Below are positions 1 to 64,000 of a stretch of 64,000 nucleotides of DNA, in pieces. The notes below the pieces were generated by a model. It had not been told where the DNA came from, did no database searches, and saw only the letters and a list, made by a program, of their open reading frames with translations. The translations under genes were made by a program, and so were the position numbers. The stretch comes from Chloroflexota bacterium. Its GTDB lineage: Bacteria; Chloroflexota; Anaerolineae; Aggregatilineales; Phototrophicaceae. Positions within the stretch are counted from its first letter, which is position 1. Every line of letters begins with the position of its first letter. The DNA lies in NCBI GenBank assembly GCA_028875185.1, contig JAPPFH010000077.1, forward strand, positions 1-64,000, written 5' to 3'.

Positions 1-2
1 CC

Positions 3-1232
3 ACTAACGTCTCGGCCGGCAGCATCACCAACGACAGCATCACCCTCACCTGGACCAGATCCAGCGGCGCCACCAGCTACGAAGTCCGCTACAATCCCAC
101 TATAGTTGACTTCACCAACTGGTCCGATATCGGCGATGTAGACAGCTATACCTTGACGGGGCTCACCGCCGCTAGAGCCTACGCCCTGCAAGTCCGCGCC
201 AAAAACGCCATCGGCGTTTCCAGCCATGTGACCGCCCGCGCTACCACATTAGATGGCCCAAACAAAGCCCCGCCAGATGTGACGAACCTCCGCGTCACCC
301 GCGTCACGCATAACAGCATCACCGCAAGTTGGACCAAATCCCCCGGCGCAACCAGTTATGAAGGACCAAGAAGGATCGATTCAAACGTCTGGTATAATTA
401 CGGCAATGTCGACAGCCATACTTTCACGGGTCTGCTCCCCGATACCTTTTACGAAGTACGCCAAGGATTCCGCGCCAGAAATGCCTATGGCATAAGCCAA
501 GGGCTTTTATTGCAAATTTCGGCAACTACCCTTCCCGCGCCGCCGGGCTATTACGACACTGACGACGATGATGATGAGGAGGAAGATGACAGGCCGCGGC
601 CCACTCCAGCGCCCAGTCCCACCCCCATCCGAGACACGCTCAATCACCTGCCAGCCGGCATCCAGGTCAGCAACTGGCAAGATGGCGCCCAGGGAAAGCG
701 GGTCGGTCCCGCCGGCGTGGGCAGAGCCGATGTCATCGAGCAAGGCATCCTCGACGCGGTCGATGTCTGGAGCAATGTCACGCCGGGCGTCGAAGTCTGC
801 TTCAATCAGCTGGGGCGCGTCGTTTTTCTCGACGCCGCCTACGCCCCGCGCAAGCTGTCTGATTTGCCAGCGTATTCGCGCGCTGGCATGACCTGTACGA
901 TCATCGACAGCGCCGGCACCGTCGTCTTGCTGCGCGGCGAAAGCCCGCCGCCGCAATCCAGTCAGTCGCAAAGCGCAAGCGCCGCGCCGCTGGCAACCGC
1001 CGAACCCAGCAAGCCTCACAGCCAGACGCTTCGCGGCTGCGAGGTGCGGCCCTGGGCGAATGTGAAGTTCCGCCAGAGCCCGCCCGGCGGCGAAGTCATC
1101 GGCGTGACGGCCATCCGCAAGTGGCTGCCGGCCAGCGAGAAGCGCTACGGTTATTTCAAGGTTCGCCTTTGGGGGCGCGAGGGCTGGATCAGCGGCCGCT
1201 TTGTCTACACCCGGGGCGATTGCGGCGCCTGA
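3..1232 (+). CDS. Secreted FN3-repeat protein with C-terminal SH3-like domain (5' end outside window)
   Basis: The reading frame is open from base 3 with no start, so the gene begins before the window; 409 residues are visible. Two fibronectin type III repeats occupy about residues 1-85 and 90-175 (similar 'NSIT.SWT...GATSYE' strands in both). An aspartate/glutamate run at about 184-197 and a Pro/Thr-rich linker follow, then an unrecognised domain of about 100 residues with two cysteines, and a C-terminal SH3-like domain (about the last 65 residues, with the 'GWISGRFVY' strand typical of bacterial SH3). This architecture suggests an extracellular binding or adhesion protein; no catalytic residues are seen. 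Domain calls are solid, the role is inferred. Confidence 0.8.
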   Translation, partial: TNVSAGSITNDSITLTWTRSSGATSYEVRYNPTIVDFTNWSDIGDVDSYTLTGLTAARAYALQVRAKNAIGVSSHVTARATTLDGPNKAPPDVTNLRVTRVTHNSITASWTKSPGATSYEGPRRIDSNVWYNYGNVDSHTFTGLLPDTFYEVRQGFRARNAYGISQGLLLQISATTLPAPPGYYDTDDDDDEEEDDRPRPTPAPSPTPIRDTLNHLPAGIQVSNWQDGAQGKRVGPAGVGRADVIEQGILDAVDVWSNVTPGVEVCFNQLGRVVFLDAAYAPRKLSDLPAYSRAGMTCTIIDSAGTVVLLRGESPPPQSSQSQSASAAPLATAEPSKPHSQTLRGCEVRPWANVKFRQSPPGGEVIGVTAIRKWLPASEKRYGYFKVRLWGREGWISGRFVYTRGDCGA

Positions 1233-1284
1233 ATCCGCGCCAGTCAAGCAAAAAATCCAGCCATGCCTTTTTGAAGGACATGTG

Positions 1285-1290
1285 TATAAT
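1285..1290 (+). promoter_or_regulatory. Putative -10 box for the DAHP synthase gene
   Basis: A perfect TATAAT lies 45 bases before the chosen GTG start of the DAHP synthase gene. No convincing -35 is seen 16-18 bases upstream, and the TG in front is not spaced as a proper extended -10. Only the hexamer and its position support the call. Confidence 0.35.
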
Positions 1291-1334
1291 ACGTCCCACC
1301 TGGAATTTCCTTGTCTAGCGGGAGTACAAGCGCC

Positions 1335-2426
1335 GTGTCACAGTCAAATCGCCTTCAAGAACTGCGGGAGCGGATTGACCCGATCAATCTGCAGATTCTG
1401 GAATTGCTGAATCAGCGCGCCGAGATCGCGCTTGATATCGGCAAGGTGCAGCAGGAGGTGGGCACGCGATTTTATGACCCGCAGCGCGAAGCGGAAATGC
1501 TGACCGCGCTGCAGCTTGCCAACAACGGACCTTTCAGCAACGAGACGATCAGCAAGCTCTTCCATGAAGTCTTCCGCGCCACGCTGCATCTGGAGGAGCA
1601 AGACGCGCAAGAAAAGATCCTCGTCCAACGGAAAGCCCCCGACCAGCACACAATCATTGAGTTCGCCAACGGTTTGCAACTGGGCAACGAGACCTTTGAG
1701 TTGATCGCCGGTCCCTGCGCTGTGGAAAGTTACGAGCAGATGGATACGGTTGGGGCCGCCCTGGCTGCGCGCGGCGTGAAGATGATCCGCGGCATGGGTT
1801 ACAAACCGCGCACCTCGCCCTACGACTTCCAGGGCATGGGAGAAGAGGGCTTGAAAATCGCGCGCCAGGTCGCCGACAAATATGGCTTGGTCGTCATCAG
1901 CGAAGTGCTCGATCTGTCGCTGATCCCGATGATGGATGACTATGTGGACGCCTTCTGGGTGGGCGCGCGCAATATGCAGAACAGCTTCCTGCTGCGGGCG
2001 CTGGGGCTGCAAGCGAAGCCAGTGCTGCTCAAGCGCAGCTTCGGCGCGACGCTGAAGGAATACATCTACGCCGCCGAATACATCATGGCCGGCGGCAACC
2101 AGCAGGTCATATTGATGGAGCGCGGCATCCGCACCTTCAGCGAGTGGACGCGCAACACCCTTGATATCAGCGCCGTGCCGCTGCTCAAGCAAGAGACGCA
2201 TCTGCCGGTCATCGTTGATATATCGCATTCGGCCGGGCGGCGCGATATCGCCAATCCACTGGCGCGGGTGGCGCGGGTCAGCGGCGCTGACGGGCTGATG
2301 GTCGAGGTCCATCCCAACCCGGATGTGGCGATGTCCGATGCCAAGCAGCAATTGAACCTGGATCAGTTCAACCAATTGATGGACGAGATCGAATCCATCG
2401 GCGAGCGTTACCAGCAGCCGGTTTAA
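1335..2426 (+). CDS. aroG: Bifunctional chorismate mutase / 3-deoxy-7-phosphoheptulonate (DAHP) synthase
   Basis: Catalyses the first step of the shikimate pathway (PEP + erythrose-4-phosphate to DAHP). Residues about 5-90 are an AroQ-type chorismate mutase domain ('LRERIDPINLQILELLNQR'), which in fusions of this type usually senses chorismate or prephenate for feedback control. Residues about 110-345 are the AroF/KDPG-type TIM barrel with 'IAGPCAVES', 'KPRTSPY', the 'KRSFGAT' lysine loop and 'DISHSAGRR'. A TTG 24 bases upstream would also open the frame, but the GTG at 1335 has GGGAG ten bases before it. Single gene, no aro neighbours. Family assignment is firm; regulation is known for homologues, not shown here. 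Confidence 0.93.
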   Translation: MSQSNRLQELRERIDPINLQILELLNQRAEIALDIGKVQQEVGTRFYDPQREAEMLTALQLANNGPFSNETISKLFHEVFRATLHLEEQDAQEKILVQRKAPDQHTIIEFANGLQLGNETFELIAGPCAVESYEQMDTVGAALAARGVKMIRGMGYKPRTSPYDFQGMGEEGLKIARQVADKYGLVVISEVLDLSLIPMMDDYVDAFWVGARNMQNSFLLRALGLQAKPVLLKRSFGATLKEYIYAAEYIMAGGNQQVILMERGIRTFSEWTRNTLDISAVPLLKQETHLPVIVDISHSAGRRDIANPLARVARVSGADGLMVEVHPNPDVAMSDAKQQLNLDQFNQLMDEIESIGERYQQPV

Positions 2427-2484
2427 CCGCGCAATTTCAAGGAGTGCTGAATTTCATTGATAGCGCGACAAACCCCCCATCCCC

Positions 2485-2506
2485 GAAGGTCTATGTCTAC
2501 GTGACC
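2485..2506 (+). repeat. 20-22 bp nested motif, copy 1 (variant atgtctacgtgacc)
   Basis: Interrupts the host repeat between 'atcccc' and 'ggccccttgcc'; the 43.6-kb copy reads straight through at this point. Two mismatches to the GTGTCTACGCGACC consensus. Confidence 0.65.
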
Positions 2507-2586
2507 CGGCCCCTTGCCCCCACAAGGAGGGAAGGGGAGTTTTTCAAGGAATTACGGGCTTTTGAAGTCCCTCCCTCATTTTGGGG

Positions 2587-2605
2587 TCGCGTAGACACTG
2601 ACCCG
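2587..2605 (-). repeat. 20-22 bp nested motif, copy 2
   Basis: Reads tcgcgtagacactgacccg on the + strand, the exact reverse complement of the consensus core. It lies between 'tcattttgggg' and 'tcggggaggg', where the 43.6-kb copy of the host repeat has only 'aaaatgagggaggg' joined to the C run. Confidence 0.7.
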
Positions 2606-2692
2606 TCGGGGAGGGATTTAGAGTGGGGGAAACGAGGGATATATCAACACATTCACCACACCCCGATTTCACGCAACTGAGCAAGAATCTCC

Positions 2693-2730
2693 AGCGCCTC
2701 GTATAATTTCTAGCGGGGCGCTTTTCTTTT
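2693..2730 (+). terminator. Hairpin plus T-tract, possible intrinsic terminator
   Basis: Arms agcgcctcg (2693-2701) and cggggcgct (2714-2722) pair with one mismatch around a 12-base loop, followed by ttttcttttg. The loop contains TATAAT, so the element could instead or also be a promoter for the glycosyltransferase that starts 50 bases downstream. No -35 box is apparent. Confidence 0.45.
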
Positions 2731-2779
2731 GCCGAGCGCGGCTTAGAGCCAATCGGCGAGACGAGGCATACGAATCGCT

Positions 2780-4159
2780 ATGTGGAAAAGGCTGGATCAG
2801 CGCAAACTGACGGTCGTCCTCCTCATCGCCATCGCTGCGCGTTTGGCTGCGCTGGCGCTGTTCCGCGAGCATTTCGCCTATAGCGAACCCGGCGGCGTGA
2901 TTCACGGCTCGGTCGCCTACGATGAGTACGCGCTGAACCTGCTGGAGACGGGCGTATACGGCCGCGTTGCCGGCGCCCCCGACGCTGGATTGCCGCCACT
3001 GTACAGCGCTGTTGTCGCCGCCGTATATGCCGTCTTCGGGCGCCAATACCTGGCGGTCGCCGCGCTGCATATCCTCTTCGACGCGCTGTCGATCGCGCTG
3101 CTCTACGACATCTGCCGCCGGCTCTTTCCGCGCCGCGGTCAAGAGGGCGATGTTATCGGCGCGCTGGCTGGTCTTTTCTTTGCGCTTTACCCCTATCTGA
3201 TCTTCCAAAACCTGACGCTAAACGACACGGCGTTTTGGATCCTGCTGCTGCATTTATTCGTGTGGCTGCTGATACGTTTGCGCGAACGGACCGCTACCGA
3301 CCGCGCGGCAATGGCGATCGCCGTGCTGGCGGGGCTGGCGCTGGGCATATCGGTCTTGGCGCGGGCGCTGCTGCCGCCACTGGCGCTGCTGGCGGCGCTG
3401 TGGTTCATGCTCAGACTCAGCCTCCGGGAGACGATTCTGCGGCTGCTGCCGGTGGCTGTCGTCAGTTTGCTGGTTCCGCTGCCCTGGCTGCTGCGCGCCT
3501 ACGACATTTATGGCGGCTTTGTGCCGATCGCGCTCAATAGCGGCGAGAATGTTTTTCAGGGCAACAACCCCTATGCGGCCGCCGTTTTCCGCGCTGGCTA
3601 CGATGTGCAATGGCTGGCGCCGCCCTTGGACATTCCGCCGACGGACGAGCGCCTGCGCCGCAACGCCGCTCTGGGCGAAGCCGGTTGGCGCTACCTGCGC
3701 GAAAATCCGGGGGCGGTCCCCGATCTGATGCTCGTCAAGCTGCTTGTTTATTGGAACCCGCAGGTCACGCCCCTGCGCAATCTGCGGCAAGGCGAGAAGC
3801 TGAGCGTGGATGCCGCGGGAAACATCGTCATCATCACCGGCGAAGGCTCGCAGCTTGGCGTGACCGCCGCCAACGCCGCCTATCAGGACAATAGCCTCTT
3901 CAACATCGTCGGGAGGAATCTGCACATCATCTACTTCGGCGGGCTGTGGCTTCTGGCGATCGCGGGCGCCTGGCTGCGCCGCCGCGAATGGCGGATGCTG
4001 AGCCTGCTCGTTTTCGCGCAGGTCAGTCAAACGCTCGTGTACCTGCTCTTCCATCCCTCGACGCGCTACCGCTCGCCGACCGACCCGCTGCTCTTCGTAT
4101 TTTCGGCGGCGGCAATAATGTGGGTTGTGGAACGATGGCGGGGGCGGAGAGTGAAGTGA
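2780..4159 (+). CDS. Polytopic membrane glycosyltransferase, GT39/ArnT-like
   Basis: About ten hydrophobic segments spread over 459 residues. The first transmembrane helix (about 11-28) is followed by a periplasmic loop with an acidic pair D48-E49 ('YDEYALNLLE'), the position of the catalytic acidic residue in the PMT/ArnT family, which transfers sugars from polyprenyl phosphate. A large soluble loop with 'GENVFQGNNPYAA' and 'RENPGAV' follows the central helices, as in dolichyl-phosphate-mannose-type transferases. Donor and acceptor cannot be told from sequence. It stands alone, preceded by a hairpin with a -10-like sequence. Confidence 0.75.
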   Translation: MWKRLDQRKLTVVLLIAIAARLAALALFREHFAYSEPGGVIHGSVAYDEYALNLLETGVYGRVAGAPDAGLPPLYSAVVAAVYAVFGRQYLAVAALHILFDALSIALLYDICRRLFPRRGQEGDVIGALAGLFFALYPYLIFQNLTLNDTAFWILLLHLFVWLLIRLRERTATDRAAMAIAVLAGLALGISVLARALLPPLALLAALWFMLRLSLRETILRLLPVAVVSLLVPLPWLLRAYDIYGGFVPIALNSGENVFQGNNPYAAAVFRAGYDVQWLAPPLDIPPTDERLRRNAALGEAGWRYLRENPGAVPDLMLVKLLVYWNPQVTPLRNLRQGEKLSVDAAGNIVIITGEGSQLGVTAANAAYQDNSLFNIVGRNLHIIYFGGLWLLAIAGAWLRRREWRMLSLLVFAQVSQTLVYLLFHPSTRYRSPTDPLLFVFSAAAIMWVVERWRGRRVK

Positions 4160-4265
4160 ATCGCTCCAGTCAATTGACCAAAATGAGAATACCCTGAAAA
4201 AAAGGTTGCGAGTCTCAAACACTTGTTCTATCCTTGTGCCAGACTAATGCTGCGGAAGGATTAGG

Positions 4266-5054
4266 ATGAACAGGCAGAATCCACCCAAAGGCATTGAGTG
4301 GACGCGAATAAAGACAGCCAATGGCGAGGTACTACCCGGCTACACTTGGAATCCGACCGGCGGCTGTTTCCACGGCTGCACCTGGCAAATGCCGGACGGG
4401 TCGGTCACCGAGTGCTATGCCAAGACGATCGCCGAGCGCTTCACATCCGGCTATCCAAACGGATTTGAACATCACTACTGGCGGCCGCACAGCCTGGACG
4501 CGCCGCGCAAGCTGAAGAAACCAGCCGGTATCTTCGTCGGCAGCATGGCGGACTTGTTCGGACACTGGGCGCCGGAAGAGCAGATTCGCCAAGTGCTGCA
4601 TGTGATGGAAGAAGCGCGCTGGCACACTTTCCAGACGCTGAGCAAGTTTCCGATCCGGCTGCCCGACTTCAATCCATTTCCCGAGAACGTTTGGGTTGGC
4701 GTGAGCTTGCCGGCTGGTCACTTGATGAGCGCAACCGGTGGCGCGCGGGCGCTGAAAGCCTACCTAAAACACATGAAGCAAATCAGGGCGACAGTCCGCT
4801 TCATGAGCGTCGAGCCGCTCTGGTTTGATGTGGCGCCGGTATTTGAGGAATGGCTGGAGCGGGAAGAGAAGCTGCCCTTCGAGTGGGCGATTATTGGGGC
4901 GGCGTCGAATGGGCGGCGTGTTTTCCAGCCCGAAACGAAGTGGACGGCGAGGCTCATTGAGCTACTGGATGAGCGGGACGTACCGATTTTCTTTAAGGGA
5001 AACATGGATAAAGACTTCTGGCAGGATTGGCGAGACGCATTCCCCATCGCCTAA
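4266..5054 (+). CDS. DUF5131 (phage Gp37/Gp68-type) three-Cys-motif protein
   Basis: 262 residues beginning with the family signature 'IEWT...YTWNP'. The cysteines C34, C38 and C50 ('GGCFHGC' and 'ECYA') form the three-Cys motif that gives the family its name and resembles, without exactly matching, radical-SAM cluster ligands. Further conserved blocks are 'IFVGSMADLFG', 'WVGVSLP', 'RFMSVEPLW' and 'WAIIGAASNG'. ATG at 4266 preceded by GGAAGGATTAGG. It converges on tcmP with an 11-bp gap; such pairing is the reason the partner family was named. Biochemical activity is unknown to me. Confidence 0.8.
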   Translation: MNRQNPPKGIEWTRIKTANGEVLPGYTWNPTGGCFHGCTWQMPDGSVTECYAKTIAERFTSGYPNGFEHHYWRPHSLDAPRKLKKPAGIFVGSMADLFGHWAPEEQIRQVLHVMEEARWHTFQTLSKFPIRLPDFNPFPENVWVGVSLPAGHLMSATGGARALKAYLKHMKQIRATVRFMSVEPLWFDVAPVFEEWLEREEKLPFEWAIIGAASNGRRVFQPETKWTARLIELLDERDVPIFFKGNMDKDFWQDWRDAFPIA

Positions 5055-5065
5055 CTTACTCTCTC

Positions 5066-6214
5066 TTATCGCATCAGCGATATCTCGACCTTATCGTTTC
5101 CAGGTGTCAATCCATTATGTATTTGTATCCGAGCTTTGAGATTCTCGAATTCCTTGGGAACACTAAGACTCCGCGGCCTACCACCCAGCACTGCCGTAAA
5201 CTGAGACCCTGAAAACCGTCCAAAATTATCAGCTCGCGAAGCCACCAGACCACGTAGCTCGTCTCTTACAGTCGAATCAACCTCTTCGAGTTCTACAAGA
5301 ACCGCCTGTTTGAGAGCTTTGAGTTCCCGCAGTATTTCGTCTTCGGGATTCAAATCAAAGAAGCTCATCTGCTGCCCAATGCCTGCTTCTTTTCGCTCGG
5401 CGTCCAAAGTGCGATCTCGGAGTCCTTGTGTTGCGAAACACACGTCGTTCATTACTTGCATGCCTTTTAGGCTCTTGGTCGCAAACAACAAATAGTACTT
5501 AAGGGCATCGTCAGAACTCAATATCGGGATTCTACCTACGTAGGGGAAATGCTTGATAAGCTTGTCCTCATACGCCTTTGTCAAGCGATCGCGTTTTCTT
5601 TGGGCCCCGTCATCATAGCTCGCCACGCATTTAAGCCAATAATCAGAGCTATCTTCACCGAGAATCGAGTTAAAGGTACTGTGAAGAGACTCTTCATTGC
5701 CTGTCAGCCTAGTTGCCGTCTGCGCATCAAATCGGATCAGGAGCTCAGTTTTCGCATCGCGGTGAAAAATGGGCAACAGTGCTTGCCACTCCAGTCCTTT
5801 AAGACCGATAGGATCAAGGAAAAAAAGAGTGGGTTTGTCACCAATTATGCCCAGGATCTCTGCCACATACTGGCCAAAGTCGCCGTGACGATTTGTTACG
5901 TAGTCTGAATATTGTGTTGTGCTACGTTCTAGGTTCTGAAACACGCAGTTATCTAATTCAACATTTATGCATTGAAGCGCATACTGAGCGTTTGTACGTG
6001 CCAATTCTTGGGCATGTTTTGCTGCCAGGACTGGTGACCCAATAGCATCATCTTTGGTATATTTTCCGGGACCCGCGAAACCATCAACGTAAAAGATCGA
6101 CTCCCATGACCGCATTATGGCCGACATAGCCTTCAGGTATTCTATGAGAATAGCGTGTTTCCACCGTGACCACGGCAAGAGCGATTCCTGATATTGTTTC
6201 GGATCAGTAGGCAT
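5066..6214 (-). CDS. tcmP: Three-Cys-motif partner protein TcmP
   Basis: 382 residues. The N-terminal half has 'FYVDGFAGPGKY' (about residues 41-52) and 'TLFFLDPIGLKGLEW' (about 130-144), the hallmarks of TcmP. These resemble the SAM-binding loop and the DPxx catalytic motif of Rossmann-fold methyltransferases. The C-terminal half has no recognised domain. The gene is clearly AT-richer than the P-type ATPase and glycosyltransferase around the pair, which suggests acquisition. Together with the convergent DUF5131 gene it forms a two-gene accessory unit. The family name is known; a nucleic-acid or protein modification role is inference. Confidence 0.83.
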   Translation of the reverse strand: MPTDPKQYQESLLPWSRWKHAILIEYLKAMSAIMRSWESIFYVDGFAGPGKYTKDDAIGSPVLAAKHAQELARTNAQYALQCINVELDNCVFQNLERSTTQYSDYVTNRHGDFGQYVAEILGIIGDKPTLFFLDPIGLKGLEWQALLPIFHRDAKTELLIRFDAQTATRLTGNEESLHSTFNSILGEDSSDYWLKCVASYDDGAQRKRDRLTKAYEDKLIKHFPYVGRIPILSSDDALKYYLLFATKSLKGMQVMNDVCFATQGLRDRTLDAERKEAGIGQQMSFFDLNPEDEILRELKALKQAVLVELEEVDSTVRDELRGLVASRADNFGRFSGSQFTAVLGGRPRSLSVPKEFENLKARIQIHNGLTPGNDKVEISLMR

Positions 6215-6285
6215 CTGGCATCCGTTCCTAAATCTTCAAACAAGTATGCCAACATTAGCACATTCATTCGATGCCGGCAATCCAC

Positions 6286-8730
6286 TCACTCCCGATCCGG
6301 CGCTAGCAGATCCCAGAAGCGATTGAGCAAATAGCGATGCCGCATCGCCTGCGACAGCAGCGCCATCGTCAGGGTGAATAGCGCCGCAATCGCCACGATC
6401 ATCAGCGAGCCATCACCGCCATCCCAGTGCGGCGGATCAAACTCGAAAAGCGCCGGAAAGAGGTACATCGCGATGATGGTCAGCGCCGTCAGCGCGCTGC
6501 TCAGCAGCAGGATGCGCCAGTGCTGCAGGAAGGAATCGGGGTTGTAGAGGTCGATTCCCTGGATATGCCAGGTGATCAGCATGCCGTAAAGCGCGACCAT
6601 GATCGTCATCGCCGAGCGCGTCATCGTCAAATCACCGCCGCCGCCGAACCACACGATGAGGTAGAGCAGTGTCATCACCGCCGCGCCGATGCAGCCCATG
6701 GTGACGATGTAATCCAGCACATCGCGCCGGTAATGCGCCATGAATCGCGGGCGCAGCCAGCCAAAGGCGATCAGCGTGGCCGGCAGATTGACCGTGCCGA
6801 AGGTCGCCCAACTGATCTGCACTGGCGTAATCGGGAATGGAAGCGCCATGAAAGCGATGCAGACGAAGAGCGCCACCATGAAGAAATTGCGCACCAGGAA
6901 CATCTTCATCGTGCCGAAGATGGTCTGGGTGGTCTCCTTGCCCTCGCGGAAGGCGCGCGGCAGCGTCGACATGGCGTTGTTGAGCAAGACAATATCGGCG
7001 ACATCTTTGCTGATCTGCGTGCCGTCGTTCATCACAATGGCCAAGTCGGCTTCTTTCAGCGCCGGCACATCATTGACGCCATCGCCCACCATCGAGACGT
7101 ATTCGCCGTTGCGCCGCAGCGATTCGACGATGCGCTGTTTGGTATCCGGCTCGATGCGGGCGAAGACGTGGCTCTCGCTGACGGCGCTGTCAAATTCGCC
7201 CGCTCCCATCGCATCCAGTTCGGCGCCGCTGTAGGCGCGGCTGCCGATATCCATGCCCGCGGCGGCGGCGATAGCGCGCACAGTCTCAATGTTGTCGCCC
7301 GAGATCACCTTGAGCGTCAGCCCCTCGTCGCGGAAAGCGGCCAGCGTGTCCTGGATGTCGTGGCGGATCTGGTCGCTCATGACGATCAGCGCCAGCGGCG
7401 CTACATCATAGACAGCGACGCCGGAGGCCACATCCGGTTCGCCCGCCATTTGGGCAAAAGCCAGAACGCGCATGCCATCAGCGGAAAGTGTTTCCGCCCG
7501 CTGCAATTCGGGGCTGTCGCTCGGCAGCAGGCGCTCGGGCGCGCCCAGCAACAGGGTCTTTTCCGGCAGGCGGACGGCCGCCCATTTGCGCCCGGAGGAA
7601 AAGGGAATCTCCTTCAGCTTCGGCGGGTAATCGGCGTCGACCACCACGTCATCTATGTAGCGGTCTATAGCTTGAGCCGTGTTATTCAGGTGCGCCAGAT
7701 TCTTCAAGAAGCTATGCAGATCGCTGTGGATGTCGCTGAGAGTGGCCGCTTCGATGGGAACCACTTCGCGCACGGCGAGTTTGTTTTGCGTCAGCGTGCC
7801 GGTCTTGTCGAAGCAGAGCACAGTCGCGTTCGCCAGCGACTCGACGGCGTTGACGCGCTGGATCAGCGTCTGCTGCCGGCTGATCTTGACGGCGCCGATG
7901 GTCAGCGACAAGATCGCCACCAGCACCAGCCCTTGCGGCACCAGGCTGGTGGTGAAGACGACGGCGTTGCGCACGATCTCGAGGAATTCGTTGCCTGTGC
8001 TAAAGCCGGTGACGAAGATCAGCGGCACGAATATCGCCATGATGACAACGGCGACTTCGACCGTGATATCAATTTTGATCTGGGTCGGCGTCTTGACCAG
8101 CTTATATTGCTTGGCGATGACGGACAGGCGGTTGATGTGGCTCTCGGCGCCGACCTTGGTCGCGCGCATGACGCCGGCGCCGGCGATGCAGAATGAGCCG
8201 GACAAGACCGCGTCATCGAGCGCTTTGCCGACGGCGTCCGATTCGCCAGTCAGATGCGATTCGTCCATCTCCAGCGAATCGGCTCGCAGGACGACGCCAT
8301 CGACGACCAGCCGGTCGCCCGGCTCGATTCGGATGATCTCGTCCTTCACCACGGCGCGCATCGGCACATCAATCCATTCGCCATCGCGCCGGCAGCGCAC
8401 GGTCTGTTCGACAAGCGCCGCCAATTGGTCGAGTTGACGCTTGGCGTTGAATTCCTGGATCATGCCGAAGAAGGTATTGGAGACGACGCTGAAGCCGGCG
8501 AAGAAAGCGGTGGCGTAATCGCCCAAGGCGATGACGATGATCAGCATTGACCCCAGAACGATGTTGAAGAGATTGAGCACATTCTCACGGAAGATATTCC
8601 AGTAGCTGCGGCCCACGCGCGCTTCAAAGTCGTTGGATTGGCCGCTGCGGATGCGCTCGCGTACGTCGCTCGCGCTCAACCCGGCGAGGTCTTCGCTGTC
8701 TTCGCTGGTGTGTTCATGTGTCGCTTGCAT
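6286..8730 (-). CDS. Cation-translocating P-type ATPase, CtpE-like
   Basis: 814 residues with full P-type machinery: actuator loop TGES at 161-164, phosphorylation motif DKTGTLT with D308, hinge 'MVGDGVNDVPAL', and membrane helices at about 50-95, 225-285 and six in the C-terminal third. The N-terminus ('GLSASDVRERIRSGQSND') and overall pattern resemble mycobacterial CtpE, a calcium-uptake ATPase, rather than heavy-metal pumps: no N-terminal metal-binding domains and no CPx motif. The M4 motif reads PQGL (265-268) where CtpE and calcium pumps have PEGL, so the ion may differ. Transcribed alone. Confidence 0.88.
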   Translation of the reverse strand: MQATHEHTSEDSEDLAGLSASDVRERIRSGQSNDFEARVGRSYWNIFRENVLNLFNIVLGSMLIIVIALGDYATAFFAGFSVVSNTFFGMIQEFNAKRQLDQLAALVEQTVRCRRDGEWIDVPMRAVVKDEIIRIEPGDRLVVDGVVLRADSLEMDESHLTGESDAVGKALDDAVLSGSFCIAGAGVMRATKVGAESHINRLSVIAKQYKLVKTPTQIKIDITVEVAVVIMAIFVPLIFVTGFSTGNEFLEIVRNAVVFTTSLVPQGLVLVAILSLTIGAVKISRQQTLIQRVNAVESLANATVLCFDKTGTLTQNKLAVREVVPIEAATLSDIHSDLHSFLKNLAHLNNTAQAIDRYIDDVVVDADYPPKLKEIPFSSGRKWAAVRLPEKTLLLGAPERLLPSDSPELQRAETLSADGMRVLAFAQMAGEPDVASGVAVYDVAPLALIVMSDQIRHDIQDTLAAFRDEGLTLKVISGDNIETVRAIAAAAGMDIGSRAYSGAELDAMGAGEFDSAVSESHVFARIEPDTKQRIVESLRRNGEYVSMVGDGVNDVPALKEADLAIVMNDGTQISKDVADIVLLNNAMSTLPRAFREGKETTQTIFGTMKMFLVRNFFMVALFVCIAFMALPFPITPVQISWATFGTVNLPATLIAFGWLRPRFMAHYRRDVLDYIVTMGCIGAAVMTLLYLIVWFGGGGDLTMTRSAMTIMVALYGMLITWHIQGIDLYNPDSFLQHWRILLLSSALTALTIIAMYLFPALFEFDPPHWDGGDGSLMIVAIAALFTLTMALLSQAMRHRYLLNRFWDLLAPDRE

Positions 8731-9029
8731 GGCTGGAATTGTAATGCCAAATTGAACTACGGAAGTAGAACCAAGTTAGCCATAGGAAACAGTCGGACAT
8801 ATATTGCATGAGCAGGCGAGCCACTTCGCATTGTATTCGAGATTTCATCCAAATGGCGGACATGCTCATGGCTTACTTGGAATCTCCGAGAACACAGTCG
8901 ATGAGGGCGAGAATCATAAGTTGTACGATTATCATGCGCGCGGCGTTTCGTAAAACCCGCCATGTCGTGTATTTTCTGTTATTCTCGTAAACGATAGTCG
9001 CTTACTTAGACCAGACGAGAGGATGTACC
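8731..9029. other. Divergent intergenic region, no gene seen
   Basis: 299 bases between the divergent ATPase and mannonate dehydratase genes. Short open frames here have no ribosome-binding site or family resemblance. No hairpin repeat or 20-bp motif. It presumably holds both promoters, but none stands out. Confidence 0.5.
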
Positions 9030-10007
9030 ATGATTCAGATCGCCGAGATGCTGCCGCCCGTCTATTCGCAGTTGTGGGACCTGGTCGCCCAATGCGGTGT
9101 GACGCATGCCGTCGGCGAGCTGGACTTCGCCGATCATTATCGCGCTGCCCCGCCCTGGAGTTATACCTCGCTGATGCGGGTCAAGAACGCTTACGAAGAT
9201 CGCGGCTTTGAACTGGCGGTTATCGAAAGCCGCCCGCCATTGACAAAGGCGAAGCTGGGCTTGCCGGGCCGCGATGAGGAGATCGATACCGTCTGTGAGT
9301 TGATCGACAGCATGGGCAGGCTGGGCATAGCAGTATGGTGCTACGAATGGATGCCGGTGATGAACTGGATGCGCACTTCAACGACGATTCGCGCGCGCGG
9401 CGGCGCGCTGGTTACCGGATATGATCACAGCCAAATGCGTGACGCGCCCCTCACCGAGTACGGCGAAGTGAGCGAAGAGCGGCTTTGGGACGCGCTTCAA
9501 TATTTCCTGGAGCGCGTGATCCCGGTCGCCGAGTCGGCTCGCGTCAAGTTGGCGATGCATCCGGACGACCCGCCGCTGTCGCCGATCCGCGGCTTGGGGC
9601 GTATCATGCGCAGCGTCGAGAACTTCCAGCGCCTGCTCGATCTCGTGCCCAGCCCGATGAATGGCATCGCCCTCTGCCAAGGCAATTTCACGCTGATGAC
9701 CGATGACTTGCCCGCGGTGATTCGGCAGTTTGGCGACAAGATATTCTTCGTGCACATGCGCGATGTCGCGGGCGAGCCGGCGAAGTTTGAGGAGAGTTTC
9801 CATGACGCCGGGCAGACAGATATGGTCGCCTGCATGCGCGCTTATCGCGACATCGGCTTTAGCGGCGTACTGCGCCCCGACCACGTGCCCACCATGGCCG
9901 GGGACAGCAACGACCAAGCTGGTTATTCAGCGATCGGGCGGCTCTTCGCGATTGGCTATCTCAAGGGGATTCGCGAGGCTCTGTATGGCGACAGCGCTCC
10001 GGGCTAA
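9030..10007 (+). CDS. uxuA: Mannonate dehydratase, UxuA family
   Basis: Dehydrates D-mannonate to 2-keto-3-deoxygluconate in hexuronate breakdown. The 325 residues show the metal-binding '[10 protein letters not shown]' segment, 'GIALCQGNF', 'FFVHMRDV' with the ligand histidine, and the C-terminal 'LRPDHVPTM' signature. The protein is shorter than E. coli UxuA (394) and nearer the Gram-positive form. ATG at 9030 follows GAGAGGATG. Related sugar genes in the window (GH4, enolase-superfamily dehydratase, PIG-L) are not adjacent, so no operon is implied. Confidence 0.85.
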
Positions 10008-10033
10008 TTGGCTTCAAGCCGCCCAGCCCGCGG

Positions 10034-11632
10034 TTACGGCGCGCCTTCGATATCGCGCATTCGCCTGTCTTTTAACTCTCCGTCATCAATCATGAACCAG
10101 GCAACCAACGAAGCGAGCAGGCAGAAAACCGCGGCGATCGACATCAATACGCTGAACATATCGGCAAAGGAGCGCCTTATCACCAGGCGAACCTGTTCCG
10201 TCTCATCTTCCGTCAGCGTGTCGGGTATCGCCGTTTCCGCCAGGTCGCCCGCGTCAGCCGCCAACTGAATCTGGGTCTCCGCCGGCAGCGACTGAATATA
10301 AGCATCGTTCTTCAAATTCTGGCCGAACCAGGAAATCGCCAGCCCGCCCAGAATACCGATGACCAACACCTGCCCCGTCCGCACCACTGTATTATTTACA
10401 CCGGAGGCGATGCCGGCGTTGTTCTCCGGCGCCGATGCCATCGCCGCCATCGTCAGCGGGGCAAACACCATGCCGAAGCCGATGCCAAGCAAAAACACAG
10501 CCGGGAAGAATGTGCTGAAGTAATCTGATTCGCCGCCCGTTAAGCCGACGCTGGCTAACACGACCAGGCTCAAGGCGCAGCAGCTCAAGCCAATCGTCAA
10601 AATAAACCGCGGTCCGCGCCGATCCAGATGAGGCCCGACCACGGCGGAGACAACCGTAGCGACCAATATCATCGGCACAGTCGCAAGCCCGGTGAAGGTG
10701 GCGCTGTAGCCTTGCGCTTGGATAAGATTAAGCGGCAGATAGAGAACCGCCGGCTGGATCACGCCATGGAATATAAGCGTAATCAGATTGGCGGCTCTAA
10801 AGGTGGGGGATCTGAACAGCCGCAGCGGCAATATCGCGTGCTTGGCAGTTCTTTCGTCATGCAGAAAACGCGCGATCGCGAGCAGCCCAATAACGATGGG
10901 GGCGATGATAAGCAGGCTGTCAAAACCGAAGGTTGAACTTTCGATAAAGCCGAAGGACAGCCCGCCCAATCCCAAAATAATCAGCAGCGCGCCAGCAAAA
11001 CTCATCCGCCGGGGCGCGTCTTTGTCAAAACTCTCGGGGATGAAACGAATGATGGCAAAGGCCGCCATTAGGCCTAGCGGGATGTGAATGAAGAAGATCA
11101 GCCGCCACATGCCAAAATCGGTAACGACGCCGGCAAAGAAGGGCGCCACGCCCGCCATCAGCACGGTGAACCCCGCCCATACGCCAAATGCCCAGCCTTG
11201 CCCTCGCCGGCTAAAGTAGGCGGATGTGATTGCCAGGCTGTTCGGCACAATCATGGAACTGCCAATGCCCTGCGCCACCCGCCCGGCGATGATGACATTT
11301 GTCGTTGTCGCTATGCCACAGAAGACTGAAGCCAAACTAAAAAGCAATATCCCCCACAGGCAGACACGGTTGCGCCCGAAATGATCGCCCATAGAACCAG
11401 TAACGACGATAAGCGACGCCTGTACAAGCACGTACGAATTGGGAATCCAAATGAGATCGGCGCCGCGCGCGCCCAACTCGACCTGAATAGCGGGCAACGC
11501 TACATTCAGCGACGTGCTGGCGACAAAAGCCATGCTCGCGGCCGAGATGGTGGCGAACAACACCCAAAACCCGGTGGACCGGCCGCCGATGCCTAGGCTA
11601 ATTGCCGCCACTGTAATTCTCAAATACAGCAA
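10034..11632 (-). CDS. MFS exporter, DHA2 (14-TM) family, copy A
   Basis: Fourteen hydrophobic segments. Motif A is 'GSMGDHFGRNRV' and motif C is 'GVWAGFTVLMAGVAPFFAG', both typical of DHA2 proton-coupled drug exporters. The open frame starts at a TTG (11632); a GTG seven codons in is an alternative, and the true N-terminus is unsure because neither has a clear ribosome-binding site. It lies 135 bp downstream of a clear paralogue on the same strand (11768-13318) with the same length, topology and C-terminal soluble tail. Substrate unknown. Confidence 0.85.
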   Translation of the reverse strand: MLYLRITVAAISLGIGGRSTGFWVLFATISAASMAFVASTSLNVALPAIQVELGARGADLIWIPNSYVLVQASLIVVTGSMGDHFGRNRVCLWGILLFSLASVFCGIATTTNVIIAGRVAQGIGSSMIVPNSLAITSAYFSRRGQGWAFGVWAGFTVLMAGVAPFFAGVVTDFGMWRLIFFIHIPLGLMAAFAIIRFIPESFDKDAPRRMSFAGALLIILGLGGLSFGFIESSTFGFDSLLIIAPIVIGLLAIARFLHDERTAKHAILPLRLFRSPTFRAANLITLIFHGVIQPAVLYLPLNLIQAQGYSATFTGLATVPMILVATVVSAVVGPHLDRRGPRFILTIGLSCCALSLVVLASVGLTGGESDYFSTFFPAVFLLGIGFGMVFAPLTMAAMASAPENNAGIASGVNNTVVRTGQVLVIGILGGLAISWFGQNLKNDAYIQSLPAETQIQLAADAGDLAETAIPDTLTEDETEQVRLVIRRSFADMFSVLMSIAAVFCLLASLVAWFMIDDGELKDRRMRDIEGAP

Positions 11633-11767
11633 ATAGTAAAATCATACCTTTTCAGCATATCACAACATTGGTCAAACTTGGGCAAATCAAGCGAAATTCA
11701 ATTCGAGCGACATCTCCAGTCTTCGCTGATCGAAAGTCGCTTCGGGCTTGGCGGCGGGGGCGGGGGC

Positions 11768-13318
11768 TCATTCGGCAAAGGGCAATTCGCGCTCAATGAG
11801 CAGTGCCGCCAGCAAGCCGCTCAAAAGGCTGAGCCCAGCGGCGATCCACATGATGACGTTGATGGCGCCGGAGAAGGTCTCGCGAATCAGATCTTGCAGG
11901 TACGCGCTCTCCATCGCCGTCAGGGTCGCGGGCGGCGCGGTCTCCGCCAGCTTGACCGACTCCGCCGAGAGCAAGGCGCGGGCGTCGGCGGGCAGCGCGA
12001 TAACCGAAGGATCGCTCAGCAAGGACTGCTTGAACAGGACCAGCACGATGCCGCCCATGACCGCGATCGCCAATACCTGCGCCGACCGCGATACCGTGTT
12101 GTTCAGCCCAGACGCCATGCCGGCATGATGCTCGTCGACCGATGCCATAACCGCCGTAGTGAGTGGCGCAAGGGTAACGCCCATGCCAGCGCCAAAGAGG
12201 CAGATCGCGGGAAAGAGCGTCGCCCAGTAGGTGTCTTGCCCGCTTTCCGGCTGCAGCGTCGCCAGCATCACAAAGGAGAGGCTGATAAGCAGCGGACCAA
12301 CGATCAGCGGCAGGCGGGGCCCGTAACGATCGATGACGCGGCTCATTATAAAAGAGAGGACGACCATTAGAACGGTCATCGGCAGCAGCGCGAAGCCGAC
12401 GGCGGCGGCGCTATAACCCTGAACTTGGATCAAACTGAGGGGCAAAAAGAAGAGAACGCTGTTCATCGCGCCATAGAGCAGGAGCGTCAAAGTGTTGGCG
12501 CCGGTGAATGTGCGCGAGCGGAAGAGGTTCAGCGGCATCATCGGATGGTCGCTGTGCCCTTCGATCCAAATGAAAATGGGCAGAATCGCGACGGCGGCCG
12601 CGCCTGACAGCAGCACCAGCGGGTCGTCAAAGCCGCGCCGCGGACCTTCGATACAGAAGAAGCCGCTGAGCATCAGCGCCATAGTGCTGAGAAAAGTACC
12701 CGAGATATCCAGCTCTTTCGGCGCTTCTTCATCGTAGCTCTCCGGCACATATACAACCAGGATGAGGATGGCGGCCAGGCAGAGCGGAATGTTGATCAAG
12801 AATATCATGCGCCACATGCCCAATTCCGTGAGCCAGCCGCCCAAGATCGGACCGGCGCCGGATATCAGCATGGTAAAGCCGGACCAGACGCCGATCGACC
12901 AACTGCGGCGATGATGAAAAAAGAAGGCGGCGACGATGGCCAGGCTGCAGGTTATCATCATGCCGCTGCCGACGCCCTGGGCGGCGCGCGCCATAATCAA
13001 GACATTGGCTGAATTCGTCGTGCCGCAAACCAGCGAAGACAACGCGAAAATAACGATGCCAATGAGATAGACGCGCTTGCGCCCGTAATGATCGCCGAAG
13101 GATCCGCTGAGAAATATGAAGGCGGCTTGCAGCAAAGAATAGGCATTGACGATCCAGATCAGGTCGCCGCCGGCCGCGCCCAGGTCGTGCTGGATCGCTG
13201 GCAGGGCGACGCTGAGCGCGGTGCTGACCATGAATACCATGCTCGGCGCCATGATGGTGGCGATGAGCACTTCAATATCCAATCGCCACTCGAACTTTGT
13301 CGGCGTATCAGCAGCCAT
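11768..13318 (-). CDS. MFS exporter, DHA2 (14-TM) family, copy B
   Basis: 516 residues, fourteen hydrophobic segments, motif A 'GSFGDHYGRKRV', motif C 'GVWSGFTMLISGAGPILGG'. It starts at ATG 13318 and has the same layout as the next gene downstream, including a periplasmic C-terminal loop with 'LPADA' (compare 'LPAET' in copy A) before the last helix. The pair is an old tandem duplication; identity looks moderate, so substrates may have diverged. No regulator gene is adjacent. Multidrug efflux is the family default, not demonstrated. Confidence 0.87.
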   Translation of the reverse strand: MAADTPTKFEWRLDIEVLIATIMAPSMVFMVSTALSVALPAIQHDLGAAGGDLIWIVNAYSLLQAAFIFLSGSFGDHYGRKRVYLIGIVIFALSSLVCGTTNSANVLIMARAAQGVGSGMMITCSLAIVAAFFFHHRRSWSIGVWSGFTMLISGAGPILGGWLTELGMWRMIFLINIPLCLAAILILVVYVPESYDEEAPKELDISGTFLSTMALMLSGFFCIEGPRRGFDDPLVLLSGAAAVAILPIFIWIEGHSDHPMMPLNLFRSRTFTGANTLTLLLYGAMNSVLFFLPLSLIQVQGYSAAAVGFALLPMTVLMVVLSFIMSRVIDRYGPRLPLIVGPLLISLSFVMLATLQPESGQDTYWATLFPAICLFGAGMGVTLAPLTTAVMASVDEHHAGMASGLNNTVSRSAQVLAIAVMGGIVLVLFKQSLLSDPSVIALPADARALLSAESVKLAETAPPATLTAMESAYLQDLIRETFSGAINVIMWIAAGLSLLSGLLAALLIERELPFAE

Positions 13319-13526
13319 GTAGTCGATGCAACCCTGATATAGGCGGCTAATTCAGGGTGAATTTAGCTGTCTATAGCTCGTCTATACAAGAGACTATTCT
13401 AATGGATATGGGCGATTTGCAGGTAAAGTCCTTTTGGGCAGCTAGTATATGAGATAGAGATTGGCGCCAAAAATCAACCATAACCAAGGGGACGGCAGGC
13501 GAGTCTGTCAGCAGATGGCGGCATGA

Positions 13527-13736
13527 TTACTGCTGGCGCAGTTCATGCAATTCCTCTTCGAGCTCTTTGCGGCGCCTAGCGCTGGCCTCGCGTCCCGATT
13601 TCAGCGCCCGTTGATAATGCGATTGCAGATTAGATTGGAATTCATCGGAAGCGACAGGCGAAAAGAAAATGACGAGCAACGCGCCGATCATGGCGCCGAT
13701 GCTCATCCCGACCAGCAAACTCAAGAATTTGCGCAT
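13527..13736 (-). CDS. YtxH-domain small membrane protein
   Basis: 69 residues: one N-terminal membrane helix (about 4-25, Gly/Ala/Met-rich, 'LLVGMSIGAMIGALLVIFF') ending in 'SPVASDEF', then a highly charged helix likely to form a coiled coil. This is the pattern of the YtxH (gas-vesicle-like/general stress) family. Function is not known in detail. Followed at 99 bp by another small membrane protein on the same strand. Confidence 0.7.
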   Translation of the reverse strand: MRKFLSLLVGMSIGAMIGALLVIFFSPVASDEFQSNLQSHYQRALKSGREASARRRKELEEELHELRQQ

Positions 13737-13834
13737 GCCGTTTTCCTCAGGCCGCCTGCGCCGGCTCCCGAATAAGGCGCCTGGTCTCTACCTACCGCTG
13801 CGGGCGACGATGATAGTTTCATAAGCAGCGCCAT

Positions 13835-14107
13835 TCACAAGAGGAAAAGCAACGGCGGCACAGCCAAAATGATGCCAAAGACGCCTATGCCCATTGGCAA
13901 AGTGATGAATAGCAAGCCGCCGGTGACGAGCGCGATGAAGCCTCCGTCGCGACTGAAACGTTCCCATTTCCGCGTGGACGGTCCGCGAAAAGTGGCTCTC
14001 ACCCAGGGGATCTCGCCGAACGTATTCCAAACGAGCGTATCGCGAAAGAGCAGAAGAATACCGATATACCACCAGAATGAAGCGATACAGATCTGAATGA
14101 TCCACAT
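13835..14107 (-). CDS. Small membrane protein, unknown
   Basis: 90 residues with an N-terminal helix (about 2-22), a polar central part ('RGPSTRKWERFSRDGGF') and two closely spaced C-terminal helices. I do not recognise the family. It lies between priA and the YtxH gene on the same strand, in the order priA-downstream. Confidence 0.5.
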   Translation of the reverse strand: MWIIQICIASFWWYIGILLLFRDTLVWNTFGEIPWVRATFRGPSTRKWERFSRDGGFIALVTGGLLFITLPMGIGVFGIILAVPPLLFLL

Positions 14108-14210
14108 AGTCTGTTTCCACCAGACGACAATAAGCAGTATTGTAGCGTTTTACGTCTGCCTGTCCACAGCCGGGCGAAACCGGGTCCATTCGCGAGCGCC
14201 GACGCGCCAG

Positions 14211-16973
14211 TTAAAGGACCGAGACCGGATCAATGTCGATGCGCCAGCCGGGCTGAGGCGAGAGATCAAGCAGCGCCGCCCGCGGATCAGGACTGCGCAG
14301 CAGCAGCTGCCAGCGGTATTGCCGGTCGACGCGGGTGTAGAAACAGGGCGCCGGTCCAATGATTGCGCTGCCGGTGAGCTCGCGTTCCTGCAGAATCTGG
14401 CGCAAGCGCTCAGCGGCGAATTCAGCTTGCTGCCTCGCCCTTTCCGCTTTGCTGTAGCTGAAGAGGATCCGCGTCAGACGGCGATACGGCGGGTAACCCA
14501 ATTCGCGGCGATAGCGCAATTCGCGCTCGGCGAATCCGGCGTAGTCATGCTGCGCCGCCGCCTGGATCACGTAATGTTCCGGTTGATACGTTTGCAAGAT
14601 GACTGCCCCGCCCAACACGCCGCGTCCAGCGCGCCCGGCAACCTGGGTCAAGAGCTGGAAGACCCGTTCGCCAGCGCGAAAATCGGGCAGCGCCAAGCCG
14701 ATATCGGCGCTGACGACGCCGACCAGCGTAACGAGCGGCAGGTCCAAGCCTTTGGCGATCATCTGTGTGCCGATGAGCACATCGGCTTGACGCTTGATGA
14801 ACTGGTCGAGGATTTCGAAGTGCATCCGCGGCGAGCGGGCGCTATCGATATCCCAGCGCAGGGTGCGGGCGGCGGGAAAGAGCGCGCTTAGCGCCTCGTC
14901 TACTTGCTGTGTGCCGGCGCCGAAGTAGCGAATCCGCGCTGAGCCGCAGGCGGGGCAGGTATCGGGCGCCGCCGCGCTATTGCCGCAGTGATGACAGCGC
15001 AGCGAGCGTTCGATCCGATGGTAGGTCATCGGCGTATCACAGCGCGCGCATTCGAGCGCGTAACCGCAATCGCGGCAGAAGACATAGGTCGCCTGACCGC
15101 GCCGATTGAGCAGCAGCATCGCTTGCTCGCCGCGTTCCAGCACATGCGCCAGCGCGCGCTGCAATTCCCGGCTGAACATGCTGTTATTGCCCGCGCGCAG
15201 TTCCGCCCGCATATCGACCAGGCTGACCGGCGGCAAGGGGATGGTTAGGGCGTCGGCTCGCTCTTCCCGATAGCGCGATTCGACGCCGAGGCGATGCGCC
15301 TGCTGCTGAATCCGCTGGCGATGGCCCATGATGCGCTCGGGCAAGTGGAGAGTCGTATAGCGCCCCCGCCGTCCGCGATACCAGGTGGCGAGATCGGGCG
15401 TGGCGCTGCCCAGGATGAGCGCCCCCCGGTTTATGCCGGTCAGGTATTCGGCGGCGGCGCGCGCGTGATAATGCGGCTCCATCATCCAGGGCGACTGTTT
15501 GTAGCTGGCGTCGTGCTCTTCGTCCAGCACGATCAAACCCAGATTTGGCATGGGCGTGAACAGCGCCGAGCGCGTGCCAACGATGACGGAAACATCGCCG
15601 GCGCGCGCGCGGGCCCAGGCGTCGTAGCGTTCGCCCGCGGGCAGGCTGCCATGCACGAGCGCAACCCGCCGCGGGAAACGTTCCGAGACGCGGCGGACGG
15701 TCTGCGGCGTCAGCGCGATCTCCGGCACCAGCAGAATGGCGCTCTTGCCCTGCGCCAGCGTTTCGGCGATAGCGCTCAAATAGATTTCGGTTTTGCCGCT
15801 GCCGGTAACGCCGTGCAGCAAGAATCGCGCCGGTTCATCTCGCCGCAGAGCGGGCTTAATCACATGCCATGCCTTCTGCTGATCGGGCGTCAGTTTGGGC
15901 GCGCTGTCGGGCACAAAATCGAAATCGCGCAGCGAATCGCGCCAGACCTGCTCTTCGCGCAATTCGAGCGCGCCGACCTTGACCAGCTTGTTCATCATGG
16001 TACGGCTCGCGCCGGTAGCCCGAAGCGCGTCGGGCATGGTCGGCGGCTCTGGCAAGTCAAGCAGGTCGCGCAGCAACTGCGCCGCATAGGCTGTGCCGCG
16101 CCAGGTCTCAAGCAGAGTCTCGACCCGTTCCGGCGTCGCTTCGAGGATGATCAGATCTTGCTCGCCGCGGTCAGTTTCTTCGATGAAGACCAAACCTTCG
16201 GCAACCAGCTTGTTCAGCGGACCTCTGTTCTTGGCGCCGACGGCGTCAAGCGCGTCTTTCACACCGAGGGCGTCTTCGTCGCGCTCGGCGATCAGCGCCA
16301 GCAGATCAGCGTGCTTGGCGGATTTCTCCATTTTGGAGCCGAAGGCTGCGATGTCTTCGCTGCTGTAGTTGGGATAGAGGCGCTTTACTGTTTTGGCGCG
16401 CGTGGCGGGCGGCGCCAAAACCGACTCCGCCGCGACCATGCCGACGCTCTCCAGATGCGCCAGCGCCGTCTCGACCGGCTGCTTGGGGAAAGCGCGCTTG
16501 AGCTGAGGCGCGAGTTTGGCGCCCTTGTCACGGAGATAATCCAGCAGGCGGCGCGGCAGCGGGTCCTCAACCTTGGGATCGGCGCCCGGCAGGATCATTT
16601 GCTGCGGCTGATCCGCATCCAACTCATCGCGCAAGTAACGATATAGGCGGTCGGATTTGCCGGTGAAGCCCGGGGGCAGCATCAGCCAGACACAGGCGCC
16701 AATTGGCGCGAGGCAAGTCTCGCTTAGCCAAGTCGCCAGATCGAGATAAGGCTGCGAAAGCGCCGGCGCCGGATCCAGCAGCTCAATGATCGGCTTTGTT
16801 TGGGGGATGTCGCTTTCGCCGCGCAAGCTGAGCACGACGGCGGGCTGCATCGCCACGCCGAATTCCACGCGCACCAGCGATCCGGGCATCAGCAATCCCG
16901 TTAATTCGTCCGGGATATGGTAATCGAAGGATTTGCGCGCCGGCACATTAAGCGCGACTTGGGCGTATCGCAT
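14211..16973 (-). CDS. priA: Primosomal protein N' (PriA replication-restart helicase)
   Basis: 920 residues, longer than E. coli PriA (732), with an extended N-terminal and winged-helix region. Helicase motifs are clear: Walker A 'GVTGSGKTE', DEEH box 'IVLDEEHDASYKQ', 'LILGSATP' and 'QVAGRAGRG'. Eight cysteines in four CxxC pairs ('CRDC', 'CARC', 'CHHC', 'CPAC') form the two zinc sites inserted between the helicase lobes. The N-terminal 3'-DNA-binding domain starts 'YAQVALNVPARKSFDY'. It reloads the replisome at stalled forks. No Shine-Dalgarno is visible before the ATG at 16973. Confidence 0.95.
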   Translation of the reverse strand: MRYAQVALNVPARKSFDYHIPDELTGLLMPGSLVRVEFGVAMQPAVVLSLRGESDIPQTKPIIELLDPAPALSQPYLDLATWLSETCLAPIGACVWLMLPPGFTGKSDRLYRYLRDELDADQPQQMILPGADPKVEDPLPRRLLDYLRDKGAKLAPQLKRAFPKQPVETALAHLESVGMVAAESVLAPPATRAKTVKRLYPNYSSEDIAAFGSKMEKSAKHADLLALIAERDEDALGVKDALDAVGAKNRGPLNKLVAEGLVFIEETDRGEQDLIILEATPERVETLLETWRGTAYAAQLLRDLLDLPEPPTMPDALRATGASRTMMNKLVKVGALELREEQVWRDSLRDFDFVPDSAPKLTPDQQKAWHVIKPALRRDEPARFLLHGVTGSGKTEIYLSAIAETLAQGKSAILLVPEIALTPQTVRRVSERFPRRVALVHGSLPAGERYDAWARARAGDVSVIVGTRSALFTPMPNLGLIVLDEEHDASYKQSPWMMEPHYHARAAAEYLTGINRGALILGSATPDLATWYRGRRGRYTTLHLPERIMGHRQRIQQQAHRLGVESRYREERADALTIPLPPVSLVDMRAELRAGNNSMFSRELQRALAHVLERGEQAMLLLNRRGQATYVFCRDCGYALECARCDTPMTYHRIERSLRCHHCGNSAAAPDTCPACGSARIRYFGAGTQQVDEALSALFPAARTLRWDIDSARSPRMHFEILDQFIKRQADVLIGTQMIAKGLDLPLVTLVGVVSADIGLALPDFRAGERVFQLLTQVAGRAGRGVLGGAVILQTYQPEHYVIQAAAQHDYAGFAERELRYRRELGYPPYRRLTRILFSYSKAERARQQAEFAAERLRQILQERELTGSAIIGPAPCFYTRVDRQYRWQLLLRSPDPRAALLDLSPQPGWRIDIDPVSVL

Positions 16974-17016
16974 GGGAGGTAAAAGATATGGCGGAATATA
17001 CGAGATTTACAAATTG

Positions 17017-17982
17017 CTAGTTTGCAGCGCCTTCTATGTAATGTTCAGCTGAAGTATTTGGGCGGAAATCCATCAGATAAGTCTCGTCATCAATCTTGAC
17101 AAACGTTACATCTGTTCGCCCATAATCCAAGAGGTGCTGTTTGGTGACATACTCTCCAGAATACAATCCCAACCGCTTCCTGAAATACTCGCCAAGCAAA
17201 GCATTGTTCTGTGTCGTGTGCAACGCTTTGCCCTCCTGTTGAGCTCTGACAAAGACAAGCGGAATATTCTCATCTGTTAAAACAGTAAACTGCTCAGCTA
17301 TTTCCGGGAAAAAATCTCGGTGCTCTACAGGGATAGGAATATACGCCTGATTTCTATCACGCCCAGGGCGCTGTCCCCAGTTCAATCCTGCTCTTTGATG
17401 AGTTTTACCTGTTCTGCTATCTAAGAGTGTCAGCGTCACAGAATCTTCAGTTGAGTAATCATGCATCCTTTTACTCTCTGTCAGGTTGACGTAATCATTT
17501 ACTGATTCATCCAAGCAATCTACCGTATTTGGCAGGCACCTCTCATAGAAACCAGCGGCACTAGCAGGGTCTGTTTTCGCTACCGCTTCTATCTGTTGTC
17601 GGACAAAGCCAGTGATCGTGTAGTTTGGGGAGCCGCAAAACGCCAGCAATGGAACTGATGCATCCAGCCACAAATAAGATTTCGCGTGAATAGGGTTGCC
17701 TTCAGCAACATATCGGCATCTGAAGTCCAAGCCATAATCAGAATAAGGTTGACTGCGAACCAGTTCACATAAAGCTTCATGTTGCGCTTTCTCAATGCCT
17801 AGAAAATTTGTCATTCCCGCTATAATCTCAATGGATGCGCTCGCATTGCATTTTGCCAATTCCTCAAGGTGACGGTGAGCCATGCTTGCTGTGGCAAAGC
17901 CACTTACAATCTGTAGCCGCGTTTTTGAATATTGAGATGCGGGTTCAATTAAAACCCGCTCAAACAGATTATTTGTGAACAC
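17017..17982 (-). CDS. Type II restriction endonuclease, NgoFVII-like (PLD fold)
   Basis: 321 residues. A single phospholipase-D-type motif, 'IHAKSYLW' (HxK), followed by 'GSPNYTITGF' marks the PLD-fold nuclease; the C-terminal part has the block 'LNWGQRPGRDRNQAYIPIP' found in NgoFVII-type enzymes. GTG start at 17982 overlaps the methyltransferase stop by 14 bases, with GGAG nine bases upstream. It is the last gene of vsr-dcm-R. The cognate methyltransferase is adjacent, so the recognition site is shared; NgoFVII itself is a GC-rich-site enzyme, but the site here is unknown. AT-rich compared with priA. Confidence 0.82.
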   Translation of the reverse strand: MFTNNLFERVLIEPASQYSKTRLQIVSGFATASMAHRHLEELAKCNASASIEIIAGMTNFLGIEKAQHEALCELVRSQPYSDYGLDFRCRYVAEGNPIHAKSYLWLDASVPLLAFCGSPNYTITGFVRQQIEAVAKTDPASAAGFYERCLPNTVDCLDESVNDYVNLTESKRMHDYSTEDSVTLTLLDSRTGKTHQRAGLNWGQRPGRDRNQAYIPIPVEHRDFFPEIAEQFTVLTDENIPLVFVRAQQEGKALHTTQNNALLGEYFRKRLGLYSGEYVTKQHLLDYGRTDVTFVKIDDETYLMDFRPNTSAEHYIEGAAN

Positions 17983-19030
17983 TGGCAGTTACTCCATTTT
18001 CTATAAGCGTCTTCAGCACTGCACAGAAAACTACTTCCGCGCCTAAAGGTGGAAGTGCCATGCCAATCTGCTTCCGTACTGATTCTTTACCACCATAGAA
18101 AACAAAATCATCAGGGAAGGTTTGAAGTCTTGCACGTTCACGGTTTGTCAGCGCACGTGGCTCGTCCCAATGGTATATATGCGTCCCGCCCCCTCCCGAG
18201 CCTGTCACAGTGTATGATGGTCTGTTTGGGATCAACCGCTTGTAGATCTGACTGATTTTCGCGCCGCTCTTCATCCGAAGTTTGAGACGCTCAGGAAGCT
18301 CGGCAGTAAAAGCGTTTTCTCCAGGCTTGATATGATTGAGCCGCTCAACTACACGAGGAGACTGGTTTGTGCGTTCGTTGTTTGCGGTGCCTGCGGGAAT
18401 ATCAGCCAATGCCTGCTCGCAAGTAACCGGATCGTCAGCAGTTGTTGGCAAAGGAGTTGCAAAGTTCTTCACTCCCAAGTCTTTCCTAAAGCCGACAATA
18501 ATAATGCGGTGTCGAGCTTGAGGGACCCCATATTCCTCAAAGCGATAGGTGTGCTTATGGAGATCATATCCAGCATTTTCAAATGCTGACAAAATGATCG
18601 GCAAACCATTAGATGACAGCCCATTAACGTTTTCTGCTACAAAGAACAATGGCTGGAGTGACCGCAACCCTTTTACGCACCACCGATAAAGCCCGCCATA
18701 TTTCCCAGCAATTCCATCGCGGTCGCCAACTGCACTGAAATCGTTGCACGGAAACCCAAATACCAGCCCGTCAATCTTCGGCAGTTGCTCAAAGTCCAAC
18801 TCTTCAACCTTCTTGTGAATAACATCGTGTACAGACACGTTTCTACTCAATGTCGTACAGGCGTCTTTGTCCATGTCATTCGCCCAGATATGTTGGAAGC
18901 CGTAGCCGTCAACCCGCGCTCTATGCGCACCAAGCGCCATGCCGCCAGCGCCAGAAAAAAGTTCACCCAAACGATAAAACTGCATACCTACTTTCGGGAA
19001 ATCAAGTTCGCGTTGCATCATCTGCGTCAT
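17969..19030 (-). CDS. DNA (cytosine-5-)-methyltransferase of a type II R-M system
   Basis: 353 residues with the C5-methyltransferase motifs in order: I 'GELFSGAGGMALG', IV 'FGFPCNDFS' with the catalytic cysteine, VI 'FVAENVNGL', VIII 'QARHRIIIVG', a target-recognition stretch of about 70 residues, and IX/X 'RALTNRERARLQTFP' and 'QIGMALPP'. ATG at 19030 follows AAGGGA. It protects host DNA against the downstream nuclease, whose start it overlaps. A vsr gene 58 bp upstream on the same strand repairs the T:G mismatches that deamination of its product creates. AT-rich relative to the flanks. Confidence 0.93.
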   Translation of the reverse strand: MTQMMQRELDFPKVGMQFYRLGELFSGAGGMALGAHRARVDGYGFQHIWANDMDKDACTTLSRNVSVHDVIHKKVEELDFEQLPKIDGLVFGFPCNDFSAVGDRDGIAGKYGGLYRWCVKGLRSLQPLFFVAENVNGLSSNGLPIILSAFENAGYDLHKHTYRFEEYGVPQARHRIIIVGFRKDLGVKNFATPLPTTADDPVTCEQALADIPAGTANNERTNQSPRVVERLNHIKPGENAFTAELPERLKLRMKSGAKISQIYKRLIPNRPSYTVTGSGGGGTHIYHWDEPRALTNRERARLQTFPDDFVFYGGKESVRKQIGMALPPLGAEVVFCAVLKTLIENGVTASVHK

Positions 19031-19088
19031 GATCAGAGTCCCTTTTAACTTGCTAATTCGATCTAAAGCCTCTGTTGTGAAGTTCCTC

Positions 19089-19538
19089 CTATCCGTTGAT
19101 CTCTAGATGTGCTACATCAGATAACAACCATTGTGAAGCAGTTTTGATTACATTTTCTACAGGCATGCGGGTTTTCCCTCGAATAGCACACTCCCATATT
19201 ATTAGAATTCGCCAGCCTTTGCGATCAAGACATCTTAAGTTTCTGCGATCTCGTTCAATGGTTCTGGTTATTTTGGGTTTCCAGTATCCAGTTCGGGTAG
19301 CCGGCCATCTGAACAAATGACAAGTATGACCGTGCCAAAAGCAACCATTTATGAAAATGACTGCTTTGTAGCGAGCAAAAACCATATCGGGTTTACCGGG
19401 CAACTTACGGACGTGCAGTCGGTAGCGAAAACCCTTCGCATGCAACCCCTTACGTATCAAGAGCTCAGGCTGAGTGTCTTTCGCCCTAATTCTTGACATC
19501 ACCTGGCTACGTTTCGCAGGACTGAATGTATCAGTCAT
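19089..19538 (-). CDS. vsr: Very short patch repair endonuclease Vsr
   Basis: About 149 residues. 'SPAKRSQVMSRIRAKDTQPE' (N-terminal), 'GKPDMVFARYKAVIFINGCFWHGH' with catalytic Asp and the zinc/His cluster, and 'WKPKI...ERDRRN' are diagnostic. The frame opens ten codons earlier (19568), but the ATG at 19538 has GGAG nine bases upstream and matches the usual Vsr N-terminus, so it is preferred. It nicks 5' of the T in T:G mismatches arising from 5-methylcytosine and is first in the R-M operon. Confidence 0.92.
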   Translation of the reverse strand: MTDTFSPAKRSQVMSRIRAKDTQPELLIRKGLHAKGFRYRLHVRKLPGKPDMVFARYKAVIFINGCFWHGHTCHLFRWPATRTGYWKPKITRTIERDRRNLRCLDRKGWRILIIWECAIRGKTRMPVENVIKTASQWLLSDVAHLEING

Positions 19539-19640
19539 TTCATCCATCTCCATGAGATTGAAAGCCATTTTGACATATAATATTCTTTAGCACAAGTGTT
19601 TTAGTACATTTTCTCTCTCCAATTACCAATACCAAATGTT

Positions 19641-20732
19641 TCAAGCGATAGTTACTTCATCATTGAGATACACATCCTGTATCGCGTTGAGCAGGCGCGC
19701 GCCGTCAGCCATTGGGCGCTGGAAAGCTTTGCGGCCGCTGATCAAGCCCATGCCGCCAGCGCGTTTGTTGATCACCGCGGTCGAGACTGCCTCGGCGAAG
19801 TCGTTTGCGCCGCTGGCGCCGCCGGAGTTGATCAAACCGACCTTGCCCATATAACCATTGGCGACCTGGTAGCGCGTCAAGTCGATTGGATGCTCGCTGC
19901 TAAGCTGGCTGTAAATCCGTTCATCCAGCTTGCCGTAAGATGAGTCGCCGCTGTTCAGCGCGCGGTAGCCGTAGTTCTGGGTCGGCAGCTTCTGCTTGAC
20001 GATATCGGCGCCCAGGGTCACGCCGAGGTGATTGGCTTGCCCAGTGAGGTCGGCGCTGGATTCGTGATTGACGCCGTTTAACGTGAATGCGGGATTGCGC
20101 ATATAGCACCAGAGGATGGTCGCCATGCCCAGTTCGTGGGCGAGGGCGAAGGCTTCGGCCACTTCTACCATCTGGCGGTTGGAATCGGCTGACCCGAAAT
20201 AAACGGTGGCGCCAACGGCGACCGCGCCCATATCCCAGGCTTGCTGGATGGTGCCGAACATGATCTGCTCGTGCGTGTTAGGATGGGTGACCAACTCGTT
20301 GTGGTTGACCTTGACGATAAAGGGGATGCGATGGGCATAGCGGCGGGCGGTCAAGCCGAGGACGCCGAAGGTCGATGCGACGGCGTTGCAGCCGCCCTCC
20401 AGCGCCAGCTCAACGATCCTGGCGGGATCGAAGTATGCCGGGTTGGGGGCGAATGATGCGCCAGCAGAATGCTCGATGCCCTGATCGACGGGCAATATCG
20501 AGACATATCCGGTGCCGCCAAGTCGGCCGCCGTCGTAAATCTGCTGCAAGCTGCGGATGACTTGCGGATTGCGGTCGCTATCCAGCCAGACGCGCTCGGT
20601 GAAGTCGGGACCGGGCAGCGCCAGGTCTTCGTGCGGGATGGTGTCGCAGCGGTGGTTGAGCAGATAATCGGCTTCTTCGCCGAGATATTCGGCGATCGTG
20701 TCGACGCGGATGTCAGGGGATGCTATTGCCAT
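19641..20732 (-). CDS. fbaB: Class I fructose-bisphosphate aldolase (DhnA/FbaB type)
   Basis: 363 residues from ATG 20732, which has AAGGAC six bases upstream; the longer open frame is not needed. '[13 protein letters not shown]', 'IVKVNHNEL', '[16 protein letters not shown]' (Schiff-base lysine region) and '[10 protein letters not shown]' match archaeal-type class I aldolases. It cleaves fructose-1,6-bisphosphate to two triose phosphates in glycolysis, or the reverse in gluconeogenesis. Transcribed alone, downstream of a gap that carries a hairpin repeat. Confidence 0.9.
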
Positions 20733-20832
20733 TATAAAGTCCTTTTGCTGTAAGGATTCAATCTGAATTATATCAGCAAGGGGCGCTGTTCTCTGTGTCA
20801 TCTCTATTCTTTAACTTGCAAATATCGAAATT

Positions 20833-20890
20833 TGTAGGGGCGTTTGACCCGCTGTGTCTACGCGCGGCGCTGAAACGCGCTCCGTAATGC
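20833..20890. repeat. gtaggggcg-type hairpin with nested 20-bp motif (copy 3)
   Basis: 'tgtaggggcgttt' and 'gaaacgc' are the arms of a hairpin that occurs uninterrupted at 27810-27834 and 42478-42505. Here the loop is expanded by gacccgctgtgtctacgcg; the GTGTCTACGCG core is at 20854-20864. Lies in the gap between the aldolase and the divergent hypothetical gene. Confidence 0.65.
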
Positions 20891-21003
20891 GGTAAGCTAT
20901 TCGACGGGCTTCTCGGCGAGACGCCACTACATTGGCGATCCAAATCGGATTGGTTATTCGGCCTAAACCAAGTCGCTACAAGCAAGCGACAGCGGTCAAA
21001 GTG

Positions 21004-21600
21004 ATGCGAACAAAGTTGACAGAGCCACAGACCAGGCGGCTGCGCCAACTTCGCGCAGCCGCCGAAGCGCGCGACCCCGAGCGCTGTCAATACCTGCTGA
21101 AGACCCTGTTCATGGATTTGGAGTTTTACCTGGCGCTGGCGGTGGCGGTTGAACGGGCGCAGGTCTTTCTGGAGACCTTCGAGCTCTATTACCCCGATGG
21201 GGGTTTCGCGCGACAGATTTTGGCGCAGATGGTCAATACGGGCACGGCGCCTTCGCGTCTGCCACCCGAAGCGCAGCGAGACTTCGAATATCCGGGCGCG
21301 GCGAATTACATGAAGGCGCTGTCTGATCTGGCGCATGCGCTGCAACCGGGTCCGCTGCCGCCGCGCATCGGTTATTTGGTTGAGGCGACGGTGAACGCGA
21401 TCATGGCGGAACTGGTCGAGCATTATTATGGGCGGCGCATGGCTGACTGGCAGATCATGCGGGAGAAGCCGGCGACGCCGGAAGCGCGCCAAATTGCCTT
21501 GGCTTTTTGGAGCGATGAGGAAGTCGCGCTGCTTGATACCGATAACTGGCTGAGCCTGGCCGACAGCCTTGAGGCGCAATTCCAGCATCAGTTGCGCTGA
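21004..21600 (+). CDS. Conserved hypothetical protein, mostly helical
   Basis: I do not recognise this family. The frame is open from a TTG at 20932, but ATG at 21004 (or the GTG just before it) gives a more natural start, 'MRTKLTEPQTRRLRQLR'; no strong ribosome-binding site decides. About 198 residues, predicted helical, with no cysteines of note, no signal peptide and no membrane span. Central 'GAANYMKALSDLAHALQPGPLPPRIGYLVEATVNAI'-like helices (quoted in part) could form a small bundle. Codon use resembles the neighbours, so it is probably native. Confidence 0.55.
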   Translation: MRTKLTEPQTRRLRQLRAAAEARDPERCQYLLKTLFMDLEFYLALAVAVERAQVFLETFELYYPDGGFARQILAQMVNTGTAPSRLPPEAQRDFEYPGAANYMKALSDLAHALQPGPLPPRIGYLVEATVNAIMAELVEHYYGRRMADWQIMREKPATPEARQIALAFWSDEEVALLDTDNWLSLADSLEAQFQHQLR

Positions 21601-21688
21601 CGCTTTGCGAGTGTTACATTTTGCAAACGTGAAAGTTAGGATTAATCATAAGCAAGCTATGCGTTCATTTACCCGTTCAATCGAGAGT

Positions 21689-21738
21689 TGTAGGGGCGAG
21701 CGAACTGCAGTGTCTACGCGCAGCGGGGGCTCGCCCAC
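21689..21738. repeat. gtaggggcgagc-type hairpin with nested 20-bp motif (copy 4)
   Basis: Arms 'gtaggggcgagc' and 'ggctcgccc' enclose gaactgcagtgtctacgcgcagc; the core GTGTCTACGCG is at 21710-21720. Sits 75 bp before the phytanoyl-CoA dioxygenase start. Confidence 0.65.
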
Positions 21739-21812
21739 ATTTGCCATATCCTTCCATCGACGAAACTGCATGACGAATGTGTAGCTGATTCTGGCGATTG
21801 GGGAGTTTCGAC

Positions 21813-22655
21813 TTGAAACAGGATGAGTTTGGCTTGGAAGCGCCGCCAGCCGGATTGTACGAATTCAGCGCAGAGATCGGGGCCGGCATCGACGGCTTCG
21901 CCAAGGTGACCGATGCCGATATTGAAGCGTTTCACACGCTGGGCTTCATGGTGATTCACAATGCGATTGATCGTGCCGCTATCGAGGCCGGACGCGCGGC
22001 CATACACGATTTGATCCTCAGCCATGACAATGACAACATCATGGTTGAATCAGTTGTGGGCGAACGCTTCTTCGAGCTGCCCGATGAAGAGCGCTTGGAC
22101 AGCGTGCGCAAGATGATGCCGGTCGTCCCCTTTGACACGCGCATGCAGGCGGCATCAGAGAACGCGGCGCTGCTGGACCTGCTGGGGCGCATCATGGGCG
22201 AGCGGGCTGACCTGTCGCAAGATCAGGCGATGCTCAAACCGCCGCGGATCGGGCGCGAGAAGCCCTGGCATCAGGATATGGCTTATTTCGATTATCCGAC
22301 CGAGACGACAATCGTCGGCGCCTGGATCGCGCTGGACGAGGCAAGCGCGGAAAACGGCTGCATGATGGTGATCCCCGGCAGCCATCGCGATGGACCGATG
22401 CCGCACTGGACGCGGCGCGATTGGCAAATCTGCGATACTGATGTCCGCCTTGGTGAAATCGCCGCTGTGCCCTTGCCGCCGGGCGGCTGTTTGCTGTTTC
22501 ACTGCCTTTTGCATCACGGCACGCCGCCCACGCGCTCAAATCGGCGGCGCTGGGCGCTGCAGTTTCATTATTGCCCGGCGAGCGTCAATCGACTGCCCAA
22601 CAGCGATCAGCGGCTCAGCGTCTTCGGGACGGACGGGCTAGAGGTCACCTGTTAG
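21813..22655 (+). CDS. Phytanoyl-CoA dioxygenase (PhyH) family Fe(II)/2-oxoglutarate oxygenase
   Basis: About 280 residues. 'WHQDMAYFDYP' supplies the HxD iron ligands and 'HHGTPPTRSNRRRWALQFHY' the distal histidine and the 2-oxoglutarate-binding arginine; 'NGCMMVIPGSH' is the usual strand between them. The start is a TTG with GGGGAG seven bases upstream; a second TTG further upstream lacks one. Members hydroxylate small metabolites (lipid side chains, ectoine and others); substrate is open. A small membrane protein gene follows at 17 bp. Confidence 0.85.
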   Translation: MKQDEFGLEAPPAGLYEFSAEIGAGIDGFAKVTDADIEAFHTLGFMVIHNAIDRAAIEAGRAAIHDLILSHDNDNIMVESVVGERFFELPDEERLDSVRKMMPVVPFDTRMQAASENAALLDLLGRIMGERADLSQDQAMLKPPRIGREKPWHQDMAYFDYPTETTIVGAWIALDEASAENGCMMVIPGSHRDGPMPHWTRRDWQICDTDVRLGEIAAVPLPPGGCLLFHCLLHHGTPPTRSNRRRWALQFHYCPASVNRLPNSDQRLSVFGTDGLEVTC

Positions 22656-22672
22656 GCAATTCTGGAAATGCC

Positions 22673-22948
22673 GTGATCTTCGTCCTCTTCATCCTCGTGA
22701 ACCTGCTGCTGATGACAACGCTATTCGCCTTCGGCGTGTATCAGTTCCTGCAAGTCGAGGAAAAGCGCAAGCGCAGCAAACTGCTGATTGATGCCGGTTT
22801 GGACGCAGATGAACTGCGAGCCCTGCTGAGCGCCGACAGGCAGGATGAAGCCATCATCCGTTTGATGCGCGCGGCCGATGTCGATCGCTTCACCGCCGAG
22901 TCCGCGCTGACGCAGCTTAGAGGCACGTCCATTGCTAAGGAATCGTAG
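22673..22948 (+). CDS. Small single-pass membrane protein, unknown
   Basis: 91 residues from GTG 22673: one membrane helix (about 1-24, 'MIFVLFILVNLLLMTTLFAF'), a short basic stretch 'EEKRKRSK' and a cytoplasmic helical domain of about 55 residues. An open frame continues upstream into the dioxygenase gene, but those extra codons look like out-of-frame shadow. Short distance to the dioxygenase suggests co-transcription. No family recognised. Confidence 0.5.
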   Translation: MIFVLFILVNLLLMTTLFAFGVYQFLQVEEKRKRSKLLIDAGLDADELRALLSADRQDEAIIRLMRAADVDRFTAESALTQLRGTSIAKES

Positions 22949-22964
22949 GGGCGAGCATTGCTGT

Positions 22965-23019
22965 CCCCCATCCCCCCCCCCCTTGCCGTAGTGCAGTGTC
23001 TACGCGCACCCCACAAGGA
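22965..23019. repeat. Host repeat, left part, with nested 20-bp motif (copy 5)
   Basis: 'cccccatccccc' and 'ccccttgcc' match the left part of the host repeat at 2471 and, inverted, at 43592-43710. The motif (core 22996-23006) interrupts between 'ccttgcc' and 'ccccacaagg', a different insertion point from the one used at 2485. The run of 12 or more Cs could be a site of polymorphism. Confidence 0.7.
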
Positions 23020-23192
23020 CTGAGGACAGGACAGGTTTGGTCTAATCGAAAATTTATGGTATAAGTTAGACTTCGAAAGCATCTATCCTGGCGAAAACTG
23101 TAGGGGCGACCCAGTGGGTCGCCCGAAATAGCCCAAGCAAACACGAAATTTGCGACGAAATTCTGCCCGCCGCAAAACTGTCCTGTCGTCAG
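23020..23192 (+). mobile_element. 173-bp MITE-like element, copy 1
   Basis: Ends are ctgaggacaggacag and, on the other strand, ctgacgacaggacag: 15-bp terminal inverted repeats with one mismatch. The centre carries the hairpin taggggcgacccagtgggtcgccc. No coding capacity. An inverted copy of exactly the same length lies at 55271-55443; hand alignment finds 13 differences in 173 positions. Both copies sit inside the C-rich host repeat. No target duplication is evident here: the flanks are 'cccacaagga' and 'tcttcatgtg'. Confidence 0.82.
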
Positions 23193-23222
23193 TCTTCATG
23201 TGGGAGGGGTTTGGGGTGGGGG
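23193..23222. repeat. Host repeat, right end
   Basis: 'gtgggaggggtttggggtggggg' is the reverse complement of the start of the 43592-43710 repeat. With the left part at 22965 it brackets the MITE, so this locus was one host repeat whose middle is now occupied by the element. Confidence 0.65.
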
Positions 23223-23277
23223 TATGCGGGTAATTTGCTTCATGAGTATCCTGATTTGCCACAGTACCGGACAAGCC

Positions 23278-24480
23278 TTACAGTTTTCGCGCTGAATTTA
23301 TATGCGCGAGGATGCGCTCGGCACGAACGTCCCAGGCATAGTGCTCCAGCGCCCGCTCTCGAGCGCGTTTCTCCAGCTCCGCCCGCAAGACCTCATCACA
23401 GCGGAGGCTATAAATCGCTTCTGACCAAGCGGCGACATCGTTCGGCGGCAGCAGCAGCGCCGTTTCGCGATCGGTCACCACATCCGACCAGGACGGCAGA
23501 TCAGAGGCGACGATGGCGCGCCCGGCGGCCATGTATTCAAAAAGCTTCATCGGAGAGGCGTATTGCGCAAAATGCGCCTCCGCTGGGAGCGGCAGCGCGC
23601 AGACATCAAAGGCGCCGAGGTAAAGCGGCACTTCATCCGGCGGGACGTGGCCGGCGTATAGAAAGCGCTCGGGCGGCATGCCCAGGTCGCGCCAGCGATT
23701 CCGCAGTGAATCAGCCATATCATCGGGGCCCCCGACCAGCGCGAGGCAAACGCCGTCTACCGCCGCCAGCGCCTCAACCAGCATGCCGACCCCCTTGTCC
23801 ATGCCCAGTGTTTGCAGCCGGCCCACATAACCGACGATGAAAGCCTGCTGAGACCAGCCAATCAGTCCGCGGGCGGCCGCTCGATCACGCTTTTGATCAA
23901 AGCGCGCGCGGCGGATGCCATCATGCTCGACGATGATTCGAGCGGGGTCGGCGCCGCGCATGCGGATGAGATCCTCTCGGAGCCGCGGCGTAATGGCGAT
24001 GACGCTGCCGGCGCTCGTTACGACTTGACGCTGCAGCGCCGCGCCTCGTCCCGAAGCGGGAAACTGATGCGCTTCGAAAGCCAGCGAGGGCTTCGCTCTC
24101 ATTCGGGCAAGCAGGGACATGATGATGGCATCGCGGCTGTAATAGATATCGGCGCGCGTGAATTGGAGCAGGATGACGCTCGCCAGCGCGTATGACAGTT
24201 GCAATATGTAGAATGCCAACCGGGCGCCGGCGCTGTCGGCAGGGAACAGCGGGAAGAGGTCAATGCAAGGAATGCGGCGCAACTTGAAGTTGGCGCCCAC
24301 GCCGTAGTAGTGAAATGGATCGGCGACCGCGCGCATTTCGCGTGTGTTCCAGCGGCGCGCCACCCAGAGGGTGACATCGCAGCCAGCGGCGGCGAAGGCT
24401 TCGCAATTCTGCATGATTTGCAGTCCATGCGCCTTCTCGGTCGGCAGGCGCATGGTTGAGATGTAGAGCAGCTTTGGCAT
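23278..24480 (-). CDS. Glycosyltransferase family 4 (GT-B fold)
   Basis: 400 residues from ATG 24480. N-terminal Rossmann-like domain 'KLLYISTMRLPTEKAHGLQ' and C-terminal nucleotide-sugar domain with 'VGYVGRLQTLGMDKGV', 'LALVGG' and the EX7E-type segment 'SPMKLFEYMAAGRAIVASDLP' are typical of GT4. It transfers an activated sugar to an unknown acceptor, presumably for surface polysaccharide or glycolipid. No Shine-Dalgarno is apparent before the ATG; a TTG five codons upstream is the alternative. No other cell-wall gene is adjacent. Confidence 0.85.
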   Translation of the reverse strand: MPKLLYISTMRLPTEKAHGLQIMQNCEAFAAAGCDVTLWVARRWNTREMRAVADPFHYYGVGANFKLRRIPCIDLFPLFPADSAGARLAFYILQLSYALASVILLQFTRADIYYSRDAIIMSLLARMRAKPSLAFEAHQFPASGRGAALQRQVVTSAGSVIAITPRLREDLIRMRGADPARIIVEHDGIRRARFDQKRDRAAARGLIGWSQQAFIVGYVGRLQTLGMDKGVGMLVEALAAVDGVCLALVGGPDDMADSLRNRWRDLGMPPERFLYAGHVPPDEVPLYLGAFDVCALPLPAEAHFAQYASPMKLFEYMAAGRAIVASDLPSWSDVVTDRETALLLPPNDVAAWSEAIYSLRCDEVLRAELEKRARERALEHYAWDVRAERILAHINSARKL

Positions 24481-24516
24481 ATTGCGGCACTTCAAAATTG
24501 GCGACGAATATACACC

Positions 24517-25752
24517 TCAGCTTTTCGATTGCCGCGGCAAAAGCAAGCTTAGCGCGCCAGCGGCCGCGATCATCACGGCGACGATTTGGAAGGTCAGCGA
24601 CAAGCCGATCTGATCCGAGATGAAGCCGATGGCGAGCGAGCCGATGGCGCCGGTGGCGAAGATGAAGCCCAGTATCGCGCCTGAGGCGAAGCCCTTGCGC
24701 ATTGGAATCAAGTCCTGCGCCATGACAACGATCAAGCTGTGCGCGCCGCCAGACAAGCCGCCCGCCGCGATCGCCAGGAAGAAGGCGAAGGCGCCCTCGT
24801 ACGCGGGCAGCAGAAAGAACGCTGGCGCCGAAAAGAGCATGCTAAGCATCATCACCATCCGCCGATCGAAGCGATCCGCCAGGCGGCCGAAAATCAAACC
24901 GGAGACGGCTGAGGCGATCCAATACGAGCTTGTGATGGCGCCATAGGCGGCTGGGTCCCAGCCTTTTTGCTCAAAGAGAACCGGCACAAACGCGACCGAA
25001 CCTTGCTGCCCCAATCCACGCAGCAGAACGATCACACCGAGGATCAGAAAGGCGAATAAAGGCAAATGCTCCTTCGCGCCGTTTTCGCGCTCGGACTTGC
25101 GTTTATTCTGCGCTTCGTGATGTTCGTGATGGCGCGGGATGCTGGTAGCCATCAAGAATATAGCGGGCAGCGATATCACGGACAGCAGAATGATCGGCGT
25201 GAGATTGTTCTGAATGCCGAAATGGTGGACGCCGACGGCTTTGCCCAACTGGCCGAGCAAATCCGGATTGGCCCGCTCCAGCAAAATGCCGGCAATGGCA
25301 GGTCCCAGCGCCAGACCGGTCTGCCCCATCAGGAAGAATAGCGCCATGTTGAAGGCGGAGCGCCGCGGCACGGCTTCAGCCGCATGGAGCGCGCCAACCG
25401 GATGCAGCGCGCCGCTGCCAATTGGCGCCAGCACTATGGGAATAAACATAAGCCAGTAGTGACGGGTGGCGGCGGCCAGTATCACGCCGAGCGTAAATAA
25501 ACCGACGTGAAAAGCCAAGCCGAGCGTGCCGAGCGCGCGCCCGCCGGAGCGATCGGCGCGGATGCCGAAGTACGGTTGTGTGATCGCGCCGAGCAATTGG
25601 GCGATGCTGACTGCCAATCCGATTTGGATGTTGCTCATGGGCAAGATGCCGGCGGCGAGGAAGGTCAGCAGCACCGGCGTCATCGACGAGAAGATGTCGT
25701 TGGTCAAATGCCCGATGCAGACCGCCCACAGCAGCCGAATATGACGCGGCAT
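24517..25752 (-). CDS. MFS transporter, fosmidomycin-resistance (Fsr) type
   Basis: About 411 residues, twelve hydrophobic segments. 'RHIRLLWAVCIGHLTNDIFSS' at the N-terminus, 'QPYFGIRADRSGGR' (motif A region) and 'GSGALHPVGALHAAE' are characteristic of the Fsr family. A His-rich cytoplasmic loop ('HHEHHE', middle of the protein) separates the two halves. ATG 25752 has AAGGGG nine bases upstream and is preferred to a TTG seven codons earlier. Family members export fosmidomycin and other small anions; true substrate unknown. Confidence 0.85.
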   Translation of the reverse strand: MPRHIRLLWAVCIGHLTNDIFSSMTPVLLTFLAAGILPMSNIQIGLAVSIAQLLGAITQPYFGIRADRSGGRALGTLGLAFHVGLFTLGVILAAATRHYWLMFIPIVLAPIGSGALHPVGALHAAEAVPRRSAFNMALFFLMGQTGLALGPAIAGILLERANPDLLGQLGKAVGVHHFGIQNNLTPIILLSVISLPAIFLMATSIPRHHEHHEAQNKRKSERENGAKEHLPLFAFLILGVIVLLRGLGQQGSVAFVPVLFEQKGWDPAAYGAITSSYWIASAVSGLIFGRLADRFDRRMVMMLSMLFSAPAFFLLPAYEGAFAFFLAIAAGGLSGGAHSLIVVMAQDLIPMRKGFASGAILGFIFATGAIGSLAIGFISDQIGLSLTFQIVAVMIAAAGALSLLLPRQSKS

Positions 25753-25846
25753 AGGGTGACGCCCCTTGCTCAAATGGCGTCAATGATAATCTCAGTATTG
25801 GTAGATGAGAATGCGGATTGTGGCGGATATGCAGGTGGAGCTGCCG

Positions 25847-26179
25847 TTAATCGATATTCGTCAGTCGCCCCCAGACTTCTCTATCGTTAACATTATCCTG
25901 GTCAGACTTGGAGTAGATATGGATAAACAAGATGGATTCGCTTGTTTGAAGATAATATATGACGCGAAAGCCACCCCGTTTGCCGCGGCGTGCCGACCGA
26001 TTCGTCATGCGTATTTTGTATATCGGCAGGCCGTAACCGCGAACAATATCGCCGCGGGCGTTCTTGTGCTGCATTTCCGACTCTAGCGCCGCCAGGTCAT
26101 CTTCAATGCGCCGATATCGTTTACGCAGACGAGCGAAGTCTCGGGCGAAATCTTCCGAATACCTGAATTGCAGGGGCAT
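25847..26179 (-). CDS. RelE/ParE-superfamily toxin
   Basis: 110 residues beginning 'LQFRYSEDFARDFARLRKRYR', with 'GLPIYKIRM', 'KRGGFRVIYYL' and a C-terminal 'LFIHIYSKSD', the strand order of RelE/ParE toxins. The basic core residues expected for ribosome-dependent mRNA cleavage (Arg/Lys in 'RSARRGKRGGFR') are present. It starts 11 bases after the stop of the acidic upstream gene, which is its likely antitoxin. Confidence 0.78.
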   Translation of the reverse strand: MPLQFRYSEDFARDFARLRKRYRRIEDDLAALESEMQHKNARGDIVRGYGLPIYKIRMTNRSARRGKRGGFRVIYYLQTSESILFIHIYSKSDQDNVNDREVWGRLTNID

Positions 26180-26190
26180 CGGCGAATCGC

Positions 26191-26541
26191 TTACTCGCAG
26201 GTTTCATGAAGATAATCACGGAACTGCTCTGCCGTCAGCACATGTCCCGCCAAGTATCCCTTCCAGCCTTGCTTGATACCCTGCAAGACTTCGTGACGCG
26301 TCGGGTCGCGGTAAGGCTCGTCGTCTTCATCGTTATCAAGCGGTGTCGGTTCGTAGTCGCCTGCTTTGTATTCCGCTTCCGCCTCGTGTAGCGCCGCGAC
26401 GATCTCTTCGTTGCTGGGCTCGCCGAAGATCTCTTCGTACAGGTCCCGCAACTGCTGTTCTGAAAGTGAATCCAGATCCAATTCCGCGATTCGCTCGCGG
26501 TCGCTCTTGCGGGGCTTTTTGACTTCCGAAGCTTGTGCCAT
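26191..26541 (-). CDS. Acidic putative antitoxin partner of the RelE/ParE-like toxin
   Basis: 116 residues, strongly acidic ('NDEDDEPYRDP' and many Glu), with 'LDLDSLSEQQLRDLYEEIFG'. ATG 26541 has GGAGG five bases upstream; an ATG four codons earlier overlaps that site. No helix-turn-helix is evident. Gene order antitoxin-toxin and the 11-bp spacing are the main reasons for the call. I do not recognise the family by sequence. Confidence 0.55.
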   Translation of the reverse strand: MAQASEVKKPRKSDRERIAELDLDSLSEQQLRDLYEEIFGEPSNEEIVAALHEAEAEYKAGDYEPTPLDNDEDDEPYRDPTRHEVLQGIKQGWKGYLAGHVLTAEQFRDYLHETCE

Positions 26542-26689
26542 TACCGCCTCCATCGCAAAGGCGCATGTCTCCCTCGCGCAATTGAATTGTATCGCAGTAT
26601 CCGCGCTTATCCATGCGCTGTGATATAGGGAGTGGAGAATACTGACGATACGGATTCAGCCCGATCTTGTCAAGCAATCTCTGTGCCGG

Positions 26690-26709
26690 CGGTCAGTGTC
26701 CACGCGACC
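26690..26709 (+). repeat. 20-bp motif, solitary copy 6
   Basis: cggtcagtgtccacgcgacc: one base different from the consensus core (C for T at 26701). It is not inside a recognisable hairpin. It lies in the 291-bp gap between the antitoxin gene and the divergent PIG-L gene, which otherwise shows nothing. Confidence 0.55.
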
Positions 26710-26832
26710 TTTGGTGAATTACCCCGTGTGCAATTCGGCAAGCATCGCAACTCTGCGATATTCACCACTCCCGTGATATACTGCCAGCCGGCGCGCTTTG
26801 AGGCGGGCGGATCACCAGATAGAGGACAAGCC

Positions 26833-27651
26833 ATGACGATTGATTACAGTGCGCTGCAAGCCATCCCCCAGCGCGAGGAGCCTTATCATATTGTGGTGAC
26901 AGCCGCGCATCATGACGATATTGAATTCGGCGTGGCCGGCAGCGTCGCCCGCTGGATCCGCGAGGAAGGCGCGACCGTGACCTATGTCATCATCACCGAT
27001 GGCGGCGCCGGCAGCAACGATCCGGACGTCACGCGCGAGCAGCTGATCGAATTGCGCTATGCCGAGCAGATGGAGGCGGCGGCTCGCGTCGGCGTGCGCG
27101 ATGTGCGCTTCCTCGGTTATCCCGATGGCTGCCTGGAGGCGACGCTTGCTGTGCGGCGCGATATCACGCGCGTCATCCGCGAGACCAAGCCTTATCGCGT
27201 CGTCTGCCAAGACCCGACGAGCGTCTTCGTGCATCGCGGTTATGTCAATCATCCCGACCACCGCGCGGCCGGCGAAGCCTCGATTTACGCCGTTTTCCCC
27301 AGCGCCGAAACGCGGCCGATCTTCCCCGAGCTGCTGGCCGAGGGCTTCGAGCCGCATAAGATCGGCGAGCTCTACTTGAATCTGACGCCAGATCCGACCC
27401 ACTACCATGACATCAGCAGCACGATTGAACTTAAGATGGCTGCCCTAAGCGCCCATGTCTCCCAGATCGGCGCCGGCGACGACTTCGAGAACGGCGCGAA
27501 GAAGTGGCTGATGCAAGGCAATCGCGATGGCGGTGCGATGGTCGGGGTCGAATACGCCGAGTATTTCCGTGTGCTGAAGTTCGATGAAGAGCGAGAGAGT
27601 TGGTACAAAGAGGAGCTGGAGCGGCGTGAACGCGAGGCGGCGCTGAAGTAG
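26833..27651 (+). CDS. PIG-L/LmbE-type deacetylase
   Basis: 272 residues from ATG 26833, with GAGGAC upstream. Family members are zinc-dependent N-deacetylases of N-acetyl-glucosaminyl groups. The signature AHPDD(A/I)E appears as 'AAHHDDIEFG', histidine replacing proline, while the metal ligands His-Asp-Asp are kept; the third ligand lies in 'NHPDHRAAGEA'. The frame remains open far upstream, but the region before 26833 has no start with a ribosome-binding site. Substrate unknown; perhaps sugar-derived, given other carbohydrate genes nearby. Confidence 0.85.
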   Translation: MTIDYSALQAIPQREEPYHIVVTAAHHDDIEFGVAGSVARWIREEGATVTYVIITDGGAGSNDPDVTREQLIELRYAEQMEAAARVGVRDVRFLGYPDGCLEATLAVRRDITRVIRETKPYRVVCQDPTSVFVHRGYVNHPDHRAAGEASIYAVFPSAETRPIFPELLAEGFEPHKIGELYLNLTPDPTHYHDISSTIELKMAALSAHVSQIGAGDDFENGAKKWLMQGNRDGGAMVGVEYAEYFRVLKFDEERESWYKEELERREREAALK

Positions 27652-27748
27652 ATTCGGCCTCTCGCCACACTCTGGTTGCCTCGCCAATGCCTCTTGCAAA
27701 TCAATACTTAGCTTGCAGATAACAACAGACGCGATCCTGTTCGAAAGA

Positions 27749-27836
27749 TGTAGGAGATCGTATAGACACTGACCGTCAGCCGCCCGTCGATAGATTGCCC
27801 GAATACAATCGGGCGTTTCACGAAACGCCCCTACAG
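27749..27836. repeat. Compound hairpin repeat with nested 20-bp motif (copy 7)
   Basis: Starts gatgtagg, carries the motif on the minus strand (core variant cgtatagacac, 27759-27769), then 'gccgcccgtcga' and ends with the perfect hairpin cgggcgtttcacgaaacgcccctaca. The same compound repeat, without the motif, is at 42428-42505; the last 31 bases are identical in both. Confidence 0.65.
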
Positions 27837-27899
27837 ATGTCATGCTGAGAGAGAGTTCATTTATATTGAGAAACCTTGAACAAAGCGGGAATGATCGTG

Positions 27900-27919
27900 C
27901 CGGTCGCCCCTACAGTTGT
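27900..27919. repeat. Half of a gtaggggcgacc hairpin
   Basis: 'ccggtcgcccctacagttgtc' is the right arm of the hairpin family without its left arm. The remaining bases of the 323-bp gap (27652-27974) show no gene. Confidence 0.5.
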
Positions 27920-27974
27920 CAAACGGCAACGTGTAAACTAGGCGCGCGACAAAGTTGAACGATAAAGGAAGATT

Positions 27975-28850
27975 ATGAAACTGCTAACCTACCAAACTGA
28001 CGACGGCTTGAAGCTAGGCGTGAAAACAGCGCGCGGCATTCTCGATGTTTCGGCGGCTGCGGCTGCGGCGGGCGTCCCTCGCTCGATCACACCGGACGCG
28101 GTCTACGGGCGCGGCAACGCTGTGCTTGCGCGATTGGGCGCGCTGGCAGCGGCAACCGATGACCCCGCCCACTTTCATGATGAGAACGACCTGACCATTG
28201 GACCAGCCGTGCCCAACCCGGGCAAGATTCTTTGCGTCGGCTTGAATTACCAGAAGCACGCGGCCGAAACCGGCGCAACGCCGCCCGAGGAACCGGTCCT
28301 CTTCAGCAAGTTCAACAACACCATCGCGGCGCCCAATGAAGGCATCCCGCTGCAAGCCGATTGGACGCGCGTCGATTACGAATCAGAGCTGGGCGTGGTG
28401 ATGGGCGCGACCGCGCGCAACGTCTCGGTTGAAGACGCGCTGGATTGCGTCTTCGGCTATTGCAATATGAACGACCTCAGCGAGCGCCGCTTGCAGATGC
28501 TCAGCGGGCAATGGCTGCTGGGCAAGACGCTGGACAAATTCCTGCCGCTGGGTCCCTACGTGGTGACAGCCGATGAGGTTCCCGATCCACAGAATCTCTC
28601 GATCAAGGGCTGGATGAACGGCGAGATGCGGCAAGACAGCAATACCGCCGATATGATCTTCACCGTCGCCGAAGTCATCGCCTACGCCAGCCAGATAATG
28701 ACGCTCAGCCCGGGTGATGTCATTAGCACAGGTACGCCCGAAGGCGTCATCATGGGCATGGCGGAAAAGGTCTGGATGCAGCCGGGCGATGAATACATTG
28801 TCGAGGTCGAAGGCTTGGGCAAACTGGTCAATCGCATGATTGAGGCTTGA
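27975..28850 (+). CDS. Fumarylacetoacetate hydrolase (FAH) family protein
   Basis: 291 residues. 'ILCVGLNYQKHAAE', 'DYESELGVVMG' (metal-binding Glu residues), 'CNMNDLSERRLQ' and 'GDVISTGTPEGV' match the FAH/HpcE family of hydrolases, isomerases and decarboxylases acting on beta-diketo acids. The N-terminal 60 residues are the usual small domain. The next gene, an epimerase, starts two bases after the stop, so the two are probably translated together. Exact substrate not inferable; similar genes act in sugar-acid or aromatic breakdown. Confidence 0.88.
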   Translation: MKLLTYQTDDGLKLGVKTARGILDVSAAAAAAGVPRSITPDAVYGRGNAVLARLGALAAATDDPAHFHDENDLTIGPAVPNPGKILCVGLNYQKHAAETGATPPEEPVLFSKFNNTIAAPNEGIPLQADWTRVDYESELGVVMGATARNVSVEDALDCVFGYCNMNDLSERRLQMLSGQWLLGKTLDKFLPLGPYVVTADEVPDPQNLSIKGWMNGEMRQDSNTADMIFTVAEVIAYASQIMTLSPGDVISTGTPEGVIMGMAEKVWMQPGDEYIVEVEGLGKLVNRMIEA

Positions 28851-28852
28851 AA

Positions 28853-29797
28853 ATGACGGACACTTATCTGGTCACTGGCGGCATGGGCTGCATAGGCGCC
28901 TGGGCGCTCTATCACTTGGCGCGGAGCGGGAAACGCGCGGTCAACTTCGATCAAAGCGTGGATCGCCAGCGCGTCAATTGGTTGATGAGCGCCGATGATC
29001 AGGCGGCTCTCACATTCGTAGGCGGCGACCTGCGCGATACCGATGCGCTTAAGGCGGTATTCGCTGAACACGGCATTACGCGCGTCATCCACTTGGCGGC
29101 GCTGCAAGTGCCCTTCTGCCGCGCCAATCCGGTGCTGGGCGCCGAGGTCAACGTGACCGGCACGATCAACGTGTTTGAAGCGGCGCGCGCAAACGGCGTC
29201 ACTCATGTCGCCTACGCGTCATCAATCGGCGTTTACGGTCCGCCTTCGGATTTTCCGCCGGGTCTCATCCCCAACGACGCGCCCAAAAACCCGCGCACGC
29301 TCTACGGCGCTTACAAGGTCTGCAATGAGGGAACGGCGCTGGTCTATTACGAAGAAAACGGCATCACCAGCACCGCGCTGCGCCCCTACACGGTATACGG
29401 CGTCGGGCGCAATCAAGGCATGACCAGTGAGCCGACCAAAGCCTTGGTGGCAGCCGCCAAGGGGCAACCCTACAAGATCCCCTTCAGCGGGGCGATGCAA
29501 TTCCAGTGGGCGTCGGATGTGGCGCGGCAATTCATCTTGGCGGCTGAGCAGCCGCTGGATGGCGCGCGCGGCTTCAATCTGGGCGGACCGCCGTCGGATG
29601 TCGGGCGCTTCGCCGCGATCGCAAGGGACGCGCTGCCCGGGGCTGAGATTGAGGTGGTGGATGATCCCCTCCCATTCCCCGCCGGCTTTGATGACAGCGC
29701 GTTGCGGGCGAACTTCGACACGGTCTACGAGACGCCGCTCGATGAGGGCATCGCCACGACAATCGCGCATATTCAGCGTTTGGGGGATGTGATTTAA
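28853..29797 (+). CDS. NAD-dependent epimerase/dehydratase (extended SDR)
   Basis: 314 residues. Nucleotide-binding 'YLVTGGMGCIG', 'VIHLAALQVP', active-site Ser in 'AYASSIGVYG', Tyr-Lys in 'YGAYKVCNE'. ATG 28853 has GAGG seven bases upstream, within the end of the FAH gene. Family members interconvert or oxidise nucleotide sugars or free sugars. Coupling with the FAH gene suggests a sugar-acid pathway, by analogy with uronate dehydrogenase-like SDRs; this is inference. Confidence 0.85.
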   Translation: MTDTYLVTGGMGCIGAWALYHLARSGKRAVNFDQSVDRQRVNWLMSADDQAALTFVGGDLRDTDALKAVFAEHGITRVIHLAALQVPFCRANPVLGAEVNVTGTINVFEAARANGVTHVAYASSIGVYGPPSDFPPGLIPNDAPKNPRTLYGAYKVCNEGTALVYYEENGITSTALRPYTVYGVGRNQGMTSEPTKALVAAAKGQPYKIPFSGAMQFQWASDVARQFILAAEQPLDGARGFNLGGPPSDVGRFAAIARDALPGAEIEVVDDPLPFPAGFDDSALRANFDTVYETPLDEGIATTIAHIQRLGDVI

Positions 29798-29805
29798 CTG
29801 CGGCA

Positions 29806-29836
29806 ATTGTAGGGACGAGGCGGCGACTCGACCTTC
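29806..29836. repeat. Decayed gtaggggcg-type hairpin
   Basis: 'ttgtagggacgag' and 'actcgacctt' are imperfect arms of the same hairpin family, between the convergent epimerase and Uma2 genes, where it may act as a bidirectional terminator. Confidence 0.4.
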
Positions 29837-29845
29837 AAAACCAAG

Positions 29846-30424
29846 TTACTTGGGTGTGGGAAAAAGTCGACTAAGTTCCAACTCAAAGCCGGGCAGCGCG
29901 TCTTCGCCGGAGAGCAGGCCATCGGCGCCTATAAACTCGATGTCCAGGCGCGCGCCATCGGCCGATCGACATACATCGACGCCTCTTTCAGAAGGCAGAA
30001 CTATCCATACTACGCGACTGCCATTGTCCAAATAAATTCTTGCCTTGCGCCGGAGCTGTGCCAAGGAATCGCTGGGCGAGGCGATCTCCACTGCGAGCTC
30101 TGGCATGATTGACAAGAATCCATTCTCGGGCTGTTGGCTCAAGCGCGCGTGGCTGACAAAGGCGACATCCGGCGCGAGCAGTGTGTGGCGGTCGCCGGGC
30201 GGGTGAAAGCCAAGTTCAACGTGCACTTCTCCCAAGTCCTTCGACATGACATATCCGCGCAGGAAAAAGTCGATTATTGAGGCAAGCCGGCTATGGACGC
30301 GTTGCACAGGTGACATCTCAAAGATTTCTCCGCCCATTAGGTAGAATCGCTTATCAGCAAATTCGGGCTGCCGTATCAATTCACTGACGGCGTCAATATC
30401 AAGCAACCGTTCTTGAGTCGCCAT
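29846..30424 (-). CDS. Uma2-family (DUF820) PD-(D/E)XK-type protein, copy 1
   Basis: 192 residues. 'YLMGGEIFEMSP', 'APDVAFV' (Asp), 'PELAVEIASPSDS' (Glu) and 'KARIYLDNGSRVVWIVLP' (Lys) are the Uma2 core, a restriction-endonuclease fold of unknown cellular role that is often multicopy in Chloroflexota and cyanobacteria. A second family member is at 44977-45555. Stands alone. Confidence 0.85.
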   Translation of the reverse strand: MATQERLLDIDAVSELIRQPEFADKRFYLMGGEIFEMSPVQRVHSRLASIIDFFLRGYVMSKDLGEVHVELGFHPPGDRHTLLAPDVAFVSHARLSQQPENGFLSIMPELAVEIASPSDSLAQLRRKARIYLDNGSRVVWIVLPSERGVDVCRSADGARLDIEFIGADGLLSGEDALPGFELELSRLFPTPK

Positions 30425-30503
30425 TTCGCTTTGCCTTGCGAACCATCTGCGAGTAGCATATCATGTTTCGTCTGGTTGCAAGTATAACGCTCAAAGCGCG
30501 CTT

Positions 30504-30534
30504 GTCGCAATAGCCGCGCATGAGGGCTTGCGAC
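30504..30534. promoter_or_regulatory. Inverted repeat upstream of sppA
   Basis: gtcgcaa and ttgcgac, perfect 7-bp arms separated by 17 bases, lie about 115 bp before the sppA start in a 225-bp divergent gap. It could be an operator; nothing else supports this. Confidence 0.25.
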
Positions 30535-30649
30535 ATCGGCGCTATCGAATACGTATACAATGAATAGAGGTCAATTGGCGGAATACCTGTCATTTTACTC
30601 TGCGTTCACTGCGTCTCTGTGGCGAAACCAATAAAAGAAAGTCCAAGCC

Positions 30650-32323
30650 ATGTCCCAAACCAAACGATTGATCCAGCAACTCAGCGTCAATCTGCTCAAC
30701 ATGCAGCGGGCGCGCGTCAAGGCGATCGACTACGTCATGATCGAGGTACCGAGCTCCTTCGCGCCGATCCCCAAAGAGCGCAACTTCGTGCAGCGCCAGG
30801 TCTTGGGCGCGCCGCCGATGAGCTTGATGGAATTCGTAAGCGCGCTAGACCGCATTAGCGATGATCCGCGGCCTCTGGGCGTCATCCTGTACTTTCGCGG
30901 ATTCGCTGGCAGCACGGCTGACCTGCAGACGATGCGCGACGCGATTCTGCGCCTGCGGGAAAAGGGCAAGCGCGCGCTGAGCTATGCGCCGGGATATCGT
31001 ACGCTCGAATACTTTGTCGCCAGCGCCTGCGATGAGGTCCTGCTGTCGCCTGGCGGCATGCTCGAAACCACCGGTTTACTAAGCCAACAGATCTTTCTCA
31101 AGGAGGGCTTGGCGACCGTCGGTTTGGAATTTGACGCTATTGCGATTTCGCCTTACAAGGGCGCGGCTGACGCGCTGACGCGGAAAGACCCATCCAAGGA
31201 AGGGCGGGAGCAGACCAATTGGCTGCTCGATTCCATATTCGAAATAGTGTTAGACGGCATCGCCAGCACGCGCAAGATGAAGTTGGACGAAGTCCAGCAC
31301 ATGATCGATGGCGGGCTGCATCTCGGCGATGTTGCGCTGGAGAAGGGCTACATCGATGGCATCATGAACGAGGAGCAGCTCATTGAGTATCTCGGCATCA
31401 CCAAGATCACGATGTGGGAAGAAGCCGATGGGCAGATTCTGCTGCCGGAGCGCGATTTCAGCGGGAAATATGTCGGCTTGATTTACGGCGGCGGCATGAT
31501 CGTCGATGGCGAAAGCGCCACCCCGCCGAGCGATATGCCCGTCCCGCTGCCCTTTGTCGGCGGCGAGCGCCTGGGCGATGTCACCCTCAACCAGCAGGTG
31601 CGCAATCTGATGAAGGACCCGGCATGCGGCGCGCTGGTGCTCTATATCGACAGCGGCGGCGGCTCGGCCACGGCGTCGGAGTCGATGGCGTCGGCGCTGA
31701 AGGAATTCGCCAAGACGCGTCCGCTGGTGGTCTTCATGGGTGGCGTGGCGGCATCGGGCGGCTATTATATCGCGACGCCGGCGCACTGGGTCGTGGCGCA
31801 GGCCGGCACGATTACCGGCTCCATCGGCGTGCTGATGGGCAAGCTGGTGAATAACGAAATGCTGCGTAAACTGCACGTCAACGCCTTCTCTTATTTGCGC
31901 GGCGAACATGCCGACATGATGACCAGCGAGAGTCCCTTCAGCAAGGCGCAGCGCGGAATGATGCGCGGCAGCATTGAGCATATCTATGCGCAATTTCTCG
32001 ACCGCGTGGCCGAGAGCCGCGGCAAAACCAGCGCTGAGATCGACGAGATCGGCGGCGGGCGCGTTTGGACCGGCGCGCAAGCTTTGGAGCGCGGCCTGGT
32101 TGATGAGCTGGGCAACTTGCAGCGCGCGCTTGACAAGGCGCGTGAATTAGCGCAGCTGCCGCATAATGCCCCCGCGATGCTTATCCGCGAGAAGGGCAAG
32201 CCGATCGGCGCGCAGGTGGCCGAGGGAAATCCGGCGGCGCTGCTAAAGTATGCCGGGGATAGCGTTGAGGCGCTGACCAAACGGGCGCAGTGCATAATGC
32301 CTTTCGAGTGGCGCGTGAAGTAG
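30650..32323 (+). CDS. sppA: Signal peptide peptidase SppA, 67K (long) type
   Basis: 557 residues with the duplicated crotonase-like fold of protease IV. The N-terminal repeat carries the catalytic lysine region ('SPYKGAADALTRKDPSKE') and the C-terminal repeat the nucleophile serine ('GVAASGGYYIATPA') followed by 'GTITGSIGVLMG'. It degrades cleaved signal peptides. Unlike E. coli SppA there is no N-terminal membrane helix, so it may be soluble or peripheral. ATG 30650 with AAAGAAAG upstream. Not in an operon. Confidence 0.9.
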   Translation: MSQTKRLIQQLSVNLLNMQRARVKAIDYVMIEVPSSFAPIPKERNFVQRQVLGAPPMSLMEFVSALDRISDDPRPLGVILYFRGFAGSTADLQTMRDAILRLREKGKRALSYAPGYRTLEYFVASACDEVLLSPGGMLETTGLLSQQIFLKEGLATVGLEFDAIAISPYKGAADALTRKDPSKEGREQTNWLLDSIFEIVLDGIASTRKMKLDEVQHMIDGGLHLGDVALEKGYIDGIMNEEQLIEYLGITKITMWEEADGQILLPERDFSGKYVGLIYGGGMIVDGESATPPSDMPVPLPFVGGERLGDVTLNQQVRNLMKDPACGALVLYIDSGGGSATASESMASALKEFAKTRPLVVFMGGVAASGGYYIATPAHWVVAQAGTITGSIGVLMGKLVNNEMLRKLHVNAFSYLRGEHADMMTSESPFSKAQRGMMRGSIEHIYAQFLDRVAESRGKTSAEIDEIGGGRVWTGAQALERGLVDELGNLQRALDKARELAQLPHNAPAMLIREKGKPIGAQVAEGNPAALLKYAGDSVEALTKRAQCIMPFEWRVK

Positions 32324-32371
32324 GGCAGCGGACTAGCGCACAGTTTCTCTTGAACATTTGAGCGAATAATA

Positions 32372-32409
32372 TTGACAACTGCCGTAAATTGGATAAAATC
32401 ACGGTAGTT
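32372..32409 (+). promoter_or_regulatory. Sigma-70-type promoter with operator-like palindrome, upstream of the DUF488 cassette
   Basis: TTGACA (32372-32377), 16-base spacer, TAAAAT (32394-32399). Overlapping it, aactgccgt (32377-32385) and acggtagtt (32401-32409) are inverted arms with one mismatch that bracket the -10 box. A repressor bound here would occlude RNA polymerase. The promoter is the best consensus match I see in the window. The cassette's own product(s) could be the ligand, but no classical regulator is encoded in it. Confidence 0.6.
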
Positions 32410-32437
32410 ATCGGTTCATTGCAGAGGTAGCTTGCCA

Positions 32438-32950
32438 ATGAACGAAATCTTCACGATCGGCTACGGTGGCCGCGAGACGGACGAATTCATTGCGCTTCTG
32501 AACGAATACGAAATCGATACCCTTGTCGATGTTCGGTCACAGCCATATTCCCGTTTCGCGCCAGATTTCAGCAAAGAAAGACTCTCCGCGATTCTTAGCC
32601 GAAACGGGATCCAGTATGAATTTATGGGCAAATCGCTCGGTGGCAGACCAGCTGACAGCCACTGCTACACCTACAGTCCTCAACGCAAGAAAAAACTGCT
32701 GGATGCCAAGAAGTGTGAATCAAGAGACTTCTATCAGCGGGGCATCTCGCAATTGAAACGAGCGCTATCGATTGGTCGAAGAATCGTAATCATGTGCAGC
32801 GAGCTTGAACCGCACGAGTGTCATCGGGGTTACGTGCTTGGCAAGACGCTTGACAGCGACGAAATTGCCGTAACGCATATTGGCCGCTATGGCGAGCCGC
32901 TCTCGCAATCACAAATCCGAGAGACGAACTATCAAGAGGCGCTGCTCTGA
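32438..32950 (+). CDS. DUF488 family protein, first of two
   Basis: 170 residues from ATG 32438, AGAGG upstream. 'FTIGYGGRETDEFIALL' and 'DTLVDVRSQPYSRF' are the DUF488 N-terminal signature; 'GRRIVIMCSELEPHECHRGYVLG' holds the conserved Cys and the CHR motif. Activity is not established to my knowledge; the fold has been linked to rhodanese-like proteins and the conserved cysteine suggests chemistry on a thiol or nucleobase. First gene of a three-gene cassette behind a strong promoter. Confidence 0.85.
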   Translation: MNEIFTIGYGGRETDEFIALLNEYEIDTLVDVRSQPYSRFAPDFSKERLSAILSRNGIQYEFMGKSLGGRPADSHCYTYSPQRKKKLLDAKKCESRDFYQRGISQLKRALSIGRRIVIMCSELEPHECHRGYVLGKTLDSDEIAVTHIGRYGEPLSQSQIRETNYQEALL

Positions 32951-32981
32951 ATCGCGGCCGCGCTATCCAACATGCGACTTC

Positions 32982-33530
32982 ATGACCGCTGACACACAAA
33001 GCATATTCACTATCGGAGTCTACGGTTCTACCGAAGAGTCGTTTTTTGGCGCCTTGGTCGAAAATGAGATTGATCTATTCATCGACATACGCGCTCGGCG
33101 CGGCCTGCGCGGGTCTCAGTACAAGTACGCGAACAGCAGTTATTTGCAGGCGAAATTGGACGAATTGGGGATTTGCTACGCGTATCTGAAAGAGCTTGCG
33201 CCGACGAAGGAAATCCGCGCGTTGCAGTGGCAAGCGGATAAAGAAGAACAGACGCGAAAACGTGATAGGACGGGGCTTAGCGCAGCCTACGTCAAAGAGT
33301 ACAAGAAGCAGATTCTGAAGTACGGCAAGAGAAAAGCCGAACTAAAGTTAGAGCCTTACACGGTCTTGGAACGGGCGAAACAACTTGCGCTATACCCGAC
33401 AGATAAGCCCTTGCAACGATACGTCCTATTCTGCGTCGAGCAGCATGCCGACGCCTGCCATCGCTCGCTTGTTGCGGCGCGATTCAAAGACAAGATGGGC
33501 GGGAGCGTGAAGCATCTAAACGTTGTTTAG
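32982..33530 (+). CDS. DUF488 family protein, second of two
   Basis: 182 residues, 'IFTIGVYGSTEESFFGALVEN', 'DLFIDIRARRGLRGSQYKYAN' and 'YVLFCVEQHADACHRSLVA'. It is clearly related to the preceding gene but diverged: the 'DVRSQP' loop is 'DIRARRG' and the CHR motif is kept. ATG 32982 is 31 bases after the first gene's stop. Two non-identical DUF488 proteins in a row suggest a heteromer or sequential steps. Confidence 0.82.
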   Translation: MTADTQSIFTIGVYGSTEESFFGALVENEIDLFIDIRARRGLRGSQYKYANSSYLQAKLDELGICYAYLKELAPTKEIRALQWQADKEEQTRKRDRTGLSAAYVKEYKKQILKYGKRKAELKLEPYTVLERAKQLALYPTDKPLQRYVLFCVEQHADACHRSLVAARFKDKMGGSVKHLNVV

Positions 33531-33539
33531 GGGATTGTG

Positions 33540-34187
33540 ATGCCGAGAGTATTGATCGTGGGCAAAACAAAAAAGTGGGACGAAGCTTGTGTTGGCGGAT
33601 TAGTTTTGGATGAATCACTCAAAAGCGTGCGGTTATTGACAGCATCGGGTGAAGATCAACCAGCGGACACGCCATTCGAGGTTGGCTGCATTTGGGAAAT
33701 AACGTTTGAAGAAATTCAAGCCGACAATAGAACTAGTCCGCACTCAGAAGATGTTAGGGTCATTGAAGCTACGCCGTCGTCTCCCAGGATAGACCAGAGG
33801 AAATTGGTTGACTTTATTCGCGATCGATTTTGCCAAAGCGTTTATTCTCCTGCAGAATTATTTGATGGTCTCGTAAAGCCTACTGACAATTATAAGTGGT
33901 TCGTCGCGTCAAAGACCGGTCTACCAAGTTATAGTACCGGTTTCTGGCGTCTTGATAATGCGCTTAGACTATTTTGGGTCTCACAAAATAGAGAAAGGAA
34001 ACCTCGCTACATCTATCTTGATGATGATGGCAACAATCCAACATTTGATGTTCCATATGTGGGATTTGAGGAGCCGCCCTTGGTAGTTATTCCGCGCGGC
34101 GCAATCGTACGTTTTTCGTTAGCTCAGCCATTCAAGAACGATAAACAGCATCGCTGCTACTTGCAACTCTCCGGCTGGTTTCTCTAA
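33540..34187 (+). CDS. Dual OB-fold-like protein, third gene of the DUF488 cassette
   Basis: 215 residues. The start 'PRVLIVGKTKKWDEACVGGLVLDESLKSVRLL' and the end 'IPRGAIVRFSLAQPF...CYLQLSGWF' (quoted in parts) resemble the dual OB domain proteins that I recall as DUF488 partners; all-beta pattern, likely nucleic-acid or nucleotide binding. It starts 9 bases after the second DUF488 gene, with GGGGA upstream. AT-richer than pepF downstream. Assignment rests on memory of the family and context, so moderate confidence. Confidence 0.65.
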   Translation: MPRVLIVGKTKKWDEACVGGLVLDESLKSVRLLTASGEDQPADTPFEVGCIWEITFEEIQADNRTSPHSEDVRVIEATPSSPRIDQRKLVDFIRDRFCQSVYSPAELFDGLVKPTDNYKWFVASKTGLPSYSTGFWRLDNALRLFWVSQNRERKPRYIYLDDDGNNPTFDVPYVGFEEPPLVVIPRGAIVRFSLAQPFKNDKQHRCYLQLSGWFL

Positions 34188-34253
34188 GCAAATCAGTACG
34201 CCCCTGCTACAATCGCCACAATCGCATACAGACTAAAGAAAGGACAGTCCCCA

Positions 34254-36050
34254 ATGACCACCGTGCCCGCACGCGCTGACGTTCCGATCGAATCCACCTG
34301 GAATCACGAGAGTGTCTTCGCCTCCTTCGACGCCTGGCGCGAAGAATACCAGGCGGCGATGGCCAAGCTGCCCGAAATCGACGGCTACAAGGGCACGCTC
34401 TCGCAGGGTCCCGAACGGCTGGCCGAATGGTTCGACTTTCATCAAGCGCTCGCGCGCCGCGTCTGGACGCTCTATATGTACCCGGTGATGTGGCAAGCCT
34501 GCGATGGGGAGAACGAGGAGATCAAGGGCATGGTCGGGCAGGCGCAGGGGCTGGCGGGGCAATTCATGGCTGGCGCCGCTTTCGCCGAGCCCGAGTTGCT
34601 GGCGCTGGATGGCGACCAGTTGCAAGGCTGGCTGCAACGCGATGATCTCAAACACTATCAGCACCATATCGACGATCTGCTGCGGAAGAAGAAGCATGTG
34701 CTATCGGGCGAGGTCGAATCGGTCTTGGGCTTGTTGAGCGATCCGCTTGGGCGCATTGAGAGCGTCCGCAGCGCGCTCAATGATATGGACCTCAAATTCG
34801 AGCCGGCGGCTGACAGCGGCGGGGCGCCACAGCCGCTGGTGCAGAGCACTATCAACAAGCTGCTGGCGAGCGGCGAGCGCGAGACGCGAAAGAGCGCCTG
34901 GCAGAATTACGCCGACAGCTACCTGGAATTCCAAAACACCTTCGCTACTACCTATCTGGCATCGGTAACGCGCGACGTAGCGCTGGCTCGCTTGCGCGGA
35001 TACGAAAGCGTCTTGCAGGCCAAGCTCTCGCCCAACAATATCCCGGTCGAAGTATTCCACAATCTGATCGACACCTACAAAAAACATATCCCCACCTGGC
35101 ATCGCTATTGGGATGTGCGGCGGCGAGCGCTCGGTTACGAGACGATTCATCCATGGGACATATGGGCGCCGCTGACGGCTAATGACCCGGAACTAACATA
35201 TCCCGAGGCGGTGGAGATGATCGCCGATGGCATGGCGCCGCTGGGCGAGGCCTATGTGGAGACCATGCGGCGTGGCTGCCTGGAAGAGCGCTGGGTCGAT
35301 TACGCCATCAACGAGGGCAAATCCGAGGGCGCCTTCTCTTTCGGCACTTATGACAGCCACCCCTTCATAATGATGAGTTTCGATGGCAATTTGAGTTCGA
35401 TGAGCACCTTGGCGCATGAGCTGGGCCATTCGATGCACAGCCACTACACCCGCGCGCGTCAACCCTTCGTCTACAGCAACTACTCGATGTTCGCTGCCGA
35501 GGTCGCCTCGAACTTCAATCAGGCGATGGTGCGGGCGCATTTGTTCGCCGGACAGGACGACCGCGATTTCCAATTGGCGTTGATACAGGAGGCGATGGAC
35601 AATCTCCACCGCTACTTTTTCATTATGCCGACGCTGGCGCGTTTTGAACTCGAGGTACACACGCGCATGGAGAACGACGAGCCGCTGACGCCGGAGACGC
35701 TCAACGAGATTATGGCGGGCTTTTATGCCGAGGGATATGGCGAGACGATGAGCGATGACCCGCGGCGGACGGGCATTACCTGGGCGCAATTCGGGCACTT
35801 GTACGAAGCCTATTACACCTTCCAATACGCCACCGGCATCTCGGCGGCGCATGCGCTGGCGAATGCGATCTTGGCTGGCGAAGACGACGGCGCTGTCGGG
35901 CGCTATCACACGTTCTTGCGCGCGGGTGGAAGCGAGTATGCGATTCCCGCGTTGAAAGCGGCTGGCGTGGATATGTCGACGCCGCTGGCGGTGGAGGAGA
36001 CGTTCAAGGTGCTGGAAGGGCTGGTGGATCGGCTGGAGGGCTTGATTTGA
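34254..36050 (+). CDS. pepF: Oligoendopeptidase F (M3 family zinc peptidase)
   Basis: 598 residues. 'LAHELGHSMHSHYTRA' (about residue 388) is the HEXXH zinc site; the third ligand Glu lies in 'FAAEVASNFNQA'. 'GAFSFGTYDSHPFIMMSF' and 'AYYTFQYATGISAAHALA' are M3 hallmarks. It degrades oligopeptides in the cytoplasm. ATG 34254 with AAAGGAC upstream. Its last codons carry the GGAGG that serves the next gene, whose TTG overlaps the pepF stop, so three small genes follow in the same transcript. Confidence 0.93.
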   Translation: MTTVPARADVPIESTWNHESVFASFDAWREEYQAAMAKLPEIDGYKGTLSQGPERLAEWFDFHQALARRVWTLYMYPVMWQACDGENEEIKGMVGQAQGLAGQFMAGAAFAEPELLALDGDQLQGWLQRDDLKHYQHHIDDLLRKKKHVLSGEVESVLGLLSDPLGRIESVRSALNDMDLKFEPAADSGGAPQPLVQSTINKLLASGERETRKSAWQNYADSYLEFQNTFATTYLASVTRDVALARLRGYESVLQAKLSPNNIPVEVFHNLIDTYKKHIPTWHRYWDVRRRALGYETIHPWDIWAPLTANDPELTYPEAVEMIADGMAPLGEAYVETMRRGCLEERWVDYAINEGKSEGAFSFGTYDSHPFIMMSFDGNLSSMSTLAHELGHSMHSHYTRARQPFVYSNYSMFAAEVASNFNQAMVRAHLFAGQDDRDFQLALIQEAMDNLHRYFFIMPTLARFELEVHTRMENDEPLTPETLNEIMAGFYAEGYGETMSDDPRRTGITWAQFGHLYEAYYTFQYATGISAAHALANAILAGEDDGAVGRYHTFLRAGGSEYAIPALKAAGVDMSTPLAVEETFKVLEGLVDRLEGLI

Positions 36051-36544
36051 GCGAGGCGGCGGACGCTACAATTCAGATTGACCGAGACGCCGCGATCGAC
36101 ATGGCGGTGTACTCTGGCAATCTGCTGTATAGCGACAACGATGAAGCCCACGCCTGGGCTTTGACTGTAATCGTGTCCAATCTGTTTGAACTGATAGGCG
36201 AAGGTGATACGAGCGCTGATCGCTTTGCCGATGGCTTTGGCAAGGTTTCGCTAGTTGCAAACTTGGACGCCAGTGACTTGGGCTGGGATTATGTCAGCGT
36301 GGCCAAAGCAATCCGAAATTGGATTGATCATGGACTGCATTTGGATAGACCGCAGGAGATGAACTCCCGTACCAGAGCGAAAGCTATTGTAAACAGAATT
36401 GGATTCATTCCGATATCGGAGGATGACGACAAAGGCGATACTTATCGTGTATACTCTCTGGCTGAAGGTAGCTATGAACTGTTCTTTTCACCCGCCAGAT
36501 TATGGGCTTCGATTCAACGCTGGGGCGAGGTTAGAACGCTATGA
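36047..36544 (+). CDS. Hypothetical protein coupled to pepF
   Basis: 165 residues, acidic, no signal or membrane span, not recognised. TTG start inside 'TTGA' at the pepF stop, with GGAGG seven bases upstream, argues for translational coupling. 'WALTVIVSNLFELIGEG' and 'ARLWASIQRWGEV' suggest a small alpha/beta domain. Its stop overlaps the next ATG in the pattern ATGA. Confidence 0.6.
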   Translation: MSEAADATIQIDRDAAIDMAVYSGNLLYSDNDEAHAWALTVIVSNLFELIGEGDTSADRFADGFGKVSLVANLDASDLGWDYVSVAKAIRNWIDHGLHLDRPQEMNSRTRAKAIVNRIGFIPISEDDDKGDTYRVYSLAEGSYELFFSPARLWASIQRWGEVRTL

Positions 36545-36855
36545 TTAGAAAACAATATGTATTATATGTACTTGGGGGAAGGCAAGTCAGCTCTTACAGC
36601 TTTGGCAAGCTGGTTCAGCGGCGCTACATCGATCTCATTCCGAGCGAAATCGCGTCACAGGACCTGAATGCTTTCCTCGTCATGCTCCGCGATGCTCAAA
36701 ATGAAATGGACACGGCAGGCTTTAGCCAGAGCCGCGTAGGTCATGTCGATAATAACGGCGTCGGACAGTATTACGACGCGCGCGAATTCCTCAAGAGCGA
36801 AGGCAGAATGGACGGATACAGCGAACCCGAGCCTCTACCCGTAGCCGCGAATTGA
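36541..36855 (+). CDS. Hypothetical protein, tandem paralogue A
   Basis: 104 residues. Overlaps the preceding gene by four bases. 'YVLYVLGGRQVSSYSFGKLV', 'RYIDLIPSEI' and 'VGHVDNNGVGQYYDAREFL' align well with the next gene ('[19 protein letters not shown]', '[10 protein letters not shown]', '[19 protein letters not shown]'). The two arose by tandem duplication. No known family; probably small cytoplasmic beta-rich proteins. Confidence 0.6.
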   Translation: MIRKQYVLYVLGGRQVSSYSFGKLVQRRYIDLIPSEIASQDLNAFLVMLRDAQNEMDTAGFSQSRVGHVDNNGVGQYYDAREFLKSEGRMDGYSEPEPLPVAAN

Positions 36856-36870
36856 ATTGCGCAGCGAACA

Positions 36871-37140
36871 ATGAAAACCAAAACATACACGCTCTTTGAG
36901 CCGGGCGGTCGGGTGGTGCGAGGCTACTCTTATGGTGAATTGACCGAGGTGCGCTGTCTCGATGTCGTCCCAATTGGCATAGAATCGCCTGAACGCGACG
37001 AATTCATACAATTGGTTGAGCAGGCGCAGCTAACAGAAGAAGAACTGCGCGAATGCCGCATCGGCTATGTCGATGACAAGGGAGTTGGCGATTACTGCAG
37101 TTGGCAAGAATTCCTGGATATTGCCACAGAATCCAGCTGA
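36871..37140 (+). CDS. Hypothetical protein, tandem paralogue B
   Basis: 89 residues, a shorter and more acidic version of the previous gene, 15 bases downstream of it. The pattern 'GG-x-V-x(2)-YS-[FY]-G' then 'D-[LV]-[IV]-P' then 'G-[HY]-VD-[ND]-x-GVG' is shared. Last gene of the pepF transcript; GH4 follows 34 bases later and could be read through. Confidence 0.6.
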
Positions 37141-37174
37141 TTTCATTTTCTTAAGAACTGGAGCAACCCATCCC

Positions 37175-38491
37175 ATGCCAAAAATCACCTTCATCGGCGC
37201 CGGCAGCTTCGGCTTCACGCGCAAGCTGGTTAAGGACATTCTCACATTCCCCCTGCTCGAAGGCAGCGAGATCGCGCTGATGGATATCGACGCCGAGCGC
37301 CTCGATTTCGCCCAGCGCGCTGTGTCCCGCATCGTGGAGGCTGGCGAGTATCCGGCTAGGGTTACCGCCACGATGGATCGCATTGAAGCGCTGCGCGGCG
37401 CCGATTACGTTGTCGTAACGATCTTGGTGGGCGCGACCGAAGTTTGGCGGCACGATATCGAGATCCCGATGAAATACGGCGTCGATATGAACGTCGGCGA
37501 TACGCGCGGCGTCTCCGGCATATTCCGCTCGCTGCGCACGATCCCAGTCCTGGTCGATATCGCGCGCGACATGGAGCGCTACTGCCCGAACGCGCTTATG
37601 CTGAATTACACCAATCCGATGGCGATGCTCTGCCGGGCGATGGACATCGAAGCCGACATCAATGTCACCGGCTTGTGCCACAGCGTACAGGGCACCTCGA
37701 AGATGCTGGCGAACTGGATTGGCGCGCCTTATGACGAGATCAACTATACCTGCGCCGGCATCAACCACACGGCTTGGTTCATCGACTACACCTGGAATGG
37801 CGAAGACGCCTACCCGCTCATCCAGCGCGCCATAACGGAAAACCAAGACATCTACAATGCCGAGCAGGCGCGCAACGAAATGTACCTGGCGCTGGATTAT
37901 TACGTGACCGAATCGAGCGGGCACAACTCGGAATACAATTGGTGGTTCCGCAAAAGGCCCGACTTAATCGAGAAATACGCTACGCATGGCACCAATTGGA
38001 ATCCCGGGCATCACGCCTACATTCTCAAAGAATACCGCCGGCGCGAGCACGATTGGCGCGATGCTATCCACGACTGGTTCGCGGAAGACGAGATTGACCT
38101 CGAGCGCGGGCATGAATATGCCGCCTACATCATCAACGCGATGGAAGGCGGCGCGCCTTTCAAATTCAACGGCAATGTGCCGAACGCCGGCTTGGTCGAC
38201 AACTTGCCGAACAGCGCCTGCGTTGAGGTACCGGTATGGGCTTCGCGCGATGGGCTGGAAGCGGTCGCCGTTGGCGCTTTGCCACAGTCGGTGGCGCCGC
38301 TGACCAACCTCTACTCGCAAATTGAAGAGATGGCGGTCGAAGGCATCCTCAAGGGCGACAAGCGGCTGATCTATCAGGCGGTGGCATACTCGCCGCTGTC
38401 GGCCGCGGTCTGCTCGCTGCGAGAGATTCAGTCGATGGTGGATGAGCTCTTTGCGGTGAATGAGGCGTATCTGCAGCCGACCTATGCTTGA
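37175..38491 (+). CDS. GH4-family alpha-glycosidase (alpha-galactosidase-like)
   Basis: 438 residues from ATG 37175, GGAG eleven bases upstream. NAD-binding '[16 protein letters not shown]', '[11 protein letters not shown]', Mn-site Cys/His in 'GLCHSVQG' and 'GINHTAWF', and '[12 protein letters not shown]' are GH4 traits; these enzymes cleave glycosides by an NAD-dependent oxidation-elimination route. The CHS form of the metal motif is typical of alpha-galactosidase and alpha-glucuronidase members rather than phospho-glycosidases. Cytoplasmic. Confidence 0.88.
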
Positions 38492-38613
38492 GTGGATCAG
38501 ATCAAGCGCCTTGGTCTCGCTGATATGCTTTACAAGACACCTTTAAGGCAGTATCATTCACTTGTGTGCCAGCATCATTGATCTTTCTGCTCAAGAGCTA
38601 GGGGCAGTGCGCC

Positions 38614-39132
38614 TTGATCTCAAGCATTAGTCCTCGTCTCCGGATGTACCTGAGGGTGATTGTCTTTGGTGGGCTATTAGGTTTCGCAGGAGGAGTTGCC
38701 GAAGCAATTGTCAAAGAGCCCAGCCTTGCCAAGAGCGTAGGAATAGCTAAAGCTGCTATCGGCATTGCTCAAAGCTACGCATTTCAGAATATGATATTTT
38801 TCTGCATTACTTATGGCATTATTGCGATAATTGTAACGCTGCTGTTTGATTACGAGCCAACCCCACATCGCTTCAAGCGTGTCATGGCGCTAGCAATGCT
38901 TCCACTTTCTCTCATATTGACCATCGCAGGTATACAGAGCGCGCTTCGTTATCCGTCGCTTTATGACGCTTCAGACGTATTTCAGTTTATCGCGCACTTC
39001 ATGGGCGTTCTTTGGCTCAGCCAATACGTAGCGCACAACTACCTCCGCGAGATTGTGGACCGCAATCAAGAGAATAAACCGGTCTTGGATAATGTCACGC
39101 CTGCTGCGGGAGATCCAGTCGAAGGTGGATGA
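38614..39132 (+). CDS. Four-helix membrane protein, paralogue A
   Basis: 172 residues from TTG 38614 (GGGG ten bases upstream), or shorter from ATG 38644. Four hydrophobic segments, then a polar tail. The last part 'SDVFQFIAHFMGVLWLSQYVAHNYLREI' (in part) matches the next gene's 'FDAFHLLTHALAIFSSQLAAGKYLRDL', so they are old paralogues. Family not recognised. Confidence 0.55.
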   Translation: MISSISPRLRMYLRVIVFGGLLGFAGGVAEAIVKEPSLAKSVGIAKAAIGIAQSYAFQNMIFFCITYGIIAIIVTLLFDYEPTPHRFKRVMALAMLPLSLILTIAGIQSALRYPSLYDASDVFQFIAHFMGVLWLSQYVAHNYLREIVDRNQENKPVLDNVTPAAGDPVEGG

Positions 39133-39226
39133 GCCAATTGCTGTGAACGGAGCTTTTTCGCGGACGGCACTTGCTTGAGCGTCGCGAATGCGGCTACAAT
39201 CGGGGCGAGGAGAAAGGCAAAGCATC

Positions 39227-39706
39227 ATGTGGCGAGCCAATCCTTTGCTGAAGCTGTTTACGCGGGCTTTTGCCTACGGCGCGGTTACCGAAGTCGTACT
39301 AGGCACTTTGATCCTTTTCATATTCATATCGGGGTTTGGGTTTCTGGGGCCAGATCCTCCTCTGCTGCGCGTGCTGTTGATAAACGCGCTAGCGAGCATG
39401 CTATCGACGGCGCTGACGCTGGCGCTGCCGATGACGCTGGTGACGGCGCTTTGCTTCCGCGAGATTCGCCGTCCAAAGTTTTACCGCTTCGCCATGTTAA
39501 CCGTCGCGCTGCTCACTTCCATCTTGGTCTGGCCTGGGCATTTTGAAGGGATGGGCGGGACACTGCAAAGCAACGCTCCGACGGAGTTCAAAGCCTTCGA
39601 CGCCTTCCATCTATTGACGCATGCACTGGCGATATTCAGCTCGCAACTGGCGGCTGGAAAGTATCTGCGGGATTTGGCAGCGCGCAAACCCGCCAAGAAA
39701 TCCTAG
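39227..39706 (+). CDS. Four-helix membrane protein, paralogue B
   Basis: 159 residues from ATG 39227, with GGAGAAAGG upstream; a TACAAT at 39195 may be its -10 box. Same four-helix layout and conserved last helix with a central histidine as paralogue A. Its stop codon overlaps the stop of the convergent C39-like peptidase gene. Confidence 0.6.
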   Translation: MWRANPLLKLFTRAFAYGAVTEVVLGTLILFIFISGFGFLGPDPPLLRVLLINALASMLSTALTLALPMTLVTALCFREIRRPKFYRFAMLTVALLTSILVWPGHFEGMGGTLQSNAPTEFKAFDAFHLLTHALAIFSSQLAAGKYLRDLAARKPAKKS

Positions 39707-40746
39707 CCACCCGGCGCCCGCAGGCGATCGCGCGCCTCCCGCGCCGGGGTGAAATTCGGATTGAAGGTCAGCGCTGTGATGTAGTTTTCCAGCGCCAAGC
39801 CGACTTCGCCGCGTCCCTCGCGCGCCATGCCCAAATAATAATAAGTCTCCTCAACGTAATGGCCGCCGCCATCATTCTGGTTCTGGCGCGAAATGCGGAT
39901 CATGTCATCGTAACGTCCGGTGTGGTAGTAAGCTTCCCAGGCGCCGAACTGATACCAGAACATGCGCCAGGGCAAGCCAAGCGAGATCGCCTTGTCATAA
40001 GCCTGCGCCGCCGCATCGTACATGCCCAGCTCGACGAAGCTGCTGCCCATGTTGAACCAGGCGTGGGGATCTTCCTGATCGTCGATCGCTTCGGCGCGCG
40101 CCATCTCCAGCGCGTTGATCTGGTTCTGCCACTCATCCGCGTCATCGCCCAGCAGCGCCATCAATTCCTCTTCGCGGTTTGAGGTGTATAGCACGATGTA
40201 CCGATAGTTGAAGTGCTGCCAGTAATGCTCGATTTTGTCGTAGCTGTAACGGGTGTTGGGTCCGTTGAAGCTGTCCATGCTATTGAATTCACTGAGCGCG
40301 TCGTCGTATCCAGCTAGCAGCAAATAATGCCCCATCCAGGTATAACCGGAGGGCTCGTAGCCAAACTCGATGACCACCGGAAAATCGTTGACCATAAGGG
40401 TCTGCAGCAGTTCAATCGTCCCGCCGTCGCGCGTGATGGCGTAAACGGGCAGTTCGGGGATCTGCGTATTGACGAATTCCACCATCTGCCAGGCGCTGAC
40501 ATTTTTGTCCTCGTTATTGGGCTTCAGATACTTGGCGGCGCGGTACTGATCGTCGGTGTATCCGAAGTGGACCAGCGCATTTGTGAGCGTGGCGGGCGCG
40601 CAATTGTTCCAGCCTTGATATTCCGTGCCCAAGTTCCGCATGCGGAAGATATCGGGCAAATCGGCGCTCTCTTCGTTAGTCTGCGCCAGCGCGCCCCCGC
40701 CGGCGATACCCACTGCAAGGAGCAGAAGCAAAAGGCGCTGCATCAT
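39703..40746 (-). CDS. Secreted C39-like cysteine peptidase with TPR repeats
   Basis: 347 residues with a signal peptide (about 1-21, ending 'GGALAQ'). 'YQGWNNCAPATLTNAL' has the catalytic cysteine and 'GYTWMGHYLLLAGYDD' the catalytic histidine of the Peptidase_C39_2 family. The C-terminal 150 residues are two or three TPR-like helix pairs ('AWFNMGSSFVELGMYDAAAQAYDKAI'-type, in part). Likely extracellular or envelope bound; substrate unknown. Upstream gap contains one hairpin repeat. Confidence 0.8.
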   Translation of the reverse strand: MMQRLLLLLLAVGIAGGGALAQTNEESADLPDIFRMRNLGTEYQGWNNCAPATLTNALVHFGYTDDQYRAAKYLKPNNEDKNVSAWQMVEFVNTQIPELPVYAITRDGGTIELLQTLMVNDFPVVIEFGYEPSGYTWMGHYLLLAGYDDALSEFNSMDSFNGPNTRYSYDKIEHYWQHFNYRYIVLYTSNREEELMALLGDDADEWQNQINALEMARAEAIDDQEDPHAWFNMGSSFVELGMYDAAAQAYDKAISLGLPWRMFWYQFGAWEAYYHTGRYDDMIRISRQNQNDGGGHYVEETYYYLGMAREGRGEVGLALENYITALTFNPNFTPAREARDRLRAPGG

Positions 40747-40871
40747 CAGATCACTAGCTTTCGCTGAGATTCTGTCATCACCTGATTATACACAAGATGA
40801 GACACGCATATTATACGGGCGGCATACGATGTCGGCGCGGGCGACCCGCCAACTCGCGCGGCCGAGCAAGA

Positions 40872-40903
40872 TTGGTAGGGGCGACCTATTAGGTCGCCCG
40901 CCA
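40872..40903. repeat. gtaggggcgacc hairpin
   Basis: tggtaggggcgacctattaggtcgcccgcc: near-perfect 9-bp arms. It lies 30 bp past the end of the sulfatase gene, a plausible terminator position. Confidence 0.6.
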
Positions 40904-40931
40904 AAGCGACAAAAAGACAGACAAAACGTCG

Positions 40932-42287
40932 CTAGAGCCAGCCCTCTTCGATGTCTACATGGAGTTGGCCGCTTCCGGGGACCAGCGGCGCCGGCTCAAT
41001 AATTGGCTCATCTTCGCCCGCTTCGATCATGCGGCGAATCAAACGGGAACGCAGCACATCACAGACCGCGCGATGAGTCTTGAGACCGGCGCGGTTGTGC
41101 AGCTCCTCGGGGTCGGCGAGCAAATCGTAGAGCTCGGATTCAACGTAGTGTTCGCTGGAAGCATCGTCCCAGCCGTCTCCATTCGGCGCGGAAACGGAAT
41201 ATTTCCAACGCTTGCTGCGACTCGCCCGCCCTAGCTGCGACTCGCTCATCTGGATGAATACTTCCTCTTGCCAGTCGACCGCTTCACCACGGACCAGCGG
41301 CAGGATCGAATTTCCGCTCATTGCATCAGGCACGGGGATGCCAGCAGCGTCGAGCAAGGTCGGCGGCAGGTCAATCAAGCTGACGAGCTGTGATATCCGT
41401 CCGCCACCAGTGAAGGGGCCACCATGGAGCATGGTCGGCACGCGTACAGAAGCGTCATGACAGGAGCGCTTGTATTCGGCGTTGCGCGTCTTGAAGTGAT
41501 TGCCATGATCGGAGGTGAAGAGGATGATGGTGTCCTCCAGCAGGTCCAGGCTGATCAGCGCGTCGACCAACCGACCAAGCGCTTCGTCCAGCCGCTTGAT
41601 CATGCCCAGGTAGCCAGCCAGCTGCTGATGGCTGGAGCCGCCTAGCGCCGCCAGGTCCGGTGGCAGCCAGCGCCCGCGATAGCGCTCGGCGTATCCAGGC
41701 GGCGCTGGATAATCATCACGATGGTTCTGATGGTGCGGCTCGATGAATGAGGAGAAGAGGAAGAACGGTCGATCCTGATGATCGTTGATGTAACGGATCA
41801 TGGCATCGGTTTGGGCGTCTACGCGGTAGCCGGGCAGTTTATGCGCCGCGCCATCGCCGTCATACATCACCATGTCGTAGGCATCGGACGTGAATTCCAG
41901 AATATTGGAAGCCAGCCAATAATTGTAGCCGCCGCGCCGCGCCTTTGACACGGGCCCCGCGCCTTCATCCGACAAATGCCACTTGCCGATATAGGCGGTG
42001 TCGTAGCCTGCATCGCCGAAGTAATGCGCCAGCGTTCGGCTCTCGATGGGCAAAGGCACGTCATTTCGGTAACAGCCGGTTTCCGTGGCATAGAGACCTG
42101 TTTGCAAGCAGGCGCGCGCCGGACCGCAGACGGGCTGGCAGGTGATCGAATTGTGGACATCAGTGCCGGCGCGGGCGAGTCGGTCGAAATTCGGCGTCAT
42201 ATCCAGCGGGTTGCCGTGGATGCCGGTCGTATCCCAGCGTTGCTGGTCGGTGAAGAAGACGATTACATTCGGGCGTTTTCGAGCCAT
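40932..42287 (-). CDS. Type I sulfatase (formylglycine-dependent)
   Basis: 451 residues. 'NVIVFFTDQQRWDTTGIHGNP' supplies metal ligands; the maturation motif is 'CGPARACLQTG' (C-x-P-A-R variant), whose cysteine must be oxidised to formylglycine by a maturase not encoded in this window. 'LFTSDHGNHF' is the second metal site. Cleaves sulfate esters from glycans or small molecules. No signal peptide is evident. ATG 42287 with AGGAA nine bases upstream. Fits the glycan-degrading tone of the neighbouring GH4 and dehydratase genes. Confidence 0.9.
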   Translation of the reverse strand: MARKRPNVIVFFTDQQRWDTTGIHGNPLDMTPNFDRLARAGTDVHNSITCQPVCGPARACLQTGLYATETGCYRNDVPLPIESRTLAHYFGDAGYDTAYIGKWHLSDEGAGPVSKARRGGYNYWLASNILEFTSDAYDMVMYDGDGAAHKLPGYRVDAQTDAMIRYINDHQDRPFFLFSSFIEPHHQNHRDDYPAPPGYAERYRGRWLPPDLAALGGSSHQQLAGYLGMIKRLDEALGRLVDALISLDLLEDTIILFTSDHGNHFKTRNAEYKRSCHDASVRVPTMLHGGPFTGGGRISQLVSLIDLPPTLLDAAGIPVPDAMSGNSILPLVRGEAVDWQEEVFIQMSESQLGRASRSKRWKYSVSAPNGDGWDDASSEHYVESELYDLLADPEELHNRAGLKTHRAVCDVLRSRLIRRMIEAGEDEPIIEPAPLVPGSGQLHVDIEEGWL

Positions 42288-42427
42288 AGATTATTTTCCT
42301 CTCTGATTGGTAAATCCAATTGTAATCGGATGAGGCGAGGGTGCGCAAAAGCGTATATTCGCCACAGCCCTTCGCAAGTCAAACTTGGCTCACACAAAAT
42401 AATAAACCCGATAGTATTGAAAAGTCG

Positions 42428-42505
42428 TAGGGGCGAGACGGTGGCTCGCCCGTCGAATTATGTTCTGTACACAAGCGGGCGTTTCACGAAACGCCCCTAC
42501 AGATG
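42428..42505. repeat. Compound gtaggggcg / gggcgttt hairpin repeat, uninterrupted copy
   Basis: First hairpin gtaggggcgag...ctcgccc, then gtcgaattatgttctgtacac, then cgggcgtttcacgaaacgcccctaca. This is the uninterrupted form of the element at 27749-27836. The 374-bp gap also holds a promoter-like sequence further right and an 'acacagagag' stretch; no gene is seen. Confidence 0.7.
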
Positions 42506-42593
42506 TCTTCCAAGATGAGGTTTATCAAAAAGAGACATAGAAAACACAGAGAGATAACCTGCGGATTCCAGCAAGAAGTCCAGATCGCGATGT

Positions 42594-42621
42594 TTGGAAT
42601 TACGAACTGATTCGGTATACT
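42594..42621 (+). promoter_or_regulatory. Putative promoter of the TIM-barrel/dehydratase pair
   Basis: TTGGAA and TATACT separated by 16 bases, 40 bp before the ATG at 42662. Confidence 0.4.
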
Positions 42622-42661
42622 CTCGCCTGATTCGCCTGTCGGCAAGCGGCAAAGGGATGGC

Positions 42662-43591
42662 ATGAAGAAAACACGCGACTTCCTACAAAACAGTGGCTAC
42701 CCGCCCGGCGAGCTCTACGACCTGCCGACATCAGAAAAGCGCTTCCCCGATGGCGCGCAATACCGCATCGAGATCCCCAGCACCGAGGGCCCGCGGGCCT
42801 TGGCGGCAGTGCTGGAAGCGGCCGAGCGCTATGGCGTGACCATTCATCGCGTCTCGCAGGGCAGCGGCATTTGGATGCTTACGGATGAAGAAATCCGCGA
42901 GATGTGCCGCCTGGGCGCGGAAGCCGGCATCGAGGTCAGCTTATTCGTGGGTCCGCGAGCGGCTTGGGGCACGGGCGCGCAAGTGCGGGCGAGCGCGGGC
43001 AAAAACTTGGGCGCGCGCCTGCGGGGCATGGACGAAGTCGTCTACGCAACGGAAGACATCATCCGCGGCTGTGAGCTGGGCTTGCGCTCGGTTCTCGTGG
43101 CCGACGAAGGCCAGCTCTGGCTTGTCAATGAGATGAAGAAAGCGGGCGCCTTGCCGGCCGATCTGGTGGTCAAGATTTCGGTGCAGATGGGCGCGGCCAA
43201 TCCCATTTCGATCAAGCTGCTGGAAAGCATGGGCGCGGGCAGCTACAACACCCCGACCGATTTGACGCTGCCGCAGATGGCGGCGATCCGCGCGGCCATC
43301 GATATTCCGCTGGATGTCTATGTCGAGGCGCCCGACGACTTTGGCGGTTTCGTACGCCATTATGAGACTCCGGAGCTGATTCGGGTGGCGGCGCCCGTTT
43401 ACGTCAAACTGGGCTTGCGCAACGCGGCGAATATCTATCCCAGCGGACTTCATATTGAAGACTCGGCTATCAAGCAGTCGCAGGAGCGCGTACACAGGAC
43501 GGCGCTGGTGATGAACATCATCAAGCGTTACGCCGGGGACGCGGTCATGGGTGCTGTCGGCGCGGATGATTTGGGGATTCCGGCGGTTTAG
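42662..43591 (+). CDS. TIM-barrel protein, U32-peptidase-like, unknown substrate
   Basis: 309 residues with repeating beta-alpha units ('VYATEDIIRGCELGLRSVLVADEGQL', in part; 'PLDVYVEAPDDFGGF'). I recall close relatives annotated as U32-type peptidases or hypothetical proteins beside enolase-superfamily genes. The sequence starts 'KKTRDFLQNSGYPPGELYDLP'. The next gene is such a dehydratase, reached through a repeat-filled 122-bp gap. The catalytic role is not known; an aldolase or epimerase-like activity in sugar-acid breakdown is only a guess. Confidence 0.6.
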   Translation: MKKTRDFLQNSGYPPGELYDLPTSEKRFPDGAQYRIEIPSTEGPRALAAVLEAAERYGVTIHRVSQGSGIWMLTDEEIREMCRLGAEAGIEVSLFVGPRAAWGTGAQVRASAGKNLGARLRGMDEVVYATEDIIRGCELGLRSVLVADEGQLWLVNEMKKAGALPADLVVKISVQMGAANPISIKLLESMGAGSYNTPTDLTLPQMAAIRAAIDIPLDVYVEAPDDFGGFVRHYETPELIRVAAPVYVKLGLRNAANIYPSGLHIEDSAIKQSQERVHRTALVMNIIKRYAGDAVMGAVGADDLGIPAV

Positions 43592-43710
43592 CCAGCCCCC
43601 ACCCCAAACCCCTCCCCCAAAATGAGGGAGGGACTTTAGTAGTGCTAAATCTTAGTGAATTCACCCCTTCCCTCCTTGTGGGGCAAGGGGCTGGGGATGG
43701 GGGGTTAAAC
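43592..43710. repeat. Host repeat, complete and uninterrupted copy
   Basis: Starts ccagcccccaccccaaacccctcccccaaaatgagggagg in part, ends ccttgtggggcaaggggctggggatgggggg. This is the reference copy: it lacks the 20-bp motif at both positions where the 2471-2631 copy has it, and has no MITE where the 55-kb copy does. Its G-rich end lies directly before the dehydratase ATG. Confidence 0.8.
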
Positions 43711-43713
43711 AAA

Positions 43714-44871
43714 ATGAAAATCGGCAACGTCAGCACGATGGTGATGGGTACGCCTTGGCGGAATCTGCTCTTCGTCAAGGTCGAGACGGACGACGGCTTG
43801 GTCGGCTGGGCTGAGGCGAGACCGGTCGGTGGCGTCGGTCCTGTGATCGGCTATCTCAAGGAAACCGTGCCCGATTTCGCTTTAGGGCGCGATCCCTTCA
43901 ACACCGAGGATATGTGCTACCGCATGATGCGCGAAACTTACGGACGCGCTGGCGAGATCGCCATGACCGGCATCGCCCTGCTAGAGATCGCCTGCTGGGA
44001 TATCATTGGCAAGGCGATTGACCAGCCGGTGTATCGGCTGCTGGGCGGCGCCGTCCGCGATCGGATCAAAGCCTATGCCAACGGCTGGTACCGGGTGGAG
44101 CGGAAGCCCGAAGCCTGGTACGCCGCGGCGAAAGAAGTGGTCGGCAAGGGCTACCGCGCCCTCAAGTTCGACCCCTTCGGCAGCGGCTTTTACGAATTCA
44201 CGCGCGAAGAAAAGCTGCTTTCGATATCGCTGGTGGAAGCGGTTTACGATGCGGTGGGACCGGATGTCGAATTGCTGATCGAGATGCACGGACGCTTCAA
44301 TCCGGTGACGGCGGTCGAGATCATCCGCGATCTGGCTGAGTTCCGGCCCGGCTGGGTGGAAGAGCCGGTGCCGCCAGAGAACCTGCGGGCGCTGCGGGAT
44401 GTGCGCGAGGTGGCTTTGGGGCTGGGCATCCCGGTGGCGACGGGCGAACGCATCCACACGCCCTATGAGTACCGCGAACTCTTCGAGCTGAACGCGACCG
44501 ATATCATCCAGACCGACACCACCCATTTCGGCGGCATCATGAATATGAAGAAACTTGCGGGCACAGCCGAGATGTATTATGTGCTGGTGGCGCCGCACAA
44601 TGTCGGCGGTCCTTGTTCGACGATGGCGTCGCTGGCGGTGGCGGCGACCACACCCAATTTCAAGATCCAGGAATACTTCAACGACTTCGCCGACCCGCCG
44701 GTCAAGGCGGTCGGACAGGGCATGCCGCAGGTTGTCGATGGCTACTTCTCGCTGCCGGAAAAGCCCGGGCTGGGCGTTGATATCGACGAAGACATCATCG
44801 CCGAGTATCCGCAGCGCGAAGTCGACTTCAACCTGTTTTCCGATGACTGGCACCGGCGAGACTTGAAGTAG
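43714..44871 (+). CDS. Enolase-superfamily sugar-acid dehydratase (mandelate racemase group)
   Basis: 385 residues from ATG 43714. Catalytic layout of the MR subgroup: 'ALKFDPFG' (Lys-x-Asp), metal ligands in 'LLIEMHGRF', 'WVEEPVPPEN' and 'VATGERIHT', and the general-base histidine in 'VAPHNVGGP'. Galactonate or gluconate dehydratases are the nearest patterns; product would be a 2-keto-3-deoxy acid. The Shine-Dalgarno (GGGGGG, about 8 bases upstream) belongs to the preceding repeat. Probably co-expressed with the TIM-barrel gene. Confidence 0.88.
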   Translation: MKIGNVSTMVMGTPWRNLLFVKVETDDGLVGWAEARPVGGVGPVIGYLKETVPDFALGRDPFNTEDMCYRMMRETYGRAGEIAMTGIALLEIACWDIIGKAIDQPVYRLLGGAVRDRIKAYANGWYRVERKPEAWYAAAKEVVGKGYRALKFDPFGSGFYEFTREEKLLSISLVEAVYDAVGPDVELLIEMHGRFNPVTAVEIIRDLAEFRPGWVEEPVPPENLRALRDVREVALGLGIPVATGERIHTPYEYRELFELNATDIIQTDTTHFGGIMNMKKLAGTAEMYYVLVAPHNVGGPCSTMASLAVAATTPNFKIQEYFNDFADPPVKAVGQGMPQVVDGYFSLPEKPGLGVDIDEDIIAEYPQREVDFNLFSDDWHRRDLK

Positions 44872-44880
44872 CCTGCGAGC

Positions 44881-44960
44881 CCACCCTATTCCCTCCCCGG
44901 CGGGTCTGTGTCGGCGGTCTGTGTCTACGCGACCTACGCGACCCCAATGTGAGGGAGGGG
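44881..44960. repeat. Host repeat, half copy, with nested and partly duplicated 20-bp motif (copy 8)
   Basis: 'ccctccccggcgggtc' and 'gaccccaatgtgagggagggg' flank the motif (core 44921-44931). Inside, 'ggtctgtgtc' occurs twice and 'tacgcgacc' twice, so the insert has undergone internal duplication. It is the mirror image of the right part of the 2471 copy. Confidence 0.7.
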
Positions 44961-44976
44961 CTCAAATACGCTTGGC

Positions 44977-45555
44977 TCAATGCTCGGCCACAGCGAATTC
45001 GATGCCGCGATATACTTGGGCAAGCGGCAACTGGCAATCCAGCATTGGCAGCGGAATCACATCTTCGGCATTGTTGAAAATCTGCAGATGCCAGCCCTCT
45101 TTCGAACGCGTGTACAAATCGGCGCGCGGGCGGTCCTGGTCGACGATCAGGTAGGCTGCTATCGAGGGCACAGCAAAATATAGTTCAAGCTTGTCAACAC
45201 GGTCTCGCATCGCGCTTGAAGGCGAGGTGACTTCGACTACGAACACAGGATTGAGCAGGTTCAGTCTACTTCCGTCGTCGTAGATGCTTTCGCCACGAAC
45301 GACGCTCAAGTCCGGATACACATAGCGCGTCGGGCTGAATTTGACGCGCATTTCGCTGGTATGCACAGTGTATTGCGGAAAGCTCAACAGACTCCACAAA
45401 AGTCCTTGAATGTTTCCAATAATAATGCTGTGTTCGCCAGTTCCACCGCTCATGTCGATGATCTCTCCGTCAATGTATTCATGCTTGACTTCCTGGCGCT
45501 CTTCCCATTCGAGATATTCGGCGACGGTCATCACGCGCTCGTTTTGGATTGCCAT
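44977..45555 (-). CDS. Uma2-family (DUF820) PD-(D/E)XK-type protein, copy 2
   Basis: 192 residues, same length as the copy at 29846. 'MTVAEYLEWEERQEVKHEYIDG', 'YVYPDLSVV', 'PVFVVEVTSPSS' and 'KLELYFAVPSIAAYLIVD' give the Asp, Glu and Lys of the nuclease-like core. N-terminus differs strongly from copy 1, so not a recent duplicate. Function unknown. Confidence 0.87.
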   Translation of the reverse strand: MAIQNERVMTVAEYLEWEERQEVKHEYIDGEIIDMSGGTGEHSIIIGNIQGLLWSLLSFPQYTVHTSEMRVKFSPTRYVYPDLSVVRGESIYDDGSRLNLLNPVFVVEVTSPSSAMRDRVDKLELYFAVPSIAAYLIVDQDRPRADLYTRSKEGWHLQIFNNAEDVIPLPMLDCQLPLAQVYRGIEFAVAEH

Positions 45556-45615
45556 GTCAAACCTCGACCACTCTATGACTGGGGACAGTATAACATGCGG
45601 GCCGATGCGCTGAAC

Positions 45616-45972
45616 TCAAGCCTCGGATTCGCTATGTTCCAATGAGGCGAGCATCGCGGAGATTGCGGTTTTCAATGCTGGCAGGTCTTCCTGCGAAAAC
45701 AGCCAAACCTGCTCAAGCAACACATCATGATAGCGGTGTATGAGCACGTCACGGAAGCCGGCATAGTCGCTCCAGACCACTTCCGGGCAAGCCTCAATCA
45801 AATCCGCGTCCAGACGTTTGACAGCTTCACCAATGATCATGAACGCAAGTATGACGCCATCCTGCAGCAACCTGTCTTCAAGGAATGCCTCGCGACCACC
45901 ACGAGTGCAGAATTCAATATGCAGGATTCGCTCAAGTATGTCCTGAAGGTAGAGTCGCTGGCTTCGTCTCAA
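45616..45972 (-). CDS. hepT: HepT-like toxin (DUF86), module 1
   Basis: 118 residues, helical HEPN-type RNase. 'FRDVLIHRYHDV' contains the R-x4-H-x-Y motif: Arg and His catalytic, Tyr the site that the partner antitoxin AMPylates in characterised systems. Starts with TTG overlapping the antitoxin stop (TTGA), so toxin synthesis is coupled to antitoxin translation. Confidence 0.88.
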   Translation of the reverse strand: MRRSQRLYLQDILERILHIEFCTRGGREAFLEDRLLQDGVILAFMIIGEAVKRLDADLIEACPEVVWSDYAGFRDVLIHRYHDVLLEQVWLFSQEDLPALKTAISAMLASLEHSESEA

Positions 45973-46274
45973 AGGGCTTGCATTTCACTTAGCACAAATG
46001 TCTCCAACTCTTTCCGCAAAGCCTGCCGCGGCACAACATCAACCTTTCGCCCAACCATTTTTTCCAGCCCTTGCATCAATCGAATGACATCAGTTAGCCG
46101 GAAATCGCTATCGAACTCGACCAGGAAATCGATATCGCTGTCCTCATGCATCTGCCCACGCACTATCGAGCCGAACACAAAAACCTGGCGCACGCGATAT
46201 TGGCGCGCCAGTTCCATAATCTGCGGGCGCAGTCGGCGGATGTCTTCTAAGGTGCGAACTGTTGCTTCAGCCAT
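45969..46274 (-). CDS. mntA: MntA-like nucleotidyltransferase antitoxin, module 1
   Basis: 101 residues. 'VFVFGSIVRGQMHEDSDIDFLVEF' in part shows GS-x10-D-x-D, the minimal nucleotidyltransferase site, intact. In known MntA/HepT pairs the antitoxin adds AMP to the toxin tyrosine. First gene of the module; the second module lies 165 bp upstream. Confidence 0.88.
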   Translation of the reverse strand: MAEATVRTLEDIRRLRPQIMELARQYRVRQVFVFGSIVRGQMHEDSDIDFLVEFDSDFRLTDVIRLMQGLEKMVGRKVDVVPRQALRKELETFVLSEMQAL

Positions 46275-46438
46275 GCGAATCGATTCGTTTCTGATGCTAC
46301 CGTCGCGCTACAGTTTATCACAACGCCAGCGCTAGCCGTCAGCAAGCGTAAACTCCTCGCTCTGCATGGTCGAAGGATTCACACCGGCGATAAGGAGATA
46401 CAATGCTTTTGAATTGAGCTAAGGAGTTTGATACCACC

Positions 46439-46798
46439 CTAAGAAGATGCATGGAATCCATGTTCAAAATCTTTGAGCAAAGCCAAAACCGCTGTCTTTA
46501 GACTGGGCAAGTCCTCTTTGGCGAATAACCAAACGGATTCCAGTACGACCCTTTCGTACTGGTGAATCAGAACATCGCGGAATCCAGCGAAGTCGCTCCA
46601 CGGAACTTGAGGCTGTAACTCAATGACAGATTTATCTAAGCGCTTTACCGCTTCTCCAATGACTTCAAAGCTTCGAATAACCGCATCTTGATGCAAATCG
46701 GACTGCAAAAAAAATTCGCGACCGTATGATGTGTAACGGTCAATTCTTTCAATGCGATCGAGAATATCTCTTAGAAAAAGTCGAGGATCCGCGCTCAC
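46439..46798 (-). CDS. hepT: HepT-like toxin (DUF86), module 2
   Basis: 119 residues. 'FRDVLIHQYERV' again has R-x4-H-x-Y. GTG start in 'GTGA' at the antitoxin stop. Aligns with the module 1 toxin along its whole length ('LRDILDRIERID', 'IGEAVKRLDKSVIE', 'LPSLKTAVLALL'), at an identity that suggests old paralogy or independent arrival. Confidence 0.88.
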   Translation of the reverse strand: MSADPRLFLRDILDRIERIDRYTSYGREFFLQSDLHQDAVIRSFEVIGEAVKRLDKSVIELQPQVPWSDFAGFRDVLIHQYERVVLESVWLFAKEDLPSLKTAVLALLKDFEHGFHASS

Positions 46799-47106
46799 AG
46801 ACGCCGCACTTCCTCCAGAAGAATGTCTCGTAATTCTGGACGCAGCGCGCGCCTATCCACTACATCCACGCTGCAGGACAGCAATTCTCTCAAGTCTTGC
46901 AATAGTCGGATATGGTCCCTTAATCTGGAGCCTTCCTCAAAGTCAACCAGGAAATCGATATCGCTGTCGCCGCGAGCATCCCCACGAGCCACCGAACCAA
47001 ATACAAATATTCCGCGCGCTCGATGCTGGCTTGCAATCGCAAGAATCTGTTCACGCCAATGCCGCAGGTCTTCCAGATTGCGGATGGCTTCCGCGCTCAT
47101 CATCAT
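46795..47106 (-). CDS. mntA: MntA-like nucleotidyltransferase antitoxin, module 2
   Basis: 103 residues, 'IFVFGSVARGDARGDSDIDFLV' in part: intact GS-x10-D-x-D. Starts with three ATGs in a row, the first at 47106. Same gene order and 4-base overlap as module 1. Confidence 0.87.
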   Translation of the reverse strand: MMMSAEAIRNLEDLRHWREQILAIASQHRARGIFVFGSVARGDARGDSDIDFLVDFEEGSRLRDHIRLLQDLRELLSCSVDVVDRRALRPELRDILLEEVRRL

Positions 47107-47189
47107 TGCTTCCGTCTGCCTGAGTCTATCCCTTTCATGTTATCACACGATAATCATAACATGCGATTGACGCGTGCAGTCAGCTCCCG

Positions 47190-48572
47190 CTAACCATCCG
47201 CCAGGATGCGATCGACGGCGTCGGCCAATTGGCGCAGGCTGTTGACCATGAATACCTTGTCAGCAACCATGCGGTATTCCCACATATCGCTGTCGCCGCT
47301 GCCCCATTGACGCTGTGGCTCGGGGCAGAACCAGATGAGGCGTCTTCCCTTGCGCTGCATCTCCCGCGCGATATCGAGGCGCGGGTCGTTGTAATTGTTG
47401 CGCCCGTCGCCGAAGAAAATGACTGTCGTGCGGCTGTCGATCAAATGCATGTATTCTTTCTGGAAGCTGTTGAGGCTATTGCCGAGATCAGTGCTGTAAT
47501 AACCGGGCGGGTTATCCGCCATGACTTGCGCGACCGCTTCGCGCGGGGGCAGCTCGGCCAAGATCGTACTGACATCAACAAGATCGTGGATAAAGATAAA
47601 GCTGCGCGTGCGCCTCACCTGGTCCGAGAGTTCGTAGACGAGCGTCAACAGAAATTCGACGGCGTAACGCATTGAGGTGCTCAGATCGCAGACGAGAATC
47701 AGGCTGGGTTTCTTGTGGCGCTTGCGAAACTGCGCCTCCAGCGGCACGCCGCCGTAACGCATATTCTTGCGAATTGTCTTGCGCGCGTCGAACTGTCCCG
47801 ATTTGGCGCGCTTCTGGCGCAGCGCCGCTCGTGTACGCAGGCGCGCCGCCAGCCGCCGCACCTCGTCGCGCACATCTTCGAGATCGCCGCTGCTGAGCCG
47901 CTGCAATGGCACATCGAGCAAATCGGGACGCGCCCGCGGCTCTTGTTCCGCCATTTGTTCAGCGAGCGTCGTGCCGACGTGCTGCGAGATTTGCTCTGAC
48001 AAGCCGCGCATGTTTTCGCGCAGCATCGCTTCCAACTCGGCCAGGGCTTCTTCGCTCATGCCCATCTCCGCCAATTCTTCAAGCAAGTCATCAAGCATGC
48101 GCTCGAGTTGAGTCAGACCGGCGCCCCGGTTCATTCGCCGCTCGAACCAGGAACGCGTAACCATCGCATCACCCTGCGGCAAGCCGGAGGCGTCGCCCAA
48201 CTGCTGCAACTCGTCCTCGCTGAATTCGCGGCCCTCGAGCAGCCGCCGCAGTAGATCGCGGGTGGCATCCAACTCGCCCATCAGCGAGCGCATCGCTTCG
48301 TTCAGGAGCGCCTGCTGATCCTCGCTCAATTGCTCGAGGATGTCCTGCAGCGGCGGTCTGTTGTTTTTGAAAAAAAGGGGAAAGAAGTACTCGAACAGCG
48401 GCTGATCGCGCTGATTCTTCACCAGTGTGGCTTTCATCGTGCTCTTGAATGTGGCTACATTTTGCACGCCGGTTTCGTCAACGCCAAACATGGCGTCCTG
48501 GCTTTCCGCCAGAGAGACGCGGAGGCCCGCGGCGCGTAGGGCGCGGATGAATTCAATCATGCGTTGCTGCAT
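47190..48572 (-). CDS. VWA-domain protein, CoxE-like
   Basis: 460 residues from ATG 48572 (AAGG nine bases upstream); the frame is open another 36 codons but into the divergent promoter region. N-terminal helical part 'MIEFIRALRAAGLRVSLAE' is typical of CoxE; residues about 100-290 are Glu/Leu-rich helices; the C-terminal VWA domain has the MIDAS motif 'DLSTSM' and 'FFGDGRNNY'. In CO-dehydrogenase-type clusters CoxE works with the MoxR AAA ATPase CoxD as a metal-centre maturation or chaperone pair. The probable ATPase partner is at 57739-58686, not adjacent. Confidence 0.82.
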   Translation of the reverse strand: MQQRMIEFIRALRAAGLRVSLAESQDAMFGVDETGVQNVATFKSTMKATLVKNQRDQPLFEYFFPLFFKNNRPPLQDILEQLSEDQQALLNEAMRSLMGELDATRDLLRRLLEGREFSEDELQQLGDASGLPQGDAMVTRSWFERRMNRGAGLTQLERMLDDLLEELAEMGMSEEALAELEAMLRENMRGLSEQISQHVGTTLAEQMAEQEPRARPDLLDVPLQRLSSGDLEDVRDEVRRLAARLRTRAALRQKRAKSGQFDARKTIRKNMRYGGVPLEAQFRKRHKKPSLILVCDLSTSMRYAVEFLLTLVYELSDQVRRTRSFIFIHDLVDVSTILAELPPREAVAQVMADNPPGYYSTDLGNSLNSFQKEYMHLIDSRTTVIFFGDGRNNYNDPRLDIAREMQRKGRRLIWFCPEPQRQWGSGDSDMWEYRMVADKVFMVNSLRQLADAVDRILADG

Positions 48573-48766
48573 CGGCGCGGACCTTGCTGCCAGGCTGCCG
48601 GGGGTCTCTCTCAGATGGTAAACGATTTCCCCGCTGGCGGCAAACGAGCCAGCAGCTGACCGGCAAACTGGCGTGAACAAAGCCGAATATAATGGGTGAA
48701 GCTGCGGTCGCGCCCTGACAGGAGAACGCCGTCGCGACGAATGTCAAACTGAAATCTGGAGGAAAC

Positions 48767-49960
48767 ATGAGCCGTCTAGCGCTTGTCATCATAATCGTTC
48801 TGTCTCTGGCGGCGGCTGGCGTCTCTGCCGGAGATGGGTTGAACCCGGCGGGCGATCCCCGTTATGGCGCGCATGCGCTCGCCCCCGGCTTTGCGCCGGC
48901 GCCCTTCACTCATGATGCGCTCAGCGGCGGCGACATCGCCGTGAAGTCGCTGAATCTGGGCGATAACTGCCTCGGCTATGCGGCAAGCGATCCCGATTTT
49001 CTTATCGAGTTGACCAGCGAATTCAGCAGAATCACCTTCTTGATCGCCAGCGAAGCCGACACCACGCTGATCGTTAACCTGCCCAATGGCAGTTGGGCTT
49101 GCAATGATGATACCAACGGCTTGAACCCGGCGCTGGTTTTCCACAGCGCGCCGGCGGGCGGCTACCGCCTATGGATCGGCAGCTACGCCGAGGAGACCAA
49201 TGACGAGAGCGTTCTCACCATTGCGGAAGCGGGACCGGAAACGCTGCCCACGACAGCGACCGGACCTGACCCAGAGCGCGATCCGCTCTATGGCAAAACA
49301 TCGCTGGCGCCAGGGTTCCAGCCAGCGCCATTCACGATTCAGCTCACCGGAGGCGGCCGCAATCCAGTTGCCGACCATGTTGCGGGCGAACGGTGTCATG
49401 GCTTCGTCGCGGAAGCGCCTGATTTTAGCATTGATCTCAGCGACGCCTTTGCCGAGATCTGGTTCGCGGTCTTCAGCCCAGCCGATACGACACTGTTAGT
49501 GAACGCGGCTGACGGCAGTTGGCATTGTAACGATGATCACCTCGCCTGGAACCCGGGGATTGGATTTAAGCTTCCGCTGGCCGGGCGCTACAATGTTTGG
49601 GTTGGCAGCGCGGAAGAAGGCAATTATGCCGCCGCCATTCTATATGTTGCCGTAAATGAACCGAAAGACGCGGCAGACTACGTCATCGACACGAGTTGTG
49701 ACGGATTGCCGGAATCGGCTCTGCAAGTCGGCGCCGCCGCCGTCGTGGCAGCGTCTTTACCTTCGGGAGTTTCCGCATATACATCGCCGGATACCGCTAC
49801 CACGCGGATTTTCCTGGCGCCGCCCGGCAGCGCGCTGCGTCTCGTGGGCGGTCCCGTTTGCGCGGATGCGCATCGCTGGTGGCGCGCTGACTTCGGCAGC
49901 GGGGTCTTCGGCTGGGTGGCTGAGGGCGATGCGTCGGCGCGCTGGCTTGAACCTCAATAA
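48767..49960 (+). CDS. Secreted protein with two tandem ~125-residue repeats and an SH3-like tail
   Basis: 397 residues, signal peptide about 1-21. Repeat 1 (about 28-150) and repeat 2 (about 170-295) share 'DP-x-YG...LAPGF-x-PAPF', 'ADTTL-[IL]-VN', 'GSW-x-CNDD' and 'Y-x-[LV]-W-[IV]-GS', each with a conserved Cys pair. They resemble the PPC/DVUA-type beta domains found in exported proteins. The last 75 residues look SH3-like ('HRWWRADFGSGVFGWVAEGD'). Likely an extracellular binding protein; divergent from the CoxE gene. Confidence 0.7.
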   Translation: MSRLALVIIIVLSLAAAGVSAGDGLNPAGDPRYGAHALAPGFAPAPFTHDALSGGDIAVKSLNLGDNCLGYAASDPDFLIELTSEFSRITFLIASEADTTLIVNLPNGSWACNDDTNGLNPALVFHSAPAGGYRLWIGSYAEETNDESVLTIAEAGPETLPTTATGPDPERDPLYGKTSLAPGFQPAPFTIQLTGGGRNPVADHVAGERCHGFVAEAPDFSIDLSDAFAEIWFAVFSPADTTLLVNAADGSWHCNDDHLAWNPGIGFKLPLAGRYNVWVGSAEEGNYAAAILYVAVNEPKDAADYVIDTSCDGLPESALQVGAAAVVAASLPSGVSAYTSPDTATTRIFLAPPGSALRLVGGPVCADAHRWWRADFGSGVFGWVAEGDASARWLEPQ

Positions 49961-49972
49961 AGATTGCCGATG

Positions 49973-50299
49973 TCAGCCGCAGCGGATGGCGACGACCAGC
50001 CCATTGCTCCAGCCGTATTTGGCCTCCATCTTGGCTTCCACCGCGGCGATCAGCGCTGGGTCATCGGGAAAAGAGGCAATGCCATCGGTGTCAGCCGCAT
50101 CATCGTCATCCCATGCGCAGCCGATGCGGAAGCGCACGGCGGGATTGGCGCGAATGTTCCGTACCCAGTGGGCGGCTTCGCGCTTCTCGGAGACGATATA
50201 GAAGCAGTCCTCATGCGCCACATACCAGATTTCGATCGCGTGGCGCGCGCCGCTGCGGCGCCCGGTGGTGGTGAGGTAGAGGAATTTCGCCAGGTTCAT
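49973..50299 (-). CDS. Split-barrel deazaflavin (F420)-dependent nitroreductase-family protein, short
   Basis: 108 residues. 'FLYLTTTGRRSGARHAIEIWYV' (in part) and 'AAHWVRNIRANPAVRFRIG' are the DDN/PNPOx split-barrel signature. It is shorter than the family norm of 130-150 because the N-terminal segment is absent. Second family member at 57044. F420 or flavin dependence is inferred from family. Confidence 0.8.
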   Translation of the reverse strand: MNLAKFLYLTTTGRRSGARHAIEIWYVAHEDCFYIVSEKREAAHWVRNIRANPAVRFRIGCAWDDDDAADTDGIASFPDDPALIAAVEAKMEAKYGWSNGLVVAIRCG

Positions 50300-50422
50300 T
50301 GAAATTGAGGTTACGGTCTATATTACAGATTAGACATGCTGCTAAAACTGTAGCGATACCGAGCCTAGCCAAGATTTCATAATGGCTAAAGTATGTCCGG
50401 TTTTGTCCATGAGGAGTTTCAT

Positions 50423-50739
50423 GTGCATACTGTGGTAGAATTAGATCGGTTTACGCGAAGCGCAAAGGCAGCCGGCGTCACAAGAGATGAGTTGAATGAT
50501 ATCATAACATTTTTGGCGCTTAATCCTAGCGCGGGAGCGGTGATACCGGGAACAGGCGGCGCGAGGGTGGAGTACCTGGCCCATAATGCTTCCTTTTGCT
50601 CCTTGGATACAGTGCCATTATAATCCAAGACTATACACCTAAGGGAGATAAACTCAATCTATCAAGGCAAGACCTAAATAACTTGAAGTTTGCTTTTGAA
50701 ATCCTTGTCGAACATTACAAAGGACAACAAGATGACTGA
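50423..50739 (+). pseudogene. Decayed HigB/RelE-type toxin gene
   Basis: GTG 50423 with GAGGAG six bases upstream begins 'MHTVVELDRFTRSAKAAG' and reaches 'NPSAGAVIPGTGGAR', the normal N-terminal half. Then about 15 expected residues (the 'K-x-R...GKSGG-x-R' strand) are missing, 'VEYLAHNASF' follows, and the frame ends at 50623. In another frame, 'IIIQDYTPKGDKLNLS' to 'VEHYKGQQDD' (stop at 50739) is the expected toxin C-terminus. So one deletion and at least one frameshift have destroyed the toxin. The antitoxin gene overlaps its end. Confidence 0.75.
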
Positions 50740-50998
50740 AGCCGGAGAACGCCTGTTAGAAGGCGCATTGCAAGCATTAGAATTCGCGAAGGGGAATGCC
50801 AAGCCTGGCACTTACACCGTACACTTCCCGGAAGCGAGTGATATAAAGGCTCTGCGTCAATCAATGAAAATGAGTGTTTCGAAGTTTGCCGAGTATTTTG
50901 GTCTTGATGAGCAGACTGTGCTGAGACTTGAAGCTGAAGCGGCAAAGATTGATTCCGCGAGCGACGATTCTACTCATCAAACTGAACGGATACCTTGA
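50732..50998 (+). CDS. HigA-like antitoxin, possibly truncated
   Basis: 88 residues from ATG 50732 (AAGGA eight bases upstream). 'MTEAGERLLEGALQALEFAKG', 'YTVHFPEASDIKALRQSMKMSVSKFAEYFGL' in part: the usual N-terminal arm and the first helices of the HTH. The expected 'W-x-QG-R' recognition end and following helix are replaced by an unrelated Asp/Ser-rich tail, so DNA binding may be impaired. Toxin stop and antitoxin start overlap by eight bases. Confidence 0.65.
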   Translation: MTEAGERLLEGALQALEFAKGNAKPGTYTVHFPEASDIKALRQSMKMSVSKFAEYFGLDEQTVLRLEAEAAKIDSASDDSTHQTERIP

Positions 50999-51555
50999 TC
51001 AGCCATATAGAGCATATGGGATCTCTATGTAATAGCCAGTTCAACATACGGCTCGAAACACCGGCGGACATCGACGAAATCTACCGAGTCGAAGCCGCTG
51101 CATTCGCGGGCGAGGCGCATGCTGACCTGGTCGATCGCTTGCGCGCGGAAGATGCGTTGCTGCTGTCTCATGTAGCGGAAATAAACGGCGTGATTGTCGG
51201 GCATGCCGCCTATACCATGCTTACGATAACTGATGGCGACATTATCCGCCATTGTCCGGGCTTGGGACCGATTGGGGTAGAGCCGCTCTTTCAAGGACGC
51301 GGAATCGGCTCAGCGTTGGTGCGCGCCGGAATAGGGGCGCTGCGCGATATCGGCTACGGCTTGCTGTTTTTGGTGGGAAGCCCCCGCTATTATCCGCGCT
51401 TCGGCTTTCAGCCGGCGCAGCCGCTCGGTTTCAGTTCGGATTATGTCGAGCCCGGTGGCCCCCACGAGCATTTCATGGTTGCGGTTGTGGACGAGCGCGC
51501 GCTCGCTGACGTCCGCGGGCATGCGCGCTTTCATCCCGCTTTCCATGAGCTGTAA
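50995..51555 (+). CDS. GNAT-family N-acetyltransferase (YhbS-like)
   Basis: Up to 186 residues; TTG at 50995 or ATG at 51016 may be the start. 'IRLETPADIDEIYRVE', 'GPIGVEPLFQGRGIGSALVRAG' (acetyl-CoA loop Q/R-x2-G-x-G/A) and 'YYPRFGFQPA' are GNAT/YhbS traits. Acceptor unknown. Its start overlaps the end of the antitoxin gene by four bases. Confidence 0.83.
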   Translation: MISHIEHMGSLCNSQFNIRLETPADIDEIYRVEAAAFAGEAHADLVDRLRAEDALLLSHVAEINGVIVGHAAYTMLTITDGDIIRHCPGLGPIGVEPLFQGRGIGSALVRAGIGALRDIGYGLLFLVGSPRYYPRFGFQPAQPLGFSSDYVEPGGPHEHFMVAVVDERALADVRGHARFHPAFHEL

Positions 51556-51585
51556 GCGCGCGGACCGCGATGCCGCAAAATCCAA

Positions 51586-52014
51586 TCATCGCATGGACTG
51601 CGTATCCGATTTCGCGCTCGCGAGGATGGCGTCGATTTCGGCAACGGTCTTTTGCGCGGCGAAGAGCACATGCGCCATGCTGGCTTCTTTGTCCACCAGA
51701 AGCGCCAGGCTCACATCGCCAGCGGGAAAACTGAGTAGTGTGCCCGCTTCCCCTTCCAAAAGCAGGCGCCCCATCTCGCCTTGCGCCAGCCGATCCAGAC
51801 TGCGCTCAGCCAAAGCCGCCAGCGTCGCCGCCACAGCAGCAACTTGCGGCGCTGTCAGCGGGTCATCGCTTGCGCTTCCGCCATCTTCGCCGGGGAAGGC
51901 GGCGATGGCAAATCCATCATCGCTGACGATGACGCTGGTCTTCACGCCTTCGACCACCAAGCCCAGCCGTTGGAGCGCCGCTTGCAGGGCGCCGCCGCGA
52001 TCCTCGCGCGCCAT
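51586..52014 (-). CDS. Roadblock/LC7-domain protein
   Basis: 142 residues from ATG 52014 (GACGGAACA upstream). 'GVKTSVIVSDDGFAIAAF', a long central helix 'VAAVAATLAALAERSLDRL' and 'DVSLALLVDKEASM' give the roadblock alpha/beta fold used by MglB and other small-GTPase regulators. No GTPase gene is adjacent. Confidence 0.75.
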   Translation of the reverse strand: MAREDRGGALQAALQRLGLVVEGVKTSVIVSDDGFAIAAFPGEDGGSASDDPLTAPQVAAVAATLAALAERSLDRLAQGEMGRLLLEGEAGTLLSFPAGDVSLALLVDKEASMAHVLFAAQKTVAEIDAILASAKSDTQSMR

Positions 52015-52173
52015 TGTTCCGTCCCGCAATCTTGATTGCCGCAGGTCTTCTTTGCCAAAACAGTATAGCCCGATTGCACAGAGCGCTCAAGCGAGCTGGC
52101 GCGCTAGTTCTTGCTGGCGCCCAGGCGACAAAATATCGCCGCCCCCGCCATTCGACTGAGGCCGCCAGCACTT

Positions 52174-53946
52174 ATGCAGGCGTCAACGAGGTTCAACGAC
52201 TTGAATAGATTCACAGATAGCTCGTGGTTCATGTCCGTCGCCTTCGCATTGCTTTTGATAGCGAGCGCGGCTTTGAAGCTCTACGCCTCGCGTTTGCTGG
52301 CTTGGGAGGTGGATTATGTACCCGTGCTCGCGCGCGGCCAGACGTGGTTAGACGGCGGCGCCTTCCCCGTCGTCGGCACGCTTTCGAGCGTTGGCGCTTT
52401 CAATATGCCCTTTCTGGTGTGGATGCAGCTGCCGGCGCTGCTGGTCACGCGCGATGTGAGGCTTGTGCTGGTCGGCACGCAACTCAGTTTTAATCTGCTG
52501 ACCACCTGCATCCTGTTTCGGCTCGGGGGCGAACTCTTTGATCGCCGCGCCGGTCTGCTGGCGGCGATGCTCTTCGCGTTCAGCAATGTCGGCATTACGG
52601 GCGCCTTCACCGCCTGGGCGCAATTGCAGCTGCCCGGATTCTTCGCGCTGTTTGCGTATTTCCTATTCCGTTGGAAGCGCGAGAATCGAGACTGGCAGAC
52701 AGCGCTATGCTTGCTCATGGCGACGGCCGCCTTTATGACCCATTTTTCGGCCGCGCTGCTGTATGGCGTCCTGGTAATTGCCTTGATTTTGCTGGGCTTG
52801 CCATTGAACCGCCGCGGTCTGCTGGCCGGGTTCCTCTTATCTCTCATCATGCTCGCGCCATATCTAATATACGAAGCGCGCGTTGACTTCGTCGATCTTC
52901 AAGCCCACATCACGCGGCGAAGCCGCATTAGCGCAGAGGTGGTGGCGGAGTACGCTCATTTGAGACCGATGGGACGCGCTCACGAAGATACGGCAGCGCA
53001 GGAGGGCGACGAAAGCGTCGTGGCGCCGGCGGAACCACAGCGCTCACGCATCGAACGCGGCATCGCCTGGCTGCTCAGCATTCCACATCAGATTTTAGTG
53101 GGCTTGCGCTTGGCGTTCAGCGCCGATCTTGCGACTCTGCGACAGCATCAGCCGGCTTTGCATCAGGCTGTTCCCCTTCTGCGCGCTTTGCTGGAAGCCT
53201 GTTTCTGGGCTGGCTTGCTTGTCGCCGCTTCTCGTTTCGCGCGGCAATTGCGATCCGCGTTTTCGGCGATTGCCGGCGACCAGAATCGGAATCGATCTGG
53301 CTGGCGCGCTCAGAAGCTCATAATCCGTTCGGCCGCCGGGCGTAATCTTGCCTTGTTCCTGCTCGTTCTTTCTTTCGTCGCCGGCTTATGTTTAGCGCGC
53401 GCCGGACCGAACCAACAGCCGACCTATTACTATGGTGTCAGCGGACTGCAATTCCTTATCTGCGGATACGGCATCTACAGCCTGGCTTCGTATAGACGGC
53501 TGACGGTTTTGGCGGTCGCGCTCGTTTTCGTTTACGTCGGCTTGAGCGCAAGCGATACGGTCCTCCGAGTTTCGCGTCATGACCCGGCGGAACACTCGGC
53601 GCTGAATCTCAATCTATACAGCAGCATTTATGACGCGGCCGCCTGGATCGCGTCCGATTGGTCCGAGCCCGGATCCGTCGCCGTCAATTACGACCTGCTG
53701 CCGGACCTGCCCCAGCTTTGGTGGGTGCTGCCTCGGCATACTGTTGACGAGAGCTACCGCCTCGGCATGGCCTTCGATCATTTGTTGAATTCGACCTTTG
53801 AATTGGAAAACAGCAACCGCAATCCCTCTGGCATCGCTGACCAATCGGATTATGTAGTGACATCGGCTCGGGGCATGGAACGTTACCGGCTAGGCGATTA
53901 TCAGGCGGCGCGGTTCGGCGCGCTGGTCGCGCTCAAACCGAGTTGA
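52174..53946 (+). CDS. Polytopic membrane glycosyltransferase, GT39-like
   Basis: About 590 residues with ten or more hydrophobic segments; start uncertain (ATG 52174 chosen, no strong ribosome-binding site). First helix 'SVAFALLLIASAALKLY', then 'WEVDYVPVLARGQTWL' where PMT-type enzymes have their acidic catalytic loop, here a single Asp. A charged cytoplasmic segment ('AQEGDESVVAPAEPQ') interrupts the middle. Unlike the gene at 2780 there is no Asp-Glu pair. Donor and acceptor unknown. Confidence 0.65.
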   Translation: MQASTRFNDLNRFTDSSWFMSVAFALLLIASAALKLYASRLLAWEVDYVPVLARGQTWLDGGAFPVVGTLSSVGAFNMPFLVWMQLPALLVTRDVRLVLVGTQLSFNLLTTCILFRLGGELFDRRAGLLAAMLFAFSNVGITGAFTAWAQLQLPGFFALFAYFLFRWKRENRDWQTALCLLMATAAFMTHFSAALLYGVLVIALILLGLPLNRRGLLAGFLLSLIMLAPYLIYEARVDFVDLQAHITRRSRISAEVVAEYAHLRPMGRAHEDTAAQEGDESVVAPAEPQRSRIERGIAWLLSIPHQILVGLRLAFSADLATLRQHQPALHQAVPLLRALLEACFWAGLLVAASRFARQLRSAFSAIAGDQNRNRSGWRAQKLIIRSAAGRNLALFLLVLSFVAGLCLARAGPNQQPTYYYGVSGLQFLICGYGIYSLASYRRLTVLAVALVFVYVGLSASDTVLRVSRHDPAEHSALNLNLYSSIYDAAAWIASDWSEPGSVAVNYDLLPDLPQLWWVLPRHTVDESYRLGMAFDHLLNSTFELENSNRNPSGIADQSDYVVTSARGMERYRLGDYQAARFGALVALKPS

Positions 53947-54013
53947 GCGAGCGGTTTAGACGTCCTCGCATTTTCTTCATTCGGACCGTAGCTGCTTCCG
54001 CGCGCTGAATCGG

Positions 54014-54019
54014 TATAAT
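54014..54019 (+). promoter_or_regulatory. Putative -10 box for tsaE-tsaB
   Basis: TATAAT 42 bases before the tsaE start; no clear -35. Confidence 0.35.
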
Positions 54020-54060
54020 GACAGTGTAAGTGATGCAAGAGAGTCCCGCGGGAAACGCAT

Positions 54061-54588
54061 GTGAAAGTTGCGCGGCAAGCTGAGTGGCTTACGATAAGCG
54101 AAACGACGCAGCGCACGGAAGCCTTGGGCGCCGCTCTCGGTGAACTGCTGGCGCCGGGCGATGTCATTTGCCTGGCGGGTGAATTGGGGGCGGGCAAGAC
54201 CGTCTTCAGTCGCGGCATCGGCGCCGGCTGGGGCGCGACCGCGCCATTAACCAGCCCAACATACAACCTGGTCCATGAGCATATTCGGCGAGCGGACCGA
54301 GCGCGGCTCTTTCATCTCGATTTCTATCGCGTCAGCAGGGCGCGCGAAGCCGAGACGCTGGGCATTTATGAGATTCTAGAGGGCGGCGATATCGTCATCT
54401 TTGAATGGCCCGAGCGCGTGCTGGACATCCTGCCGGACCAGCGCTTGTGGATCGATTTTCTAATGCGCGAAGATGATGAACGCGACCTGCGGTTTGGCGC
54501 GTGGGGCGAGCGGCATGCGGCGCTGCTAAATGACCTGCGCCAGTCGCTGGGTTTGAAACAGCGAGGGGCGCATGCTGCTGGCGATTGA
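54061..54588 (+). CDS. tsaE: tRNA t6A37 threonylcarbamoyladenosine ATPase TsaE
   Basis: 175 residues. Walker A 'LAGELGAGKTVFSRGIG', 'TSPTYNLVHEH' and 'HLDFYRV' plus 'IFEWPERV' are diagnostic. It drives the TsaB-TsaD complex that makes t6A at position 37 of ANN-decoding tRNAs. GTG start at 54061. The tsaB gene begins inside its last codons. Confidence 0.94.
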   Translation: MKVARQAEWLTISETTQRTEALGAALGELLAPGDVICLAGELGAGKTVFSRGIGAGWGATAPLTSPTYNLVHEHIRRADRARLFHLDFYRVSRAREAETLGIYEILEGGDIVIFEWPERVLDILPDQRLWIDFLMREDDERDLRFGAWGERHAALLNDLRQSLGLKQRGAHAAGD

Positions 54589-55246
54589 CACCGCGACCGA
54601 GATCTTGAGCATCGCTCTGCATGATGGCGAGTCGCTCGCCGCCGAATGCACTCTGCGGGCGGGCCGCCAGCACAGCGCGCTGTTGGCGCCCTTGATCGGG
54701 CGGACCTTGGCGCAATCCGGACTGAGCGCGGATGATCTGGAGCAGTTGGCCGTCTCCGTCGGTCCGGGGTCATACACCGGTACGCGAATCGGCGTGGCGC
54801 TGGCGAAGGGCATGGCCGCCCCGCGCGATTTGCCATTGATACCGGCAACGACCTTGGAGACTGCCATCGCCGCGCAGCCGCTCCAGCCCGATGATACGCC
54901 CTTAATCGCGACGGTGTTCGCTGGGCGGAATCGCGTGATCTGGGCGGAATATCGCTGTGAAGGCGATGTCTGGATCGAGCGGCGCGCCCCGCAAATCAGC
55001 GAGTGGCAAGCGCTGCTGGCGAATTACAAGCGACCAATTCGATTGTGTGGCGAAATCTCGGCCGCTGGCTTGCAAGTCATCCGGCAGGCGCGGGACGCCG
55101 GCGCGCGGATTGAACTGGCGCCGGCCTCCCAGCGCATTCGGCGGGCTGGTTGTCTGGCCGAAATCGCCTGGCGCCGTCTGCGGGCGCGAGACGCCGACGC
55201 GTTTCCAGCCGATCGCGTCATGCCCGTTTATCTACAAGACCCGTGA
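54572..55246 (+). CDS. tsaB: tRNA t6A37 biosynthesis protein TsaB
   Basis: 224 residues. 'LLAIDTATEILSIAL', 'HSALLAPLIGRTLAQ' and 'VSVGPGSYTGTRIGV' match TsaB, the inactive TsaD homologue that scaffolds the complex. Overlaps tsaE by 17 bases, GAGGGG upstream within tsaE. tsaD is not in this window. Confidence 0.94.
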   Translation: MLLAIDTATEILSIALHDGESLAAECTLRAGRQHSALLAPLIGRTLAQSGLSADDLEQLAVSVGPGSYTGTRIGVALAKGMAAPRDLPLIPATTLETAIAAQPLQPDDTPLIATVFAGRNRVIWAEYRCEGDVWIERRAPQISEWQALLANYKRPIRLCGEISAAGLQVIRQARDAGARIELAPASQRIRRAGCLAEIAWRRLRARDADAFPADRVMPVYLQDP

Positions 55247-55249
55247 GTG

Positions 55250-55270
55250 GCTCCCCTTCCCTCTTTATGG
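55250..55270. repeat. Host repeat fragment left of the MITE, with target duplication
   Basis: 'ggctccccttccctctttatgg' continues the host repeat seen at 43657-43680. The last ten bases, ctctttatgg (55261-55270), are repeated at 55444-55453. Confidence 0.75.
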
Positions 55271-55443
55271 CTGACGACAGGACAGTTTTGCAGCGTGCAG
55301 AACTTCGTCGCAAATTACGTGTTTTCTTGGACTATTTCGGGCGACCCAGTGGGTCGCCCCTACAGTTTTCGCTAGAATAGATGCTTTCGAAGTCTAACTT
55401 AAGCCATAAATTTTCGATTAGACTAAACTTGTCCTGTCCTCAG
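55271..55443 (-). mobile_element. 173-bp MITE-like element, copy 2 (inverted)
   Basis: Same length as copy 1 and 13 differences to it. Ends ctgacgacaggacag and, complementary, ctgaggacaggacaa. It is flanked by the perfect 10-bp direct repeat ctctttatgg, a target-site duplication. Removing the element and one repeat restores 'ccccttccctctttatggggg', which matches the uninterrupted host repeat at 43.66 kb ('ccccttccctccttgtgggg'). Non-coding; mobilised, if at all, by a transposase elsewhere. Confidence 0.88.
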
Positions 55444-55475
55444 CTCTTTATGGGGGAAGGGGCCGGGGATGGGGG
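55444..55475. repeat. Host repeat fragment right of the MITE
   Basis: 'ctctttatgggggaaggggccggggatggggg' in part equals the G-rich end of the 43592-43710 repeat. The terminal GGGGG is nine bases before the ALDH7 ATG and is its only Shine-Dalgarno candidate. Confidence 0.75.
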
Positions 55476-55484
55476 TTATATCGT

Positions 55485-57005
55485 ATGAACGAGATTCTGA
55501 AAAGGCTCGGTATTGAAACGCTAAATGCCGGAGTCTGCACGGGCGTCGATAGCTGGATTCAAGGCGGGGGCGCTGAACTGGCATCGCTTAACCCAACGAC
55601 GAACGAGGTGATCGCGGCGGTATCGCAAGCATCAGCCGCCGATTATGACGCGGTTGCCGCAGCCGCGCAGGCGGGCTTCGATCTGTGGCGCGCTCTGCCA
55701 GCGCCCAAACGCGGCGAAGTCATCCGCGATCTGGGGGAGGCTTTGCGCGAATACAAAGAACCGCTGGGCGAGCTGGTGACGCTGGAGAATGGCAAGATCC
55801 GCGCTGAAGGATTGGGCGAAGTGCAAGAGATGATCGACATTTGCGATTTCGCCGTCGGCTTGTCGCGGCAGCTCTATGGCTTGACGATGCACTCGGAGCG
55901 CCCGGGGCATCGCATGTACGAGCAATGGCACCCGCTGGGACCGATCGGCATCATCACCGCCTTTAACTTTCCTTTGGCGGTCTGGTCCTGGAATGCGGCG
56001 ATCGCGGCTGTCTGCGGCAATGCGATGATCTGGAAGCCCTCCCCCACCACGCCGTTGACGGCGATTGCGGTGCAGCATATCTGCAATCGCGTGATGGCGG
56101 CGCATGGCGTCGACGGCGTCTTCAATCTGGTCATCGGCGAAAACGAAACGGTCGGCGAGCGCATGATCAAGGACGCGCGCCTGCCGCTGATCAGCTTCAC
56201 CGGCTCCGTCCGCGTCGGCAGGCATGTGGCGCAAACGGTGGCGGCGCGCCTGGGGCGCTGCATCCTCGAGCTGGGCGGCAACAACGGGATCATCGTCAGC
56301 GCCGACGCCGATCTCGACCTTGCGACGCGCGCCATCGTATTTGGCGCTGTTGGCACGGCGGGCCAGCGCTGCACCACGACGCGCCGGCTGATCGTAGACC
56401 GACTCATCGTCGATGAACTTTGCGACCGGCTGGCGCGGGCGTACAAGACCGTCTCAATCGGCGACCCGATGGCGGATGGCGTTTTGATGGGTCCGTTGAT
56501 CAACGAGAGCGCGGTATCGACAATGTTGGCGGCGGTTCAGCAAGCGACAGCCGACGGCGGCGAACTGCTGGCTGGCGGCCGACGCTTGCCGATGCTCGGC
56601 GCCAACTTCGTCGAGCCGGCCATCATCCGCATGCCGGCGCAGAGTCCGCTGGTCTGCGAAGAGACCTTCGCGCCCATCCTGTACATTATGGAATACGAAA
56701 GCTTGGATGAGGCGATCGCGCTGCACAACGCCGTGCCGCAAGGTTTGTCCAGCGCCATATTCACGCGCGACCTGGCCCGTTCCGAAGCATTTCTCGGTCA
56801 TGCCGGCTCGGACTGCGGCATCGCCAACGTCAATATTGGCACAAGTGGCGCCGAGATCGGCGGGGCTTTCGGCGGCGAGAAAGAGACGGGCGGCGGCCGC
56901 GAATCGGGTTCCGATGCCTGGAAGGCTTATATGCGCCGGCAAACCAATACGATCAATTTCTCAGGCGAATTGCCACTGGCGCAGGGCATCGAGTTTGATC
57001 TGTGA
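55485..57005 (+). CDS. Aldehyde dehydrogenase, ALDH7 (aminoadipate-semialdehyde/antiquitin) type
   Basis: 506 residues. 'ITAFNFPLAVWSWNAAIA' and 'MIWKPSPTTPL' bind NAD; 'LELGGNN' carries the general-base Glu and 'VGTAGQRCTTTRRLI' the catalytic Cys; 'CEETFAPILY' follows. The GQRCTT form and the C-terminal 'GGAFGGEKETGGGRESGSDAW' in part mark ALDH7. Family members oxidise aminoadipate semialdehyde or related amino aldehydes. Ribosome-binding site supplied by the preceding repeat. Confidence 0.92.
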   Translation: MNEILKRLGIETLNAGVCTGVDSWIQGGGAELASLNPTTNEVIAAVSQASAADYDAVAAAAQAGFDLWRALPAPKRGEVIRDLGEALREYKEPLGELVTLENGKIRAEGLGEVQEMIDICDFAVGLSRQLYGLTMHSERPGHRMYEQWHPLGPIGIITAFNFPLAVWSWNAAIAAVCGNAMIWKPSPTTPLTAIAVQHICNRVMAAHGVDGVFNLVIGENETVGERMIKDARLPLISFTGSVRVGRHVAQTVAARLGRCILELGGNNGIIVSADADLDLATRAIVFGAVGTAGQRCTTTRRLIVDRLIVDELCDRLARAYKTVSIGDPMADGVLMGPLINESAVSTMLAAVQQATADGGELLAGGRRLPMLGANFVEPAIIRMPAQSPLVCEETFAPILYIMEYESLDEAIALHNAVPQGLSSAIFTRDLARSEAFLGHAGSDCGIANVNIGTSGAEIGGAFGGEKETGGGRESGSDAWKAYMRRQTNTINFSGELPLAQGIEFDL

Positions 57006-57043
57006 TTCGGATTGGCGGCCACGTGGATATGACCGCGCACGGC

Positions 57044-57748
57044 TCATTTACGCCTGCCGTGCTTAACAGGCAGCGCGAGTCGAATCAGAAAGAGTAGAAA
57101 TCGGATAATTATTGTCAGCGCGAAGATATTAGCCATTTGGCGCGTTTGATCGTCATAAAGTTCGACCGGCGGCAACTCCGGCTTTTCGTCATTGGGTTCC
57201 AAGCGCACGAGCGTGAATTCCTGCGCCACATCCGCAAGCGTATTGAGATCGGCTGCCTTCGCCGAATTTATCCCGGCGAACAAAAGCTCATACAGCCGCG
57301 AGTTGCGGGTGAAAAGATAGAGCGCGCGCAGCGCTTCGGCGTTGTCCTGCACTGGTCGGGCGTCAGCCGCGAATGCATGCTTGCCATGCTGAATTGTCAC
57401 GCGCGGATGCTTCAACAGATTGCGATACCAGTCCGTTCGATCGCCCCAAGCGGAAAATACATAATACTTGCTGCCATGCCGCCGAAACTCGACCATGACA
57501 TGGCGCGGCGCGCCGCTCCGCCGGCCCTTTGTCGTCATGACCAACATGGGCAGCCAGCCAAAATATCCGCCCCAACCCAGCCGGTATAGGCTGATTGGCA
57601 AGCGGTAGATCGACCGCGTTAAGCCTTGTGGACGTTCGGCAAATGCCTTGGAAACACTCATGGCCTCAGTTGCTGCTTGCTCGATCAACCGCCCAAGTGT
57701 AGCCGTTTCCCGGCGGATTTCCAGCCCCTCGCCAGCGCCTAATTCCAA
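57044..57748 (-). CDS. Deazaflavin (F420)-dependent nitroreductase-family protein
   Basis: Up to 234 residues; start is TTG 57748 (overlapping the ATPase stop by 10 bases) or ATG 57661. 'PMLVMTTKGRRSGAPRHVMVEF' in part and 'DWYRNLLKHPRVTIQHG' are the DDN signature. The C-terminal 40 residues form one hydrophobic helix ('IFALTIIIRFLLFLIRLALP'), so it is membrane attached by its tail, unlike the short copy at 49973. Downstream of the CoxD-like ATPase, same strand. Confidence 0.8.
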   Translation of the reverse strand: MELGAGEGLEIRRETATLGRLIEQAATEAMSVSKAFAERPQGLTRSIYRLPISLYRLGWGGYFGWLPMLVMTTKGRRSGAPRHVMVEFRRHGSKYYVFSAWGDRTDWYRNLLKHPRVTIQHGKHAFAADARPVQDNAEALRALYLFTRNSRLYELLFAGINSAKAADLNTLADVAQEFTLVRLEPNDEKPELPPVELYDDQTRQMANIFALTIIIRFLLFLIRLALPVKHGRRK

Positions 57749-58686
57749 TCCGAGCGACGCGGACCGCGGCTCTCGTAGCGGTCGTCGCCGCCGCGCATGA
57801 TTTGCCGGCGCGCTTTCCGCACATCGCTTTCATGCTTGAGAAGGACGGTCAAGGTGGTTTCCAGCGTCTTCTGATCGATGCTATCGGCGTTGAGCGTCAC
57901 CAGCGCCTTCGCCCAATCGATAGTCTCGGAAACGCTGGGGTTCTTCTTCAGATCTATGCGGCGCATGCCCTGCACGACCTCTACAGCCTGCCGCGCCAGT
58001 TTGTCGTTTAACTCCGGCACGCGCATCTGGACAATGTTGAGCTCGGCTTCGCGCGTGGGGTAATCGACGAAGAGATAAAGGCAGCGTCGCTTTAAGGCTT
58101 CCGAGAGCTCGCGCGTATTATTGCTGGTGAGCACAACGCTTGGATGATGCCGCGCGGCGACCGTGCCCAACTCCGGAATCGACACCTGAAAGTCGCTGAG
58201 GATCTCGAGCAGGAAAGCTTCGAACTCTGCATCGGCGCGGTCGATTTCATCAATCAGCAGGACGACCGGCTCATCGCTGAGCAGCGCCGCCAGCAAGGGG
58301 CGCGCCAGCAAGAAACGCTCGCTGAAGAAGACATCGTCTTCCGCGCCCAGGCGGTCGGCGGCTGCGCGCAAGGTCTCGGCGGAAGCCAGCAGGTCGCTCA
58401 GCTTATCGCGCAGCAACTGCGTATAAAGCATTTGCTTGGCGTATTCCCATTCATAGAGCGCCTTGTTTTCATCCAGCCCCTCGTAGCATTGGAGCCGGAT
58501 CAGCGGCTGTCTCGAAGCGCCGGACCAAGCCTTCGCTAGCTCCGTCTTACCGACGCCGGCCGGACCCTCAACCAGAAGCGGCTTGCCCAGTTTCTCCGCC
58601 AGGAAGACGACGGTGGAAATCTCTTCGGTGGCGATATACTGCTGCAGCCGGAGCGCTTCGCTGACTTGCTTCACGTCATCAAACAT
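57739..58686 (-). CDS. MoxR-family AAA ATPase, CoxD-like
   Basis: 315 residues from ATG 58686 (GGAAG eight bases upstream). Walker A 'LVEGPAGVGKTELAKA', Walker B 'VVLLIDEIDRAD', sensor-1 'VVLTSNNTREL', arginine finger region 'ALKRRCLYLFVDYP'. CoxD-type MoxR proteins act with a CoxE VWA protein; that partner is at 47190-48572 in this window, same strand, about 9 kb away. Role in metalloenzyme maturation is inferred from family. Confidence 0.88.
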   Translation of the reverse strand: MFDDVKQVSEALRLQQYIATEEISTVVFLAEKLGKPLLVEGPAGVGKTELAKAWSGASRQPLIRLQCYEGLDENKALYEWEYAKQMLYTQLLRDKLSDLLASAETLRAAADRLGAEDDVFFSERFLLARPLLAALLSDEPVVLLIDEIDRADAEFEAFLLEILSDFQVSIPELGTVAARHHPSVVLTSNNTRELSEALKRRCLYLFVDYPTREAELNIVQMRVPELNDKLARQAVEVVQGMRRIDLKKNPSVSETIDWAKALVTLNADSIDQKTLETTLTVLLKHESDVRKARRQIMRGGDDRYESRGPRRSDWN

Positions 58687-58806
58687 GGCGCGGCTTCCGT
58701 TTCGATTTTGGCACTTGCAGTGTAACCGAGATGGTCGGCTATGGGCAAGCGGCTGGCGGCGGCGATGTGGTATGATTGCATAGTAATGCAACAATGGAGA
58801 TGAACT

Positions 58807-59034
58807 ATGATAGCGTCAGAACTGCGGAAGGAACTGCTTGCGCTGAATCATGCCCAGAAGCTGGCGGTAGTGGCGCTACTGGCGGACGGGCTGACCAAAG
58901 CGCAGAATGAAGAATGGGAACGCCTTGCTAAGAGCCAGCAAGAGTTTAGATTCATTCCGCCAATTCGCATAAAACCAAAAGCGTCGGCCGAATTCTTGCA
59001 AATGCTTGAAGAAGAATCACTCCTTGATGGCTGA
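58807..59034 (+). CDS. Small helical protein upstream of the retropepsin-like gene
   Basis: 75 residues, ATG 58807 with GGAG seven bases upstream. 'LRKELLALNHAQKLAVVALLADGL' in part is one amphipathic helix, then a Pro-rich linker and 'SAEFLQMLEEESLLDG'. Not recognised. Overlaps the protease gene by eight bases, so the two form a pair, perhaps an antitoxin-like or adaptor partner. Confidence 0.6.
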   Translation: MIASELRKELLALNHAQKLAVVALLADGLTKAQNEEWERLAKSQQEFRFIPPIRIKPKASAEFLQMLEEESLLDG

Positions 59035-59455
59035 ATTGCTTTCCTTTCCATACATACGAAGCACAGAGTATGTTGACGATCAGGTAGTGCGTCCTTTCAT
59101 TCCAGTCAGCATCAAGTATCGCGAGAAATCGATTGACACTATGGCAATGCTCGATAGTGGAGCGGATACGAGTATTCTGCCTCACGCGGTAGGACTGGCA
59201 TTAGGAGCGGATTGGTCGCGACAGCCCGACTTGTGGCATCTGGAAGGTTTCGGTGGCGAACTTGAAACTAAGAAATTAGTGGTTGACTTGGTCATAGGCA
59301 ATTGGCATCCGCTTAGAATACGCTTTGGCTGGACAAACAATAATGATGTGCCTGTGCTTCTAGGTCAATTGAATTTCTTTCACGTGGTGGACATTTGCTT
59401 CTATCGCTCGCGCCAACTGGTTCAATTGAGCCTTGCATCCGCTGAGAGAGCGTAG
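59027..59455 (+). CDS. Retropepsin-like aspartic protease
   Basis: 142 residues. 'TMAMLDSGADTSILPHAVG' is the D-[ST]-G-A catalytic motif of single-lobe (dimeric) aspartic proteases; 'DVPVLLGQLNFFHVVDICFY' gives the second conserved 'LG' segment. No signal peptide. Family members in bacteria are of mostly unknown role. Start ATG 59027 lies inside the upstream gene. Confidence 0.75.
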   Translation: MAELLSFPYIRSTEYVDDQVVRPFIPVSIKYREKSIDTMAMLDSGADTSILPHAVGLALGADWSRQPDLWHLEGFGGELETKKLVVDLVIGNWHPLRIRFGWTNNNDVPVLLGQLNFFHVVDICFYRSRQLVQLSLASAERA

Positions 59456-59481
59456 CTATTGATTCCTCGGAATAAATCACG

Positions 59482-59961
59482 ATGCCCGATGTAACCCTCA
59501 AAGCCACCGTCCCCCTGCCGCCAGAGCGCGCCTTCGATACCTTCGTTCAGCAAATGGACATCTGGTGGCCCCGGCAAGGCGTCTTCCCCTACAGCTTCGC
59601 GCCTGAAGGCACGCGACCGCTGCACATTCGCTTCGAGCCGCAATTGGGCGGGCGCTATTACGAGACCTTCCTCGATGGCAGCGAATTCATAATCGGGCGC
59701 GTCAATGCTTATGAGCCGCCGGCGCGACTGGGCTACACCTGGCGCGACCCCACCTGGCAAGGGGACACGACGATTGAAATTCGCTTCGCCGCAAGAGACG
59801 GGGGTACGGCTGTCGCTTACACGCAGTCCGGCTTTGCCGCCGCCGGCGTCGCCTGGCTGATCCCTTACTATCAGGTTGGCTGCGGCCAGACTCTCGCCGC
59901 CTATTTCGCCCACTGCCACGCCTTGCGCTCAGTGCAAGAACTCGGGCTTAGCCAGGACTAG
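59482..59961 (+). CDS. SRPBCC (START-like/AHSA1) domain protein
   Basis: 159 residues. 'ATVPLPPERAFDTFVQQMDIWWP' in part, 'RFEPQLGGRYYE', 'YEPPARLGYTWRD' and 'GTAVAYTQSGF' fit AHSA1/YdhG-type hydrophobic-pocket proteins. Ligand unknown. Ends overlap the convergent coaBC gene by 14 bases. Confidence 0.8.
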   Translation: MPDVTLKATVPLPPERAFDTFVQQMDIWWPRQGVFPYSFAPEGTRPLHIRFEPQLGGRYYETFLDGSEFIIGRVNAYEPPARLGYTWRDPTWQGDTTIEIRFAARDGGTAVAYTQSGFAAAGVAWLIPYYQVGCGQTLAAYFAHCHALRSVQELGLSQD

Positions 59962-61198
59962 GGACACAGGCCAGCAGACTGGCGACGCGCTCGATAATGG
60001 TGGCGCCGATCGCCGCTTTGCTGGTGAGGTTAATTTTGTGGGCGCCACCATCCTTATCGAGCACGACGACGCGATTGGTATCCACTGCGAAACCGGCGTC
60101 GCCCGCGCTGATGTCGTTGGCGACCAAGAGATCAACGCCTTTGCTTCGGAGCTTGCCGCGGGCGTTCGCCATTAGATTCTCGCTTTCGGCGGCGAAGCCA
60201 ACCACAACCATGGGATAACCGGTTTTTTCTCGCTCCGCTTTGACCGCCAGCAAGATATCCGGCGTGCGCTCCAGCGGCAGATTCAGCGCGCTATTCGATT
60301 TCTTTATTTTCTGCGCGGCGATATCGCGCGGGCGATAATCGGCGACAGCCGCCGCCATGATTAGGGCGAAAGCATCGGCGACCTGCGTGAGAACGGCTGC
60401 CGACATTGACTCGGCGGATTCCACCTTCAGCTGCGTAGCGCCCACAAGTGGCGGCCGGTCTGCCGCAGCGGTAATCAATACGACATCGGCGCCGGCGTCA
60501 ATTGCCGCTTGGGCGATGGCGTAGCCTTGTTTGCCCGTGGAGCGATTGCTGATGGCGCGCGCCGGATCCAGCGCCTCGCGCGTCCCGCCAGCGGTGACCA
60601 CCAGCTTGTGCCCAGACAGCGCCCCGCCCAAACCTAGCACGCGCCGAACATGCCCGATCAGAGTTGCAGTCTCTGGCAGACGCCCGCTTCCCATGAGACC
60701 ACTGGCCAGCCGGCCCGTCTCCGGCTCGATGATATGCGCGCCGCGTTGTCTTAGCGTCTCCAGGTTGGCTCGCGTCGCCGGGTGTTCGATCATGCCGCCA
60801 TCCATCGCCGGCGCGATGACCAGCGGACACGAAGCCGCCAACGCCGTGACCGAGAGCAGATCGTCAGCAAACCCCCCTGCCAGCTTCGCCAGCGTATTGG
60901 CGGTCGCCGGCGCGATCAACAGAAGATTTGCCCCTTCAGCCAAGCCGATATGAGCGATGTGACTAGGCAATCCGCCACGTTCCTCGGCGCGCCACATATC
61001 GCTGTAGACTGGACGGCCGCTGACCGCTTGAAAGCTGAGCGGACTGACGAAACGCTGGGCGGCTTCGGTCATAACGACATCAACCTGGGCGCCGGCCTGC
61101 GTCAGCTTGCTGGCGAGATCAACCGCTTTGTAGGCGGCGATGCTGCCGCTGACGCCGAGGATTAACCGTTTGCCATTCACGAGGGCGATTTCGGTCAT
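59948..61198 (-). CDS. coaBC: Phosphopantothenoylcysteine decarboxylase / phosphopantothenate-cysteine ligase
   Basis: 416 residues. N-terminal flavin CoaC half: 'ILGVSGSIAAYKAVDLASKL' in part, 'PATANTLAKLAGGFADDLLS' in part, 'PAMDGGM'. C-terminal CoaB half begins near residue 195 with 'LVVTAGGTREALDPARAISN' in part and 'NRSTGKQGYAIA'. Catalyses two consecutive steps of coenzyme A synthesis. The usual 'PAMN' asparagine of CoaC is Asp here ('PAMDGGM'), a point to verify. Divergent from the lipoprotein gene. Confidence 0.92.
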   Translation of the reverse strand: MTEIALVNGKRLILGVSGSIAAYKAVDLASKLTQAGAQVDVVMTEAAQRFVSPLSFQAVSGRPVYSDMWRAEERGGLPSHIAHIGLAEGANLLLIAPATANTLAKLAGGFADDLLSVTALAASCPLVIAPAMDGGMIEHPATRANLETLRQRGAHIIEPETGRLASGLMGSGRLPETATLIGHVRRVLGLGGALSGHKLVVTAGGTREALDPARAISNRSTGKQGYAIAQAAIDAGADVVLITAAADRPPLVGATQLKVESAESMSAAVLTQVADAFALIMAAAVADYRPRDIAAQKIKKSNSALNLPLERTPDILLAVKAEREKTGYPMVVVGFAAESENLMANARGKLRSKGVDLLVANDISAGDAGFAVDTNRVVVLDKDGGAHKINLTSKAAIGATIIERVASLLACVPSPG

Positions 61199-61398
61199 GA
61201 TGGTCTATCGCTTGAACAGTGTAAATATGGTACACAATTTGAGCCTGAAACAAAAGCCGGATCGCGCCCTTGGAATGCGTGAGACACGACGGTATCGCGC
61301 CCGAGCGCAGGCATTATGCAGGCTGGCGCATCTCGCAAAAAGGCTCGCATTCTGCTAGAGTGAGCCGAGTTGAGCGCGAGTTGCTCAGGAGATCGGCA

Positions 61399-62517
61399 GT
61401 GCATTCTGGCGTCGCAATAAAGAGGATCAAAGCCATAAAACCTGCGCTCATACTTATCGCGCTGATATGCGCTGGCTGCAACCTGGGTTTCACCGGTGAA
61501 CCCGCGCCGGCGAGCTTTGAAGGCGCGCCCGTCATCAAAATCGCGTCGCCCTCGCCAAACCAGATCTTTTTGGCCGGGTCCACCGTCATCGTGCAAGCGC
61601 GGGTGGAGAACGCGGGTCCGGATCTGGCGCGGATCAGCGTTCTGCTGGATGAGGCTTTGCTGGGCGAGAAAGTCAATCCAAACGAAACCAATGCGGCGGT
61701 GCTGCCGCTGACGCTCGACTGGCCGACGAGCAGCGCCGGAGAGTTCACGATTTCGGTCCTCGCCGAAAGAGGCGACGGCGCCGCTGCCCGCGAAGATGTG
61801 CGCGTTCTAGTAGTCGCCGAGGCGGGCGCCGAATCGCCGTCGACCACAGTCTCCACGCCCGTTGCGCCTGAATCGGCGCCAGCGATCGCCGCGGATATCG
61901 CCGTCGCCGGAATGATGCTGCAGCCGGCGCGGATACGTCAAGGTCCCGGCGCCACCTATGACCTGGTGGGCAACCTGGACGAGAACCAGGAAATCGCGAT
62001 CGTCGCGGTCAATGCCACCGGTACATGGGTGCGAATCAGCTACAATGATCTAGCGGACGCTTGGGTATACGCTGAATTCGTCAGCGCCTCCGGCGATCTA
62101 TCGCAACTGCCGGTGGAGGCTGGTCCGCCGCTGCCAGCCGCGGGCGGGGTGAACCTGGTCTTGGAAGAGGTGCGGATTGCGGCGCCTATCGTTTGCGGTC
62201 AGCAATCGAATGTTCAGGCGCGGATCCGCAACGCCGGCGCCGACGAAACGGGTAGCGTCGCCTGGGTGATCGCGGAAGCGCTGCTGGCTAGCGATGGAAG
62301 CGCGCTCATTGATGACCCGCCGCCAACCTATCTCAATACGCTGAAGGCGGACGAAGAATCCATGATTGAGATCCCGATTGCGCTAACAAGGCGGGTTGAT
62401 GAAGAGCAGTTCATACGCGTGATCGTCGATAGCGGAAATCACCTGCCGGAGACCGACGAAACGGATAATACGATGAATAGCGCGTCCTTTGTCTTGCAGC
62501 GGGGCGATTGCGGATAA
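61399..62517 (+). CDS. Lipoprotein-like secreted protein with SH3 and CARDB-type domains
   Basis: 372 residues from GTG 61399, with AGGAGA six bases upstream; the frame is open further but lacks a ribosome-binding site. Signal sequence 'KPALILIALICAGC' ends in a lipobox-like CAGC. Residues about 35-135 an Ig-like 'SPNQIFLAGSTVIVQARV' domain, 165-240 an SH3_3 domain ('ARIRQGPGATYDLVG', 'WVYAEFV'), 250-370 a CARDB-type domain ending 'LPETDETDNT'. Probably surface anchored. Ends RGDCG, as does, nearly, the FN3 protein at the window start. Confidence 0.8.
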   Translation: MHSGVAIKRIKAIKPALILIALICAGCNLGFTGEPAPASFEGAPVIKIASPSPNQIFLAGSTVIVQARVENAGPDLARISVLLDEALLGEKVNPNETNAAVLPLTLDWPTSSAGEFTISVLAERGDGAAAREDVRVLVVAEAGAESPSTTVSTPVAPESAPAIAADIAVAGMMLQPARIRQGPGATYDLVGNLDENQEIAIVAVNATGTWVRISYNDLADAWVYAEFVSASGDLSQLPVEAGPPLPAAGGVNLVLEEVRIAAPIVCGQQSNVQARIRNAGADETGSVAWVIAEALLASDGSALIDDPPPTYLNTLKADEESMIEIPIALTRRVDEEQFIRVIVDSGNHLPETDETDNTMNSASFVLQRGDCG

Positions 62518-62605
62518 TTTCGCAGCCTGATCTCACGCGTCCGGCGATGGCGGTGCGCTTCTTCTGGTTCCACTGAATCACTCGCTTTCAAGGAGGGACG
62601 CCCGC

Positions 62606-63382
62606 GTGGTTTCAATAATCGTGACCAACGACGATGGCTATGAGGCGCCGGGCATTCTGGCGCTGGCGGAAGCGATGGGTGTTCTGGGCGAGGTGCAGAT
62701 CTGCGCGCCAACGATCAACCAAAGCGCCAGCGGGCACAAGATTACACTGTTTCAAGACCTCCCTTATTCTCGATGCACGGTGGGCGACGGCATACCAGCG
62801 CTGGCTGTCGCTGGATCGCCAGCCGATTGCATCGCGCTCTCGCTGCTGGGCTTGGCGGACGGGCAAGCGGATGTCGTTGTCTCTGGCATCAATCGCGGCG
62901 AAAACATGGCGCAGGACCTCACCTACAGCGGAACGGTCACCGCGGCGCTGGAAGCGGCGATACACGGCCTGCCCGCGGTCGCCTTTTCGCTGGCGCGCGC
63001 GGACGCCGATCGCCGCGAGCATTATGATGTTGCGGCGCGTATCGCAATCCCAATCGTAAAAATGGTGCTGGCAAGGGGCTTGCCGCCTTTCACTATTCTC
63101 AATGTGAATGTGCCGCCGGTCGCGCAGGTGGCGGACTTGCGCGGTATCCGGCTGACGCGTCAGGGCTTGCGCATTTACCGCGATCGTCTGGTCGAGGTGG
63201 ACGCCGGCGTCGCGCGCGTCGAGGGCGAGCCGCCGACCGCCAACACCGATGAGCTCGGCACCGATGTCTGGGCGGTCCATCGCGATTATGTCAGCGTGAC
63301 GCCGGTGCACCTGGATATGACGGCGCATCGCTTCATCGCCGATCTGGAAGCCTGGGATTTGCATTTGCCGTCTTGCCAATAG
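62606..63382 (+). CDS. surE: 5'/3'-nucleotidase SurE
   Basis: 258 residues from GTG 62606, AGGAGGGAC upstream. 'IVTNDDGYEAPGI' holds the metal-binding Asp pair, 'PTINQSASGHKIT' the Ser/Asn site and 'VVSGINRGENMAQDLTYSGTV' in part the second. Dephosphorylates nucleoside monophosphates and some polyphosphate. Stands alone. Confidence 0.93.
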   Translation: MVSIIVTNDDGYEAPGILALAEAMGVLGEVQICAPTINQSASGHKITLFQDLPYSRCTVGDGIPALAVAGSPADCIALSLLGLADGQADVVVSGINRGENMAQDLTYSGTVTAALEAAIHGLPAVAFSLARADADRREHYDVAARIAIPIVKMVLARGLPPFTILNVNVPPVAQVADLRGIRLTRQGLRIYRDRLVEVDAGVARVEGEPPTANTDELGTDVWAVHRDYVSVTPVHLDMTAHRFIADLEAWDLHLPSCQ

Positions 63383-63387
63383 CGATA

Positions 63388-63428
63388 GTTGGTGGGGCGA
63401 GCCATCTAGGCGCCCGCGCGCCACCGAC
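63388..63428. repeat. Variant of the ggggcg-type hairpin
   Basis: 'gttggtggggcgagcc' and 'aggcgcccgcgcgccacc' are imperfect arms just past the surE stop. Could act as a terminator; weaker match than the other family copies. Confidence 0.35.
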
Positions 63429-63485
63429 CTACAGGCTATAATGGGACATAATTCCCCAACTCACGCATACTGAAAGGCATCCGCG

Positions 63486-63791
63486 ATGAACATCCTCAAG
63501 AGCCTGTTCGGCGGCGGACGCAACGAAGACCGCGGCATCTATTTCTATGTGCAGCCCAAGATGTGCAAGGAGATCTTGCGGGTGCGGGTGGATCCGCTGA
63601 ACGACCTGTCGCAGACTGATGACGGCAAGGGCTATTGGTGCCGCAAGGTGGCGAGCGCGGCGCGCTGTCCCTTTCAAGCGGAGATAGAGCTTTATTTCGA
63701 CAAGAACAAGCGCTTCAAGGACAGCAGCGTGGAGAATGGCGAGTTGGTGAGCGAGGAGGCTTGGCGCGCAGGGCGGGGAGGCAGCAATTAA
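63486..63791 (+). CDS. Conserved small hypothetical protein
   Basis: 101 residues. Starts 'MNILKSLFGGG', then 'YFYVQPKMCKEILRVRVDP', 'GYWCRKVASAARCPFQAEIEL' in part: three cysteines in a spacing that might bind a metal. No membrane span. ATG 63486. Family not recognised. Its TAA stop shares the palindrome TTAA with the stop of the convergent gene. Confidence 0.6.
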   Translation: MNILKSLFGGGRNEDRGIYFYVQPKMCKEILRVRVDPLNDLSQTDDGKGYWCRKVASAARCPFQAEIELYFDKNKRFKDSSVENGELVSEEAWRAGRGGSN

Positions 63792-64000
63792 CTTTGGAGT
63801 CCTCTAAAACTATTTGCAAGACGAATAAAGTGCGGATCTGGGTGCTGATCAGAATTGTAAGGCAAGTGAATCTTTCCCAAGTGTGCCGCGAAACTGTCGA
63901 TACCCGAATCCAGCCCCAGTCGAATCAGATCGTCCGCGGCTAAACTATTGAGACGCATGATTAAGCTTTCATCCAAGTATATTAGCCCTCTATCAAACGC
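63788..64000 (-). CDS. C-terminal end of an unidentified protein (5' end outside window)
   Basis: The frame is open through the right edge of the window with no stop, giving about 70 residues that end 'LANSFRGLQS'. A TTG at 63976 would make a 62-residue peptide, but the continuing frame suggests the tail of a longer gene. 'GLDSGIDSFAAHLGKIHLP' is not recognised. The stop overlaps that of the preceding gene. Confidence 0.45.
   Translation of the reverse strand, partial: AFDRGLIYLDESLIMRLNSLAADDLIRLGLDSGIDSFAAHLGKIHLPYNSDQHPDPHFIRLANSFRGLQS

Follow-up and report, generated by a model that had tools for sequence, protein, structure and literature searches.

We describe a hairpin unit of 22 or 24 nt that occurs as an exact insert in the genomes of one Chloroflexota genus and that may well transpose as a single-stranded hairpin through an enzyme acting in trans, a reading to which we assign a probability of about 0.5. 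The window (the whole 64-kb stretch of DNA that was analysed) contains eight places that had been noted in a preliminary description as carrying a motif of about 20 bp. All eight hold the unit, seven with 22 nt and one with 24 nt (2584–2607); each starts with G and has a complete outer stem of 4–5 bp when G-T pairs are counted (Table 1). The 22-nt form comprises GNN, a 4-bp stem, one unpaired base (mostly A), the inner hairpin GTG-TCTA-CGC, and the matching stem, with GTGTCTACGCG as its core, and an outer stem of 5 bp extends it to 24 nt. The three nucleotides before the stem are mostly GGC, GAC, GAA, or GTA, and the TCTA loop is near-constant.

Table 1. Units and empty control within the 64-kb window.
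Position	Strand	Feature	Basis
2485..2506	+	22-nt unit with A-T for G-C at the inner stem base (ATG-TCTA-CGT), in the 2471–2631 host palindrome	
2584..2607	-	24-nt unit, outer stem of 5 bp; the 2471–2631 host palindrome carries it as its second insert	
20846..20867	+	22-nt unit, stem CCGC/GCGG, close to the tip of a REP hairpin with GTAG tag	
21702..21723	+	22-nt unit, stem CTGC/GCAG, close to the tip of a REP hairpin with GTAG tag	
22988..23009	+	22-nt unit, stem GTGC/GCAC, in a dispersed host palindrome	
26688..26709	+	22-nt unit, loop TCCA, outside any recognised repeat	
27756..27777	-	22-nt unit, altered inner stem (GTG-TCTA-TAC), fully paired with G-T counted; adjoins a GTAG REP hairpin	
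43592..43710	.	copy of the host palindrome lacking units; serves as empty control for 2471–2631	
44899..44912	+	outer 24-nt unit, left part, split by the inner unit	by reading
44913..44934	+	inner 22-nt unit, inserted at TC^TA in the loop of the outer unit	
44935..44944	+	outer 24-nt unit, right part	by reading

The outer bases ggtc/gacc had been taken as a mini-palindrome. The outer stem stands, but its letters are not fixed and change in compensating pairs: each outer pair is kept in 243–248 of 250 copies, while the next position outward is paired in only 33. A fixed ggtc...gacc motif of 19–20 bp was rejected because the stem letters vary. Among 188 GGTC...GACC hairpins, the inner stem reads ATG/CGT in 11, and all 188 keep a T.G pair that works as a pair only on the motif strand. 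The covariation score of the stem was 0.388 compared to 0.093 in shuffles, and none of 500 shuffles reached it; the rows were 48 hand-picked units out of 79 distinct ones, and their selection by the exact core left the inner stem unable to vary in this test. Two of five measures did not separate strongly from shuffles. Pairs changed on both sides numbered 3 (3.0 in shuffles), and further pair types 13 (9.9 in shuffles; 7/500). The first G and the pyrimidine following the unit are each conserved separately, so covariation cannot decide whether they pair. Stem pairing could also persist through hairpin-templated correction after insertion. A search against Rfam at gathering score gave no family match within the 64-kb window.

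The exact core occurs 257 times in the 4.37-Mb genome of the window and once as a reversed control. This excess of more than 100-fold rules out chance genome-wide, in line with the earlier expectation for the core count. Within the window, core matches with up to three mismatches (160, with 185 expected) are not in excess, so the window alone proves nothing. Our genus sample comprised 34 genomes, one per species and including the window's own, with 0 to 261 unit copies each; the core was present in 31 of the 33 genus mates, and the other two lacked any unit. Core copies numbered 0–3 in each of 27 genomes from other genera and 0–5, i.e., chance level, in 294 other genomes of the class. There were at least 80 carrier records, all labelled Chloroflexi, Chloroflexota, or Anaerolineae among the matches listed. 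By simple gene calls, 157 of 168 placed copies were intergenic, and strand counts relative to genes (82 vs. 79) revealed no preference for the direction of transcription. In literature searches for a prior description, the core string turned up in three papers, all unrelated by title.

Several approaches defined the edges of the insert. When 8 nt to the left and 3 nt to the right of the core were cut out with it, the joined 18-mer was found elsewhere for 23 of 62 copies. No other cut length exceeded 11 copies, the value for 13 nt, which corresponds to the half-unit in nests. For 122 of 188 units there is a homologous place that is shorter by exactly 22 nt, whereas differences of 21, 23, and 24 nt were seen for 6, 15, and 12 units, and the half-unit differences of 13 and 9 nt for 24 each. 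Full empty sites were found for 115 of 165 22-nt units and for 9 of 19 24-nt units. Empty sites at paralogous places were not necessarily targets in the past. Cross-locus flank alignment of 141 pairs gave no clean call for 104, a filled site for 25, a clean 22-nt gap for 8 (6 units), a clean 44-nt gap for one, and larger gaps for three. No target duplication is detectable from the exact 22/24-nt differences, with a 1-nt ambiguity at some sites. Inside the window, the host repeat at 43592–43710 was correctly described as lacking the unit at two positions filled in 2471–2631: once both units are removed the copies align, without a gap at the second insertion point and with one of 1 nt, in a C run, at the first. 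A third insertion position, in the 22965 copy, was also recovered, as the unit at 22988–23009 lies in the same kind of host repeat (by reading). Six of the eight motif places lie inside other repeats (2493, 2588, 20854, 21710, 22996, and 44921), which confirms six of the seven claimed; 26696 does not, and 27759 is beside a GTAG hairpin for which no empty form could be shown.

Orthologous sites differed by exactly 22 or 24 nt. The unit at 21702..21723 is filled in the window's own genome and in G026, with an exact 22-nt gap in G028 and G006. That at 20846..20867 is filled also in G028 and G002, and G005 has a REP without the unit in the same gene neighbourhood, where the flanks align poorly. 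In the gene of a GH116 hydrolase, the unit sits in frame inside the coding sequence; 26 of 30 orthologs lack it, three have 24 nt, and one has 24 nt nested in 24 nt. Nest series at orthologous sites run 0/22/44 nt and 0/24/48 nt, the latter in GH116. The clean edges, the sharp 22-nt mode, and these orthologs bear out the initial view of a discrete insert far smaller than any MITE. The opposite case, an ancestral unit lost from some repeats without clean boundaries, is answered in part. The boundaries are clean at both mapped orthologous sites, but the filled genomes at the 21702 and GH116 sites lie scattered, and not as sister groups, on a tree of the GH116 protein; this tree covers one gene, shows no support values, and still contains the insert columns. 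In some lineages the filled state could therefore be ancestral and have been lost precisely. Presence and absence at orthologous sites fit gain or precise loss alike.

Units nest mid-way in their own TCTA loop, between C and T (TC^TA), up to three deep. Among 202 contexts, 32 had depth 2 and 6 had depth 3, and 35 of these 38 nested contexts were without leftover halves, i.e., mostly balanced; 27 of 148 one-level contexts adjoin an unpaired half-unit, 18 of them on one side only. The base after the unit is C or T in 164 of 165 22-nt units. Insertion points lay on the 5' shoulder of the tips predicted for host hairpins. For 127 distinct empty sites, folding prediction placed the point within the apical loop in 37 (29%, compared to 47% in shuffles) and the apical loop 1–4 nt downstream of it in about 70%, so that insertion exactly inside predicted apical loops was not what we observed. 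For an IS608-like guide, in which the GNN overhang would pair with the target, a dependence was seen; it was probably driven by the unseparated nested class, and we do not claim such a guide.

REPs with a GTAG-type tag are a frequent host. Such a tag is close by for 51 of 153 non-nested units, with the unit on the GTAG strand in 44, on the opposite strand in 6, and on both in 1, and the host hairpin stays intact without the unit. Comparison of unit strand with local GC skew gave 41:10 in the named relatives, 13:4 in G023, and 6:6 in the window's own genome. GC skew was positive on the strand of ribosomal protein L2 in 14 of 20 flanks; it is patchy, and dnaA and L2 give no clear polarity. Neighbouring units 1–60 kb apart showed no significant strand domains along contigs (same strand in 36 of 59 pairs for G023 and in 30 of 52 for the own genome, drawn from the matches listed, i.e., 100 of 149 and 99 of 257 places, respectively, with one of 100 listed places set aside in the latter).

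How such an insert might arise can be outlined as follows. A single-stranded hairpin unit would be joined into the tip of another hairpin by a putative enzyme that the genus may supply in trans and that would recognise structure and loop while ignoring the stem letters. The T.G pairs on the motif strand only and the strand-biased insertion into REPs point to a single-stranded substrate. A single-strand transposase of the Y1/HUH type is the first candidate for how the unit moves, as Y1 transposases bind hairpins of about 20–25 nt and use single-stranded DNA according to passages of PMC6006769. With 22–24 nt, the unit is too short to encode its own Y1 transposase. Y1_Tnp matches above cut-off were present in 13 of the 34 genus genomes, most of them weak. 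RAYT-like matches were present in 27 of 34, with a rank correlation to unit copy number of 0.32 (p 0.07; 33 genomes). Unit copies number 5–145 in the seven genomes that have no match, and the two genomes devoid of the unit hold 3 and 4 matches. Across the 30 RAYT loci that were fetched, the unit occurred once and GTAGGGGCG 72 times, the latter in 27 of the loci. The RAYT transposases of the genus accompany the host REPs, unlike the unit, and neither their distribution in the 34 genomes nor the 30 loci support RAYT as the linked enzyme. Among RAYT, Y1_Tnp, and PF00078 matches in the 34 genus genomes, no enzyme was tied to the unit. More tentatively, the 22-nt DNA hairpin could be a complete mobile element, cut out and joined while folded into hairpin loops, its own included, by a putative enzyme reading shape and loop and not the stem letters; if true, transposition from loop to loop would form a separate class, set apart from both IS200/IS605 and REP/RAYT.

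The preliminary description had offered DNA movement, a repair or template-switch process, and a binding site as options, of which a pure binding site is unlikely, while movement as DNA and template switching both stand. Movement through an RNA copy, with a transcript hairpin inserted into nucleic acid and then reverse-transcribed, is in our view unlikely: it would suit the invariant T.G pair, which forms on the motif strand only, as in RNA, and the compensating stem changes, which resemble an RNA family, but the transcribed strand is not preferred, and PF00078 reverse transcriptases reach cut-off in only 7 of 34 genomes. Their matches do not follow unit copy number (correlation 0.07, p 0.71; 33 genomes), and as many as 215 copies occur in genomes that lack one, so that this distribution leaves a reverse transcriptase unsupported as the linked enzyme. 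A little less probable still is a template switch without any dedicated enzyme, in which a replication fork is held up at the tip of a hairpin and its nascent strand briefly copies another unit exactly. It agrees with insertion points that lie close to the tips of hairpins and within the loop of the unit itself, and with a degree of strand bias against GC skew among relatives; hairpin-templated correction would also account for compensated stems. It leaves unexplained why the same 22/24 nt recur with exact ends, with homology beyond the pyrimidine not evident, and why the unit is limited to one genus when hairpins are universal. We regard it as quite improbable that the unit is a regulatory hairpin under selection, bound by protein or RNA and spread on account of its function. 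Its mostly intergenic location and its constant loop and unpaired base, which resemble a recognition feature, are set against the missing orientation bias to genes, the nesting, the GH116 copy inside coding sequence, and two genus mates without any unit. Least probable is a unit ancestral to each repeat and precisely deleted in some lineages, as the scattered filled genomes would allow here and there, given that unlike hosts share it, nests run 0/22/44 and 0/24/48, 26 of 30 GH116 orthologs are empty, and host hairpins are intact without it.

Transposition of a single-stranded hairpin, our preferred reading, invites comparison with known systems. Small dispersed repeats (SDRs) of Nostoc and relatives were reportedly described by Elhai et al. 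in 2008 (Genome Res 18:1484). SDRs are hairpins of about 20–27 nt with compensating changes, nested in their own copies and in other repeats, confined to one clade, and with signs of recent mobility; an RNA-copy route has been suggested for them. To our knowledge, the way in which repeats of such a size (about 20 nt) move has been an open question since the SDRs were described. The unit resembles these cyanobacterial SDRs, in another phylum: with 22/24 nt it falls into the 21–27 nt range by which SDRs are defined, it is a predicted hairpin with compensating changes, it is nested in its own copies and in other repeats, and it is clade-limited, whereas its host belongs to the Chloroflexota and not to the cyanobacteria. 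Mid-tetraloop self-insertion, lengths of 22/24 nt tied to one extra base pair, and the in-frame gene site may set the unit apart from SDRs. SDRs are briefly mentioned in PMC3116915 and PMC2884548. The unit would provide a second case of mobile repeats of about 20 nt, in another phylum and across 34 genomes, in which nests record the order of insertion and both filled and empty orthologous sites are available. As the stem is free to vary, the recognised part could be read from an alignment, and the 0-, 24-, and 48-nt states of one GH116 gene make unit edges and self-insertion directly testable. If the unit moves as a single strand, it would be among the smallest mobile DNA elements known and would show that bacterial palindromes can enlarge when one hairpin inserts into another.

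GTAG-tagged REPs and RAYT transposases are treated in parts of Di Nocera 2013 (PMC3733652) and Quentin 2018 (PMC6006769). The unit is likewise a short, mostly intergenic hairpin in high copy number, but it lacks a GTAG tag at its 5' foot, does not flank RAYT genes, as the single copy in the fetched loci illustrates, and sits inside REPs. IS200/IS605 elements insert without target duplication, as does the unit. Insertion sequences that target REP palindromes measure about 1 kb. The latter are full elements with their own transposase (Tobes and Pareja 2006, PMC1525189, in part), and the unit likewise enters REP palindromes. Further parallels to IS200/IS605, based on portions of PMC6006769, are strand-biased insertion and a hairpin that is recognised by its structure, as the unit's may be; differences are that the unit carries no gene and has one 22-nt hairpin instead of two ends. 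Relative to the lagging-strand rule of IS200/IS605, the skew bias of the unit is evident in relatives and absent from the own genome. MITEs, given as 70–300 bp in a section of PMC3733652, are larger, and the unit differs from them by its lack of a target duplication as well. The GC clusters of yeast mitochondria, as presented in part of PMC4478555, are also short mobile palindromes that merge into larger ones and are present or absent at homologous sites; the best studied one has 42 nt and is flanked by AG or ACT direct repeats, putative target duplications.

The unit described here, a hairpin of 22–24 nt in one Chloroflexota genus, is mobile or was so recently, and no prior description of it was found in the openly accessible literature. 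The recurrence of its 11-nt core motif, noted in the preliminary description, proved real and the motif was present at all eight places given there, but loose matches were not in excess within the window alone (160 seen versus 185 expected). In the genome to which the window belongs (4.37 Mb, 158 contigs searched), the exact core occurred 257 times (132 forward, 125 reverse), compared to one occurrence of the reversed control. Copy numbers ranged from 0 to 261 in 33 genomes of the same genus, 31 of which carried at least one copy, from 0 to 3 in 27 genomes of other genera, and from 0 to 5, similar to the control, in 294 genomes from other genera of the class. The further carrier records listed, at least 80, were Chloroflexi, Chloroflexota, or Anaerolineae MAGs, which we presume to be sponge-associated from their isolate prefixes.

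The motif forms the upper part of the hairpin, judging from 62 copies within 298 kb of own-genome sequence (the window and 20 stretches picked around listed copies). The hairpin starts with GNN and four paired bases, the last of them C, and continues with a single unpaired base (A, in some copies T or G), GTG, the loop TCTA, CGC, and the four complementary bases; the 24-nt form has one extra base pair. All four outer pairs were complete in 58 of the 62 copies, and each was formed in 243 to 248 of 250 copies with distinct surroundings. One step outward, pairing was found in 33 of these 250 (13%) versus 19% expected from composition. Position 6–20 was T-A in 174 cases, G-C in 55, and C-G in 11, with 97% pairing seen versus 60% predicted by column composition alone. 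In a hand-picked set of 48 out of 79 distinct units, the covariation score was 0.388 versus 0.093 after shuffling and was reached by none of 500 shuffles, while two-sided pair changes did not differ from shuffles (3 versus 3.0). Within the inner stem of 188 GGTC...GACC hairpins, compensation was seen as well, with G-C replaced by A-T in 11, and the T.G pair was unchanged in all. As this pair becomes a C.A mismatch on the complementary strand, the fold is that of the motif strand or of RNA of the same sense.

Excision of 8 nt to the left and 3 nt to the right together with the core yielded a joined 18-mer found elsewhere for 23 of the 62 copies; other excision lengths did so for at most 11, which reflect the 13-nt half-unit of nests. 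We compared homologous places using 18-nt flanks with up to four mismatches each, pooling paralogs and orthologs. Of 198 contexts, 10 were left out because their stems were shorter than 4, and the comparison covered the remaining 188 units. A place exactly 22 nt shorter was identified for 122 units. Differences of 21, 23, and 24 nt applied to 6, 15, and 12 units, and the half-unit lengths of 13 and 9 nt to 24 each. Full empty sites were found for 115 of 165 22-nt units, 9 of 19 24-nt units, and none of four longer-stem units. The 22-nt units began with G in 158 of 165 cases, preceded by host C (116) or T (36) and followed by C or T in 164.

The unit is discrete and is present or absent at orthologous sites (see the table for coordinates). 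One intergenic copy, shared by the own genome and G026, corresponds to an exact 22-nt gap in G028 and G006, with the rest aligned. Furthermore, one nested case contrasts one level with two, and one repeat series has 0, 22, and 44 nt. For a gene encoding a GH116 glycosyl hydrolase (PF12215 and PF04685 in Pfam), 30 orthologous loci were fetched out of 33 genomes with any match: 26 lacked an insert, the own genome, G023, and G009 carried 24 nt, and G005 carried 48 nt (16 residues), i.e., a 24-nt unit within the loop of another. The inserts of the own genome, G023, and G005 (both) share the same predicted fold with differing letters; that of G009, outside the folded set, has one stem mismatch by eye. 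Filled genomes did not form one clade on the GH116 protein tree (FastTree, midpoint root, insert columns kept, drawn without support values), and neither did those filled at the intergenic site, which implies repeated insertion at one exact point, precise loss, or interspecies exchange.

Coordinates of features discussed in the text (L-numbers, stretches fetched from genomes of the genus)
Feature	Coordinates	Remark
GH116-type hydrolase with unit-derived 8-residue in-frame insert	L010:561-3173	own genome contig C5; translation
Intergenic unit with empty orthologous sites	window 21702-21723	
Long C-rich palindrome hosting units	window 2471-2631	
Dispersed repeat of ~200 bp with unit	window 22979-23192	87-95% identity at several other genome places
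1130-residue open frame holding a 24-nt unit	L176:2018-5407	unit read from other strand

Self-insertion occurs between C and T of the unit's own TCTA loop. Among 202 contexts, 148 had one level, 32 were two deep, 6 were three deep, and 16 did not fit the unit. No unmatched half was left in 29 of 32 two-deep and all 6 three-deep contexts; the parser left an adjoining half-unit unpaired in 27 of the 148 one-level contexts, 18 of them on one side only. Frequent hosts are GTAG-tagged REP hairpins; GTAG REPs are known from Chloroflexi (PMC3733652). For the 153 non-nested units, hosts with such a tag carried the unit on the tag strand in 44 cases, on the opposite strand in 6, and on both in 1, and many REP-hosted units may descend from fewer events. 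Long C-rich palindromes form another host class. Folding of 127 distinct empty sites placed the insertion point within the apical loop in 37 (29%) versus 47% when shuffled, and the positions 1–4 nt downstream in a predicted loop in ~70%; the unit thus enters predicted tips at their 5' shoulder. Simple gene calling put 157 copies in intergenic DNA and 11 within open frames, with 30 unplaceable. The 11 comprise five 5-bp stems, which as 24-nt inserts preserve the reading frame, one 6-bp stem, and five 4-bp stems, several of which look like miscalled gene ends.

Exact duplication-free insertion, one functional strand, a constant loop with a variable stem, and self-insertion are best fitted by single-strand insertion through a hairpin-reading enzyme; Y1/HUH transposases read a hairpin (PMC6006769). 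We give a probability of about one in two to movement as a single strand via a trans-acting enzyme. A search among RAYT-like proteins (Y1-type transposases) and reverse transcriptases of 34 genus genomes tied none to the unit. RAYT-like proteins, for which the query protein was an NF047646 match below that model's cut-off, were found in 27 of 34 genomes, and their correlation with copy number was weak (0.32, p 0.07, 33 genomes). Reverse transcriptases (PF00078) were found in 7 of 34 and did not track copy number. The sequence GTAGGGGCG occurred 72 times in 30 fetched RAYT-like gene loci, across 27 of them, versus twice in 30 loci around ribosomal protein L2 that served as controls, and the unit occurred once in the RAYT-like loci. 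This suggests that the REPs are repeats belonging to the RAYT, with the unit as a guest in them. In the same 27 loci (among L194-L223), GTAGGGGCG hairpins and RAYT-type Y1 transposase genes are neighbours inside the fetched flanks, so that this Chloroflexota genus shows an arrangement resembling a REPtron. One genome assigned to the genus, G033 (8.5 Mb, 6% contamination), stands apart from the others: it had four unit copies, 11 RAYT matches, and the strongest Y1_Tnp matches, and is possibly misplaced in the genus or mixed.

Units showed no transcription-strand bias (82 versus 79). Their strand was also compared with local GC skew, using values above 0.04 and masking 400 nt around each unit. 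Units on the C-rich strand outnumbered those on the other by 41 to 10 for named relatives and by 13 to 4 for G023, but the own genome was even at 6 to 6, which we take as suggestive only because skew is patchy and the origin of replication was not located.

The nearest known kind are the small dispersed repeats (SDRs) of cyanobacteria, which are of comparable size, form hairpins whose changes compensate each other, nest, and are restricted to a clade. SDRs are mentioned briefly in PMC3116915 and PMC2884548. Yeast mitochondrial GC clusters are larger and are bordered by AG or ACT repeats, which PMC4478555 describes as putative target duplications.

Regarding replication, the DnaA C-terminal domain (PF08299) was detected in only 6 of 34 genus genomes, the own MAG not among them, as against 10 of 14 controls. 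All 34 genus genomes yielded ribosomal protein L2. GC skew flips its sign repeatedly over 22 sampled stretches of an 897-kb contig (G014:C5). Given the scarce PF08299 matches and these flips, replication in the genus might be started without DnaA.
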